From assembly GCA_019096065.1 (NCBI GenBank), contig JAGUCH010000007.1, forward strand, positions 3,990,501 to 4,054,500: DNA of 64,000 bases, given 5' to 3'. The notes below the pieces were generated by a model that worked only from the letters and a program-made list of their open reading frames with translations, was not told the DNA's origin and did no database searches. Origin of the DNA: Paracyclopina nana (taxonomy: Eukaryota > Arthropoda > Copepoda > Cyclopoida > Cyclopettidae). Positions 1 to 64,000 of this stretch are shown piece by piece (within the stretch, counting starts at the first letter, position 1; each line of letters opens with the position of its first letter). The translations under genes were made by a program, and so were the position numbers.

Positions 1-78
1 CCTTACCTCGGCCTTTTTTGTAGTTAGTTAATATCATCTTGGAATGGACAGCTTGTGCAACGCAATTAAATAGCAAAA

Positions 79-429
79 ATGGAATTCAATGTGAAGGCCA
101 TGGTGGCCATGGCTGTGGCTGGACTTTTGTTGGCTATGAGCTTTGCAGTGGTGCTTGGCTCTGAGGAGGACGTCATAGCAGAACGAGTCAAGCGACAAAA
201 TGCTCCAGCCCAAGGAGAAAGCTCCTCAAGTGAACCAGAAAGTGGGAGTGGGCATGCAGAGAGTGAGACCCCGCCCAGCTCTGGAGGGGGTGTCAGCCTT
301 GGAAAGATCCTGGGGATTGCCTTTCTGGCTTGCTGCATCATCTACTGCATCGGAATCAGCTGGAAAGTCTACAAGGTGTGCAAGGGCACTTATGTGGAAG
401 AAGAACCAGTGTTCCTCAAGTATAAGTGA
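79..429 (+). CDS. Small single-pass membrane protein, function unknown
   Basis: A single uninterrupted frame of 116 codons. The N terminus has a hydrophobic stretch (about residues 8-27) that looks like a signal peptide, followed by a dibasic RVKR site (about 37-40) that a furin-type protease could cut. Residues 42-73 are rich in Ser, Glu, Pro and Gly. Residues about 76-98 form a second hydrophobic segment with two adjacent cysteines, followed by a short Lys-rich tail. The layout fits a small type I membrane protein or a secreted precursor with a membrane anchor. I do not recognise a family. The ATG sits in a run of adenines (AGCAAAAATGG), a reasonable animal start context. The window begins only 78 bp upstream, so an earlier exon cannot be excluded. 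Confidence 0.6.
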   Translation: MEFNVKAMVAMAVAGLLLAMSFAVVLGSEEDVIAERVKRQNAPAQGESSSSEPESGSGHAESETPPSSGGGVSLGKILGIAFLACCIIYCIGISWKVYKVCKGTYVEEEPVFLKYK

Positions 430-726
430 ACATGCTGCTCAATCGCCGTAATCTTTCTTGCTACAACTCCTCATTTGTGATGCATGGCCATATTTAATTG
501 CACAGTCCAAAATAATTACCATAATTAGATATGTTCTATCTACACACAATTGACAATCATGCAGGAATATCTCCAGATAATTCTGCTCCTGTTTTATTTC
601 GTCGCACACATATACAGCTTTGAGCTTTTGACCATACACAAAACTCAAATAAATGCTTACATGACCTCAGTTGAAATAAATACTAGTAACACGTGGCAAT
701 GCAAGCCACTAAACCAAACATCATTT
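430..726. other. Intergenic, no gene seen
   Basis: AT-rich spacer between the first gene and the 3' end of the OGFOD3-like gene on the opposite strand. Short open frames here have no recognisable product. I see no repeat or RNA gene. Confidence 0.5.
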
Positions 727-2041
727 TTATGCCAACACTGATTTTCGGTGCTCATCACTACCAGGATCAGGAATGCTTTTGCTCTTGTCACACGTAAATC
801 CCCTGTAATGTAAGGGAAAATGAGTGATGCTAGAAAAATGCAAGGGAATGTGCGTGCTCACATAGTTAACGCATATCTCACGCCCGATGTGACAGGCTTA
901 ACCATATGCTTATTTTCGATGCCCGATGTAAAGAAACTGACTCGTCCCAACCTCGGCTCAATAGTTCTACGAAACAAATTATTATTTTTTTAACGCAAAT
1001 CATGCGTATGTTTTCAATAAAAAATACCTGTTCAATTTGTCATGGGTATCAAGGAATACAAATTCGCCTCCTTGGAAATCATCTCCAAAATCAGTCAAGT
1101 ACAATAGGGATGTGTAATGGAAATTGGGATATGTTTCCTTATCAATGTGCGCATGCCAGTACTCGTCATGCACAGTTTGAGCAGGTTTGCTTTCCAGCCT
1201 TGAGAAAAACGTGGGATGGGTCAAATAGAGGCTATTGCTATCAATTCCAAAATGCTCAGCAACGTAGTCTTTGATGGTGTCTTTCACTTTCCTAAAAGAA
1301 TCCTTTTAGAAGTCTTAAAGTAAAGACGGAAACGATTTACGTACTTGTATGTGGTGAAGTCGTTGAGTTGGAACATATCTGGGAAGGACTTGTATAAATT
1401 GATGAAATGTTCACCACTTGATAGGGCCCCACTATGCATGTCAATTATGGATGCTCCTCCATTGGATCCTCCTTTGGCAAGGCCCTTTTTAGCCAGTTTG
1501 AGCAAAGTGTGAGCATCTTTGGTTTCAATCAACCCATCATTGACAGCTCTGCCGCATTTGGCAGGCAAGCACTCTAGTCAAATCAATTTTAATAAAAGAG
1601 ATACGTTATCATAGCAAAGCAAAGTTATACTATTGTTTCCCAAAGCCTCAATTTCTTGCTTGAAAGAGGGCGCACAAAGGAACGACTGGGATCGTTTTCC
1701 ATTGAGAAATTCAGACTGTTTTGCTATGGGGGTCTCATAATGCTGTTGCTTGTGCATGGTAACATACACTACAATTCCAATTGCAGCTCCCATCACCAAC
1801 TTAGTCCAAGCTTGATGGTCAAGCCAAGTCCCATCAGCAGTTCGCTCTGGCCTTTTTTGCATCCTTCACACATGTACAAGGTTTAATTGTTACTCACTTA
1901 ACAATAGTTATCCTTTGATATTTCTTACCTGGGGTTGAATCTACCTTGGAATGGCTGTTTGGTCTCTTTGGGCTTTGTGCTGTCATCCTTGGTACCCGAG
2001 GGTTTGTCAGACTTGGCAGCTCCTCTTTGCCTGACTGTCAT
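727..2041 (-). CDS. OGFOD3: OGFOD3-like membrane 2-oxoglutarate/Fe(II) oxygenase
   Basis: Six exons on the minus strand: 2041-1929, 1863-1605, 1571-1345, 1291-1028, 966-862 and 802-727. All join in phase with GT...AG introns of 33-65 bp, giving about 347 residues (the human protein is about 319). Exon 1 encodes a basic cytosolic N terminus. Exon 2 carries one membrane segment (KLVMGAAIGIVVYVTMHK). Then come the conserved KCGR motif, the GGASIIDMHSGALSSGEHF block and the catalytic double-stranded beta-helix. The HDEYWHAHID segment supplies the HxD-type iron ligands, and EPRLGRVSFFTSG with a following RYA block forms the C-terminal part. The family is a P4H-like dioxygenase anchored in the ER or Golgi; its substrate is not established. 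The usual NLHR stretch near the distal His reads NKHMV here, so I cannot be sure which His is the second ligand. The last two exons were placed from donor, acceptor and homology. Confidence 0.88.
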
Positions 2042-2214
2042 TGTGCTACGTGAAATGTAAGCGGCTTTGCTAGAAAAAAGAGAGGTCTTGTTTATGAGCT
2101 CATGTGTTTTTCGGTGTGTGTCAAATCGATAAAGTGGGACCAGAAGTCACTTTTTGTGGCACAAGCTTTCTCAAAAGAGCCTTATTTATTTCACTTGACT
2201 ATAATTCTAACTTT

Positions 2215-2954
2215 TCAATCATCGTCATCTTCTTCGACCTTCTTCTTTTTCCGTTTTCGCGTCGATGCCAACAATTGCTTCAGAAAATCCCTTGTGTCAC
2301 CGTATTGAACAGAATATTGTTTGGTGACATCCTCATATTCTCCATCCTGGAAGTAACCAGGAATGGGAGGAGTCAACGTAGGCCCATTAGCTTTGAATGG
2401 CAAAAGAGTAGCATCAAGGGCTATGGCTTTTTTGTAGAGGCCCAAATCGAGGCCACGCAAAGCCTCCAAAGCAGCTTTTTGAGAATAAATCACATTATCA
2501 ATCTGCCTTATGTCCCGAGTGTGCCTTTGAGACGTGAACTTGGCCCACGCTTTGAACATTGCCGCTCGCTCATCAGCCATTTCCTCTGTTATTACGACCT
2601 AAATTAAATGAAGATGACGAAAGTGAGCATAACTAGGTAAGGCCGCGTAACCTCTCGTTTTCTCTCATTGAGCTCTTTCAATAAAACTTGAGGAGGTTCA
2701 AGCTCCTTGAGCGGTTTTGGCAGCCTCTGCTTTTTCTGCATTTTCTTCAACGCTCGTTCAATTCGTTTGATGCGTTTGTCTTCTTTTGCTCGAAGCAACA
2801 TTGGGTCAATTTTTCGCTTCTTCTTTTGTGGCATGGCGAAAACTGGCGATGTAACTTGGACGTAGTTTAGAGCTGAAGTTGAAAAGTGGTTCACGTTTAA
2901 AGACATTGAAGGGAACAGCTTTACCAGCCCTCCCAATGCCTTTGTGAATGCCAT
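2215..2954 (-). CDS. MRPL40: Mitochondrial large ribosomal subunit protein mL40
   Basis: Two exons, 2954-2652 and 2598-2215, joined in phase 0 across a 53-bp intron, giving 228 residues. The N terminus is Ser/Phe/Lys-rich and non-acidic (MAFTKALGGLVKLF...FSTSALNY), as expected of a mitochondrial presequence. The centre is very basic (KKKRKIDPMLLRAKEDKRIK) and is followed by a helical Glu/Lys-rich segment and a block typical of mL40 (ADERAAMFKAWAKF). The C terminus is a basic then acidic run (KRKKKKVEEDDDD). The product is a structural component of the mitochondrial 39S ribosomal subunit. The gene is divergent from NELF-A across about 480 bp, so the two probably share a promoter region. Its 3' end lies 173 bp from the start codon of the OGFOD3-like gene on the same strand. 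Confidence 0.8.
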
Positions 2955-3437
2955 TCTCAAGCTATTGATTGAGGGTCACAGCCGCAAATCAGACATTTTG
3001 AAAAAAATCTCTGGAAACAGTGGCGATTTGACGAAAATAAATAATGAGGTTGCGTTGATTACGCGGATAAAATATTGCGTTCGTCTGCTTTCTGTTCTGC
3101 CGTAACAGCCAAAAATATTGCCGCCCTTTTCTCCAAAATGAGACGCAACTAGGCGTAACGAAACTTATTTTTCTGGTCTTTCAAGATTTAAATAATTTTG
3201 AACAAAGGTCAAATGAAGCAATTCATGATAAATATTTCGTTATTTTTTATTTGAAAAAAAATATTCTATGCATTTTGACAAACAGTTGTTGTCAAAAAAT
3301 CCCAAAAAGTTCAACTTGTAGCTCGAAAAAGTGAGATTCGAGCTGAGTCAACAGATAATCAAATCTTCAACAAAAACAAATGGTACAGCAGAAAATTGTC
3401 AAATTTTAGCATGAGATTAGTTTGAAAGTGATTCAAG
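2955..3437. promoter_or_regulatory. Divergent promoter region mL40 / NELF-A
   Basis: A 483-bp gap between two genes transcribed away from each other, both housekeeping by product. It is AT-rich with several A/T runs and no clear TATA box. That it is a shared promoter is inference from the gene arrangement only. Confidence 0.4.
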
Positions 3438-5518
3438 ATGTCATCGGGATCCCAATCTGACACGTCTCTTTGGCTTCACAACAAGCTAGGTAAGACTTTT
3501 TTCGCAGGATTACTCTGTCCACTTTGGCTAATTTCCTCTCGTCAGGCACGTCAAACGACTCCTGGACTGGTGGATCCATAGTGTCACAATTAAACTCGGA
3601 GATCCTGGTGAAGATTCAGCATTGCTTTCAAGATTTGCAGCCACAAGTGAAACTCAAGCTGTTGCTCTCGTTTTTCCACATACAAAGGCGAAATCTTGAG
3701 GAATGGCGGCGCGAGTTGGAAGACATTCTCGCCGTAGCCAGAGACGATTCCGAGCCATGGGTTTGCATGCTTGCAGAGCTGATGAAGACGTTTCCCGAGT
3801 CTGGACAACTTTGCAGCGATGTCAGTGTGCCGGAGAGCAATAGGAAGATCTTCAACGATTTGGCGGGTGATCTGAAGAAAGCGCTGAAAAAGTCGTCAAT
3901 CATGTTAGCAGAAGGCTCGAGGAAAGAGCATTTTGTGCTCCCTCTTGAGTGCCATTACCTTAACAAGAACGCTTTCATGTCTGTCGTTGGTCACCAGCCA
4001 CAGGCCATCAAGCACTTCAACCTTAGGCGAAAGCCCAAAGCTGCTGCCCTTCGGGCTGAATTGCTAAACAAGTCTGCTGAGGCTGCTAACAAAGTCAAAA
4101 CCAACACTTCTGCTTTCCCCATGCGGAAAAGTACGATGCCGAGGAAAATGTCCGACTCCACGGCCGCCTTCAAGGGAATTCCCAGCCGAACATTGGCCAC
4201 TGGCGGGTTCAACAGTAGAAGCACCAGAATGGCCCTTAATCCCAACAAAAAGGAGGGAGGTGTCAAACTTCTTGACATCACCGAGCAACCTATTGGTCAG
4301 GCTGCCATGAAGAAACGCAAACGCCAACAGGAGCTCGAAGATGCCAAAAGATTTGCAGAGGAGGCGAAAGCTGATCCGAATAAGCCTGAATCAGGAAACA
4401 CATCATCGACCGCAGCCAAAAGCTTCAACGACAAGGAAACGCCAGATTATGCTGCTGGTCTCTCTACGCTTAATCCACCCACGCCGGCCCCGCCCCCAGC
4501 ATACGCCCCGCCCACTCCGGCATATGCCCCTCCAACGCCCTCAATGCCTGTTTCTGTGGCCAATATCGTTTCCACTGTGGTCTCCCTTCATCAACCGCCA
4601 ACTGTGAGCACTGTGCTAATTCAGCAGCCTCAGTTGCCTACAACACCGTTGCCAATGAACACGACAACCCCCATGTTGCCCACGCAACCTTTGCCGGTAA
4701 CGACGGCCAGGTTATCATCACTTCCCATGGGGCTGAATCAACTGCAGCCCTTGCCACAGTCTGCCTTGCCCAGCTCCACCTTAGTGAGGCTGCCAACGCA
4801 GCCTCAGCCGAGGGCCACCTTGGCCACGGGGACAACCGCAAGGATCGTGCAATTGCCAACGCAGCCCATTCCACAAAATCGTGTCGCTCAAATCACATCG
4901 CGACAGCCTCCTCCGGTGTCGATATTGACCAACAACTTGCAGCCTGGAGCACGAATCATAAGGACAATACAAGCACCTACATCACTGACAGCCCCAAGAC
5001 AGGTATTTTTCCAAATTATGCTCTTTATGAATGGGCTGAGGAAATGTTCATCTTGCAGATTATCAATGTGTTTCAACAACCCATCCAACAACAGCAGCAG
5101 CAGCAGCAGCCTCCCGTGCCTGCAGCACCGCAACAAGCTGCGCAGCCCGGTCAGCCTCGCAAGCAGAATCTTGTGCTGACCAAAGAGCAAATGCTTGAGG
5201 CGCAAGAAATGTTCAGGACTGCGAACAAGGTCACTCGACCCGAAAAGGCGCTCATCTTGGGCTTTATGGCTGGATCTCGCGAAAATCCTTGTCCTCATTT
5301 AGGTAAATGCATTTGTTTGAAGGCCAGTGGCTCAAATATTTCACTGCTTGTTTTCTGCCGCAGGAAATGTTGTGACAATCAAATTGTCGGAGAACCAAGA
5401 AAGTGTTTTGCAAAATGACGGTACATACCTGTCCATGATTGTCGAGACTCACTTCCAAATGAACTACTCGAGTGGAGAGTGGAAACGGATCAAAAAGTAT
5501 CGGAGGTTGGAGGACTAG
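3438..5518 (+). CDS. NELFA: Negative elongation factor A (NELF-A)
   Basis: Four exons, 3438-3489, 3546-5002, 5059-5302 and 5364-5518, all in phase, giving 635 residues. NELF-A is a subunit of the NELF complex, which with DSIF holds RNA polymerase II at promoter-proximal pauses. The start is fixed by MSSGSQSDTSLWLHNKLG, which matches the family N terminus and is split by a 56-bp intron. The NELF-C-binding helical domain follows (about residues 25-190, with VKLKLLLSF, DSEPWV and LPLECHYLNKNA). Next is a basic linker with KGIPSR and GVKLLDI, then a long Pro/Gln/Thr-rich disordered region (about 320-520) and a polyglutamine run encoded by CAG/CAA near 5085-5110. The highly conserved C-terminal block has TANKVTRPEKALILGFMAGS and a final EMNY-like/KKY motif (QMNYSSGEWKRIKKY). 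Low-complexity regions make it longer than the vertebrate protein (about 530). Confidence 0.95.
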
Positions 5519-5741
5519 AGCAACCATAATAATATATTGTTGCCATGTTGAGGCATATCTTGTTATTAACTTAGCGTGTACCCAGTTTTTCACAATCGAG
5601 GCAATCGTTCTTCGACAATGAATAGGGCAAGAATTTAGAATGATTAAACTTTGTTTTTCTACAAAAGCATATCAATTGGGAATTTAAAGCGTTCTGGGTC
5701 AATTCGTAATTTTGTGATGTGCATACTAATTTAATTTGAAT

Positions 5742-6100
5742 TTAAACTGATGGGGCAAATGCTTTCCAGCCTTGACTTGTGATGAGTGGAATTTTACTAT
5801 CCATGAGCTCACAAGAGCTATCAGCCTCATTATGGTTGAACCCTCCACATTTTTCCTTCTCCTTGAGGCAAAAAACCTATTCAAAAAAAAATTAATTCAA
5901 ATGCCACTCACAATTATATTTTGAAGTAACCAACATACCTGGCACATCATTTGTCCAACTTTAAATGTCCTGAAAGGTTTTCCCTCAATTTTTGAATTGA
6001 GCGTGGCCGTGAACAATTTAGCCGAAGTCTGTCCATTAACAACAGTGCATATTAGCACCAGGCCAGCAAGAATCATCATCAAAGACATGGCCTTAGTCAT
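5742..6100 (-). CDS. Small secreted PAN/apple-like cysteine-rich protein
   Basis: Two exons, 6100-5939 and 5876-5742, phase 0, 62-bp intron, 98 residues. Residues 1-24 form a clear signal peptide (MTKAMSLMMILAGLVLICTVVNG). The mature part has the PAN/apple-like cysteine spacing: MMCQVFCL, KEKEKCGGFNHNEADSSCEL, then MDSKIPLI. PAN modules bind proteins or sugars and act outside the cell; what this one binds cannot be read from sequence. It is a single module with no attached protease. A frame extends upstream of the ATG used here, but it encodes no hydrophobic leader, so I chose the Met that starts the signal peptide. The gene is convergent with NELF-A (223 bp between stop codons) and divergent from arginase (273 bp). 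Confidence 0.72.
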
Positions 6101-6373
6101 AGTCTTGATATCTTCCTCTTTTTTAGAGCAGCCTTGTAAACAGGGGAAATAGAAGGGGACACGCGAAAGCTCAATCAGTATTTGGTTCAGAGTGCGTTGG
6201 CAAGTTGCGGCGCGTTTCTGACCACTAATACACCAGACATCAGCCACTGACACCTATTGCGCTTCGGAGCCAGCCAAACTGGCTGCTCAGGTTGACGGTG
6301 AAGATAGCCATCGCCTATTTTCAATTCTGGTTTTCCAGACGGCTCTCAGTTGTCTCTTGACTCGTTTTCTACC

Positions 6374-9300
6374 ATGAGGAATCAAATTTTTTCTGACCTC
6401 CATAAACTGTTATGTTCGTCAACTATTTTGAGAAGACAAGCGTCTTCAGCTGCAAAGGCCAAATGGGGACCTGTGTCATTGGGATCAGCCAAGTGTCCTC
6501 ACTCCTGGGAGAGGCTGAATTTGGGCATCGTTGGGGCACCTCTGAGGCTCGGACAGGTTTGACTTCTTTGCATCATGGAAAAATTCCAAAGTGGTCGTCG
6601 AGCAAAACGTGTTTTAGTTTTAATAGCTATCTGAAATGCCAGCATTTTTCCAGCTAATTCTCATTTTTTCAGCCTCATGAAGGTGTGAGCAAGGCTCCAA
6701 CCCTGGTCAGAAACTCGGGAGTCATTGAGGAGTTGAAGCAGCTGGGACATGCAATCAGTGATTATGGGGACATTCAGGTTAATCCACCTACGAGCTTGGA
6801 CAAGGGTTCCCGCATCAGACACGTGATTGAATTCAACCGCAAGGTAAAAATTTCACGTCATTGCCCATCTCTTTTATTTATTGATATGCAGCTTTAAAGT
6901 CTGTCCATTCATCATGCCAAATATTGTAGTAATTTTAAATTGTGGTGTAGTACAGATGTTTCCTTCGATTGAGGCAGTTGTACAATATGTATATGAGCAG
7001 TATGTGTAGCGGAAACAGAAATCTTGAGAGATTATGGCTAACTAATGAGGGCTTCAATTTTGCTCGTTGTTCGTGCGCTAGTTTTTTTTTGCTTAGTTGA
7101 TATGGCATTAAATGGCTCACGAGTACTCAAATTGGCAGCGACGATCGATGGCTTATTTTTGTGCTCAAAGAATTGTGCTATCTGATTAGTATATGCACAC
7201 TGGTACGTAGTATATAATAAAATGATGATAATACCAGCCAGCTCAAGGCTTGGCCAATGGCAGCCTCTCCAAGGTGATCAATTCCACATTGGTGGGGCTC
7301 TTGGAAGTGGGATAGTGCAAAATCTTCATAAGGTTCTCCTTTTGGGGCCCTTTGCCCTCTCGGGGTGCGCCATATCCGGGACGGCCCCAAAATGTGTCCC
7401 ACCGTTGAAAATGCATCATTTGTTGAGCCTCGTCGTGTTTCATTTTTTCCGAGTGCTGCACGTGCTTGGTGGAGACTTGCATGGCCAATTCATCGTAGTA
7501 CTGCTTCTTCTCCTCAAGAGGGCTCTTTTTCGGGTAGGCTGGCAGCTCGTTCCGCTTCGGGTCTTTGGATTTGGTCACATCGGTGGATGTCAGGGAGTGA
7601 TTTAGCATATATCCGGTGGCAGGGTCCTTACGTGGCTTTCCAGTTTGCTTTTCCTTCATTAAAGGCACCAACTCCAAGCCAACCTAAATTGAAAATTGAT
7701 TAGATGTGGAGGAAACTGATTTTCAAAAGCCTTACATCACTCCTGTAGTCATCGTAGTCCAAGTGCTTTTTGGCCTGGATTTCATCCATTTCCCTCTTCA
7801 TGTCTTCAGCTTCAATATGCTTGATTTCCATGGTCCTCCTCCTTGGATCGGCAGAACTTGACCACCCCTAAAAATTGGAATATTTCTAAGCTGCTCCATT
7901 TTTTTATGCGAAGCTTACCATTTTCTCAAAGAAACCTTGCCCTGTTAGAGCTCTTTCACGCCAGTAGGGCCCGCCAGGCCCAGGTCTGCCCCACTGAGAC
8001 CCTTCATATTTTGTCTATAGATGAAGAAATTAGTAAGCTCATTTATAGCTTATATATCTTTTATAGATGATTGTACCATCTCATTGGAATAGGCTCTGTC
8101 GTACTCCTTGGTTCGCTGGTCCATGGCTTTTCGTTCCAAAATTTGCTCCTCTGAAAATCATGACAAGCAACCATGAGAAATTATGCCCTATTTTGTAGTG
8201 TACAGGAGTTATATATACCAAGAGCCCTGTGGTATTGCTCCTTGGTGTCTCGGTCGGCCTGGTAGCGAATCGTGTTGTAGATCGTTTTCTGCACTGACTC
8301 ATTGGGCTGGAACCTGATTTCAGGGTTGCCAATGAGGGCTGTCCTCAGCCGACCTGACCTCGTTCTGACCGGTGCTCCACATCCTGGCCGGCCAAAGGTG
8401 AGAGCATCCTTGAAGTATGGAAAGAGGTGATCTTCCTCTGGGGAGCTCATGGTCAATTTTGAAGCGGAGCTAGTATACCTTGCTCTTAGTCTGCCTCATT
8501 ATTATTAGTATCCAATGTTTGTGTCTAATGCTATAGGAACTAGAGAGTCTGACAAGCTAGACTGTAATTCGGCTACTGACTTGATTCCCAGTCCAGGATT
8601 AAACGTGACGACCTTGAGCACGCTTTGGCTCGATTGTTTATTCAATACTGATGACTACTGTAGAATTGGCTTTCACGCAGGGTAATGAGGCCCCTTAAAA
8701 AGGGCAATTATTGATATCTCGCGAAAGCTGCGCGCGCGCGCGCGCGCGCGCGTTAATTACTCTATGGTATTTAATTTACTTCATAAACAACAATGAAGGA
8801 TTTTTTTGCAAATTTTCGCATTGATAGCTCCAGGTGAGATAAAAAACGAGGCCGTCATGTGGCCTCGTACCGGCTATTATATTATGGCAAAAAGCCGGCT
8901 GAAGAAGCCAAAATGGCACTACTATGCCAAAGTGTACTACAATGCACAAAAGTAGAATGCTGGCAATTTATTGCATTTTCTGCGCTCTACCACGACGGCG
9001 GCGGCGGCAAAGTATGCTAACTTTGCAAATAGAAAGTGCAGGCTTACTGGAGAAATGTCTGGCTCCGACTTAGACAAGTGTCTCATGTCCTGAGGTGGCC
9101 TGAACGGATTTTTGCTCGTGGTCGGATTGTAGTCGTAGTCGGCATATCCTCTGGAAGATGAGGACGGAATGGCCAGGTCATCATTGGTCGTGGCATGCTC
9201 AGCTTGCTGGAGTTGGTACTCGGTGAACTTCTTCTTGCGTATGTCACTTGTGGGGGCTCCGTGTCCGGGCCTGCCAAAGAGATTGGTATGTGCCAATTCC

Positions 9301-11709
9301 CTCAACTCTTCTTGGTCCTTCAGCTCAACTTCGAGCTGCTCCTGCTTCTTGGCCATCCACAGGGACTTGCCTTCCTCCATGATGGCCCTCTCCCTCTGCC
9401 TTCGCCTTTCTTCCACCATGCTTCTTTCCATCATGTCGAGGTAGGATAAACTGTCACCGTCCAAATCCACTCCGACTGTCGGCTTCAAGGCCCATTCTGG
9501 AGAATCATGGCATTATTCATTGCTACTGAATGTATAGCCACGCGGTGGAGCAGCGCAACTTTTTGCACTTACCTTTGGCTGGTGGCGGTGCCTGATTATT
9601 GCTGCTGTACGACAGAGCCATATTGCTGCTGCAGCAAGCAAAGTATTTTGTGGACTAATGCTCGCAGGTCTATCATGTCACGGTGGCGTAGCTACCGCAA
9701 CTAAGGCAACAACAATCAACCCTCTGTGCCATGCTTGCCATGCCATTTAGGGCTGGCTTTCGACACTCAATATTAGCATTCTTGAGCCAATAATATAGTG
9801 TGGGGTCGATTCGGCTTGCGGCAAAGGCTATACACACACATTTTACATATCGTAAGCCGCAACACCTTGTTTCAGCGATATACTATATGTATTGAACATG
9901 CATGCTCACTTTAATGTGCATTTGTAAGCAAAAGTGACAGGTGCGACAAGGCAATTTCTTGAAAACTAGCTTTGCTAACTGGTGTTGCATTTTTATACCA
10001 TATAATGTACCATGTGCTTGAAATGTACCATTTTTTAGTGTGTTACGTTTAGAAAGGAATGCATGGCACACAGCAAAAAATACCGACTAAACAATTCCAA
10101 AGTTTGTAGGAAGACTCTCTCTTCTGGCTGCGGTGGTGAAAAATCCACATGGAAGAAGTATCTGTGTCACCTGCCAATCATGCCACCAGCTCACACAACC
10201 CTTCTTCTTCAGGACAGTTCTCTACTGTATAGTGGTAGCAGTTGTAGTAGTAAAAGGAGGCATTCCAGGAAATTACTACCGTTAAAACTTGGAATGCTAC
10301 TACGACTGCAGCAGCTTTAGGCATGACAACATTGAAAAATGTGTGTTTTCCTTCATATTTTCGTGATTTGAAGCAATGTTCGCAAAAGCCAAAAAGTTGG
10401 CATGACAATCGCAACGACATTGCAGTGCTAAGTCATAAAACAATGTTCTCAAAGTATTTTCTTCACGACAAACTTTCCTGCCTCGCTGCTGGTGCTGTCG
10501 TCACTTAATGGACAGGGATAAGTACTTGTCCTCGATAGGACGCTTTCCACATTTTTCCACATTTTTGGCATATTTTTCCTTGAAAAGTTGCGTGCTTAGC
10601 AATTTGTGTACTACAGCCACCGGAAATTAGGCCTCGCTTATTTTTTTAAGTAGTACAGCAAAAAGGTGAAAAAGATACCATTGATTGTATTCCAAAAGTA
10701 TTTACATTAAGCCAAGGACAAAAGTATATCGTGCCATAACACTACTCTAACTTTTCGTGCATTATGATATTCTATCATGACTACAGTCAGTGGTTGCGCG
10801 CGCGTACGTCTATTCTTGTATAAATATTTGCTGTAATTATCACCACGTTTTTCCTCCCTTTTTCAGCTGTCTGAATTAGTCGAGCAAGTCCTTAAGGAAG
10901 ACAAGCTATGCATAACGTTAGGTGGGGACCATGCCATAGGCATGGGAACCGTGCACGGTTTCACAAAGGCCTTTGAAAATAGGCCTACTTGCCTACTTTG
11001 GATCGATGCTCATGCAGACCTCAACACGCTGAAAAACTCCGTGTCTGGCAATATGCATGGCATGCCCGTTAGCTTCAACATTAAGCAGCTTTTTGAGCAG
11101 AATCAAGTCTCGGACTTAGACATGCATTGGTTCACACCAAGGCTCGACCCCAAAAGGCTGGCCTTCATAGGCCTCAGGTCCGTGGACCCGGAGGAGCGAG
11201 CCATCATCGATGAATTAAACATTGCATGCTTCTCCATGCGAGAAGTGGACAGATTTGGCATTAAAGAGGTATTCACTTCATACGATACTCAATACCTCAT
11301 TAGCAGCATAATTGTTATTTGATATGTTTAGGTAACGCGTGAAGCTCTGAAAATCATAAATCCAGACAACTCCTTGCCGTTGCATGTTAGTCTAGACATT
11401 GACGTTTTGGACCCCACCGAGGCTCCGGCCACAGGAACAAAGGGTAATACTACTATGCTGTATATAAAAGCAAAAACCAATAATCATGGAAATGTGAATG
11501 TAGTCCCCGGAGGATTAACCCTACGAGAAGGTCTTTCTCTGGTGGAAGATTTGTACGAAACTGGGTGTCTCAGAGCTTTGGATTTGGTAGAAATCAACCC
11601 AGACTTGTCAGATGATTTGGGATCAAGGAAGACACTGGAGGCCTCAAAGAGGCTGCTTTTGGCCTCTTTGGGCAGCTACCGCGGTGGGCAACCGATTATT
11701 GGCAAATAA
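6374..11709 (+). CDS. ARG: Arginase, probably mitochondrial (ARG2 type)
   Basis: Exons 6374-6556, 6673-6843, 10867-11268, 11332-11443 and 11504-11709 encode about 357 residues. The enzyme hydrolyses L-arginine to ornithine and urea. All binuclear manganese ligands are visible: GGDHAIG (His), DAHADLNT (Asp, His, Asp) and SLDIDVLDP (two Asp). The substrate loop SGNMHGMPVSF and the C-terminal GGLTLREGL and LDLVEINP blocks are also present. The first about 45 residues are Ser/Arg/Lys-rich and acid-poor (LRRQASSAAKAKW), suggesting mitochondrial import. Intron 2 is 4,023 bp, far longer than all other host introns here, and it holds two genes on the opposite strand. Between exons 2 and 3 the protein seems about 6-8 residues short compared with vertebrate arginase, so a phase-0 microexon may be hidden in the large intron. 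A polyadenylation signal AATAAA overlaps the stop codon. Confidence 0.93.
7243..8450 (-). CDS. GRPGxGAP-repeat protein nested in the arginase intron
   Basis: Five exons on the strand opposite to arginase: 8450-8219, 8150-8077, 8014-7919, 7867-7736 and 7683-7243. They are all in phase and give 324 residues. The protein is charged, mostly helical and has no signal or membrane segment. Three copies of a motif stand out: TFGRPGCGAP (about residues 20-29), QWGRPGPGGP (in exon 3) and FWGRPGYGAP near the C terminus. I do not recognise an established family name. A similar WG-x-x-G-x-GAP motif occurs, from memory, in the ciliary protein CSPP1, so a cilium or microtubule role is possible but speculative. 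The start was taken as the first ATG after an in-frame stop; a non-coding leader exon may lie upstream. It lies wholly inside arginase intron 2. Confidence 0.72.
8730..8752. repeat. (CG)n dinucleotide run
   Basis: Eleven uninterrupted GC/CG dinucleotides inside the large arginase intron, between the two nested genes. Such alternating purine-pyrimidine tracts can adopt Z-DNA; no function is shown. Confidence 0.9.
9048..9621 (-). CDS. Second GRPGxGAP-motif protein nested in the arginase intron
   Basis: Exon 1 is 9621-9573 (MALSYSSNNQAPPPAK) and exon 2 is 9496-9048, with a phase-1 junction. Together they encode about 166 residues: a short acidic lead, a long helical Arg/Glu-rich segment, one LFGRPGHGAP motif and a Ser/Tyr-rich tail. 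At 9048 there is a good donor (CCA|GTAAGC) in phase 0, but I could not find the next exon. If the donor is unused, the frame runs on to a stop near 8937. I tried to join it to the 324-residue nested gene downstream on the same strand; no acceptor there has the right phase, so I list them separately. The shared motif and nested position suggest related genes, or one gene whose middle exon I missed. Confidence 0.55.
9622..10866. other. Rest of the arginase intron, no gene seen
   Basis: AT-rich intronic DNA upstream of the nested genes. Open frames here are short and lack splice or family support. The antisense nested genes must be promoted from this segment, but I see no clear core element. A short GCGCGCGC run lies near 10795-10803. 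Confidence 0.45.
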
Positions 11710-11923
11710 AACTGGCTCAACGAGGAACAATTCGCATCCTCTATAGGAACAAGTTTCCTTTACCTGGGAATAACAGCAACTGGATTTGATCCGTAGACGC
11801 GCGCTCCATTGTTTCAGTACAGCGGAATTGACTGCTAAATAAAAATCAGTGTGAGCGCAACTGCGCAACTGAGCTAAATAAATCAATTAAATCTTGCGTC
11901 AACTGAGAGGAGTGTAATTTATT

Positions 11924-14203
11924 ATGATGTTGGCCACCGGGTGGTTTGTGAAACGCGGCCTGACAGCCTTCGAGCGGCCACTGCGGAGGCTAAAGGCCAC
12001 ATCGACAGCTTCACTGCCCAAGTTGGGCTCATTGGAGCCCAAGCTCATGTCCCATGAAGACCTCTATCAATTGAGCGTTTCCAAGGTGATCAAGTTGTTC
12101 GATTAATAGGAACATTTCCGTGTAAGTTCACGCAACTTTTGATGCAGCCACATGAATTTTGGGGCCACATTGCAGCCTCTACTCTGGAGTGGAACCAGCC
12201 TTTTACCCAAGTCATGAACTGTGACATGACATCTGGAGTTTTCAGATGGTTTGCTGATGGAAAGCTCAACGCTTCAGGTAGGCTACATTTGATTTCATTG
12301 ATAAGGTTTACATGCTTCGTCCTTTCTATAGTAAATTGCATTGATAGACATGCCAAGAGCAATCCTCATAAAACTGCTCTTATATGGGAGCAAGACGAGC
12401 CTGGCCAAGAAGTGAAACTGTCTTACCAAGAGCTATCGGTTATGACTAATAAGATAGCAAGTGTGCTGAGAAATCATGGAGTCAAAAAAGGTGACATTGT
12501 TGCCATTTACATGCCAGTCTCGCCCATGGCTGTGGCATCAATGTTAGCCTGCACGAGAATCGGAGCCATACATTCAGTAATCTTCGCTGGCTTTTCCTCC
12601 AAAGCAATCTCTTCAAGAATTCAAGATATGAATGCTGTGGCTGTCATCACTGCAAATGAGGGACTCCGCGGTGGAAAAAAGATACCCTTGAGAGGAACTT
12701 TGGCTGATGCTCTAACGGAAAACCAATGTCCTACCATAAAAAATGTGTTTGTCATGAAGAGAACCGACAATTTGGATTGCTTGCAGTCAACTGATGTTAT
12801 TCTGGACGAAGCTCTAGAGAGTGCTAGTTCAGTTTGTGAGCCTGAGCCAATGGACTCTGAGGACCCACTTTTTATACTTTACACCTCAGGCAGCACCGGA
12901 AAGCCCAAAGGACTAGTTCATTCCACTGGAGGCTACCTTACATATGCAGGATTCACTCAGAAACAAGCATTTAGCTATTTTGACAACAGCGACATATTTG
13001 GATGCGTTGCTGACATTGGTTGGATCACAGGTAAATTAATGATCGAGGGTCTTTATGTTAGTGCTACTAAATATCTATCTTTCTAAGGACATACGTATGT
13101 TGTTTATGGAACGCTTATGAATGGAGGAACTTCAGTTCTGTTTGAGAGCACTCCAACTTACCCAGATCCAGGAAGGTATTGGGAAACTGTGCAGAGACTG
13201 AAGATTAACCAGTTTTACGGAGCGCCAACAGCCATCCGATTACTCATCAAATATGGAGATGAATGGGTGAAAAAGTACGACCGATCATCTTTGAAAACCT
13301 TGGGCTCTGTTGGTGAACCCTTAAATCACGAGGCCTGGCATTGGTTTCACAAACTGGTGGGCGAAGGGAGATGTGACCTAGTGGACACCTGGTGGCAAAC
13401 TGAAACTGGAGGCATTGCAATTGCACCCAGACCCTCACCACAAGGAGCAGAAATCATTGCTGCCAAGCCAATGAGGCCCATGTTTGGAATTCAACCAGTT
13501 TTGCTAGATGATGGAGGTCGTGAAATTCTTGGCAATGACAAATCAGGAGCCTTGTGCTTGAAAACTCCATGGCCTGGCATAGCTAGGACTGTCTATGGAG
13601 ACCACGAGCGATACAGGCAAACTTATTTCACAACGTTTCCAGGGTATTACTTTACAGGGGATGGCGCGCACAGAGATGAGAAGGGATACTACCAAATCAC
13701 TGGACGAGTTGATGATGTCATAAACGTTACTGGCCATAGACTTGGCACTGCCGAAGTTGAGGATGTGCTCGTAAATGTCAAATTTTAATTTTCCCCTTGA
13801 ACTCCTTAATATGGTTGGCTTTTTTGGTTAGGATGAGCACCCACTGGTGGCAGAAGCTGCAGTTGTTGGATATCCACATGAAGTGAAAGGAGAGAGCGTG
13901 TATGCTTACATTGTACTTAAAGAGACTGGTGGTAATATAACAAATGAGGAGCAAGATACTCTTATTGCCGAGCTGAAGGCGTCAGTGAAGAAGAATATTT
14001 CTGGCTTTGCCGTACCAGAAAAACTGCAAATCTGCTCAGGTTTACCCAAGACTCGATCTGGCAAAATCATGCGAAGAATTTTGCGCAAAGTTGCAGCAGA
14101 TCAACCAGATGACTTGGGCGATGTGAGCACTTTGGCTGATCCGTCAATTGTTCAGGAAATCGTAACAAATCACCAAAAGCTAAATACTTCAAAGAACAGT
14201 TAA
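11924..14203 (+). CDS. ACSS: Acetyl-CoA synthetase (AMP-forming), probably mitochondrial
   Basis: Five exons, 11924-12085, 12148-12277, 12332-13030, 13088-13770 and 13832-14203, all in phase, giving 681 residues. The enzyme activates acetate with ATP to acetyl-AMP and then to acetyl-CoA. Visible ANL-superfamily motifs include the P-loop-like [14 protein letters not shown] (A3), GSVGEP (A4), [10 protein letters not shown] (A5), [16 protein letters not shown] (A7), the hinge [18 protein letters not shown] (A8), and TRSGKIMRR with the catalytic Lys near the C terminus. The N-terminal about 35 residues are rich in Arg, Lys, Leu and Thr with no acid before position 17, which suggests a mitochondrial form like ACSS1; this is inference. 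It lies 214 bp downstream of arginase on the same strand. AATAAA lies at 14274-14279, 71 bp past the stop. Confidence 0.95.
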
Positions 14204-14343
14204 GAGTGCTACCAAAACCTCGACTAACTTTTTTTGCATTCTTAAATTAAGGGATTAAGTATCATCAACAAAAAATAAATAAATTATATAGACATGTTAC
14301 CTTATTTAAAGTATTTCGTATGAGCTATGCAGAAGGTATATAA

Positions 14344-15006
14344 GCCAAACCGATAATCCACTTTTACGCGATCCACTTTTCCCCAATCAACTTTTCAGCG
14401 ATCCACTTTTTCGCGACCAGTTTTTTGCGATCCACTTTACGGCGATGTTTTTCTATTTGTATGATTTATCTTTCATTTTGATTTTTTCACGGCAGAAGGC
14501 TTAGTGGTCACAGTGAATCAAAAAGATTTGACACGAACGATAAAATGCATCAAATTTTCGGCTTCTAAAGCCCGGTTCACCAACCTCAATTTCACAATAC
14601 AATTTCAAAGGAAAAAATGTAAAAAAGTTGTTTCGTCCATTCTCAAATTGGCAAATTAACAGCGTAATTTTGCCCAAAATTACTCCACATGATTCAAATT
14701 TGGAGCAGAAAAATTAATTTTTGGGCAAATGTTGATATTGGCAAATTCAGTAGAACAGCACTTAAGCACAATTTGAGCAAAAATTGAATCTTCCACAACT
14801 TTCTATTTCCAAATAGTGAAACTAGGTTTGTCAACCCTCATTACCAATCAATAAGGCCAATGTTGCACCAAGTAGGAAGGCCTCACATCACTACTTTGAG
14901 CAGATAGCGGTTAAGTTGATCGCGGAAAGGTTACCGCTGAAAAGTGGATCGTGGAAATGTGGATCGCGAAAAAACGGCTCGCGGAAAAGTGGATTCTCAG
15001 TTTGGC
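14344..15006. mobile_element. 663-bp non-autonomous element with long TIRs built from GATCCACTTTT units
   Basis: Left end GCCAAACCGATAATCCACTT, right end the inverse with few mismatches (AAGTGGATTCTCAGTTTGGC). Both ends carry about 80-100 bp of subterminal repeats of a GATCCACTTTTnnGC unit, on opposite strands. There is no coding capacity. I could not identify a convincing target site duplication, so the superfamily is open. The interior (about 14560-14840) has diverged similarity to about 62690-62975. Confidence 0.6.
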
Positions 15007-15472
15007 AGTACATTCAGTAATGTAGACATCCCAATAACCCAATCGGGGTTGCCCAAATAAGTGAGATCGTAGCACAAAAAAAGCAAAAATAAAACAATTT
15101 GATATGGCTGCTGTAACTAGACCTGGTAAAGGCACAAAAAGTGAAACATGCTGTCGTGCTTCTAAAAGTTGCTTGGCAGGTTTGAAAAACATCGTAAATC
15201 TGATGGATTCCTTCTACCTGCACTAGCAGGACGACAATTTCATAAGAAGATGGCGCCACAATTTGCTCTTTGCTGCCGTAGTTATTCAATTTGCTAAAAA
15301 TTGATAATTGAGGGCATTTATAAGCTCCTAATGAAAGACTCATTATATTTCACGGCTTTCATTTAGTTAAATGCGTATGCTTCCATGAACCAATATCTAC
15401 ATCATTGCAAATTTCAATGAGTTGGTTCAACGTAGTAGCTTAAACAAGTATATAATTCAAGAGTCCATTTTG
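15007..15472. other. Intergenic, no gene seen
   Basis: AT-rich DNA between two transposable elements. The frames present are short, low in coding character and show no splice support. Confidence 0.45.
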
Positions 15473-16261
15473 CAGTGATGGAACGAGCCGGAAATTTTCA
15501 GCTTGATCAAGCTTCAAGCTTTTTGAAAAGTGTTCGAGCGATCCCAAGCTTTTGAAAATTATTATCAAGCTTTTTCAAGCTCAAAATTTCACATTTCAAG
15601 CTTTTTTCAAGCTTTTCACTTTTTTAGAATTTTTACATGAAAAATGGTGATTAGTCACCAGATTTGACAAAATTACCCAAAAAGCGCAAATAATGTAACA
15701 ATACTGTCCTGATGACGAGTCCATATAGGGTTTTTCGCTCATGAGTAGTCAAATGAAAGATCACCGAGTGGCGAAGCCACGAGTGATCTGGAATTTTACT
15801 TTCCATAATTTTACGCAAATCGTATATATATGTAAACTAATTATAAAACAGGCTTACAAAATATCTGAGCTCATTTTGCAAAGTAAAAATCTCGTAGCAT
15901 TACTTGGCTCTCGCAAGCTCGAGCCCGCAAAAATGCCACTCGATTTTTCCTTTACAAAATTTGCTCAGCTACTTTATTAGCTTGTTTTATAAATTTTTTA
16001 CATATATAAATAGATAAACTTAGATTTAAGTTCTCCCCCAAGTATTAGTTAATTTTAAAATCAGCCCTTTTTGTTTGGATTAAAAATGGATTAGGTTTTT
16101 TTTTGGGTGTCAAGCTTTTTCAAGCTTTGCGTTTTTGGGTTTCAAGCTTTTTCAAGCTTTTCAAAATTTGGTTCGAGCGATCCCAAGCTTTTTGCTTATG
16201 TAGCTCAAGCTGGGTTTCAGCTTCAAGCTTTCAAGCCAAGCTGAAACTCGTTCCATCACTA
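15473..16261. mobile_element. hAT-type MITE, copy 1 (789 bp)
   Basis: Terminal inverted repeats CAGTGATGGAACGAG / CTCGTTCCATCACTA, flanked on both sides by the 8-bp direct repeat CCATTTTG. An 8-bp target duplication and a YAGTG end are hallmarks of the hAT superfamily. The interior is packed with repeats of an AAGCTT-containing unit (TCAAGCTTTTTCAAGCTT-like) on both strands. No transposase frame. Confidence 0.85.
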
Positions 16262-16394
16262 CCATTTTGTACCAGTTCTCAAGTAAAAGCAGTATATGTC
16301 TATACATTTCTATTGAAGTTAGTAATAGTTGTTCAATAATCCCAGACGAACTTTCTGCATGGAAGTCAAAACTAAGAGGGATGTTACTTGAGTC

Positions 16395-16865
16395 TCGAAA
16401 TGGAACGAGCCGGAAATGTTCAGCTTGGTCAAGCTTCAAGTTTTTTAATGAGTTCGAGCGATCCCAAGCTTTTAAAAATTATTATCAAGCTACTTCAAGC
16501 TCTTTCACATTTCAAGCTTTTTTCAAGCTTTTCACTTTTTTAGTATTTTGACATAAAAATGGCGATTAGTGACTAGATTTGACAAAATTATCCAAAAAGC
16601 GCAAATAAACACAGAAATAACTTTAACTTTGATTGAGTACTTCGATCCCTCAAATATTTGCTAATTTTAAAAAAACTTTTTTGTTTAGATTAAAAATGGA
16701 TAAAGTTTTGAAATTTTTTGGTGTCAAGCTTTTTCAAGCTTTGCATTTTTTGGGTTCAAGCTTTTCAAAATTTGGTTCGAGCGATCCCAAGCTTTTTGCT
16801 TATGTAGCTCAAGCGGGGTTTAAGCTTCAAGCTTTCAAGCCAAGCTGAAACTCGTTCCTTCACTA
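16395..16865. mobile_element. hAT-type MITE, copy 2 (about 471 bp, degraded left end)
   Basis: Same family as the copy 130 bp upstream: shares GGAACGAGCCGGAAAT at the left, AAGCTT-rich arms, and CTCGTTCCTTCACTA at the right. The outer bases of the left TIR are changed and I find no matching target duplication, so this copy is older or was rearranged. Confidence 0.7.
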
Positions 16866-17017
16866 TTAATAGTAATAATTTGTTAATTTGCTTTTTGTTT
16901 TTGAAGTCGGCAAATGAAACCGCAGCCCGCTCTGCTTTGCGGGTACTTTCACCTTACCATGCCTGCTTGTAGTCTACCGACTCTACGTACCCTAAAACGG
17001 CGTTTCCGCGAGCTCAT

Positions 17018-17225
17018 GTCGCGCCACAGCTAGCTGGAGTTCATTCTCTGTGCTCCTTGGGGAAAGCTAGAAAGTACCCAAAAAGTTGCCCTTTAGAGAG
17101 GCAAACGATGCGATGGGGGCAAATATCCGGGTTTGACATACTCGACTAAAGGGCAATATTTTGGGTACTTTCTAGCTTTGCCCCGAGGAGCACAGAGTAC
17201 GTACTTCAGCTAGCTGTGGCGCGAC
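17018..17225. repeat. Foldback element with about 80-bp arms
   Basis: Left arm 17018-17096 begins GTCGCGCCACAGCTAGCTG; right arm 17146-17225 is its reverse complement with a few mismatches; the spacer is about 49 bp. Long, near-perfect arms suggest a foldback transposon or MITE. The giant retroelement begins 17 bp further on. No coding capacity. Confidence 0.75.
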
Positions 17226-17242
17226 GCACTTCTGCTAGATTT

Positions 17243-18170
17243 TGATGGGCAATAAGTACATCATGTCTCTGGTGCACGTTAAGATCAGAATAGGACTTGA
17301 TTGGACCCCTCCAGTGGAACCTGTGGAAACCGTGGAACCCGTGGAGCCACCAGAAGTCCGGAAGGTTGCCCATTCACCGCTACATCACTACCTCAAAATC
17401 ACAAAACCTCCTTACTCAAAAACACCTTTTTCATCTCCTCCAACTCTCTGATTTATTGCTGCTGCTGCTGCTACTACCTATACGATTGAGCCTAACCTAT
17501 GGCAATTCACCTGACCTTGAGTGGAGAAGTTGCTAACCATTGTGTGGAGGAGTTGCTAGCTGCTACATAGAGAGGACCTGCAGCTGCATGATAACGGAGA
17601 GAAGCAGATGGAAGCTGATGGAACTTGCTGCAATGCACCGAGTGGAGAAGAAGGAGAAGACTCGGGGAGTTCGATGGGGGACTTCAGAGAAGCAAGACAT
17701 GGACCAAGTGCACATGGCCCATTGAGTGAGCTCTGCCCTGCTATTGTCCCACCAAAGTTCTCCAAAGTGTGCTGAGGCATGAAGAAGATGGCCACAAGAA
17801 TATTTACTGCAGTACTTATTTCTTTGTATTTGCTGCCATTAATTTGTGTGGTGTTAAAAGCTGAGTGAATAAGACAACCTTGTTTGACTTTGTTCGACCA
17901 TAACTTGTATAGAGGTTTCCTGGGCAGTTATGCATCCTAGTCTGAGGCTGTTGAGGCCGTTGAGGACATGGGTAGGAAGCCCAATCACTGGTCTACAGCA
18001 CTGAAGCTCGCCATGTGATGTATCTCGCCAGAGTTGGAGCACCGAGGCTGCGGCTTTGGGTCCAAGGCGGGTAGACATCCGGCCAGCACCCGGAGGCTGC
18101 GAACGGTACCGCGACCATGAAGCCGATGCTAACCATCCTAGGCTTCAGAGGGTGTGACCGTCGCACACCA
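17243..18170 (+). repeat. 5' LTR of the giant retroelement
   Basis: 928 bp, TGATGGGC...CACACCA. Compared with the 3' copy, the differences I noticed are one fewer GCT triplet near 17457-17475 and one C/T substitution near 17890. It contains short frames that recur in the 3' LTR; I treat these as LTR sequence, not genes. No clear TATA box seen. Confidence 0.93.
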
Positions 18171-18173
18171 TTT

Positions 18174-18191
18174 TGGAGGCCCCGGAGGGAT
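18174..18191 (+). other. Primer-binding site, probably tRNA-Thr
   Basis: TGGAGGCCCCGG begins 3 bp after the 5' LTR. Its complement ends GGGGCCTCCA, which equals the 3' end (with CCA) of animal tRNA-Thr(UGU) as I remember it. The match is exact over about the first 10 bases and weaker beyond. Confidence 0.6.
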
Positions 18192-19399
18192 TGAAGGCCA
18201 CTTTCTCTCCTAAAGGTTTGATGACCAAAAAACAATGAAGTCCCGGAAAATGTCTTGGTGTGGATCAGGATTCCTGCTCTGCGGCGCAGGTTGGGCCGCA
18301 CGCTGATTGCGATCAGGGTGTGTCTAATACAGTACAAAATCCCGAAGGCTGACGAGCCGATGGGGGTCACTCCGATGGCATTTGGGCCTATGTGGTGTGT
18401 AGGCTTTAGATTCCCTTAGACCCAAATTGCGCATTGATGCCGTTGGCGGGTTGGAACTGGCGCGCGGGGAGTGCAAGAAGGTACAGGCCGTGACGTACCA
18501 CCAGCCCGTTGATGATGTCTTCCATGGACCATTGTTATGATGATGGGCCTACACAAAGTAACAATGACACTGTCTTTCCCGGAGGTGAATGCATGCGTGC
18601 AGGCTCCGCATGGCATAGCTTGGAGTATGGGTGCCATGGCAGCCAGAAAGCCAGCCAAGGTGCAGGTTGCGACCTGAGCCTCTGTTGCCTATCCATTATG
18701 GGGCGAGTGAGCGCAAGAGTGTTGCGACACTAGTGGGTCTCGTCCGTGGGTTTGGCCACACAGATGGAAGAAGATGATGTAATCCATGACCCTGCTGTGG
18801 GTCAAAGAACCCCAAATAGGCCATGCATGGAGCCAGAGTGGGAGCCACAAAGGAATATGCGTGTTTGGGGACCCAAAAAACTGGCTAACCTTGGACAAGA
18901 TGCCGAGGGCACAGGGAAGGTTGGCCAGCCCGCAACTCGAGGAGGAGTGGGCAAAATTATTTTTCATTCACTGAGTCGACACTGGTTGGCGAAGTGGCAT
19001 ACCTTTTTTGCGTAAAAAGTTGATGCACCTTTGTTTCAGAGACCTCAGAAGAACTTAGAAAAACCCTACCACCTGTAGCACCAGTAGTGCTAAACCTTAA
19101 ACCTTTCTTTATAATACAATAAGTGAGTGTACCTGTGCGTGTGTGTGTGTGTGTTTTGTCTTGGCCGCTCATAGCCTTGACAAAAAATAAATAAACGAGC
19201 TTAGCAATTGCAACCTTTTTCTCTGTGTCACTTGACGCGGCGTAGTAATTAGGACAAGCTTCCCTGTGCTTTGAACAGCGTATAGCTTTTAATTCGGTAC
19301 TGCCGAATTTAGTACACACAGTAGTGTACTAAGACCAGAATATTGCGTGTGACTCCGTTGCACCCCTAAAAGATAAGAAATACTTCGTGTGACTCCGTC
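18192..19399 (+). other. Leader of the retroelement, no gene seen
   Basis: 1.2 kb between the primer-binding site and gag, with no convincing coding frame. A GTGTGTGT run lies at about 19136-19155. This is where an RNA packaging signal and a major splice donor would be expected; neither can be assigned from sequence alone. Confidence 0.5.
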
Positions 19400-20830
19400 A
19401 TGCTTTTTACAAGACAAGAAATGGCTAATCAGGATTCTAGGATCACTGGACCTACTCTGGTTGAGGAAGTTACGAAAGTAAAGGAGCGATTGTTAAATCA
19501 TCTTGGGATTAATGAGGACACTTTTCAAGGGTACCTATCCCAATGCACTCCAAATGGGAATAGCAGAGCTGAGTTGCAAAGGTTTATACCACACGTTGCT
19601 TACCCTGAAGCACTAGAGTTTGTCACAGTAACTCAAGCACAAGTAGCAGCTGTATGGGATAGGACTCAAATAGTACTTGTCCCTAGGGAGCCAATTAGAC
19701 CTTTGGATGACCATATTAAGACAATCATCGGGACTATGCCCCTTAAGGACCCAGTAGGCCAAGTTGTAAATGTGGTTAAATACATCGACGCGCTAGACCC
19801 TATTTCATTGACAAGCACTACATGTGCCTTGTTATGCATTTGTTTTGGCCTGGATGAGTTCTTAACTCGTATTGAGGAAAAGAAAACTACGCAGCGGATT
19901 CAAGAAGTTGATGGTAGCTTCCTGACTAGTGCAATGCCAGGAACGCATGAAATGGTTGCGACATTGATATCAAGGAATTGGCAAAAGATACGGACATTTG
20001 GAGATGGATTTGCTATTGTAGCAAGGCTTTACGGGCTACAAAGTGATTATTTCCTAAGGGAACCGCTTAACCTGAAACCACAGAAAAACCCAGGTCAGAG
20101 TGTACATTTTCCTGATAATGAGACGAGTAATGCCGCTCCCGATATGTCCTCGATAGCAAGCCCACCTGGGACTAACCATCATGAGTTCACTACAGGAGCT
20201 GACCTGGATGGCCAAAATAAGTCAGTCCTGACCTCGACTAAAATGAATCCTCGTGATTTGCATAACTTGACTAATTCAATCACGCTTCCTCCAATGGAAG
20301 TTGTACATAGAATGGTACAAAAGATGTTGTCAGGAGGCCATTTGAATATTCAGGAATTGAACACGGTAAAAGCTTACTACACGAAAATGCATGATGCAAG
20401 CACGGCAAATAAAATTATTGCCTCTGCACAAATCACGGCTAAGCACATGGTTGGGGCAAAAGTAGAGTCTATTTTCAGTAAGAATTTAGAAAGAACCTTA
20501 AGCATAGTAGATGCTGCGACGAAGGAAAGAATGGTGCCGGAAACTGACGTCATCTATGATGAGTCTGCTCCAATTTCAGAGAGGCTGAAGTTAATTAACA
20601 TTGATGAGATTAAGGATGTGGAATCAGCCAGACGAGTAATCCTTCAGATGGTTGACCCAAACTTATCCTCAGGAAAGAAAATGATTGAGATGCAGAAGCT
20701 CTTTAGTGTACTTAGCACGAGGGACGAGTTTACTTCTCTCCAAAAGCAAATATTGGCAGAAGGCTACTTAAAGACCCCTGAGATAAGTGTAGCCGCTGGA
20801 GTATCAGCTGACACTTCTAGGAGCATTTAG
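19400..20830 (+). CDS. Gag-like ORF A of the retroelement
   Basis: 476 codons ending in TAG. The sequence is largely helical with charged stretches, for example EEVTKVKERLLNHLGI near the N terminus. It contains no zinc knuckle and no membrane segment. By position (first frame after the leader) it should be the matrix and N-terminal part of Gag; I recognise no domain directly. The next frame (ORF B, from 20843) lies in the same reading frame, separated only by the TAG and four sense codons. Together they look like one Gag coding region interrupted by one stop, either a leaky stop or a true boundary. I describe the break only and propose no joined product. Confidence 0.7.
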   Translation: MLFTRQEMANQDSRITGPTLVEEVTKVKERLLNHLGINEDTFQGYLSQCTPNGNSRAELQRFIPHVAYPEALEFVTVTQAQVAAVWDRTQIVLVPREPIRPLDDHIKTIIGTMPLKDPVGQVVNVVKYIDALDPISLTSTTCALLCICFGLDEFLTRIEEKKTTQRIQEVDGSFLTSAMPGTHEMVATLISRNWQKIRTFGDGFAIVARLYGLQSDYFLREPLNLKPQKNPGQSVHFPDNETSNAAPDMSSIASPPGTNHHEFTTGADLDGQNKSVLTSTKMNPRDLHNLTNSITLPPMEVVHRMVQKMLSGGHLNIQELNTVKAYYTKMHDASTANKIIASAQITAKHMVGAKVESIFSKNLERTLSIVDAATKERMVPETDVIYDESAPISERLKLINIDEIKDVESARRVILQMVDPNLSSGKKMIEMQKLFSVLSTRDEFTSLQKQILAEGYLKTPEISVAAGVSADTSRSI

Positions 20831-20842
20831 GATCCGACCACC

Positions 20843-21610
20843 ATGAGAGGTTACATTGCTGTACCTACGAATGGTCATGTTAAGTATGCAAGCTCACAGT
20901 CAATGAAGGAGATTAGGCACAAATACACTAAAAAGTTTGACCTACATAGTTCCTCATTAACTGCTGAGAATATAATAAATTTTCTGGACTATATGGCAAA
21001 CGAGGCTGGCAGACAGCATTGGTCTCATGCAGCCTTGTTAACAGCTATGTGTGAGGCTTCATCCCAGAATACTAGTGAGTATTTCAAGGGGATGGCTGGA
21101 GAAGGAAAAGATGGTATGGAATTGCTATGGCAAGATATCTTTAATTACACGCAGTTTGTACGTAAAGAGGACCCATACTTCCTCATTCAGGAGATGATCC
21201 GGAAGCCTACTGAGTGCTTCACTGCCACACTTAAGTCAATCCTTCGACTACGAATGAAGATACATAGCACAACCATTGGAGATGGCGGAGATGCTCATGC
21301 AGTCTCTGAAGCCATCTCTGATGGTTTTGCACTTCTAAGACGTCATTGGCCTCAGAATTACCAGTCGTTAGTAAACAAATACAACGACTATCTGCTGAGA
21401 GCGAATATACCTGCTAGGAGTATGCACGCCTACAACATCATGATGAACCTAATTGGCAGTGACCTAGGTACTTATGTGCCAAGGGACCTGGATAGGGCTC
21501 ACAAAGAGGAGAGGCTGCCAATGGTACCCAATATGCGTGCCAAACCTAGAATTGCTATGGTTGAAGCTACTGAAGAAGAGGTGTTAGATAGTGCTAGCAC
21601 TACAGTATGA
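20843..21610 (+). CDS. Gag-like ORF B of the retroelement (capsid-like)
   Basis: 255 codons in the same frame as ORF A, directly after its TAG stop. The ATG has a strong start context (GACCACCATGA), so independent initiation is possible as well as readthrough. The protein is helix-rich with aromatic and Leu heptads (for example FLDYMANEAGRQHW, GFALLRRHWPQNYQSLVNKY), compatible with a capsid domain. This is inference from position and composition. It ends in TGA at 21608-21610, about 95 bp before the zinc-knuckle frame. Confidence 0.65.
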   Translation: MRGYIAVPTNGHVKYASSQSMKEIRHKYTKKFDLHSSSLTAENIINFLDYMANEAGRQHWSHAALLTAMCEASSQNTSEYFKGMAGEGKDGMELLWQDIFNYTQFVRKEDPYFLIQEMIRKPTECFTATLKSILRLRMKIHSTTIGDGGDAHAVSEAISDGFALLRRHWPQNYQSLVNKYNDYLLRANIPARSMHAYNIMMNLIGSDLGTYVPRDLDRAHKEERLPMVPNMRAKPRIAMVEATEEEVLDSASTTV

Positions 21611-21705
21611 AGCTCCGAAACTGCACACAGCGGGCTGCTCTGAAGTAGTAAATAAACCGGCCGAATTGGCTGTAGCACGGTTGCATTTTCGGTGCTGCAC
21701 CCTGT

Positions 21706-22089
21706 ATGTCGGCAGCCTCTGGCCGTAGTCAACGAAGTGCAAAAATAATAAATGAGCTACAAAGCGAGTTGGCCCGAGCAAACTTTGAATTAAGTAGGCA
21801 AGCTGTTGAAGTAGCTATGATGAAAGCTGAATCACCATCTGAGAAAATAAACAGGCTGGGAAAAACTTTTAACATAGATACGTCTAAGTTACCTGAAGGA
21901 AACCCTCTTCAGACCGGTGGGTGCTTGTTCTGCAACCAATTGCATTACGCTACACAGTGTTCGAATTACCCGAACACTAATCTGACCTCGATTAGAAACG
22001 ATGGCACATTGTGTTCATTGTGTAAAGGATTGCACCTTGAGTTTAGGGGAGAAACGTGTTGGAAGACGCGACCTGCTCGTAAACAATAA
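21706..22089 (+). CDS. Nucleocapsid-like ORF C with two zinc knuckles
   Basis: 127 codons in a different frame from ORFs A and B. The N-terminal half is helical; the C-terminal half holds CLFCNQLHYATQC (Cys-x2-Cys-x3-His-x4-Cys, a classical retroviral zinc knuckle) and CSLCKGLHLEFRGETC (Cys-x2-Cys-x3-His-x7-Cys). These knuckles bind genomic RNA. The stop TAA overlaps the ATG of pol as TAATG, so ribosomes ending here could restart on pol. The second knuckle has an unusually long last spacer. How this frame is reached from ORF B (reinitiation, frameshift or splicing) is not clear. Confidence 0.75.
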   Translation: MSAASGRSQRSAKIINELQSELARANFELSRQAVEVAMMKAESPSEKINRLGKTFNIDTSKLPEGNPLQTGGCLFCNQLHYATQCSNYPNTNLTSIRNDGTLCSLCKGLHLEFRGETCWKTRPARKQ

Positions 22090-25000
22090 TGGGACCAAGT
22101 ACAAAAAATCCCAATAAGAATGATAAAGATAGTTACATCTTGCCTTCATTTATGAGGGGAGAATGTAACAAAGAAGTAGGACGAGCTTACTTTGATTATT
22201 TAAAGGAGCACTCTGTAAAAAATGCTGAAATTATGACTCGTGGAAGTGAGGACGAAAAGGCTCTGGTCCTTGCAATAAGGGGTAGAAAAAGTCGGTTTGT
22301 TCCTCAGCATACTATGACTGTGATTGAGATTAGCATAATACTGATTGCAATAACGATATGTCAATATTGCTTATTTGGTTGGAATTATTGGCCAATTACA
22401 GTAATCTGTAGTGGAGCAATAATAGCTTTATGGTACTACTTTGTAAAAGGTAGCATGAATGATGAGCAAAAAACTTGTAGTAATGATGGTATCGTTACAC
22501 ATCTGGCCTCAGTAAATGCTAATGAAGCAGAGCCAGTAACACATTTTGAACCTTTACCGAATCCGGAACTTGAAGATGACATGCTGAGTATATACTCATT
22601 AAAGCTACATAATGTTTGTGAAAGGTATTTTATACCAGTGGAGATAACTGGAAAAATACGTTTACATGCTTTATTTGACAGTGGAGCAATGGTGCAGATA
22701 ATATCACGCACCCTTGTAAAACTGATCGAAGACAAAATTGGTTACATTTTGCCTCGGGTTGAGACTAATTATGTAATTAAGAACTTTAATGGGGAAGAAT
22801 TCCCAGGGAATGAAGCTGTCTCTATTCAAGTTGCATTTGGAAATCGTGTTTTAATCAGACAGGCTGTTTTCCTTGTATCTGATTGCGATACACTATTGAT
22901 GATAGGAAATTCGTTATTAGTGGATAATAATGTCCGGATGACTAGTAAAGATGGAAAGCACTTTATGGATTTTCCTGGGAAATCTAAACATAAGAAAATT
23001 CCACTCTTACTATCAAAAGAGGCTTTCTACCCAGTGGCAATAAATGAGGGGATCACTCTGCTCCCTGGAGAAGAAGTGACCACCATGGCTAGTTTACCTC
23101 ATGATTTACCTGTTATTAGTAATGACATTCAAATAGATTCAGACTCTGATGAAGATGATGAACTTGGTCATACTCATCACCAGAAAAATGTCTATTCCGG
23201 ATTGGCGGATAAGTATTTAAACTTTAAGCCTAGTAATGAGTACCGCGGAGTGACCTCTGAGGGGGCACTTACTGCAGTCACTCGTAAAGGTACTTTCCCA
23301 GTAAATATTGGGAATAATACTGAGGATCCCATCTACTTAAATGCACATGCAGTGATTGGGCGAGCCAGGATTGTCAAGAAACAGAAATTTAAGAGTACGG
23401 TTGCAGCCCATGTGGCTAACATTAGTTTAAAGGCCCTGGAGCATGAAATGGAGTCATGTTACTGCAATTATTTAGATTCGCACGTAATTGTGCAGTTTAC
23501 TGATATAAATGGTCTTTCCTTTACTGATATGCATGTTTTCAATGCCTATGAGCCACTAAGGGGAAGTCACAAGCCTATGATTAGTAGAAAAGGAAATTAC
23601 GTGTTTATCTCATCTAACCAAAGTGATGGTTATGAGGAAATAACTGACGTAATAATTAGCAAGTTTATGAAACGAGAAAAATGGGATGAATTACCGTGGG
23701 CTGTTATTGTTCCAGGACATAAACTTTTGTCTGGCGAACAAAAGCGCATTGTAATAAAGATGAATATGATGGTGGATAAACTTAAAGTAGTATGGCTAAA
23801 ATATAAGTATATCTGCCCACCATGTATGACCATTGCTTTGTGTCCTATTGAATCCTACCTCACTGGGATGGATAGGGTCATAATAACTATGATGATACAT
23901 GAGTATGAGAATTACCCACTTGCTTATCAAAGAAATGAACTAGATAAGTATTTTGAACTAAATGTTCTTGGAGCTCATGGTATCATGTTTAAGTTGTCCA
24001 ACAATGTTGAGTTAATATTCCATGTCCCTAGCGAACATGCAGAGAATGTTGGCTACTTAACCACGCTTATGTACATAATAATTGGTCAATTACGGTACCA
24101 AAATGTGGCTGACGATGTGTGGATTAGAACACTTATGGATGGTGACGTGCATGTAGGTGACCCACTTTGTATGGCAACCACTGCTGCATTGCTGGTGTTA
24201 TCTGGGTTACAAATGTATCCAGATGACCTTACCAAGGAGGATATAAAGACAAAATTCGGTAAATTTATACCATTTGTACTTGAACCACATGGTTGCTCGT
24301 GCAAGCCTTGCTTGGCAAAGAACATGGGCATCAAAGTGCCACTTAAAAGCTTCACTACTATTTATGAAGGTCCTATTGTTGATACCAGTGTCAGACAAAC
24401 AGTTCTAAAAAGTCCTTCTGAACTAGACCTTGTATCAGCTAGCCTGGAGCTTTCTAAGGATGAGAGAAATAACCAAAAACTATATGATGAGGTTTATAAT
24501 CTCCTTTTGAAATTTCCAAGTGAATTTGACCCTCTCCGTGTTTTGAATGGAGTGGCAGGTTATACATTCCCATTAAAACCAGAAACGATCTTGAACATGG
24601 ACTTGGAACATATTCCGGATGAAGTTAGGGAGGACTTTAGGGACCTCTTATTGGAATATAAGACTATCTTCTCAGAAGATCCTAGATCTTATAGGCTATG
24701 GAATGTTGAACCGATGAAATTCCAGTTAAAGGATGATAAACCATTGGTGCCAAAAGTATTCAACATGTCGGAGTATGAAACTACCCAGGTTGACCGTAAA
24801 ATAGCTTTAATGCTGTCATCTGGATTAATTGAGATTGTGGATAAGTCACTTAATAGGTACTCGGCTTGCCCATGTTTCTTGACTTCAAGGCCAAATGATG
24901 AAAAGCTGCCCATGAAGCAACGCAAGCCTCGGCTATTAGTTGACTTAACATCTTTTAATAAAAATCTGATATTTACGACTTCGGAGCACATAGTGCCGCC

Positions 25001-28000
25001 TATCCCTACCTTGCTAGGGATGTTATCTAATTCATGTTTGATGTCATCTTTCGATGTAACATCCGGATACGATAACCTACCTGTGGACTCTGATAGTGCT
25101 GATATGTGCTGCTTTGCAGTAACGTCCCCTCGCAGTATATACAGATCGGTCTTTTTGAAAAGTAAGGCATGCCTCCAAGGGATCGCAATTGCTCCGAGAA
25201 TGTTCGCAGAGCTCCTCCAACAGGCCCTCAACCCTGAGATATTGCCCTTTACATGCGTATATGTAGACGACTTGGTTGTGGCCTGTAAGAACCCTGGCAA
25301 ACCTAGGCCTGCTACGTTGGATGATTACATACGACATTTAGGTGATTTAAGGAAGTTATTTCAAAGCCTCAAGGACTTAAATGCCCTATTACAAATCAAA
25401 AAGACTCAATTAGGTGTTAAAGAAGCTACAGTCTTAGGACACCTAATATCTATTGATGAAAATGGAATTATGACTATGCGAATGCCCGATAAATTCAGGT
25501 CTGCATTTGATGATTTCCCTATTCCTACAACCAAGAAACAGCTGCAAAAGTTTATTGGAATGACAAACTGGTTAAGCCAGTACTGCCCTAATATGGCTAC
25601 ATACACAGCTCCACTGCTTGATGTATTACAGACAGCACAAGGAAAAACAGGAAAGTTCACCTTCACTGCTTTCCAAGAAAAATGTTTCTATAAAGTAATA
25701 GATGAGATTAAAACAGGTATGTCGCTGGCATTGCCACGTTTTAAAGAAGGTTATTTAGTGGTTGATTCTGGGGTAATAAGTACCTCGGCATTATTAATGG
25801 AGGTGAATGAGGATGGGAAAGCTGTGTGTGTTGGTGCACACAGCGCACGCTTTCCTCTATCGGTTTGCCTCTCATACCACTCATTTCAACGTGAAGCATT
25901 AGGAGTTTTAACAATGATAAATCATTTTAAAAGCATACTATTTGCCTATGAGCGGTTGGTAATAGTTACGGATTGCTTATCAATCGCAAGCGTACTTGCT
26001 AGTTCATTTACTGGTAAAGACGCATTTACTCATAGACTAGCAGCTCGTATATATTCCTTGCCTGTAGCATGGAAACTGAGAGCTGTACCTCGCACAGAGG
26101 TAGAAGTAGTCGATGTATTATTAAATAAATACCATCAAACACCTGAGGGTGAAACTGTATTTTATGCGCCCTACTCTATTGCGGGACAGATTACGAAGGA
26201 TATTTATGCAAATAAATACCCTCTGCCCGATGCGATCAAAGATAAGGTGCTTACGACACAGGAATTACTTACACACGTGTATGATACACTTGTGAATTCT
26301 GGAACTATGAGTAAGACTCTACTCCAGAAAAGGTTGCATTGCTTGAATGATAAATGGGTAGATATGATCAGCACGAAACCTCCATTTATACATGACGACA
26401 CGTCAACCTTACTTCACGCGAAACATGATGATGAGGAATTCCTTGAGGAAGAGATACTTTCAAAAATATCTCACTCATTTCATGGTGAAGCTGATTTTGA
26501 TTCACCAGTAAATCATATAGAAAATAACTTAAGAGTAGATACAGTCACCGTTAAGCGGCGAATATCGCCACATTTACCAGGAATTACACGCAACCTACTC
26601 ATTAAGTTGCAACAAAATTGTGAAGAGACACAAAAAATAATAAATCTAATTATGCTTTCGCCTCCGGAGAAAGTACCACTAGATGTTGCTGTAAAATATC
26701 GTGTCCTTGACGGTGCCTTGTTGGTTATATGCAAGAATGTAAAGTTACCTTTTAGCGTTGCGACCAATACGAAAGTATATATGAGTATGCCTAACTGTGT
26801 GTACCTAATGGCATGTATTCATTTGTTACATAACCATTTGGGGAGTAAAAAGACCAATACCCTTTTTACTCAATCTATGTATTCAACTTACTCAGCCAGA
26901 ATCAGTCGTATTATTATTGGTGCGTGCATGCATTGTGCTTTATACCGCCAAGCTAATACTAGATTTGTTGGGAAAGGTCGCTTCCGCATCCCGACTCAAC
27001 CGTGGGAATTAGTAATGATTGATTTGGCCAAGTTCGATGAAACTTTAGTTAAAGGGTCATCTGCAAAAGACCTGTTAGTATTTGTCGATGTTTATTCTAA
27101 GATGATAATTGCTAAGCCGCTATTGGATGCAAAATATAAGCAGGTAGCGAATGCTATGGAAGAAGTAATCTCCTTGTTTGGGGTGCCCAAGACATTACTC
27201 GCAGATAATGGTGCCCAGTTAACGACTAATAAGGCCCTTCAACGCCTTGTTGATCGTTATAAAATTAAGGAGTTATGTCATTATCGAACTTTATCGCCAT
27301 ACAAGCATTCGAACGCTTACGCTGAAAATGCTATACGAATAATAAGGAGTGCATTAGTCTTAAACTCTAACTCATACAATATGAAGTTATGCGATGTGTT
27401 TAAGACTTCTATTTATGCAATAAATAATCGCCCTCTTACTTATTTGGCATATACTGATGATAAAGGGGTGAAGATCACCCCCACACCTTTTTCGTTATTC
27501 TTTGATAAAATGCCGACCTATCATTTAGGACGGGATGTATTTGAAATACTTAGTGAAAGCGAGGACAAAATTCATAAAGCTGAATGGCGTCAACGCATGC
27601 GGGAATATGATCTAGAAGAGCAGTTCCACTTAGAAAAAATGAAGGCTACAGAAAGGCCTTCCTTTAAACCAGAGATCGGATCATTAGTTTTAGTTATAAA
27701 ACACCCCATAAATAAACAACGGTATAAATTTATGGACGATTTGTTTGAAGTTATTGACATTGGACAGCATTCGACTGTGACTGTAAAGCCATACCTTTAT
27801 GACGGGCTTACCCGCGAAGTAAGCCTAGATCATGTTAAGCTTTATAGATTCCACGAATTGTATAGATTCCTTCCGGAGAAATTGTCCGACCTTCTAAAAC
27901 GACCCTACACTCCGGAAGAAATATTGCGTAAGAAAGCCAGAAATGAGGTTATTGAATTTCTTGAAGGGGCAGCCCCTGAAAATCATGAATATAGTTTGCG

Positions 28001-30023
28001 GAATCACACTAAGGCCTCTAGTATAGTGGCCTCGCAAAGTTCATTGATATCACAGTCAACAGCAACGGACACTGAGCCAAGTGCAATTCACCAAACCTAT
28101 AAGCGCTCTGGCTCTATTCTCATGCAAAAGGCTGCGAGCTTGTTTAAGCCCTCGGATATTTTGCGAATACAGGAGGAAAATAAGCAACTCGTACAAAAGC
28201 AATGGGAACAATATGATCGTAAGAAGTTGGAGGATAAATACCTAGCTAACAATACTGATAATAATTTTGTCCGTAAAGAAACAAGTGAATCTTTGTCAGA
28301 CACTGACACAGATGACTTTATCGAACGAGCAATTGCACTAAGTGCAAATACAGGACCTGATGAAGCATTTTATGAGGACATGCTGGCCTTAAGCCAACGT
28401 GGCCCTCCTACTTTTGCTGAAATGGCCCAACAAGAACGACTATATCCAAATTTGCCAAGTGTTAAACCAGACCATATTAGTACTCCTGATCACTCGAACG
28501 TGAGTGAAGGGACACTTGCAGGAGTCAGCCCTGTAAAATGGGCCTTTCGTGGCCAATATCGTGATCAACATGAGCCGGCTATACCTGAAAGTCCGGAGAA
28601 GTACCACACTCCAGACCAAAGTATATCCGAAACTCCTAATAAGGACAATGATAATATAGAGGAGGTAGTTGAAAAGGCAGCCTCTTTCATCGCACCGTCT
28701 AAATTCGACACTGACCTAGAATCATTATCTGCTGGCCTGGAAAGTATGCAATTAGAAATTCCTACAGAACCATTTGGTGGAAATGCACAACAAGATAATG
28801 ATGAAAGTAGTGATAGTGATGACACTACCACAATTTATTACACAGCGAAAAAACAACTGCGGCGTACGCCGCTGACAAAAAGCATTAAGAAAAATGTGCA
28901 GCGGGCAATCGATATTGTACGCCGCCAGTTAGAACTATCCCCACGCAAACGGCCTCCTTCTCCACCAATTGATATTCCCACGGAAGGGCCCAGTGCCCCT
29001 AAGCCTGAGACTTATGAAACGGAGAGTGGAGAGCCTCAAGTTCGGTATACTGTAATGAAAAGTCCAGTAAGGCAACCTGGTTTGCAACCAAGTACTAGTG
29101 AGTTACCTAATGCAGGAGTACCACAAAGTGTGCCGAACACGGACGTGCTCGAGCACTCTTCAGCAGAAAATACACCTTTGGGTGTCCCGTCTACGCCTGA
29201 AAAGGTGCAGTTTGCTCATCCGGCTACCCCTGAGGTTACACACCCCACCGTCAGGCAAGTCAGCCCAGTGGTTCCACAACCTGGTACTCAGGATCCACCT
29301 GAGGTCGCTGTACGAGCCCCGTATGAACCAGAAAAGCTGTCTCCGATACGCTTTCTCCCTCGCAACCTAAGGAGAAGAAAAAACGTAAACTATAGAACAA
29401 TGGCTGGGTTCCGAGAATATAATAAGAACGAAAACATACCTGCGGACTCTCCTGCAGTCACACAGCCGGTTACTCCAGAAGCATTGTCTCACCCGGAAGT
29501 AGCAGTAAAGGCTGATCAGGATACAAGTGCCCCACCGGCTGTTCAGCAGCCCCTAGACACGAACCCTGTGGCACCCTCTGACCAGCAGAGGGGCTCGGCA
29601 ACCACACCGGTTGTTGAACCAAATGAACCAGAAGCCTCGGCCGCTGCTCAACCAGCAGTTGATCCCGAGATTAGTGAGCCCACTCCAATACGGATCCTTC
29701 CCAGACGACAACTGCGGGAGAGAAAGGAAACTGTAGATTATAGGGAGTTGGCGGGCATAAGAAAGTATGGAAAGGACAAAAGCAAGGTTGATAAAGAGCA
29801 AAAATACTTTCCTAATGTTCCACGGATAGCTCCTTTGGATCGGGAAGACAAGGAATTCGCCCGTGTTAGATTTACTAATACTAAAGCAAAGCCAGACCAT
29901 AAAGAGATAGAGTTACTAGAAGAGGTAATTCCTACTTGGAAACTGAATAAAAACATGGCTGCAGTCCCTGATTATATTCAGTTTCTCAAAGCGACTGGCA
30001 TGGACAAGATGATAGCAACATAA
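22089..30023 (+). CDS. pol: Pol polyprotein: protease, reverse transcriptase, RNase H, integrase
   Basis: 2,644 codons without interruption. Residues about 79-98 and 101-119 are two hydrophobic, membrane-like segments. An aspartic protease motif (LFDSGA) lies at 196-200. About 640 residues follow with no domain I recognise. The RT spans about 870-1140, with FDVTSGYDNLP and the catalytic YVDD at 1058-1061, then RNase H (about 1220-1300: VVDSGV, FQREALGVL, VTDC). Integrase begins with an HHCC-like zinc motif (about 1575-1620) and has core acidic residues in MIDLAKFD, ADNGAQ and AENA (about 1645-1745). The last two acidic residues are about 39 residues apart, where 35 is usual. From about residue 1950 a long Pro/Glu/Ser-rich tail follows, with a duplicated basic motif (PIRFLPRNLRRRK and PIRILPRRQLRERK). 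All key catalytic residues I looked for are present. Confidence 0.95.
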   Translation: MGPSTKNPNKNDKDSYILPSFMRGECNKEVGRAYFDYLKEHSVKNAEIMTRGSEDEKALVLAIRGRKSRFVPQHTMTVIEISIILIAITICQYCLFGWNYWPITVICSGAIIALWYYFVKGSMNDEQKTCSNDGIVTHLASVNANEAEPVTHFEPLPNPELEDDMLSIYSLKLHNVCERYFIPVEITGKIRLHALFDSGAMVQIISRTLVKLIEDKIGYILPRVETNYVIKNFNGEEFPGNEAVSIQVAFGNRVLIRQAVFLVSDCDTLLMIGNSLLVDNNVRMTSKDGKHFMDFPGKSKHKKIPLLLSKEAFYPVAINEGITLLPGEEVTTMASLPHDLPVISNDIQIDSDSDEDDELGHTHHQKNVYSGLADKYLNFKPSNEYRGVTSEGALTAVTRKGTFPVNIGNNTEDPIYLNAHAVIGRARIVKKQKFKSTVAAHVANISLKALEHEMESCYCNYLDSHVIVQFTDINGLSFTDMHVFNAYEPLRGSHKPMISRKGNYVFISSNQSDGYEEITDVIISKFMKREKWDELPWAVIVPGHKLLSGEQKRIVIKMNMMVDKLKVVWLKYKYICPPCMTIALCPIESYLTGMDRVIITMMIHEYENYPLAYQRNELDKYFELNVLGAHGIMFKLSNNVELIFHVPSEHAENVGYLTTLMYIIIGQLRYQNVADDVWIRTLMDGDVHVGDPLCMATTAALLVLSGLQMYPDDLTKEDIKTKFGKFIPFVLEPHGCSCKPCLAKNMGIKVPLKSFTTIYEGPIVDTSVRQTVLKSPSELDLVSASLELSKDERNNQKLYDEVYNLLLKFPSEFDPLRVLNGVAGYTFPLKPETILNMDLEHIPDEVREDFRDLLLEYKTIFSEDPRSYRLWNVEPMKFQLKDDKPLVPKVFNMSEYETTQVDRKIALMLSSGLIEIVDKSLNRYSACPCFLTSRPNDEKLPMKQRKPRLLVDLTSFNKNLIFTTSEHIVPPIPTLLGMLSNSCLMSSFDVTSGYDNLPVDSDSADMCCFAVTSPRSIYRSVFLKSKACLQGIAIAPRMFAELLQQALNPEILPFTCVYVDDLVVACKNPGKPRPATLDDYIRHLGDLRKLFQSLKDLNALLQIKKTQLGVKEATVLGHLISIDENGIMTMRMPDKFRSAFDDFPIPTTKKQLQKFIGMTNWLSQYCPNMATYTAPLLDVLQTAQGKTGKFTFTAFQEKCFYKVIDEIKTGMSLALPRFKEGYLVVDSGVISTSALLMEVNEDGKAVCVGAHSARFPLSVCLSYHSFQREALGVLTMINHFKSILFAYERLVIVTDCLSIASVLASSFTGKDAFTHRLAARIYSLPVAWKLRAVPRTEVEVVDVLLNKYHQTPEGETVFYAPYSIAGQITKDIYANKYPLPDAIKDKVLTTQELLTHVYDTLVNSGTMSKTLLQKRLHCLNDKWVDMISTKPPFIHDDTSTLLHAKHDDEEFLEEEILSKISHSFHGEADFDSPVNHIENNLRVDTVTVKRRISPHLPGITRNLLIKLQQNCEETQKIINLIMLSPPEKVPLDVAVKYRVLDGALLVICKNVKLPFSVATNTKVYMSMPNCVYLMACIHLLHNHLGSKKTNTLFTQSMYSTYSARISRIIIGACMHCALYRQANTRFVGKGRFRIPTQPWELVMIDLAKFDETLVKGSSAKDLLVFVDVYSKMIIAKPLLDAKYKQVANAMEEVISLFGVPKTLLADNGAQLTTNKALQRLVDRYKIKELCHYRTLSPYKHSNAYAENAIRIIRSALVLNSNSYNMKLCDVFKTSIYAINNRPLTYLAYTDDKGVKITPTPFSLFFDKMPTYHLGRDVFEILSESEDKIHKAEWRQRMREYDLEEQFHLEKMKATERPSFKPEIGSLVLVIKHPINKQRYKFMDDLFEVIDIGQHSTVTVKPYLYDGLTREVSLDHVKLYRFHELYRFLPEKLSDLLKRPYTPEEILRKKARNEVIEFLEGAAPENHEYSLRNHTKASSIVASQSSLISQSTATDTEPSAIHQTYKRSGSILMQKAASLFKPSDILRIQEENKQLVQKQWEQYDRKKLEDKYLANNTDNNFVRKETSESLSDTDTDDFIERAIALSANTGPDEAFYEDMLALSQRGPPTFAEMAQQERLYPNLPSVKPDHISTPDHSNVSEGTLAGVSPVKWAFRGQYRDQHEPAIPESPEKYHTPDQSISETPNKDNDNIEEVVEKAASFIAPSKFDTDLESLSAGLESMQLEIPTEPFGGNAQQDNDESSDSDDTTTIYYTAKKQLRRTPLTKSIKKNVQRAIDIVRRQLELSPRKRPPSPPIDIPTEGPSAPKPETYETESGEPQVRYTVMKSPVRQPGLQPSTSELPNAGVPQSVPNTDVLEHSSAENTPLGVPSTPEKVQFAHPATPEVTHPTVRQVSPVVPQPGTQDPPEVAVRAPYEPEKLSPIRFLPRNLRRRKNVNYRTMAGFREYNKNENIPADSPAVTQPVTPEALSHPEVAVKADQDTSAPPAVQQPLDTNPVAPSDQQRGSATTPVVEPNEPEASAAAQPAVDPEISEPTPIRILPRRQLRERKETVDYRELAGIRKYGKDKSKVDKEQKYFPNVPRIAPLDREDKEFARVRFTNTKAKPDHKEIELLEEVIPTWKLNKNMAAVPDYIQFLKATGMDKMIAT

Positions 30024-30028
30024 ATGAA

Positions 30029-30091
30029 ATGAAGCGGCTGCGTCTCACCTATGATGACCTATACAAGTTAGCTTTTAGAAAGTTTAAGTAG
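30029..30091 (+). CDS. Tiny basic ORF just after pol
   Basis: Twenty codons, ATG six bases after the pol stop, encoding a Lys/Arg/Tyr-rich peptide (MKRLRLTYDDLYKLAFRKFK). Its closeness to pol and amphipathic look are the only arguments for it. It may be chance. Confidence 0.2.
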   Translation: MKRLRLTYDDLYKLAFRKFK

Positions 30092-30762
30092 ACACTCTTA
30101 AGTATAGAAGTTCTGACGGTAAATGTAGTGCCCACTTTTTATGGGACCACTATCTTTACTTTGTCAGTCCAATTGGGCGCACCGTTTTACCAATCAAGTG
30201 CACCCAAATTATGTTAATGCAAAATGACTCTTGCGAACTTGTAGTTTTCACTTGTCGAAAAAGATCATAGAAATGGATACTAACGGGCAATGTACTTTGC
30301 ATGCCCGTCAATAATATACAATATTCATAAAGGAAATGATAAGATGCGGAACATTGCATTGACAGCAAGAAAAAACCTCTACACTGTACTTGGTCCAAAA
30401 TGTTACCAAGACTTGTAAAGGTATCGGTTTCCCTCCTAATGGTTTGAAAACCAAATGGGAATATCGGGACATGCACCTTTTGCAATTCCTTAGCAATGCT
30501 AAGAGTATGTATAAAAATGATAGATGCCAAGAAAGCATTGAACTCGAACTTTCTCAAGGGCTTGTTCAATCCAACAACAAACCAAACCTCGCTTGCTTCG
30601 AAAATAAAACGAAGTTTGTGTAGGTAATTCTTACAGTATTAATGGGACAAATAAATTCGACCTGTTTCCTGACAAATAACGCTACGAATCAGGCTTTGCT
30701 CGATAATTTAGCGTGCCTGCCCCATACTACTATAGAAGGGGGTTAGGCTTACAATAGTTTTT

Positions 30763-30955
30763 AATAAAGTTACAATGCTTTTTACGAAAGCAAAGAACAC
30801 GGATACAAACTCTACACAGTTTGTCGAATATACGTAGAGAACATAGGAAATATTTCGTTTCTAACAAAGATAAAATGCCTTTTATGAAAGCAAAGAACAT
30901 GGCTATAAACTCTACGCATTATGTTAAATATACGTAGAGGACAAGGAAATTGTAT
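30763..30955. repeat. Two diverged copies of a ~90-bp direct repeat
   Basis: Copy 1 about 30763-30857, copy 2 about 30864-30955. Both share GAAAGCAAAGAACA, ATAAACTCTAC or ACAAACTCTAC, AATATACGTAGAG and AGGAAAT in the same order and spacing. No coding capacity. Confidence 0.7.
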
Positions 30956-32395
30956 AACTTCAATCTTTGGGCTTCTTGCAAGTACTGCACTTAGCCCTAC
31001 AAAGCCACAAATGACAAATGGGCCTACTGGCCTAGATAAAGGTTGGCTGTGATACAAATGATAAAATGTTAAGAACGCGCCATGCAAGAGGGAAATTGCA
31101 GATGGGCGTGATATCAGAGGGGCAAAGGCCCCATCTGTATACGGTATTTTTCATGGCAAGTACGCTGTGCAAGTGGGACACAATAAACCCTGTAATGCGT
31201 GAGGGGATTTGTGTTGCAAATTATTAGATAAAACCTGGAACGATATTGAAACTGCTCAGTCATATTAGCAGTTCTCAATTAGTGCTCACCATGGGAAATA
31301 TCATGTGAGCAAATACAATATTTATGAGGGCAAGTGCCATCCATGATGCCATGAAAAAGGCCGCTCCTGACCTTGAGTAGGATGGAACACGAAAATCAAA
31401 AAACTGTACAAAAATGGGATTCGTCTCCCTAAAAAGGGATTTGAAATACTAAATACAGCTTTTGTGCCCGGGTGAATAAAAAGCCCAAACTATGGTCTTC
31501 TTGCCTCAACAAAACGTGGGGACCCACTTCTCTATTGGAATGGGCCATACCCTTGTGGCAAATGAAGAAACCAAAAAGCCTATATGCTGGTGAAATCATC
31601 AGCTTTGGATACAACTGGGGTATCTTGGAGGAGAACAAGTGTTTCCCCATAAAATACCATTCGTTTGCCATAGCAATCTATGCATGCCAAACGAAATTAT
31701 TTTGATTAACGCACCATTTTGGGTTCACTAATACCAAATCCAAAAAAGTGCAAGTTACGCCTTTCCTCGCAGTACTGAGGCGTGAACTACATTACAATAA
31801 GCTAGTAATAAAAATCCTATTGGTACGCTGGTGGCACCGCCACCTCTGCATCTTGCAATAGCTCCATTACTTCCAAATAAAAAGAAAGTTCGATATACGC
31901 CATTTTTCCTTATTGAAAAAGGCGTGAGCTTTGTTATTAATAGCATTGTTAGTGCCCTTGGCACCAAGGTTCAAATAAAATTGAATAAAATTAGCCTAGC
32001 TGCTCAATCTTTTATAGTTAAAGATTTGAAAACATACTTACCTGAATTTTGTGTGACTGCCCACTGCAGTTCCCACAAAATGCAGAAAATTGTGGAGGGG
32101 GGAGTATATATACGTAGCCGCAGGAAATGCAGCCTGCGCCCCAAAAATTTCACAAAATTTGAGCGCACTCGCGCTCTGAGAAAGTATTGTAAACAAATTT
32201 CTAGATAAAACTGGAAATGGCAAAATGCCACAAAAACTATAAATCTGAACACTAGCACATAAATGGTGCAAAATTTGCTGCATGGATTATTATTAGTGCT
32301 AACCGAAATTAGCTGAAAAGATTGGTGCTGATAACCACAATCTTTTAAATTAATTCCGGTTATGAGCACCCGAACTTGATGCATGCATCAAGACC

Positions 32396-33572
32396 GAGCT
32401 GGAATGCAGAGCTATAATAGCTATGCAATTCAGTGATAACAGATAAAAAATAATCTATGAGTCTGTTCAAAATGGCTAGACAAAAAACATTTGAGCAAGA
32501 TAGACTGAATTGTGAGTTGCATTGAGCAAGACGCTGAGCCAGCGCCTGTTGAGCAAGATACTCGACTCCAAGGGGGGCAAAAAGTTGTTATGGAACAAAA
32601 AGATCCAGAGACGCTCCCACACTAGTAAAATCCAGTTTGAGTGGCGTCGTGTGGAGATGTAGAATGGTGGCGCCACCATGCGCCTAACCACGGACCAAAA
32701 ACGTTTTGCCAGAGGCTAAAACGAACAATGGAGATTGGCGCCGCCGGTACACCTACACAATTCACCTGTGAAGGTTTTTGAACCTACCTAAACTCGAAAT
32801 GACCACAATTGGCTCGAGTGGTGACTCAAATTCCGGGGTTTATTATGCGAATACAATGAATAAAATAAAACGTTGCATAAAAGTCAAGAGATCAAAATGA
32901 CTAATGTTATAATGATACCGCTAATGATCGCCAGATGGACCAACAGACGAAAAGGTTCAAAGTGCACTAAGATTAGGCATATTGTTAAATAAAATAAGTG
33001 CTGAAATATGGCTATCTTGCAGCAGCCACATGACTCCCCTCTTTTTTAGTGGAGAATTTGAGTTACGCTAAACACAATTCTAGCAAAACAATCTACGTCA
33101 GCACAAAGTGTAGACTGACATGTGAGAAAATGAAAAATACACATCTTTTAGCCCATTATGGAAAAGAATTATTATGCCATTGCCTAGTGCTTGAGCTTGC
33201 TTTTGCTATGTGCAATGACATACGGCCGGTTTTCCAGTCCTGTAGGGATGATACGAATCCCAAGCCACCCTCAAGGCCTAGCTGGAATGCGGGACGATTT
33301 CCCATGCATCAAGGCTGAGCTGGAATGCTAAAGGAAAAAATGCTGCTAAATTGGCATTGATAGCCCATTAGCACCAATGCTCGGCCGGTAGAAGCTCGGA
33401 TATGGTGATGCACCAAGCCCGAGCTGGAATGCAGGGCTATAGTAAACGCTGTTCTTGAACATTGATGCATCGTTTGCAGTGTCAAGACCGTCAAGGCCGA
33501 GCTGGAATGCCTAGTCCAATGAATGGCCAGTTGTGGGCATTGCCTATGTGCCCCGAGGCCTAGCTGGAATGC
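32396..33572 (+). repeat. Six copies of an AGCTGGAATGC motif
   Basis: The core (G/T)AGCTGGAATGC ends at about 32407, 33290, 33328, 33432, 33510 and 33572. It is usually preceded by CAAG(G/A)CC(G/T) or a close variant. Five copies fall within 300 bp, at spacings of 38-104 bp. All are in the same orientation. The spacing is irregular, so this is not a simple tandem array. Confidence 0.75.
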
Positions 33573-33852
33573 TAGCTTATTTACAGGCCCGAATCTGTGG
33601 ATTTGGGCCGCTAATGATTAATTATGCAATTAAAATGCAATTCTTGACACCTGAGATATGGTCTATGGTCTTTTTGGCCATGTAATGTAAACAATTGGAC
33701 TCGAAATGTGCCTGACTATGTTAATGAACTGCTGAACTCGACTGAAAAGGTGCTGAGCTTCCTACTGAGATGAGGCTGAGCTATCCACTGAGGTAAACGC
33801 GAAATGAGTTGCGGCAAACACAGTAGACACAAAAAGTACTATGTACGTGGAC

Positions 33853-33858
33853 TTTATT
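33853..33858 (-). terminator. Polyadenylation signal for antisense gene X
   Basis: AATAAA on the minus strand (TTTATT on the plus strand), about 165 bp downstream of the antisense gene X stop codon. Confidence 0.5.
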
Positions 33859-34022
33859 GTCCCGAAAGGGAGGCCTCCTGGCTGGTGGGGGCGGGCTGGC
33901 CTTGGGCCACGTTGGGGCCAGCCCTGGCCGGTGCGGTGGCCTACCGGGAACACGACGAGTTCTGCAAAAGAAAAGATGAATATAGTGAAGCTGTGATGGC
34001 TTAAGTGGATAAGTTAGACTTA

Positions 34023-34569
34023 CTAGACGACTCCCTCGAGGGGGTCCGCCTCCGCCACGCCCAAAAGGCGGAGGACCCACGCACTGATGCGGGGGAGGTC
34101 CTCGGGCTCCGCCCACACGCGGCTGACGAGCCGATAAAGGCCTCTTGGCCTGGTCCGATGGACCCAAACGAGGGCGGGGAGCACCACCACGTAATACGTG
34201 GCCGCCCCTGCCACGTTCAGGGCCACGCCCTAGAGGATCTCTTCGGCCTGTAATACGAGAAAAAGTCGAGCTCTCGAGCTTTGACTAAATAGATAACGAA
34301 TAAATGCACTTACGAAGCCCTGAACGGGGCAGGGAGGGCACGCCTCCTCGTGGCCCAAAGGGGCTGAGGGCGGGGCCGCAGGTGGCTGGGGCCACCCCGC
34401 CGCGGACTCGGCCGCGGGGGGCGCCCCTACGGGAGCCTCGGTGGCTGGCGCCACCGTAGTGGTAGAAGGATTCTACATTCCCAATGAAAAGATACAGTTT
34501 TACGAAAGGATTCAACGGATTCGATTCGAAATAAAAACTTACGAACAAGCCGTGGAGGAAGCCCGCCAT
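34023..34569 (-). CDS. Antisense spliced gene X: small membrane protein in the retroelement
   Basis: Three exons opposite to gag-pol: 34569-34543, 34472-34314 and 34229-34023, in phase, 130 residues. Exon 1 gives MAGFLHGLF. Exon 2 encodes a Pro/Ala/Glu-rich stretch (residues 10-62) ending in CPPCPVQGF. Exon 3 begins with a hydrophobic segment (about residues 64-85, VALNVAGAATYYVVVLPALVWV) and ends in a charged tail. Both donors are GTAAGT. The acceptor of exon 3 is TAG|GGC; an alternative ACAG 24 bp upstream would lead to a stop after five codons. A TA-rich stretch lies about 180 bp upstream and AATAAA about 165 bp downstream. Exons 2 and 3 are much richer in G+C than the surroundings. No family is recognised. 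Splicing is predicted only. Confidence 0.5.
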
Positions 34570-34748
34570 GTTTTGAACTTTTTGGTAAACAAGGCGCGCT
34601 ACCAGAAAAATCCGGTCTGAAATCGGCCAAATTTCCTGTAAAAAAGCCTCTTTTTTTTGCGCGCTTCTACGTAAAGTCTGGGAGCGCTGTCAGATGAAGG
34701 TAACGGCTTCGCTAATACCTGCTACCCCACTTGAATTCGAATTCTTTA

Positions 34749-34768
34749 TTATATATATATATATAATA
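34749..34768 (-). promoter_or_regulatory. TA-repeat / TATA-like element upstream of antisense gene X
   Basis: A run of about 10 TA dinucleotides, 180-200 bp upstream of the gene X start codon on its strand. It could act as a TATA box or be a plain microsatellite. Confidence 0.35.
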
Positions 34769-35049
34769 CAAGTACTATAGTATATACTCGAGTATATTGG
34801 AAGCTTTGAGATCAAAATAAAAACAAGACGAGTGCAAATGCAAAAAGCCGGCTTTAAAAAGTCTGCGAGGCCTCGAAAAGTCTGCGAGTCCTTGAAAAAG
34901 TGGAAAAGTCCGCGAGGACTGCGGAAAAGTGCGAGTTATAAAGTAAGAAGTTGCACGCGATGGACAAAGTGCGAAAAGTTACAGAAAACAAGCTTAAATG
35001 CGTGCAAAAATAGAGCGTTCTCCGTCTTGCAACAAGTTCGTGGCGATCC

Positions 35050-36073
35050 TTAGTTGGCATCGCTGTTGACGTCTTGGGAAGCCTTTGAACCAGCTGAATC
35101 CTGGTCCTCGTCTTCGATTGAGAGAGGTTCAGCTTCATTGACTTCTTCTCTGTCTGGAATGGACTCCGCTGCCGAGTTCAAGCGACGATTCTCTCGGGCT
35201 CGAGCCCGACGAGATCGCCTCTTCATGGTCTGCCGCCCATAACCTTCGGCGACAGGTACCTGGAAAAGCGCATGAAAAGAATATTAAGTAACTCACCTAA
35301 TGCTTATGAATTGATCGGATCTTACCCAGCCTTTAGGATTGGGGACCTCGTACAGATTAGCCAAACCTGACATGACGCTGGGGTTCCGGCGCAATGTCCC
35401 GTAGGGGTCCATGGCAGCCATCGCCATTTGGAGCGAATGAACGTCCGGTTCCCGCACGATTGAAACAGGCGACAAAGCCCTGAGATCTGGGGTGCAGCAG
35501 TGAAAAACTGCCGTAGGCTCGGTACTGGGCTTGGTTGGCTGCATTTCTACGGCCTCTCTATTTGCGGCCTCTTCACGAATCGCGCGGAACATGGTCCAGT
35601 ATCTACGGCACCACCGAGATACCCACACGCATCCATAAGTCAACATACCGAGCAGGATCTGAAGACAATTATTGACAGATGAAAATTACAGTAATATGGG
35701 CAACTGTGGTAAAACTTACCAAAGCCATGCCGAGTGAGGCACCAAGACCGATCCAACCCATGATCCCATACCGATGATGGTTGAATATCTCATCGACCCA
35801 GTCCCTCTGGGGGGATACGGGGCGATAGTTGTTTGGTACCACCGGCATCAAATCGTGGGGATTAAAAACCTCCACTTCAAACGGGTCAACAGGGTCTGGC
35901 TCACTGCCAGGCCTTGCCCCCACATCAAGAATGTCACCCTCAGGGAGATCAGATGACGGGCCCACCGGGCGCATAACCTCAGAATCCACGGCGGGTGAAT
36001 TGGATGTAGCCTCGGTGGGAGCCTGTGCTGAGCTGCCATCGGGAGTTAGCGAGATCCAGGCCAACAATACCAT
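35050..36073 (-). CDS. Antisense spliced gene Y: type I membrane protein in the retroelement
   Basis: Three exons, 36073-35720, 35658-35326 and 35259-35050, phase 0 at both joins, 298 residues, with good donors (GTAAGT, GTAAGA) and acceptors (TCAG, CCAG). Residues 1-17 are a short signal-like leader. An acidic, Pro-rich ectodomain follows (about 18-98). A membrane segment (about 100-130) is interrupted by the first intron: GWIGLGASLGMAL before it and ILLGMLTYGCVWV after it. The cytoplasmic part contains cysteine-bearing and basic stretches (about 241-255, MKRRSRRARARENRR) and an acidic C terminus. The intron inside the membrane segment strongly supports splicing, since only the spliced form makes a full-length helix. 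It is divergent from gene Z with 284 bp between starts. No homology recognised; an accessory or envelope-related role is possible. Confidence 0.68.
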
Positions 36074-36357
36074 GATTAAGAAAAAATGAGTCTGGAGTAT
36101 TACAAAAATGGACCGACTGGGACGAAGTCCGATGGGAGAATGATTGGCTATAGGTGAAAGCTGAGAGTTGCAACTGCCTGTTGCACCCTCGCTAAGCCAT
36201 ACAACCTAGGAAGTCGAATGTCCGTGCAATAAGATGATGAGCGTGCGCGCACGCGCCCATCTTATGAGGAAGTGGCATAAGTCCTGTTACCTTATTCTTT
36301 TTTACTTAGACAAAAAATGACCTTGGGTTTTTTAAAAGGGACAACCCACGCATTTAA
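36074..36357. promoter_or_regulatory. Putative bidirectional promoter between antisense Y and sense Z
   Basis: The gap between two divergently oriented genes inside the retroelement. It contains a perfect palindrome GCGTGCGCGCACGC (about 36240-36253) and A/T runs near the Z start. Promoter activity is inferred from the gene arrangement. Confidence 0.4.
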
Positions 36358-37734
36358 ATGCCCGAGAGTGTGGGGCATACCTGTATGGATTCGTATAAAA
36401 AGGGCAGTTTACGCTCTTATAGCAACAGTCTGGAAATGAGCGATAGCTTGAACAGCTTTGACAACCTAAGGATGTCCCTGATCACCGAATCCATGGAAGG
36501 AGAATCTGCAATGGTCTCTATGATGGAAACTGATAAGACTGGAGAATTCAACGAGCAAGAAGTTAGGGAGCTCCTCAAGGACGATGAGCCAGTCATGGAT
36601 CGAGACATGCCTCCTGTCAATAATGAGAACCAAGCCGAGAATCAGACGACTAGACACCAGGACCAAGAAGAACCCCTCGAGGTCCCATTGGAAAGGGTAT
36701 CCTCCAGTTTGGGGTACCCATTACCATTTGAGGATTTGATCAGACCTCCCCACATGGAAGGGCTACAGGCCTATACGAGGGAGGCGAGCCGGACCAGAGC
36801 TACTGTACAGCAGCATTATGATGCAAGCCTGTTGAAGATAGCTACGAAGGAGGTCATGACTGTTGGAAAGGAGGTGCCTTTTGACCTAACGATTCGGATA
36901 AATGGAGAACCCTATGAACGGACCGAGCCCCGTAGGCCATTGAAGGTGAAAAACTTTGACTGCATTGAATTGATTATTGAGCCGGTGAATAAGGGTGGGG
37001 AGATCCCCGATTTCCTTGTTATATTTCCGATGCTAGACAACCTACCAGTCTACAATTTGCCCAACAAGATGGAGTACGACGAGAACGTCCATAAGCTGGC
37101 CAATGTCAGAAGTTGGTCTGCCGTCCAGAGCCCAACTGCTGTCGGGTATTATGTTCATGGGATTCGTGGACAGGGTGGAGCTCAACTCCCTGTAGTAGTC
37201 TCCAAACATTATACCAAACGAGGCTGCATCCAGATCATGCCAACATTGGACTCATCATTTTGGGATCCACGGATGTTTTATGATTTGACGTCACCTTACC
37301 TGCAACTGTATGTGGGACCGCCGTCCTGCCTTAACAATGGCGTGGCTCAAGCCCCACGAAAAATTGACGTGAAGATCGACATGACTGCACTCCTGCCTAC
37401 CATGGTAGCCCAGTTCGTTGATCGGGCCATTGGAACGTATCCACAGTGTGTGAGGTACACGGCTGGGGCTAGGCCCCAAAAGCTAGCCGCATTTGTGGAG
37501 AAGTCCTGGCAACAAAAACCAAGGCGAGGACCTAGACTGTACGCCGATGTAGCTCGCGGGCGCCCTTTCGGCGCAGGAGCGAATGGACCAGACGTATTGC
37601 ACGCTAAGCGCTCCAAAGTCGATAAGAATAAGGAGCGTGTGAACTATCTCCTCCAGACTAAAATGGAGGAAATGACCCCCAGCGACATCAAGGTATTCAC
37701 TGAGGCGATTAATGGATTTGTTGGGCAGTTCTGA
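36358..37734 (+). CDS. Retroelement gene Z, function unknown
   Basis: 458 codons, uninterrupted, no signal peptide or membrane segment. Residues 1-110 are acidic and Ser/Met-rich, probably disordered. From about 140 to 385 the sequence alternates hydrophobic and charged residues as in a folded beta-rich domain (for example FDLTIRINGEPYER, CIELIIEPVNKGGEIPDFLVIFPML). The C-terminal part is basic (WQQKPRRGPRLYADVARGR and KRSKVDKNKERVNYLLQ). It is not an obvious Gag, integrase or envelope. A capsid-like, movement-like or regulatory protein would all be guesses. It sits between the divergent antisense gene Y and the envelope-like gene, 237 bp upstream of the latter. Its length and intactness in a young element suggest it is maintained by selection. 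Confidence 0.7.
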   Translation: MPESVGHTCMDSYKKGSLRSYSNSLEMSDSLNSFDNLRMSLITESMEGESAMVSMMETDKTGEFNEQEVRELLKDDEPVMDRDMPPVNNENQAENQTTRHQDQEEPLEVPLERVSSSLGYPLPFEDLIRPPHMEGLQAYTREASRTRATVQQHYDASLLKIATKEVMTVGKEVPFDLTIRINGEPYERTEPRRPLKVKNFDCIELIIEPVNKGGEIPDFLVIFPMLDNLPVYNLPNKMEYDENVHKLANVRSWSAVQSPTAVGYYVHGIRGQGGAQLPVVVSKHYTKRGCIQIMPTLDSSFWDPRMFYDLTSPYLQLYVGPPSCLNNGVAQAPRKIDVKIDMTALLPTMVAQFVDRAIGTYPQCVRYTAGARPQKLAAFVEKSWQQKPRRGPRLYADVARGRPFGAGANGPDVLHAKRSKVDKNKERVNYLLQTKMEEMTPSDIKVFTEAINGFVGQF

Positions 37735-37971
37735 AAAATGAAATTACCCTTTAAAATCGAATTGTACATATTGATAAAATACTTGGTTGTGGGCCAATAC
37801 TCTTAATTTTTTACCATACATGTCGACATGCTATGATAATAAAAACCAATGGCAAAAAGCAAAGAGTGTCTAGACATAGCAAGGTGGCGTGCCCACACTT
37901 GTCTGGGCTTATAAGGAAAGTTAGCGGTCTTGGGGCCCATATAGTTTCTGATCAGAATTTGTGCTGGTAAG

Positions 37972-39702
37972 ATGTCGTTTGAATTGGTCTTCATACTCAC
38001 CCTTCTGGGACCTGGCACTTGGGGCCTATCCAACTACCCAAATACCCAGTTTGTACTGGATGAGGCGCTTTGCCATTCTGGACATGCCCTAGTTCCAGTT
38101 AGAGTGGTCCATCATCCTAGAATGGTGAAAAAGGCTATGGTGTTAGATACGAAGGATTACAGTGGCCTTTTGCAATCAACAATTGGCGTCCTGAATAATA
38201 TTGACACCGTGGTAAAAGAAGTTAAGGACAAGGAGGACTTGGTCCATATTGGGAATATGGTGGCAGTTGGCGAAGAAAGTACCCCTAACACCATCGACAA
38301 AGCTTGTTCCAAACGTCAAGGGTTTGTACCATTTGCCCCTAAAACTCATGAAGACATGGACGTTTTTCTAGAACTATTACGTTATACTGCAAAGGAAAGC
38401 CCTCTTGCCCCTAAGGTAACTTTATGTGTGAAATTTCGGATTGTCAATGAGGTACCTATGTCCTTGGATGGAAAAACCACATTTCCCCAAGTGGGGTATG
38501 AGAAAAAACCGGACGATCAGATTATTGCAGGTTACCCGTGTATCACGGGGTATTTCACTGTGGGACCAGGACAGAAGACCATGACTTCGGTTAATGCCCA
38601 TGCACCACACAGTGATGGGAAGGCAACGATGTGTGTCCAAAATGACTTTGTCATCACCCATAAGGACTTTGTCAAATCTGAATTGTCTGGGAGGAAAAGC
38701 TTCCTTGAAAAGGCCTACAACGCCGTGATGGCCTTAGCAGAATCAGGTAAATCGACAAAATTCACTGATGGCATGATAGCAAATACCACTCCACTGAGAG
38801 TTCCACCGAAAGTTTCTTTGGCCTTACGACTACTGAAAGGTTTTAGCAAGGTCTTTTTGAAGTCTGGATTAATACCAAATGATCTGCAGCAAGTATTGTC
38901 ATATGCTGACACAGTTGTGCAATTTGCCAGAAATTTTGGACAGGCAGGCACACGGTTCAGCATACCAACTCTGGCGCATAATAGTGACAGGAATGCGGCC
39001 ACCATTACTAATGTTTATGAACCTTTGGCGAACACTGAGCAGAGTGGAGATTTTGTCACTCAGGGAATAGTCGGGTATAAGGAAATGGACCCTACCCCTG
39101 AGGTCACATATCATATTGTGTCACGAAGCAAAAATGGATTCTTGTTGCATGAAAGGTATTTGACCCGCCGAAATGATCTAGTGTTTGTGTCTCGGGAAAT
39201 ACCCACCTATAGTGATTGCTTTGTTCATGACCATAATTTAACCGTGTGTGAAAACAAGGACTTTGACTTGACAGAAGGAGTCCAACACTGTGCTAAAGTA
39301 CTTTTGGGGCTAGCTCTGGGTGACCCATTTGACGCCTGTGAATTAGAGCCACTTAAAACTAACACGCTCACTGATGTGGGATGTGCAAATTATAAAGGGT
39401 TCTTAAATTTGGTCTCAAGTGCAATGATTAATAGGACTTGTTTAAATGACTTCAAGAACTCGATGGTATTGGAACCAGGATCCTACCAAATCCTGAGCAA
39501 CTGTAAGGTTTCCCTTGGAACCCAAAGTACTGGATATGAGGACTCTCCTTGGGAAAGTGATATGGTGAAGTTCTTTACTAAATTCCCTGAGGATGAGATT
39601 GGAGGTTTATTCAATAATTGGGAAATAATCCTAACGGTGAGCCTATTGTCTGCGGCACTGGGATTCACATGTATGGGCATTTTGATTTGGAAGAGGCGGT
39701 GA
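37972..39702 (+). CDS. env: Envelope-like glycoprotein of the retroelement
   Basis: 576 codons. Residues 1-19 are a signal peptide (FELVFILTLLGPGTWG). The large ectodomain has scattered cysteines (for example CHSG, LCVKF, YPCITG, MCVQN, CFVHDH, TVCEN, HCAKV) and several potential N-glycosylation sites (NTT, NLT, NRT). A hydrophobic segment near the C terminus (about 550-573) is followed by KRR. This is the usual plan of a class of membrane fusion or attachment glycoprotein, but I cannot assign it to a known envelope family and see no clear fusion peptide or furin site. The frame stops at TGA (39700-39702). The same frame stays open for another 51 codons to a TAA at 39856-39858, rich in Arg and Tyr. 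The bases around the stop also form a splice donor (GCG|GTGAGT). I report the break without proposing a joined protein. Confidence 0.8.
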   Translation: MSFELVFILTLLGPGTWGLSNYPNTQFVLDEALCHSGHALVPVRVVHHPRMVKKAMVLDTKDYSGLLQSTIGVLNNIDTVVKEVKDKEDLVHIGNMVAVGEESTPNTIDKACSKRQGFVPFAPKTHEDMDVFLELLRYTAKESPLAPKVTLCVKFRIVNEVPMSLDGKTTFPQVGYEKKPDDQIIAGYPCITGYFTVGPGQKTMTSVNAHAPHSDGKATMCVQNDFVITHKDFVKSELSGRKSFLEKAYNAVMALAESGKSTKFTDGMIANTTPLRVPPKVSLALRLLKGFSKVFLKSGLIPNDLQQVLSYADTVVQFARNFGQAGTRFSIPTLAHNSDRNAATITNVYEPLANTEQSGDFVTQGIVGYKEMDPTPEVTYHIVSRSKNGFLLHERYLTRRNDLVFVSREIPTYSDCFVHDHNLTVCENKDFDLTEGVQHCAKVLLGLALGDPFDACELEPLKTNTLTDVGCANYKGFLNLVSSAMINRTCLNDFKNSMVLEPGSYQILSNCKVSLGTQSTGYEDSPWESDMVKFFTKFPEDEIGGLFNNWEIILTVSLLSAALGFTCMGILIWKRR

Positions 39703-39950
39703 GTATGCAGCCGATGCTATGATGATGGAGGCTATGTGAGACCTAATACGTCCCGCTCACGGCGTCGCTACAATAGAGGAGATCGCAAGAAAGATGCTAA
39801 TCAAAATCAGCGCCTTACTGTGCGAATGAGTGGCCTGGGAGGCGCGACGTTAGTATAATAACTGTATCACCCTTAATGTGATGTAAGCGATCAATGACAC
39901 CTTTTTTATATTTTTAGAGCTTAAAAAATATTTCAAAAGCTGAAAAAGTT

Positions 39951-39962
39951 AGGGCCGGGGAA
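39951..39962 (+). other. Polypurine tract before the 3' LTR
   Basis: AGGGCCGGGGAA immediately upstream of the 3' LTR; purine-rich apart from two C. Position fits the primer for plus-strand DNA synthesis. Confidence 0.55.
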
Positions 39963-40893
39963 TGATGGGCAATAAGTACATCATGTCTCTGGTGCACGTT
40001 AAGATCAGAATAGGACTTGATTGGACCCCTCCAGTGGAACCTGTGGAAACCGTGGAACCCGTGGAGCCACCAGAAGTCCGGAAGGTTGCCCATTCACCGC
40101 TACATCACTACCTCAAAATCACAAAACCTCCTTACTCAAAAACACCTTTTTCATCTCCTCCAACTCTCTGATTTATTGCTGCTGCTGCTGCTGCTACTAC
40201 CTATACGATTGAGCCTAACCTATGGCAATTCACCTGACCTTGAGTGGAGAAGTTGCTAACCATTGTGTGGAGGAGTTGCTAGCTGCTACATAGAGAGGAC
40301 CTGCAGCTGCATGATAACGGAGAGAAGCAGATGGAAGCTGATGGAACTTGCTGCAATGCACCGAGTGGAGAAGAAGGAGAAGACTCGGGGAGTTCGATGG
40401 GGGACTTCAGAGAAGCAAGACATGGACCAAGTGCACATGGCCCATTGAGTGAGCTCTGCCCTGCTATTGTCCCACCAAAGTTCTCCAAAGTGTGCTGAGG
40501 CATGAAGAAGATGGCCACAAGAATATTTACTGCAGTACTTATTTCTTTGTATTTGCTGCCATTAATTTGTGTGGTGTTAAAAGCTGAGTGAATAAGACAA
40601 CCTTGTTTGACTTTGTTTGACCATAACTTGTATAGAGGTTTCCTGGGCAGTTATGCATCCTAGTCTGAGGCTGTTGAGGCCGTTGAGGACATGGGTAGGA
40701 AGCCCAATCACTGGTCTACAGCACTGAAGCTCGCCATGTGATGTATCTCGCCAGAGTTGGAGCACCGAGGCTGCGGCTTTGGGTCCAAGGCGGGTAGACA
40801 TCCGGCCAGCACCCGGAGGCTGCGAACGGTACCGCGACCATGAAGCCGATGCTAACCATCCTAGGCTTCAGAGGGTGTGACCGTCGCACACCA
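39963..40893 (+). repeat. 3' LTR of the giant retroelement
   Basis: 931 bp, same ends (TGATGGGC...CACACCA) and nearly identical to the 5' copy. It is followed by ATTT, matching the 4 bases before the 5' LTR. Confidence 0.93.
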
Positions 40894-41372
40894 ATTTCTC
40901 TTTTGCCTTTTGTGGCGTTTGCCTCGTTCAGTTTGCTCCCCTCCCTTTAGCTATATGGACTATAGCCTCCTACTCATTTGCCTCTTTGGATGTTCTCCAT
41001 CCTCCTCTTCCCTTTTGGGACATGTGCATCATTGGACTTTAGCCACCATCCCCTCAGCCTCTATGTTTTGATTCTAATTTCTGACTGGCTTTCTGGCTGA
41101 CTATCTCAGTGGCTGTATATATTGCTAATTGCTGAGCTGGCCCTTGGTGTCGTAGTCGGACTCAGTCTCGGTCATAACGTCACCAATCGCTGATGACCAC
41201 AAAATTTTCTTGAAAAGATCAAAAAAACATTCAAAATGGCTTATTTAAAAGTCTATATGCATGGAATTGCATGGGGTAGCTAATAGTATATTATCTCCAA
41301 TAAAATAATGAAGGCATGGTTCTTCTTGAAAAATTATGCAAATGTGACAGAGAAAGACACGCTAAGTTACGT
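40894..41372. other. Intergenic, no gene seen
   Basis: Host DNA between the retroelement and the 3' end of the carboxypeptidase gene. A 40894-41150 stretch is T/C-rich. No frame is convincing. Confidence 0.45.
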
Positions 41373-43605
41373 TCAAGATGAAAGTGTTTGGCTTATTTCA
41401 ACTGCCAATGCCCGAATTCCACGAAAAATGGAAAATCCCGTCGGCCTAATTTCTTCGGGTGGCAGTAGAAATCCACGGAGTCCTTTATCTGGCAGCTCTA
41501 AAAGAAATACCCATTTGATACCCATGCTACCTCGAGCCCAATCATCTGATCCTCCAGAGGCCAAATATTGGATATGAGGCGATGATCCCACAACGTAATT
41601 CAGCCCTTTTGTTGCAGCCTCGATTTCGTTTGCGACAATTTCTCCCATATAATGCAACTCACGCCAATCAGGAATCTTTTGCTCAGTGTAGCTCCAGGGG
41701 TACATAACTTTTTGCCCATAATTATGAATAGCCAGGTAGCTCTGAGAAAAAATTATGGAAAAACTCTTTAAAAACCGAACCTTTATGTAATATTTACCAC
41801 GATGCTAGGTTGAATGGATTTGACAAAAGCTGCAATGTTTCTAGATTCTGGCTCCGAAAATGGAGCAGGTCCAGAATAAGTTTCGAGGCAATTCAGCTGA
41901 GTTCCACCTTGGAAATTCAGCGTGGACACGTCAGACCAATGGTAGCCAAAGTTCCGATTTAAATCAACTCCGTTGCAAGGATGCAGCAAGAGTCCTGCCA
42001 ATCCTCCAAAGGAAGCTCGATTTTTCCTCCACAATCTATCAACCACAAACGAAAATTCATACCTACGTTTAAGAATGACAAAGTTTTTAAAGTGTGCGTT
42101 TCGAAAAATGGCCTCAAATTTTTTTTTTACCCATCTGGGTTGGCAACTGGGAGAATGTAGAAATCATAATAATCAGTCAAATCCTCATTTCTTCTGTGGT
42201 TCTCCACCAATTCTCTCATTATATAAGTGGCAGTAGCTGGAGCAATCCATTCCCTAGCATGGATACCTAGCGTAAAAAGCAAAAACGCATTATTTCAGCT
42301 AGGGAGATTTAAGCTGATCTCAATACAAGGACACAAATCATAATCAAAATTCAATCACCAGCTTCAATGAAAATGGCTGGCTTGTTAGCATATGCATTTG
42401 AGCCAATTTTGAGCAGAAGCATTCTCTTCTTTTCCACAGTTGCTCCAATGTCAATGACAGATGCCAAATCAGGGTAACGATCCTCGAGGTAGTACATGTA
42501 TTGATATATGACATCCAGTCTTTGATATCGGATCCAATTCATGGAATGACCTGGGAAATGGGAAAACGTTTAGAGCTTTGGTCGAAATATTTTGACCTAT
42601 ATTAAATATCAGTGCAGAATGTTGAGAAGGTCATTGCACCACGACGACCACGTGACGAGCCTTGTACGCCACGACTATGTGCGTAATAATTAAGCTTTGG
42701 AAGGTCAGTTATTCTTTTAATGCCGCTCGGGGGCAAAGTGAGGCAATTTCCTCAGAGCATATAGCAACAACACGATGAAAATGACGAAAACAATGGACTT
42801 TTTGGAGTTTTGACAAATATACAATCATTTCTTTTTACAAACATCTCACTTTAACGATTATCTGCTTGTACAATTTTTGTATGGGAAAATAGCAAGGGAG
42901 AACGCTATATTGAATAAATGTATCATTATAAAGGTACTCACCTCTGAATTTGCGAGCATTTTGGACTGGCCTGTTGAAGTGCGAATTTGCATGCAACGAA
43001 GGGAAGGCACGACGAATTACATTGGACCAACTTGAAAAAGGAACATAACCCCCTAAATATAGCAGTGAATTGTGTGCACCAATTGCTAAATTGTTGTAAA
43101 AGACCTTTTTTCCGTTTCCAATTGAAATTATCCACTCGGTTAGACACTCGATCTGGCTTCATGCGAGTATCCACCTTCTCTAATTGATTATCAATTTCCC
43201 TTTGTACGTCATCTATCAGAACCTCAAGGGAATGATTAATTATTTTTAAGATGCTCCACAAATAGTCGGGCTAAACTTACTTGGTGATATAATTTGTGCT
43301 CTTTCAAATAATTCCTTACAACTCTGTATTGTGTTGGCGAGACCATGAAATCAACGCTTGAATTGACAGCAGGAGTAGTCCAAAAGTCCACCCCTCAAAG
43401 CATAACTTTTAGAGCTCTTTTAATTTCCTATGTTCACTGTGTACTTACTGCTAGACAAAAATCTTACGACATCTTCATCAAGCTGAGAGTCGATTCTGAC
43501 AAGCATGTAGCTTCCATAGGAAGAAGAATTGTGTCCATTGGACGTAGTTGTAGCAAAAGATAAAAAGCAGAGGACGAAACGAATCAGTCTTGGATAATAC
43601 GTCAT
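41373..43605 (-). CDS. Secreted M14 zinc carboxypeptidase (A/B type)
   Basis: Seven exons, 43605-43449, 43393-43281, 43222-43105, 42550-42359, 42266-42131, 42062-41798 and 41741-41373, all in phase, 449 residues. A signal peptide (about 1-22) is followed by an activation-peptide region (exons 1-3, for example QYRVVRNYLKEH and VLIDDVQREID), then the catalytic domain. The zinc ligands are in GIHAREW (HxxE) and AIHNYG (third His). The substrate-binding Arg is in DLNRNF and the catalytic Glu in LLELPDKGLRGFLLP. The enzyme should remove C-terminal residues from peptides outside the cell, probably in the gut. Where CPA has the mobile Tyr248 after DW, this protein has DDWARGSMG, so that Tyr seems absent, as in some invertebrate relatives. 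The join between exons 3 and 4 crosses the longest intron (about 555 bp) and is the least certain. Confidence 0.9.
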
Positions 43606-43844
43606 TTTCGTGTCCTCATTGTCGGACCAGAGATTCCCATGACACTGATCGCGTTTTCACAGGCCACCGTGCGTACACATACGCAACATATGCGTAACTC
43701 GCGTGTGACGCTCGCTGCGCCATTTCTTGTAAAGAATAATCTATTAACGCCAAATAAAAAAGGACTGTGCAATTGATAATTTAAAACCAAAGTTTGGCTG
43801 CAAGACTGTATTTCGTTATGTAACGACCAAAGAAGCTTTTTTCA

Positions 43845-43887
43845 CATCAGAAAGCCGCTTAATGTAGCTTTTAGGCGACCTCGTCAT
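43845..43887 (-). promoter_or_regulatory. Candidate SECIS element in the 3' UTR of the selenoprotein
   Basis: On the minus strand, 74 bp after the stop codon of the SelW/MIEN1-family gene: ATGA, then 11 bases, an AAAA loop start, and CTGAT on the other side. GAGGTCGC can pair with GCGGCTTT (8 bp, some G-U), and AGCT/AGCT outside could form helix I. ATGA, AA and TGA at these spacings are the SECIS core. Confidence 0.6.
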
Positions 43888-43960
43888 TTCCAGCTTTTTC
43901 AAAGGTTACATCTACTCAATGCAGATGTGCAGTAGTTAGTCTCTCTCGTCCTCGTGTGGG

Positions 43961-44312
43961 TTATAAAATAACACAATTGGACTGGGTCTTTTGAACTTTA
44001 ACCGGTTCACCCCCCTTTGCCACCTCTTGGACTATGGAGACCACTTCTTCGAAATCCGGAAAAGCCATCGTTTTCAGCTTAGAGTGAATCTCTTGGCTGT
44101 TCACCTTGACTTCGAAGGAAGTTTGACGTCCAACGCGGCCATCAACTTGCGCACTGGGAACGGCAGCCTATAAGGAGTGACCAAAACGCAATTAGTCATA
44201 ATTAATTAAGGCTTGATTCGGAGCGTACCTTAATGGCATGAGCCAGTTCCCGGTAACGCGGGGCGTAACCTCACCCGCCACAATACTCAATGTCTACACG
44301 TACTTGGTTCAT
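43961..44312 (-). CDS. Selenoprotein of the SelW / MIEN1 (Rdx) family with an in-frame UGA
   Basis: Two exons, 44312-44229 and 44167-43961, phase 0, 96 residues if the TGA at 44273-44271 is read as selenocysteine. The N terminus is MNQVRVDIEYCGG-U-GY, i.e. the CxxU redox motif of the thioredoxin-like Rdx family in place of CxxC, directly after the first beta strand. The rest follows the family fold: YRELAHAIK, SFEVKVNSQEIHSKLKT, FPDFEEVVSIVQEV. The C terminus CVIL is a CaaX-like prenylation signal, as in MIEN1 (Rdx12/C17orf37). A SECIS-like structure lies in the 3' UTR. An ordinary stop is unlikely because conserved family sequence continues in frame across an intron. The likely role is thiol redox signalling at the inner face of membranes (known for MIEN1; inferred here). 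Confidence 0.82.
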
Positions 44313-45292
44313 GGTTTTTACCGACTGTCAAAGGTTAAAAGTCTCGTGTATCACTGCGAAGAAGAACACAGAAGAGAATCAGGTAAACGCTGCTGCATTC
44401 GAGAGCTCTCGTTTCCATATCCTAGGTTACCACCATGTTTTAATGGAATTCACTCAAATAGTAATTACGCTTTTGCTTCGCTCCGTTTGACACACTTTTT
44501 TTAAAAATACATGCGCATGCGAAATAATTACATTTAAATAAACAGATTGATGTACGAAAGTTTTGACTGTTTTCACGATTAAATATTTCTAAAGAGGGCA
44601 ATGTAGCAACACCGAAAATGATGCGACCGATCTTAACTCCAAATTTTGGATGCGAATAAATCAAGCAGAGTTTTCAATAAAAATTGTTTACCTGTTGCTT
44701 CCTAGTTTGTGCAAATGGCCCAAAATGGTGACTGCGTACAGAAAGGTGACTCAGCTACCTGAAAGAACGAGGTTGAGAATGTACGTACTCAATCGTGCCT
44801 TTCTTGGACCTTGCAAGTTACATCAACAATCGTCTTCAGCAGCTGAGCTTTTTTATCTAGACTGACGTAATATATGCAATGTCAAGAGTTAAGTTCAAAC
44901 ACAACCTAGAAAACTTTTCATCGGAAACATGGCTCAAAAATCGGTCGGTTTCCAGATGATCAACTCAAATTTGTCACGCTCCGAAATTGTTTTGATTTCC
45001 ACCATCTTTAATTGAAAGCGATAACGTTTGCCAGTAGCCATCAAGCCTCATCTTTGACGGCTCAATGCGTTCGTGCTATCGCATAAGAACTGCGTTGTCA
45101 TCGGAACATTTTCCGCGACTCACGCAACCTCGTCTAACTTTTTCCGCTTTATAATACATCGAACATTATCCCTAATGCAAGCGGCATGAAAACGTGAATG
45201 AGAAAGGAATTTTAGCTTCCTGTATGCGCTCTAAGTGAATGCTTTTGGCCGAAAAATTAACTTTTGCCTTAGCATTAACAAAAAAAAAAATC
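44313..45292. other. Intergenic, no gene seen
   Basis: AT-rich DNA between the selenoprotein start and the tRNA gene. Frames are short and overlap on both strands with no splice or family support. The selenoprotein promoter must lie at the left end. Confidence 0.45.
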
Positions 45293-45364
45293 CTCCCCGT
45301 CGGGGAATTGAACCCCGGTCTCCCGCGTGACAGGCGGGGATACTTACCACTATACTAACGAGGA
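45293..45364 (-). tRNA. trnD-GUC: tRNA-Asp (GUC)
   Basis: 72 nt on the minus strand, a complete cloverleaf. The acceptor stem TCCTCGT pairs with ACGGGGA (one G-U) with discriminator G. The D arm contains TAGTATAGTGGTAAGTA (A box). The anticodon stem-loop CCCGCCTGTCACGCGGG has GTC in the loop. The T arm is CCGGGGTTCAATTCCCCG (B box). There is no intron. A run of 12 A on the plus strand (45279-45290) gives an oligo-T terminator just downstream for RNA polymerase III. Confidence 0.97.
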
Positions 45365-46938
45365 TTCGCTGGAAACGTGTAGGTTTGCGTTATATTTTAA
45401 ATAGGTAAGCAAAGAGTAATCCTGATAAAAGGCAGGAAGAACATGGGTAGTTGGAAGATCTATTGACTTCTGAATAACAAATACTGCCAAGCAATTTGGA
45501 ATAAGTGCTTTCAGCTTTCGGAGATTGATCGTTGTCATCAAAGGCACTTTTCAAATAAAAGGGGAAATCGACCAAACGCGCAAACTTGCTATTTCAACAA
45601 CTTTTCCCCTCCTCCTATGCAACCTCATCGCAATCGCTCGCGACATTCCATACACAAAATCAGTCTTTTTACGCGGTGGGCGAAGGGAAACACGCGATGA
45701 AACGGAGTCTGAAAAAATTCGTTCGTTTGATTTGCGACCTCCGCAAATTAGAAAGTGTCTAGTCCGCAATCTTTTGTCGGAGGTGAGTTGGCATTCTTTG
45801 CCAAGGGAAAAGGCGAGCTTTTACGAACGAGCGCGCCTTAATTATTCAGTTTGTGTGCCTTCGCAACGTCTTAACGAAAGCAGTCGCCATGGAAATGCCC
45901 GATGGTCGCTCGTTCTCCACTATTGATTAGCCCCAAAACTGCGCGCGGAGCGATTGAGCGAATCCCGACGAAATCGGGCATTTTTACTTAGATATGTAAT
46001 GCCGTATCGCGGTGGTAATGCTCGGTATCTCGGGTGCTTTCGCTGCCGTGTCGTTGGTGTCCGAATGGCGAGAGAGAAGCTCTCTAGCTTCTTGTAGCTC
46101 ACGCACAGTTTATGATTGCTCGGTAGCACGACGCGGCACAATGCTAAGGCCACTCTACTATAGAGCTTGGTGCTCGCCAACGAACACTTTTGTGCTTTGA
46201 CTGAAGCCAGGAGGAAGAGGCTCATATAGTTACAATGCAACGCATATAATGCACGCGCATTGATGGTGCCAACCCCGTCCAAGGCCCGTGATTTTTACCC
46301 AAGGGACCAATTAGGCCTCCAGGTAAGCGCGCAATCATCACATTTTGCGGTAAAAGTCGTCATGCCTTGTTTGACATCCTGCTCGGCATCGTAGACGCAA
46401 AACGAACGACCCATTTAAAAGATATGACGTCAAACGGACGGGCGGGCACGATCGGTAATTAACATGTCTTGCTAACTGATTGTTGCGATCGCGACCTTAA
46501 GTCGAATAAGAAAAAAAGCGTTCTCGCGTAATGCCATTTTTCCGATTTATGCCGTGCATGGAAAAGTCGTCAAACGAACGCGTGATAAAAGCAAACGTAA
46601 ATAAATCGGGATTCCGATTGATGTCACCTGCCGATATCGGTGCAAGGTTATGGAAATAGTTACAAATTAATGAATAAGCGCTTCTGCTGCATCATCGCCG
46701 CATGCTTTGCGCTCGTTATCTCAAAAGCTCATTGCGACGAGCCCATGTAGGCTATGGCCATGTTTACCATACGTTGCAGCCGGCCTCGATCCGCACACGT
46801 AAATCGCAGATAAGAGCCGACGTTGCTCGCCATCGTAGTTGAGGTGGAGTAGGCGTTGGCGCAAAATGTGATTCACGGCGCGGCTTTGCTCCTTTTTTTT
46901 GCAGAATATAATGGTCAAAAAAGAGGCGGAAAATCGCG
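45365..46938. other. Intergenic upstream of the glycosyltransferase, no gene seen
   Basis: About 1.6 kb with relatively many CG dinucleotides and several overlapping short frames on both strands, none with family or splice support. The right end is probably the 5' UTR and promoter of the GT31 gene. Confidence 0.45.
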
Positions 46939-48603
46939 ATGATGAGGTGGTTTCCACATGTCAACAGCTTCAAGGTGTTCTACGCGCTCGTCGGTTTGAC
47001 GTTCGTCGGCCTGCTCGCCATCGGCAACTTGGTGCGGCCTCTGTCCAGGCAAGACCCCTCCGGATCGGGCGAAAGCCGGCCCGAGATGAGGGTTCCGCTC
47101 ATGGTGACGGGACAAGATGAGGCCTTGGCGTTGCCAATGCTCGAGGAATCTCCCGCGCCGCCCATCATGGCCAACGCCACGTCCAAATTGGCCTACGGAT
47201 ACGACTCCGTCAAGGAAAAGCTTCTCAAGGCGAAGGCCCGAGCCGAAAAAGCCAAGAGCCGTACCGCGGAAATAGAGCAGCCTCCGGCCAAGGAGGAGGC
47301 GGCGGAGGCCTCCAGATCCACGGGCCAGCCTCCGCGCGTCAAAGAGGACGACAGCTCGGTCTCGTCGCGCAGGAAGGTGGCGAAACGCGTGAAGATCACG
47401 TACGACAATCCCGACGTCTACAAAGGCCCCTTCGTCGAAGGCTGGCCTCCGTCCAAAGATCGGTACATGCCTCGCTACATCCGGCCCGACGAGGACACTT
47501 TTCCCATTCGGCCGCCCATCACTCACTTCTTCGGCTGTAACTTGCTCGTGATAGTGCATTCGACCATCGACGCTTTCAACGACCGCATGGGCGTCAGAGA
47601 CACTTGGCTCCAATACGTGACGCAAAATCGGGTACAGAACGTCTCCGTCATTTTCCTCATAGGAAACCAGAACGCGTACGGCAACGTCACGGAGCTCACC
47701 AAGTAATGCCATCGTATATATAGTCCATATGCTTGTAGTCTCTAGCATCCTATTTTACGTTTCAGGGAGAGAATTTCGCTCGAGCATGCCAAATACAATG
47801 ACATTTTGCAGGCCGACATGGTCGACCACTACAACAACTTGACGCTCAAAAGTGTTTTCACGATGAAGTTTTTCCTCAACGAGTCCAACTTCTACTCGCC
47901 TCCGCCCTATCATGTGATGAAAGTTGACAACGATGCGTACCTCAATTTGCCTCAACTGATCAAATTGCTGACGGACAAAAAGTTGGAGAAAACACCAATG
48001 TACCTTGTGGGCCATAGGTACGTAAATATATTATCTTTCGGAATTTCGCCGCACGCGACTTTTCTTATTATTGTTGCCTGCAGGTTTGGCACACGGAAAA
48101 AGCCCCCTACACCCATCAGAGTTCCCAAGAACAAGTCGAGGCAAAAGCTGACAAACAAGTGGTGGGTTCCCAAGTACCTTTTCAACGGGTCACGATATCC
48201 TGTGATACTAAGCGGGTCCGGTTACGTAACGACCCGTCCAGCAGCCACGTGCCTTTTCAACGAATCCATGAGCTTGCCTTTTTTCCACCTGGAAGATGTA
48301 TTTTTGACCGGATTCGCGGCCGAAAATTGTGGCGTGGCACGCTACCACACTGATGGATTCCATCCCAACGCGGTGAATTTTGCAGATCTCAAAGAAAACG
48401 ACGTTTTGTGGCACTATCTCAAGACCAAGTCCGTGCATCACATGCATCACGTGTTCATGTACAACGAGCTGCTTTCCAATTACCTGCAAGTGAACGAGGA
48501 GCTCAAAAGGCTGCGAAACGTGCGCAGTAGTAATTGCAAAATTAAAACTGACGACGATGAAGAAAATGAGGATGACGTCGAGGAAACCATCCATCAAAAT
48601 TAG
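46939..48603 (+). CDS. Beta-1,3-galactosyl/N-acetylglucosaminyltransferase-like protein (GT31)
   Basis: Three exons, 46939-47702, 47766-48017 and 48084-48603, in phase, 511 residues. It is a type II Golgi membrane protein: short cytosolic N terminus, signal anchor at about residues 11-30 (FKVFYALVGLTFVGLLAIG), a long Lys/Glu/Ala-rich stem to about 150, then the catalytic domain. GT31 motifs visible are RDTWL (with the preceding FNDRMGV), VIFLIGN, YNNLTLK, the metal-binding DxD as VMKVDNDAYLN, YPVILSGSGYV and EDVFLTGFAAENCG. The family adds Gal or GlcNAc in beta-1,3 linkage to glycan acceptors. The WxxxxC element usually found between YxNLTLK and the DxD motif is not present (FTMKFFLNESNFY instead), so this is a divergent member whose donor and acceptor cannot be predicted. 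The C terminus is acidic. Confidence 0.88.
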
Positions 48604-48714
48604 CCCATTATTTAATATTTACTATATGCGATACAAAAGTGTCGTTATGATAATATTTTCGCGTGTCATGAGTGAAGCCACTTCATATATAAATACATAC
48701 TACTCTAGGTAATA

Positions 48715-49007
48715 CTAAAGGAGTGTTTGTTCCGACTCCAAAAACAGGCGGACTCTTCGGTTATGCTTGGAGAAATAGTCGTCCTCCATGGGTTTCTGCT
48801 TGAGAATCGACTTGGTTTTGCTCTGAGTCTGATTGCTCGACGAACTCATCATCAAACCTGCAATTTAAGCGCGCATAAGCAAAAAGTCACCAATCAGCCA
48901 AGAAGTGCCTTACCTTGGCCTTGATGCTGCTGACTAATGGCATTTCTGCTCGGACCATTATTGCTACTGTAGCTATAAGTGATTTCGATTGTGTAGCGTT
49001 GAGACAT
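48715..49007 (-). CDS. Small two-exon protein, function unknown
   Basis: Exons 49007-48914 and 48857-48715 join in phase across a 56-bp intron with a GTAAGG donor and TTGCAG acceptor, giving 78 residues. It has a Ser/Asn/Gln-rich N-terminal part (MSQRYTIEITYSYSSNNG) and a more ordered C-terminal part (KSILKQKPMEDDYFSKHNRR...FLESEQTLL). There is no signal peptide, membrane segment or cysteine. It lies tail-to-tail with the GT31 gene (111 bp between stops). I do not recognise a family. The in-frame splice and non-random C-terminal block are the reasons to list it. Confidence 0.5.
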
Positions 49008-50163
49008 TTTGTGTGCTGAAAATAGTGGCAACTCCTCTCAAGCAATATGTGAATCAAGGCTTGCTCAACAAAGTTGTCGGTCACCTGAGAATTGAGGCAA
49101 CACTAATCTTCTTTTTAGGGATCACAGGATAGTTGTTGCTGCTGCAACATAATGCGCGCGCGCGCGTGCGCAAGTTGAGCAACTATCTTAGAATTACCAG
49201 ACACAGTCCAGATTCCGGTGTATATAAATGTAGCTCCCCTGAAAAGTTCGACGTTGCTCACTGGCTGGGCTATCGTTTATAAGGACAATCACCTTTTGGC
49301 AGCATGTAGGCTATATGATTACATATTGTGCTCCAGCCCCTTTATTTTTTGAGCTCGCCTCGGCGATTGAACTCGGCCAAGATAACGATTAAAACTGCGA
49401 CAGGAGCAGCTTGCTGAAATTATGCCTTTATTTCAGCTCCTCACTTCTCCACATGTGTGTAATTTTCACGAAACATGTGCGAAACAAGGCATAAGCACTT
49501 TAACGAGGCGAAAAAAGTGATAAAATACTGTTATGTAGCTATAGTATACCCTAGCATGCTCAAAGCAGCAAAGCGCTAGCTACAGCAGCTTGGAATGTCT
49601 TATATGCAATAATGCAATAATTAAATTGAATGTCACGCAATGGCTTTTATTTCGGTTTATTCATAGATATGCTACATTCCTTAAAGGTATTTAGAATGAA
49701 CGGGAAAGTGAGGCTGCATGAAGCTTCAAACAAAGACGCTCGATATTTAAAGGGAGGATTCTCTGGTTATATTTCGTAAATTGGTGCAATCATTCCATTA
49801 TGACAAAGTCATTTTCTGCTCGTTTGAGCGACACAAAGACAACTTCCTTGGTACGCTCTTAAAACCATTCATATGATCATACTTTGCACAAAAAGCTTCA
49901 GCTGTCAAATATGGCGCATTCCTAACACCTTTTTTTCTTACAAGTAAGACGCGCGTGACTATGAAGAATCTGGGCCAAAAATTCAATAAATATAAGGGCA
50001 TACATTCGTGGTATATACTACTACGTGCAGGTTCTTTATTGTTTATTTATGGCCGACCATTAGGAGAAAAAATTACATATTTTCAGCAGCCATGATTTAG
50101 TGCTATTAACTCAAGACCAAAAAGTCAAAAATTGGGTCAGTTGTGCTTTGTAGGCCTTGCAAG
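49008..50163. other. Intergenic, no gene seen
   Basis: About 1.15 kb of AT-rich DNA with a GCGCGCGCGCGTGCGC tract near 49154-49170. No convincing coding frame. The right end should hold the promoter of the DEG/ENaC gene. Confidence 0.45.
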
Positions 50164-52818
50164 ATGGGAGACTTAGAGCAGCAGCAGCCTTCTTCTTCCG
50201 AAGGCTCCAAGAAAAAGGCCTTCTTTTTGCCCTCAAATATTGCTGCATCCATAAGATTTGCCGATTTGGATCAATGCTGCTGCTCCGATGTTCCATGTCT
50301 GTCAATTCTCAAAGAGTACTTTGAATCCAGGTAAAATCCTCAGCATAATCTGATTTAGCCTGTTCATGCCACTTTTTGAAAGCTCTTTGCATGGATTAAA
50401 ATATATAACTCAAGATGGACGCCATTGGACAGAACGAATTTTATGGACCATTTTGTGCATTTGCGGATTCATATTAACCATATACTTCATTGTTCCCATA
50501 TGGATAAAATGGAGTAGCCAGGTAACAGTAAAGGTCAATAGTGCATAATTAATCAAGGCCGTGTAATTAATAAAAAAGAGAACAGTAATCCTGGCTATCA
50601 TGCAACTACTACTAATCGTTTAATTACTTTTTTAAGCCAACTTTGACTACATTGGACTCGACAAACTATCCCGTTTGGGAAATTGACTTTCCGGCTGTCA
50701 CTGTATGCTCGCCAAACAAAGTTGTGGAGGAAAAGCTGAAAGTTTTAGCTGGAAAGCCACCGTAATTTCCAGCTCATATAATAAAACATACGTAGTAGAT
50801 GAAGAAGGCTGCTTCATTTTTCAGATGGAAGGAAGCTCTTGGACAAAGGCCATTAGCAGAGTTAAAAAAGTTGTTTGAATTGGCCATAAAGTTCAAGAAC
50901 CCAGAGATGAGATATGTTTTTCAAGGCTTGCAGGGATTAACAGAGACAATTTCCACAGGCCAAGTCACTGCTGCACTCATTGAAGTAAAAATATCATTGG
51001 AAAAATATTAGGATTAAAAAAATTTTTATGTTCATTCAAGATTATGCCAAATTGCACGGATTTCATTAAGGAGTGTTGGTGGCAAGGTGTGCAAGAAGAT
51101 TGTGGGTCAGTGTTTGAGCTCAGAAAAACTGATGAAGGATTCTGCTGCTCATTTAATGCATTGAGGCAGAGTGAAACTATTGACATGTAGGTCTACTCAT
51201 GCATATAATGAGTTCATTTTTTAATTGTTGCATTTATTATACCCTAGCTCATCAATTAGGCAAGACAACGATGAAGATACATTCACCAAGTAAGCTAGCC
51301 TAAATAAAAAATACATCTTGTCAGCAATGCACTTTCATTTTTTCGTAACAACTCTTCTATCATTATGTAATGGAGAGGATTTCAAAGTTTCCAAGAGGAG
51401 TTTTTTGGTGATACAAACCAGGAAATAGCCTCACTTTTTGATTCTTTCCTCGACGAGGAAGATTTGCAAGATTCAGAGGAGCTGGCCAAAAATGGATCAA
51501 GTTATTATGTAGTGTCCAAAACGAATGTGCGAAGGGTGAACAATGCAAATCATAATCGTGGCTTGACTTTGCTACTGAACGACTCCTCTGATGACTACTT
51601 CATCACCACAGAGGATTTTGTTGGATTCAAGGTGAAACCTTTGAATCCGGATGATATCAGCATATACTTTATAATTTTCATATGCAGCTGCTTATTCATG
51701 ATCCGAGTGCTTATCCGGAATTGCAAAGCAAGGCCTTGGCCATCGGACCTGGCCAAGAATATTTCATCACCACATTAGCCAGCCACACCGATGCGTATTC
51801 AAAAGGCCTTTTTTATTGGTGTAATAGCTAAATATCATTTACTTCCATTTAGGTCCAGCCGTATTAGGGATTTTGCCATCACTGCCAGGAATTGCCTGTT
51901 TGCAGATGAGCGCCACGAGCCCGACTCGCTAGTGACCATGTTCAAGGATTATTCAGAGGAAAATTGCCTTCTAGAATGTCGAGCTAGACATTTAGTGGAC
52001 ACATGTGGATGTCTGCCTTTTTACTATCCAAGGCTAGATATTTTTCTCGACTTTGACCTGGTAAAAAATTAGTTATAGCTTTTCGGGATTTTCCATACTT
52101 ATATTTAGCTTTTATATAACTGGAGAATTAGTTATGATTTTGGGTCAGTAGATCTTCACTGAAGTTGGAGCTTTTTTAGAAAGGCTAAAAATAAGTCGGC
52201 TGGCTTAGCAATAGATTTAATTGTGTGTAGGCTAGCTAGTTTTTTCTAGTAAATTGGAGCAAAAGCTAATTTATAGCTCCTTTTTGGCACTTTTTCCTCC
52301 GCGAGCAGCAGAGCAATGTGACCACGTGCGACTGGAGTGGACTGGAATGCTTGGCCAATCATTCGGATCTTTTGGACTCGATCCGGCCAACGATGATGCA
52401 TGGCAAAATACCCATGACCCTTAGACATGATCAAACAATTGGAGCCGAATGTCGTTGTCCACCCGCATGTCGCAAAACGCGATACTCGGCCACGTATTCA
52501 TCTGCGCGATTTCCCAATAAGGTGTCCAAGTACAAGCTATCATCACAAGTGAATGACCTCTCCTTGGTACATGTCTACTTTGGCGATCTGAAGATGATCC
52601 GGTACATCACAGATGAGCTCTTTTCGTGGCAAGACATACTCGCCTCGTTTGGAGGCTTGGTGGGCCTGTGCACTGGATTCAGCTTTTTGAGTGCAGCAGA
52701 AATCCTCTACTTTTTCACCCTGCGATGCTCGATGCCACTGTGTCGCAAAAAGAGGAGTAATCGACTGCATGCCATGGACGCAGATGACCATTTGGTGATG
52801 ATCAAGGTGGAAGACTGA
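50164..52818 (+). CDS. DEG/ENaC (pickpocket-like) sodium channel subunit
   Basis: Ten exons, about 50164-50330, 50383-50521, 50637-50761, 50825-50984, 51041-51186, 51248-51289, 51376-51631, 51688-51818, 51853-52060 and 52306-52818, all in phase, about 628 residues. These channels are amiloride-sensitive, non-voltage-gated sodium channels in the plasma membrane. The cytosolic N terminus leads to TM1 in exon 2 (ILWTILCICGFILTIYFIVPIW), then the family motif FPAVTVCSPN. The large extracellular domain is cysteine-rich: CWWQGVQEDCG, NCLLECRARHLVDTCGCLPFYYP, CRCPPACRKTRY. TM2 has the pore and selectivity segment (FGGLVGLCTGFSFLSAAEILYFF, containing GFS). The end of exon 8 (tat tg|gtg) and the exact start of exon 10 (52306 or 52309) are the least certain boundaries. 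The ligand or stimulus cannot be predicted. Confidence 0.9.
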
Positions 52819-53084
52819 GTGTGATGAAACAAATCTAACAATGTTTATTGCACTGGTCACAAATCGTAATATGTGTATAACAATATCACTCATTAGTTAA
52901 GAATAGTAATATATAGAATTCATGTACTCTAAAATCTTCAATGCATTGCGTGTGTAGTTGTGTTGGAATTAAAAGTCACTTGCACCTATTTAGTAGTAAA
53001 TAAATTGTGATGTGTTCTGACAAAATACTTTCGGATGGTATATAAGTGGTATGCATATTCAGTGGTGGCAAGTTGCACTGGCTG

Positions 53085-55200
53085 TCAGACCTCAAGTTGC
53101 TCTACAATAGCCATGTCATAGTCAGTGAGTCTGGATGGCATCTTGATGATCCTGCGTGGTGACCTCACTGCTGCTGGAGTTTTTGTCGGATTGTTGTCTA
53201 CAAAGGTCTCCTCATCTATGGAGTAAAGGCTGCCCCGCTTCAAGGCTGCGGGAGGATATCTTGGTTTGCGGCTGTTACTGGGCCTTCTGAAGTACACTGG
53301 CCTTTCCTTGCCAAGCACGGCTTCTTCGTTGATCTCGACAGCTATGACGTCACTGCCGAGGATGTCGAACTTGATGTTGAGGAAGAGCTTTTCCAGAATG
53401 GTGGCAATGCCCTCGTGGCCTGCATTTTGTATTGTGGCCTGGTTGGCAATCACCTCCAGAGCTTCCGGAGTGAACTTGAGCTGGACGTCTTTCATGCCCC
53501 ATAGTGATTGATAATAGGCAATGGGACTCGTCTTGGACTCGTGCATGAGCTGCTGAGCCAGCTTATTTTCTCTGAGCCCATGGAAGCTCTCGTCTTCGTC
53601 AGAGGAGTATCCTTCGCTGCAACGAGTATACCAAATAGAATCTAAATTGCTCGCTTTTACATTTTCACATTATTTTACCTGCACTCAACGCTGACAGAAG
53701 AATGCCTCCTTGGAGCATGAGTGTTGCAAGGCCTATTTTCGCCACTGCCATTGCCACTGTCTCCACTGCTGCTCGCGGAGTGAGGACTGCCAGCGTTGTT
53801 GTTCACTTTGGGAGGGAAGAGTGGGTTGATTTCAGGCTTGGAGTAGGACACACTTGGAAAGCCTTGCTCTTCAAAGTTGCCAAAGCAAACGAAGAAAAGC
53901 TGAGACGTGTCGAGGATCTCACTCTCTTCCGAGCCAGCTCTGGTGACGTCCACAGTGGTTCCATCGAGGACTTGCAAAATCTCGCGGAGGGTCTGAAAAA
54001 ACACATTTTACACTAAATTCCAATGCTATGATAGGATTGGAGTACCTGTCGTTTGGCCAGATCGGAGCAGTTCGTGTTCATGCCTATCCTGTCCATGCCA
54101 TCAAGGAAAATGATGCCTCGTTGAGCTTTCGAGAGCACGAAATCAGCCTTTTTGTAGAGTTTCGCTATAACCGAGTTGATCGTCTCCATGTTGTCGGTGT
54201 ATCCCTCCATCAAGTAGGTTAAGCTGCCTCGCCTATTCGACTTGGCTAATCTGGCCTTTATTCGCCGCTCTTCCTCTCGGTTTATCACATCTTCAACATC
54301 TACTTCGTCATTGTCAAGGAGGTCTCGAATTTTCTTCTCCTTCTCCTCGTTCTCCTCGTTCTCATTCTTGGCATTCTCCTCGTTGGGGCTGATACTTTTG
54401 CGGACTCGACTGACATTCTTATTTTCATCGTGGATTTTCACAGCAGCAGCAGCAGCCTTTTCAGCCAGGATTCGTTTCAGCCTCAACGGAGAGCCATGCA
54501 CTTCTGGAGGCCTACAAAAATGTCCACATAGTACATAAACGAGCGAAAAAAATGATCTTATCCAGAAGCTTACTCTTTGACAACGAGCATGTTGCCCAGC
54601 TGCGAGCAATCGACTTTGACAAACGGAATTTCAAATAGTTGAGCTATCGTAGATGAGATTGCGTTAACCGGTTTGCTGGAGCCAGTGCTGTCAAAGGTGA
54701 GTGCGTTGGGTCCTCGCAATCGCACTTTGTGACTGGCAGCTTCGATGATCACTCTGGCCACCTGAAATCCTCCATGTTACTCATTCCTCTGTAAGGCATC
54801 TATGCATGCAATGTACTCACCACAGGTGACATGTATCCATCTTGGCAGTCGAATTTGATGCTGGCTTTTTCCTCAGTCGTGGTCACCTTGGACACGCTCG
54901 GATTCTCCCTATCAAAATAATGCTTGGCATCTTCCACCAAAGCCTCTTCATAGCACCTTTTTAAAGCGTTGTCATCTTGCCTGCAAAGGACAATTGTCAC
55001 TCAAAAAACTAGGCACCAGTGAAAATGGGTAGAGGATCTTACCTTGAAAAGTTAATGTTGCAAAAGTGGTTGTAGATGGCCACACTGAGGGCTTTTTTCA
55101 TCACATAATGCCCAATGATGTGGCCATTGAGGTACTCGACGATTTTATGCGGCGGAGGTGGCAAATAGGTCTGAACTTCGCCAGGCTTCATTCTGAGCAT
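53085..55200 (-). CDS. ClpX-like AAA+ protein with inactivated ATPase motifs
   Basis: Six exons, 55200-55043, 54980-54821, 54761-54574, 54511-54046, 53992-53679 and 53616-53085, all in phase, 605 residues. The layout follows ClpX: PPPPHKIVEYLNGHIIGHYVMKKALSVAIYNH (exon 1), Walker A region, AQRGIIFLDGMDRI, LREILQVLDGTTVDV, a C-terminal SPIAYYQSLWGMKDVQLKFTPEAL. The active-site residues are changed. Walker A reads DSTGSSKP (about 130-137) instead of GPTGSGKT. Walker B ends FLDGMD (about 304-309), with the catalytic Glu replaced by Gly. The sensor-2 GARGLR-type motif reads AGHEGIA. A long Glu/Asn/Lys-rich insertion splits the ATPase domain (about 185-270). No zinc-binding N domain is seen. Frames and splicing are intact, so it looks like an expressed pseudo-ATPase paralogue, not a pseudogene. 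An upstream exon may be missing. Confidence 0.82.
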
Positions 55201-55375
55201 CGAAAAGTGTGTGGTATTGAGATCACTGATTGACTGGCATAGCACTTTTTCAGCGGACGACGGACGGGAGCAAACTGAGCTGAGAACGAACGCGATGCGC
55301 GATCATGCGACGACGACGTAAGTAAGCCGGCGCTGGCTCTCTTGAGCGCGGCTGCGTTTCAGCACATGTCTCCAA

Positions 55376-55866
55376 TAGTGATGGAACGAGTTTCAGCTTG
55401 GCTTGAAAGCTTGAAGCTAAAACCCAGCTTGAGCTACATAAGCAAAAAGCTTGGGATAGCTCGAACCAAATTTTGAAAAGCTTGAAAAAGCTTGAACCCA
55501 AAAAATACAAAGCTTGAAAAAGCTTGACGCCAAAAAATTTCAAAACTTTATCCATTTTTTATCAAAACAAAAAAGGGCAAATTCTAAAATTAGCAAATAC
55601 TTGAGGGAGTGAAGGACTTAATCAAAGTTAAAGCTATTTCTGTCTTTATTTGCGCTTTTTGGATAATTTTGTCAATTCTGGTGACTAATTGCCATATTTT
55701 ATGTTAAAGTACTAAAAAAATGAAAAGCTTGAAAAAAGCTTGAAATGTGAAATTTCGAGCTTGAAAAAGCTTGATAATAATTTTCAAAAGCTTGGGATCG
55801 CTCGAACACATTTCTAAAAGCTTGAAGCTTGATCAAGCTGAAAATTTCCGGCTCGTTCCATCACTA
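55376..55866. mobile_element. hAT-type MITE, copy 3 (491 bp)
   Basis: TIRs TAGTGATGGAACGAG / CTCGTTCCATCACTA, flanked by the 8-bp duplication GTCTCCAA at 55368-55375 and 55867-55874. It is inverted relative to copies 1 and 2. The interior has the same AAGCTT-rich repeats. It lies 176 bp upstream of the ClpX-like start codon, in or near its promoter. Confidence 0.9.
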
Positions 55867-57128
55867 GTCTCCAACTACCCATCGGATTTTTCAGATGCCA
55901 CCTCTTTACACACGCGGTCAAAGCTACTCTTACACCTGGTAAAATCTTCTCTCTCCCCCATTGAACATTTGCATCTTGAGCGCATACACAGATTGTCCCA
56001 CTATTATCGCAGATTTGGTTTGGATTTGGTAGACTTAATGCTGCCACTTTTGATGGCGCCATCATAATAGCAAAAATACCAGAAGTGGATTTTTTCGCCA
56101 GTTTTGATTTTTGGCGTTTTTGGGGGCCGAATGGCGATAATAGGTGGGCATCTTACGAAATTTCCGCAAAAACAAATCGCACCTCCATCTAGCGGATGTT
56201 TTGAATAGAAGTTGAGGTGATTATAATAGCTCAGAAATAATTACTCCGTGAAGGGTGGGACAATCTGTATAAGAGATCGATAGTAGGGAAAATTTAGCCA
56301 CGAGCAGATGTATGGGATTAGCTGCCATAAAAATTAGCCAAAGCTTTTGGATTTTCACCTGTGAATGGGCATTTTTGAGTCGAAAAGTAGGGTAGTAGCA
56401 AAACTCGATTTTACCCAAGAATTGTTGCTTTTTCGCAACAATAATCCATGACACGATTCATCAACTGGATTTTTCCTGGAACTGATGGACACACTTTTGT
56501 CGAATTCAGAAATGTGGTATAAATAGACACATCTGGAACATTCTGGGGGTTGTTGGGACATCTGGGGGGTTGAGTTGACATGAGAATGAATAATTGCTTC
56601 ACAAATGCCGACTGATTAAAGTGAGCATTACATTAGAGGAAAGGTGCTAATCGAGCCAAGATGGTGGCTTATTTTTCTATTAGCACCAGAATGCTAATTC
56701 AAGCCAAATGATGATGATTTACTGCAAATGTCAAATGGCCCAAATTCAGCTTAACACTTTGAGATGTTGTAGAAGCTGAAATAACAATTCTGCAGAGGAA
56801 TAAACAATGAATTTGCAATATGTGGCGATGAAGTGCTTGATCCAAAAGTGACGAAAACTGATTGCTCGCTTGAGTCATTTAAAAGTTAAGTACACACAAA
56901 AGTTAATCCTTTTCAAAATAAGCTCATTTCCTGGCTCCATGGGAAACTGATAAACTCGCGTTGGAGACGCAAAAGATATGGCTCAACTCGCAACATTTAC
57001 ATAAAATAAACAAATATATGCAATTGACAGTACGCAAAACTGGAAAACTGGTCACGTAAAAATAAATTAAAATATTGCCAGGCTTGTTCAAAATGAGTAG
57101 ATATTTTTCCACTCTTTATAGTTATTTA
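55867..57128. other. Intergenic, no gene seen
   Basis: AT-rich DNA without coding or splice signals I trust. No repeats noticed beyond the target duplication at its left end. Confidence 0.45.
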
Positions 57129-57311
57129 TTTCGAGCTGGGGCACGTAAAGTAGGGTCATTAAATAGCTGAGCGAGGATTTTAAAATGGGAAAACTCGAGT
57201 ACAGCTTTACTAGCCCGAGCCTGCGAGGGCTGTAATTGTACGAGTGTTTTTCCATTTTAAAATCCAAGGTCAGCTATTTAATGACCCGATTTTACGTGCC
57301 CCAGCTCAAAA
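57129..57311. repeat. Long palindrome (hairpin) with about 75-bp arms
   Basis: GAGCTGGGGCACGTAAA (from 57133) is mirrored by TTTACGTGCCCCAGCTC (ending 57307). Inside, GGTCATTAAATAGCTGA and GATTTTAAAATGGAAAA also pair with their counterparts; the loop is about 25 bp near 57207-57235. Arms match with few mismatches. It is probably a foldback or MITE-like element. Confidence 0.8.
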
Positions 57312-57493
57312 TATACAATTTTATATTCTGTAATACGATTTTTGAGTGTTTAAATGAAGTTACCGGGCTGCCCCGTGCCCTAGAAAATACTGCTTGGTTT
57401 CTAGTTGCTATGTGAATATCACTGGCTCTCATGAGCTAGCATCCCATGGTTTGGGAGCAACAAAATAGACTTTGAAAAACCATTTTTCCAGAG

Positions 57494-57568
57494 GTGCTCC
57501 TATGGTACAATGGTCAGAGCGCTTGGCTCTTGATTAAGGAGTCTAGGGTTCAAACCCCAGTCATTCCT
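57494..57568 (+). pseudogene. tRNA-like sequence (anticodon loop CUU, Lys-like), degenerate
   Basis: D-arm-like TATGGTACAATGGTCAGAGC, anticodon arm CTTGG-CTCTTGA-TTAAG, and B-box-like GGGTTCAAACCCC, followed by a T run. The two ends do not form an acceptor stem, so it is unlikely to make a working tRNA. Confidence 0.5.
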
Positions 57569-57641
57569 TAACTTTTTTTTGATTTCTCTATTTTGCTTAA
57601 ATTATGGTTAAGTCCTATACATAGCATGCAATTTTCATGAT

Positions 57642-57713
57642 GTTTCCATAGCTCAGTGGTTAGAGTATTGGAATGCTGATCCAACTGTCTGAGATTCAAA
57701 TCTAGGATGATTC
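57642..57713 (+). pseudogene. tRNA-like sequence (anticodon loop GCU), degenerate
   Basis: A good A box (TAGCTCAGTGGTTAGAG), a perfect 5-bp anticodon stem (TTGGA/TCCAA) and a weak B box (AGATTCAAATCT), followed by a T run. No acceptor stem. The loop would read GCU, but the long variable arm of tRNA-Ser is absent. Confidence 0.5.
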
Positions 57714-57909
57714 TCTCTTTTTTCTAACTTCTTTGGAATGTTGATTAGTTCCATGGAACATTAAATTACTTAAAATCCCTCAAATTTGATTCCAGGGCCA
57801 TTAAGTATTTAAAATCCCCCAAATTGCTTAGAAAGAACTGTGATATAAAAGAGCTGAGTCGGATCGGTAAACTGAATTATAACACGAGGAAATCGTATTA
57901 CAGTATATA

Positions 57910-60900
57910 AAAAAGAAAATGTAACTTTGGACATTCAAAGTACTTGTTTTCAGCAAATATTTCAGCCAGACTTTTTTCTAATATTAGTCTGGATTAGGAG
58001 CTAGTACGGTATTTTTGCGAAATGCATTGTAAAAAGCGCAAAAGTGGCTAGCCTCGTATTTAGTATGGTAACATAAGTAGGTAGGATTTGCAACAACGAA
58101 ATGACATCAACGCTAGCGGGTAAGATTTGCAGTTTTTCCTACTGATCACCATAGCTAGTGTACACGACAAGAACCTGTTTTCCATGCCTCTCAAGTGTAA
58201 AAACGTGGACTTTTGTTCTGGATGCTCAACAGCGAGCGACTTTCGGGCGCCTCCAATTTTTACGAGTGGGATACTTGTAACCTAGTATTTAAAACGGGCC
58301 CATGCAGCGAAGCAAGCCTCCATTTGTCCGCTTAGTAACAGAAGCTGGAAGGCCTGATAAGGCTCCACTTCTTGCCTGTTCGATTTATGTTTGAACAATT
58401 CTAAATTGAGGGTAAAGCTCAGCTTGTTTGACATTGCATGCACTAGAATAACACATATAGAAATGAATGCCAAAATCATCATTAATAAGAAGTCGCTCGT
58501 TCACAACAACGTAAAGCTGCTTTTTTCCGGATTCTCTCCAATGATGATGAAGATGCGCAAAAGGATATGGTTTGTTGTACGAAATTCGCGCGCGCTCTCG
58601 TATCAAAGTGCAGTGACAAAAGTCATTAGAAATCATGTAAGCCCGACATGACGGCAGATATTATTTGCCTTCATGTCTCTATATACTGGACAAGAATTTT
58701 GTGATTAATTGGGAGCTGTCAAAAACAGGCTCATTATTATCTGGGATGTTTTTTCGAGCTATAATATCCACAACAACTACATGAAGTTTCTCCGATGAAT
58801 TCAGTGCTGTCCGACTTCTATCGGCAGCTAGAAAAACGGGCAAATATTGTCGGATTAAAGTCAAACATGTATCCATGCACCTACGTGCAGCAACATGAGA
58901 CTATCATGCTGTCAAGCACGAAGAAGTTTCGGAGAATCTTTGACCCCCATTGTACGTAGCAGTGTAGTATGCAAATTTTAAAGGTGCAACGACATTTGCT
59001 ATTTCAACTGAGGCACATGCAGGGATATTAGAAACGTGACACCAGTTATCACATGTTATTCCAGCTACCTAGCCTTAAAAGGCACCCACTTTCTACTTTA
59101 GCATTTCATAATTAAAACTTTTTGAAAGCGGCTCAAAAAAGTTCATTTTGGCCAGACGCAAAAAACGAGCTCGAATTTGATTTTGGACATATATTTGCCC
59201 AATTAAAAATGTCTCGCAGCCAACCTTGATAACAGTTGCTAAGAGCAACTCGTAAAAATGCCTAGTTATTCAAAGCTATTCGCATATATTCAACCAGTGC
59301 AGTGGCGATTTCTCGCAGAAAACTCGTTAAGACTGCAGTTTCCTCTTCTTCTTCCATAGCAAAGTGGAGACGCCATGAAAGAAATCTGCTTTGCCGATCA
59401 GCCAACAGAAAAGCTGTGTCCCACATTTTGGACTGCTCAGGGGGTGACAAACATCGTAATTCAAACTCCATGGTGATTCACCTTCTGCTGAACAAAAATC
59501 ATTACCCCGAGATTTTTGCACCCATTAACTGCGACAAGATTTATTATGCGTATGCTACTTAGCACATGGCGTTGAAACTTTTACTCGTGCATTTAGCATT
59601 TGAACTGAGTGATTTTGGGTTCTCCTGCTCATCCCTCATAGTCAACCAGCTCAACCACGCCCTGAATTTGACACCAAATTCTCAAGTGACAAATGTCAAA
59701 GTTTGCCATATTTCTACGCAGGGAAAAGAGAGCCTCTTCATTTATTATATTTTGCACTCTCGTATACGTATATACTATTATAGTTGTTTATCTGCAGCCG
59801 CATCACTCCCCATATTTGAGGACCGGATTGAAGTGAAAAACAAGATAAAATCTGTATCGACATTTAGCCAAATTTCTAATTTTATCAGGAGACTGCGAAA
59901 TCTGCCCTTCCTGCCAATGATCCCCCCTACGACCAGACACAGGAATTTGGGAGTTTAAAATCCAACCTGGATAGACATCTTGTTACCAAGGGCCATTGAC
60001 TGCTGATCCAATGTTTTGCCACCACCATGCGGGCAAATTGAACTCAAAACTGCATTTTTGCATTCTGCTGTGCCCGAGGCAGAAAGCACGAAATTCCTCA
60101 AAAATTGCGGGTCGAAAAAACAATCAATGAGGGATATTTTGCATTTTGCATCACAGCTTTAAAATGGAGGTTACACAGTGCTTCAGTAGATAAAAACCAG
60201 TCTGGTCGAAGCCTTAGTAAAACTGGTTCTTTGTACTTTTTTGCCTTTGAAAAATGGTTCTGCAGGAAGCTGTGGCTTCATAAAAAATAAAAAATCATTA
60301 AAAAAATACTTTTAAAAATGCTAGCTAATTTTTGTGAACTTCCATGTAAAAAAGATAATTTTAATGAGGCTTGGGTATATTTATAAATAGAAGCAGACTT
60401 TGTTTGAGGCCAAACATTTTTTTTTGAATGCATGCTCAAAAACTAGACACTGGAAGTGCTGTATATATCCTTCACATGTCACCAATTGATTGCATTTTGA
60501 ACTACTAGTGTACTTCAAATAAAAAACTAGAACTGCAAATCCCTCACTGCCACTTTATTGGCTATATCACACAGAAGCCGAAATAAAGGGATAATAACTG
60601 TTATGGGCGCGAGTTACATAAGCAAATAAGTGCACAATAAAAGCTTGCTTTTTAGAAAGAAAATAGGAGTTAGCATTATAGCCGACAGCTATGAAAATAC
60701 GATGCTACTTACACTAACGGAAATTCCCTTTACATCTGTTGCACACGTTTAATTTTGACACAAATTGCGTAGTTAAAGTTGGTAGCAAACGCATATTTTT
60801 AATGTAAGGCTTTAGGTGCAACTTAGATCATTTAGGCTATAGCTGCCATCCACTTTTTTAGCTTTTGCTGTTGATATAGTAGGAAATAAGTGTTTTTTAG

Positions 60901-63900
60901 GCCAAATCTCATATCTTGTACTATTTCCGCCGCCCTTGATTTTACAGACTTGTCTACTTGCATTTTTATTGAAGGTGCACGTACACCTACATTCACCTAG
61001 GCATAAAGAAAATAACGATGACTCCATTTCATCTTGTAGAAAAATGACTGCAAGGTTGCGAGACCAAAGCTTAAATCTTCCGCAGATGGATTTTTCCTTT
61101 TAGAGCGAAGCGCTGAAATCTTCCAAATTGACTCCTCATTCAAAACATTCGAGCGACGCCTAGCGGAAAAATTCGGGTAATAACGTAGGCGAAAATTGAA
61201 TAAAGCCAATGTACCTTTTTTAAGGCAAAATTAAAAAGTAGTAGTATCTCGATCCCTCAATGGCAAGATTTTCACCTACTATTTTGATCACGAACGTCCG
61301 ACCCTACAAATTGGTCATGCCAGCAATTCATCCGGATTGAAGGCCGATTAGCAGAGGCCATTTTCCCCGCTAAAAATGTTCAGCAAAGCTGCCTTGCTTC
61401 ACTTTTTAAACGGCCTCCAATTTGGGGCCTAAACAAATTTGCCACGCATTCGTCGATAGTCTCATTGAAGAATCCTACCAAGATTGGTTCCAATCGGCTG
61501 TATTAGCGTCGTCAGAGCCTTGCTTAAATTCAAAGAGCTTAGCTGATATGAGAGCGGGATAAAGTTAGGTTTTTTCTTGTCGAACCAAAAACGGCCAGAC
61601 CTGGTCTAAGGACTGTGTGTTCCCGTTGTCGATCCAAGCAGCGATGTAGTACCAGTTAAGGCAATTATTTTTTGTTGATGATTTAACGAAAGAGGCAGAA
61701 CAAAAATTTACTTATGTCGTAGAGTGAAAATATTTTCCCCCTCAGCTTGAGTAAAGTAAGTAAAAAAGATCAACTGTGGTAGTGACTTTTCGCAGAGGAA
61801 AAATTTAAAAGGGCATATAAGCGTAAATCGCTCTTGAAGTTTTGTGGGCGTTTTATAGCTCCGGTTGATTTGGGTGGGCTATTTTCTGCACAGGTTGCAT
61901 TTCAACACCTTTCTGTTAATAAAGGGTGGCTGCATGGTGCTTTTGTTGTGTTTTTGGTGCTGCATATGTTTTGGATATTTCATTCTAGCCATCGCCGGTC
62001 ACATGTCCTAATATTCTGCTCATAGCTGATCAGATTAAAGGGGGAATACAACTCATTGCTAGTCATCTCGAGTTCTTTTTGGGTCGTGTTGTCAACTGTC
62101 GATCAGCAATTCATGTGAGAAGACTAAAATCTTGACAGAAAAAATTGTGTTTCGATTGTCATCAGTGGGAAAATCATGGTTATTCCTCGCAATGCTCCTG
62201 AAAACTTGCCTAGGATTTATTTGGTGGTGTATACGACTGCAGCAGACCATGAGATGATGGGTCATTATCATAAACTGTTCCTGATGAGGAAGAACATATT
62301 TTCCTTGGAGGCTTTTCGCGAGACCTCCAGCTTGTCATCAATGCTTTGCTCACGTGGGAGTTCAACCCCCGACCAACTTTAAAGGCAGCAAGCATTTCAC
62401 ATCTTTTCCCATATATACCAGCCTATCAAATTATTTTGCAACGCGACCTTTCGCGAATCGACCCTAATGTGCTGTTCATCTACAATTTTCGTAAAAGCAC
62501 TCATTTCAAGCCTGGTTGATGGATAATATCGCTAATATTTGGTCTAAGACAGGAGTCAATCTTGGACATTTGATGTTTTTCACATGCTTTAGGTGTGAAA
62601 TAAAGTGACAAGTTAAAAAAATGAAAGTACTAAAAATATAATCAGGTTCGCTAGCCACGAATTCATGTTTTTTGCCCCATATAGGCCGCAATTATGGCAT
62701 AATTTTGTACTGGACATAGGAAAATGCAGGCTTTTCTAGCTGAATATTTTTAATTAACCTTTAATGTAATAGTACAATTTTAAAGAAAAAATATCAAACA
62801 GTTGCGTCTTCCCCTCTCAAATTGGCAATTATCATCGTAATTTTACTCAAAATTAGGCCGTAATTTTGTAGGTGAACCGAGCCTAAATTTCAAGATATTC
62901 AATATTTCAAAATAGGAAGTTGCATATATATCGCGCAAAATTCTATGTCATAATTAGCAGGTGAACCAGGCCCTGGCAGTGAAACGCGTTTCCCTGACTT
63001 TGCACATGAACGCCACATAATAAGTGCGATGCTACAAAAAATGCTTTATGGTACGTGATTGCGGGCGATCAGTGAGCAGCAGGCTTTAGATCAATTATTT
63101 GAGCGAATTGAATGTGTGCGTGCAAAAATTATGTGCATCATGCATGATTGGCTCTTTTTGCAAGGTCAGCAGAGCATCGCGGGTATTTTCTTGTATTAAA
63201 ATGAGTGTGCAGGGTCATTAGGCCGCGCGGAAATTGGGCGTTGTAGCTCAATATTTTGCTTCTGAAACAGTAGCAGCCCAATTTCGGAGCTATTGAGCAT
63301 CAATTTTAGAGGATACGCTATACAGAGCAGATCTGCATTTTGTTGGCAGCCGAATAAATCCTCGTCAAGGCCGCATCATGATCTTTGTTAAAAAAGCATG
63401 AAAAAGTGGACCAACAGCCATCATCATCAGATTTCCGCGAAAAGCCAGATTTGGTGGCTGCTTGATCGGAATAAGTAAGCATATTTTATATGCGCGATTG
63501 GACCTTCTCGCGTCTGGATGATCAAGACGCGTAAGATGATGATCGATTTGATTTTTCACGTAGCATGTTGTTGCGCTCGTGCTTTGCCTCAAATCACGGT
63601 GAGATTATTGAGGGTCCAAAAAAGCGAGTTTGCCTCTCTCGGCATTTTTACGTCGTCGTCGTGCGCGCGTGTTTCTACCAAAGTTCAAAATCATTACATG
63701 ACCAAAAATGATGCTAAGACGCGAGATGGAATTGTAATGCGATGATTAATGCCTCGGCTCCGTACATATCTTTTTTCCACCATTTCTTATTTGGAGGATA
63801 TCTACGATTTTTCCAAGCTGGTGCAATGTAATTATTGCAGATTTCCTGCGAGGAAAAAAGGACATTTTGATAGGTATCAGGAAAGAAATCAGATCTGGCT

Positions 63901-64000
63901 TGAAACGAGCGGTCCCCTGAGTGCAGCAGAGCTAGTAAAGTGTGCATGAAATTCAAGGTACGACGACGACGAGTGTAAACGTACACACGACGAGCGCTTC
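57910..64000. other. Gene-poor, AT-rich DNA to the end of the window
   Basis: About 6 kb in which I find no gene with family or splice support on either strand. Open frames are short and overlap each other. About 62690-62975 is a diverged relative of the interior of the element at 14344-15006 (shared CTCAAATTGGCAA and GTGAACC blocks). The last 600 bp have more CG dinucleotides and could be near a gene beyond the window. Confidence 0.45.

What the first reader, a model, noticed from the sequence alone, without database searches (positions are those of the whole stretch)
17243..40893. A 23.65-kb, very young retrovirus-like element with extra genes
Seen: LTRs of 928 and 931 bp that differ by about one base and one triplet, a 4-bp ATTT duplication, an uninterrupted 2,644-codon pol, an envelope-like gene, and about 7.9 kb of additional DNA between pol and env. 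Known: Ty3/gypsy elements and retroviruses are usually 5-12 kb; giant Ty3-type elements (plant Ogre, planarian Burro) exist, but I know of none with this gene set. Inference: this is a recently active lineage of large, complex env-bearing Ty3/gypsy elements.
Basis: partly seen in the sequence, partly recalled or inferred. Interest (0 to 1): 0.92.

Follow-up and report, generated by a model that had tools for sequence, protein, structure and literature searches.

The report
Giant retrovirus-like element with antisense gene
This is one of dozens of recently inserted, 19-25 kb retrovirus-like elements in an animal genome, and the family carries two genes not expected in such elements: a gene that appears to be spliced and read from the opposite strand to make a membrane protein, and a protein predicted to fold like the DNA-binding part of p53.

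Summary
Its LTRs (928/931 bp) differ by one base and one TGC triplet, with an ATTT duplication. The assembly (92 Mb) holds at least 40 long env copies, this one included. Of 28 other copies measured, 20 LTR pairs show no substitution. Families B (24.7 kb), C (18.9 kb) and D (22.8 kb) share the order gag-pol-spacer-ORFx-env-LTR.

The window copy is damaged in gag and env. Pol is nearest Ty3 but on a very long branch.

The parts
17239..17242 (.). target-site duplication ATTT, left
17243..18170 (+). 5' LTR, 928 bp, TG..CA
   Evidence: 40 LTR matches scored genome-wide
18174..18190 (+). primer-binding-site-like stretch starting TGG three bases behind the LTR; nearly the same in family B
   Evidence: the tRNA was not identified
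19400..22089 (+). gag region, broken in this copy (in-frame stop at 20828; last part in another frame)
22089..30023 (+). pol, 2644 aa: two hydrophobic stretches, protease-like FDSG, reverse transcriptase YVDD, RNase H, integrase core, long C-terminal tail
30024..36357 (.). spacer between pol and ORFx; a 2.5-kb piece of it was searched and is shared by other copies
34026..34229 (-). second antisense coding block (68 aa, hydrophobic stretch); 76% nucleotide identity to family B over 34008-34254, also matched in D
35293..35658 (-). antisense gene, exon 2 (rest of membrane span, basic tail, stop)
35659..35719 (-). antisense gene, predicted 61-nt GT-AG intron, phase 0, inside the membrane span
35720..36073 (-). 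antisense gene, exon 1 from ATG (118 codons)
36358..37734 (+). ORFx, 458 aa: low-confidence N-terminus, core modelled with p53-like DNA-binding fold, C-terminal helices
37972..39702 (+). env-like gene, 576 aa, C-terminal membrane span; shortened tail in this copy
39952..39962 (+). polypurine-like tract next to the 3' LTR (GGGCCGGGGAA), nearly the same in family B
39963..40893 (+). 3' LTR, 931 bp
40894..40897 (.). target-site duplication ATTT, right

Best explanation
This is a member of a lineage of giant LTR retroelements with the anatomy of a complex endogenous retrovirus. Shown: LTRs, 4-bp target duplications, gag, pol in the order protease-RT-RNase H-integrase, an env-like membrane protein, many copies with near-identical LTRs, and four families with the same gene order. 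Supported by comparison: an intron-bearing membrane-protein gene on the opposite strand between pol and ORFx, and coding constraint on it, on ORFx and on env. Inferred: the element replicates by reverse transcription of LTR-driven RNA (one D copy lost an intron exactly) and integrates with its own integrase; ORFx is a nuclear DNA-binding regulator (p53-like fold, low-confidence acidic front, basic tail) that acts on the LTR or on an antisense promoter; env mediates entry or cell-to-cell spread, perhaps binding a receptor through a lectin-like domain; the antisense membrane protein is made from a separate minus-strand transcript, whose intron persists because sense genomic RNA cannot be spliced there.
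For: LTR pair and TSD. Of 30 further family-A copies fetched, 28 have both LTRs readable: 20 with zero substitutions, 26 with a 4-bp TSD. All 7 family-B copies have a 4-bp TSD and 0-2 substitutions; the first B copy has identical 709-bp LTRs flanked by GCTT. Env: 40 rows of at least 560 residues at 86% or more, 38 without a stop, window included. ORFx: 37 rows of at least 446 residues at 92% or more, 36 without a stop, window included. Pol: 15 of 18 scored rows cover 1-2640, 12 of them without a stop, window included. Families B, C, D. Antisense gene: same phase-0 intron in A, B, C, D; a scan whose criteria were set after seeing that intron finds exactly one candidate in each of the four families, all on the minus strand, none on the plus strand, and one in 360 shuffles. 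Codon-position mismatches: antisense exon 1 39:19:18, third position highest; island 26:12:5, positive controls ORFx 97:48:33 and env 233:101:62, negative control 15:18:14. ORFx fold. Loss of a 62-bp intron in a D copy.
Against: No transcript data: neither antisense RNA nor splicing was observed. Codon-position bias was measured on one sequence pair per block only. ORFx has no sequence match to p53; its model is weak overall (mean pLDDT 58); Foldseek TM-scores stay under 0.5 with rmsd 6.4-9.9 among the p53, CP2 and grainyhead rows at E <= 0.001; no Cys or His is invariant in its alignment, so a p53-type zinc site is not kept. The env model is moderate (pLDDT 68, pTM 0.44) and has no fold match at E <= 0.001, so a fusion function is not shown. 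The window copy is damaged.
Confidence: 0.7

Rival explanations
1. The minus-strand ORFs are chance open frames in a fast-evolving spacer with no antisense gene.
For: No RNA evidence; exons 1 and 2 are strongly diverged between families; no Pfam match of note for the pieces.
Against: The same phase-0 intron splits a membrane span in four families; one candidate per family, only on the minus strand, 1 in 360 shuffles, though the criteria were set afterwards; third-position excess in two separate blocks, with controls.
Confidence: 0.07
2. ORFx is not a transcription factor: its beta-rich core is some other sandwich, used for RNA export, packaging or as a structural protein.
For: Only a predicted model, core pLDDT about 75; TM-scores under 0.5; no sequence support; no invariant Cys/His.
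Confidence: 0.4
3. An ordinary-sized LTR element inflated by nested insertions.
For: Some copies do have extra length (LTR spacing 28-32 kb at three places).
Against: 40 scored places share the interior piece; families B, C and D have the same order.
Confidence: 0.03
4. The lineage is a purely intragenomic retrotransposon whose env-like gene serves no entry function.
For: No homologue of env found and no confident fusion-protein fold.
Against: Env is open in 38 of 40 long rows, third-position biased, and keeps cysteines and a membrane span at 27-44% identity between families.
Confidence: 0.3

Closest known systems
Ty3 / Metaviridae (Ty3/gypsy), including env-bearing errantiviruses (family traits recalled)
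   Same: Protease-RT-RNase H-integrase order; best solved relative is Ty3 Gag-Pol, E 1.6e-23; short TSD, TG..CA LTRs; env behind pol
   Different: RT-integrase core only 21-27% identical to the other hits apart from P0001; integrase D-to-E spacing of 39 residues in A and B; 19-25 kb long; antisense gene and ORFx; env without a Pfam match
Complex retroviruses (HTLV-1 with antisense HBZ; spumaviruses with a DNA-binding transactivator) - recalled
   Same: Layout idea: gag, pol, env, a regulatory gene, a spliced gene on the antisense strand
   Different: No sequence relation shown; here the antisense gene lies between pol and ORFx and would encode a membrane protein, and ORFx lies before env
Plant giant Ty3-type elements with extra ORFs (Ogre, Grande, Retand) - recalled; the reference list of PMC5718144 (passages seen) names a 2011 paper on extra ORFs in plant Ty3/gypsy elements, which I could not open
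   Same: Large size and extra ORFs beyond gag-pol, as recalled some of them in antisense
   Different: Plants; no relation by sequence tested; here an env-like gene and an intron-bearing antisense membrane-protein gene
P0001, unnamed 2574-aa pol on a 25.9-kb ENA contig
   Same: 46% identity over the whole RT-integrase core, hydrophobic pair before the protease; the only close relative in the protein search
   Different: Rest of the contig could not be read; host unknown, and it could come from the same or a related species

Membership tests
Metaviridae (Ty3/gypsy) | Pol order protease-RT-RNase H-integrase | tested here: met
   ALFDSG at 194, YVDD at 1058, RNase H 1193-1304, rve 1653-1727; only RVT_1 exceeds its Pfam cut-off
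Metaviridae (Ty3/gypsy) | RT/RNase H groups inside Ty3-type elements | tested here: inconclusive
   clade of A-D and P0001 (support 100) on a branch of 3.78; midpoint root for drawing only; the rows are hits, with no chosen caulimoviral, Belpao or copia references
Metaviridae (Ty3/gypsy) | LTRs TG..CA and short fixed target duplication | tested here: met
   4 bp in 26 of 28 measured A copies and 7 of 7 B copies
Retroviridae | RT groups with retroviruses | tested here: inconclusive
   one search has only two retrovirus-like rows; retroviral chains match weaker than Ty3
Belpaoviridae | Pao-type protease and RT signature in pol | tested here: inconclusive
   no Pao-type row among the six Pfam matches, but no Belpao sequence was compared directly
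Errantivirus env (baculovirus F-like) | Baculo_F-type fusion protein | tested here: inconclusive
   no Pfam match, no confident fold
p53 family (ORFx) | Sequence similarity to p53/p63/p73 | tested here: not met
   profile A4 against all PDB sequences: one weak hit (talin), no p53, up to E 10
p53 family (ORFx) | Zinc ligands Cys/His | tested here: not met
   no invariant Cys or His in alignment A4 of seven sequences, four of them from family D; ligand pattern recalled
p53-like fold (ORFx works like) | Immunoglobulin-type sandwich of the p53/grainyhead kind | tested here: inconclusive
Antisense spliced gene | Minus-strand transcript with the predicted junction | not testable with these tools
   no RNA data; comparative evidence

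The most novel reading that the evidence does not exclude
A family-level lineage of giant animal retroelements, separate from known Metaviridae and Retroviridae, that works as a complex endogenous retrovirus with two-strand gene expression: it carries its own p53-fold transcription factor and a spliced antisense gene for a membrane protein, kept since before families A-D parted.
Probability: 0.4. Interest if true: 0.92.

Novelty: new variant of a known kind. Interest (0 to 1): 0.82.

Why it matters
Env-bearing LTR elements are usually thought of as gag-pol-env with few extras. Here four co-resident families, up to 24.7 kb long, keep an antisense intron-bearing membrane-protein gene and a gene with a predicted p53-like fold, and many copies inserted very recently. 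If borne out, complex retroviral regulation and use of both strands exist also in a deep lineage outside the known retroviruses, in a compact genome where expression can be tested now. The antisense intron is also a neat test of how retroelements keep introns: only sense introns are lost on copying.

Full report
What was checked. LTRs 17243-18170 and 39963-40893 differ by one substitution and one TGC triplet, begin TG and end CA, and are flanked by ATTT. Pol is open for 2644 codons, with RVT_1 above its Pfam cut-off and RNase H, integrase and protease matches below theirs. Its best solved relative by sequence is Ty3 Gag-Pol, E 1.6e-23.

Copies. The window lies in an assembly of 91.95 Mb in 10 contigs. 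The LTR search scored 40 of 127 candidates, all 97-100% identical, many in pairs about 22.3 kb apart. Env: 40 rows of at least 560 residues at 86% or more, 38 without a stop. ORFx: 37 rows of at least 446 residues at 92% or more, one with a stop. Gag: 34 of 91 listed matches have an 863-aa open frame and no stop; several others are themselves broken. Pol: only 18 of 633 candidates were scored; 15 cover residues 1-2640, 12 of them without a stop. These counts, gag aside, include the window copy and are lower bounds by the tool's own statement.

Age. I fetched both LTR regions for 30 other family-A copies, rows 2-31. In two (L028/L029, L074/L075) one LTR was not found in the stretch. Of the other 28, 20 have zero substitutions between LTRs, five have one, two have two and one has four. 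One of the 20 was compared over 817 bp only, because the fetched stretch cut the LTR. 26 have a matching 4-bp flank; L052/L053 and L080/L081 do not. Seven family-B copies show 0-2 substitutions, all with a 4-bp TSD. The family is young; no clock was calibrated.

Families. B (C4:9027721-9052449, 24.7 kb, 709-bp identical LTRs), C (C6:1142445-1161340, 18.9 kb, 615-bp identical LTRs) and D (C3:3593470-3616291, 22.8 kb, 600-bp LTRs at 99.8%) all read gag, pol, spacer, ORFx, env, LTR. RT-integrase core identity to A: B 81%, C 63% (over the first 1005 of 1101 residues), D 51%, P0001 46%. Env identity to A: B 44%, C 27-28%, D 29%. ORFx: B 42%, C 24-25%, D 20-22%. A broken and older copy at C9:720111-723285 is intermediate (env 65%, ORFx 69%). 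A and B share primer-site-like and polypurine-like stretches. D also has two ORFs behind pol that match DUF5662.

The spacer. A 2.5-kb piece of it (31000-33500) was searched: 40 of 57 candidates were scored, window included. The part from about 31870 on is shared at 86-95%, in some copies over a shorter stretch, while 31000-31870 is patchy. Between A and B one island (34008-34254) stays 76% identical. Its mismatches fall 32:14:8 by position, the excess lying at the third positions of the minus frame; within the ORF proper 26:12:5. D matches the same block; no such match came up in C.

The antisense gene. Minus-strand ORFs in A (36205-35672, 35685-35296), B, C and D meet at a GT-AG intron: A 35719-35659, 61 nt; B 91 nt; C and D 61 nt. 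In every case it is phase 0 and splits one hydrophobic span. Residues around the join read ..GMAL|ILLG.. in A, and ..TVIL|VLLI.. in B..CTLV|LCLI.. in C and ..VWII|IILS.. in D. A scan for such structures (strong donor, 50-100 nt intron, open on both sides, hydrophobic span at the join; criteria set after seeing the intron) over the six spacer pieces gave one hit for each family, all on the minus strand, none on the plus strand, and one in 360 dinucleotide shuffles. Against the intermediate copy L107, exon 1 keeps its ATG and frame (MVLLAWISLT / MATLAWISLI) with mismatches 39:19:18, third position highest. Controls on the same pair: ORFx 97:48:33 and env 233:101:62, third position highest, and an untranslated stretch 15:18:14. 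The predicted protein has an acidic, Pro/Ser/Thr-rich front (by eye), one membrane span and a basic tail; its pieces and those of B, C and D have no Pfam match below E 0.2. Whether the 34229-34026 block is a third exon or a second gene is open.

RNA intermediate. In D, ORFx has a 62-bp GT-AG intron in copies L103, L104 and L106; copy L111 (C3:2725500) lacks exactly that stretch. This is what reverse transcription of a spliced sense RNA leaves. The antisense intron, which sense RNA cannot lose, stays in the copy examined of each of the four families. An intron gain in the other D copies is possible but less simple.

Placement. A quick tree of 43 RT-integrase rows (39 of the 42 hits, those with an aligned part over 400 residues, plus A-D) groups A-D and P0001 with support 100 on a branch of 3.78 changes per site. 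Two vertebrate hits that I labelled retrovirus-like from their Pfam domains (recalled) sit on a branch of 2.92. The long branches, and letter make-up warnings that include P0001, make rooting and placement unsafe. So this is a deep lineage on the Ty3/retrovirus side, rank undecided.

State of the window copy. Gag: stop at 20828 and a frame change before its last part. Env: ends just behind the membrane span, while 35 of the 40 long rows have a 637-aa frame. Pol and ORFx are open. It is a young but damaged member.

Limits.

Noticed in passing
L111 (C3:2725500-2730500) against L103, L104, L106: Precise loss of a 62-bp GT-AG intron in one family-D copy: a natural record of copying from spliced RNA.
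   Followed up: yes
L102:6122-6754 and 6888-7631: Family D carries two ORFs behind pol that match DUF5662 (Pfam E 6.8e-10 and 3.3e-8): possibly a further captured gene.
   Followed up: partly
window 15474-15693 and 55646-55865; 16100-16261 and 55376-55537: Inverted repeat pairs (94-95%) about 39-40 kb apart with AAGCTT-rich tandem motifs, outside the element.
   Followed up: no
starts of contigs C2, C5, C6, C7 of G000 (L013, L016, L017, L018): Degenerate CCTAA/TTAGG-type telomere-like repeats; C1 starts with a CCTGGC repeat instead, C8 and C9 starts are masked.
   Followed up: no
window 22296-22445 (pol residues 70-119): Pair of hydrophobic stretches near the pol N-terminus before the protease in A, B and P0001, one in C, none scored there in D.
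   Followed up: partly
window 3524-5179, 10942-11709, 12139-13086, 41373-41705, 47806-48603, 52318-52818: Host genes around the insertion: NELF-A, arginase, acetyl-CoA synthetase, M14 carboxypeptidase, galactosyltransferase and amiloride-sensitive channel matches.
   Followed up: no
C1:2620487-2649499, C2:16519080-16549072, C3:3945511-3978109: Copies with LTR spacing of 28-32 kb, so with several kb of extra DNA inside.
   Followed up: no
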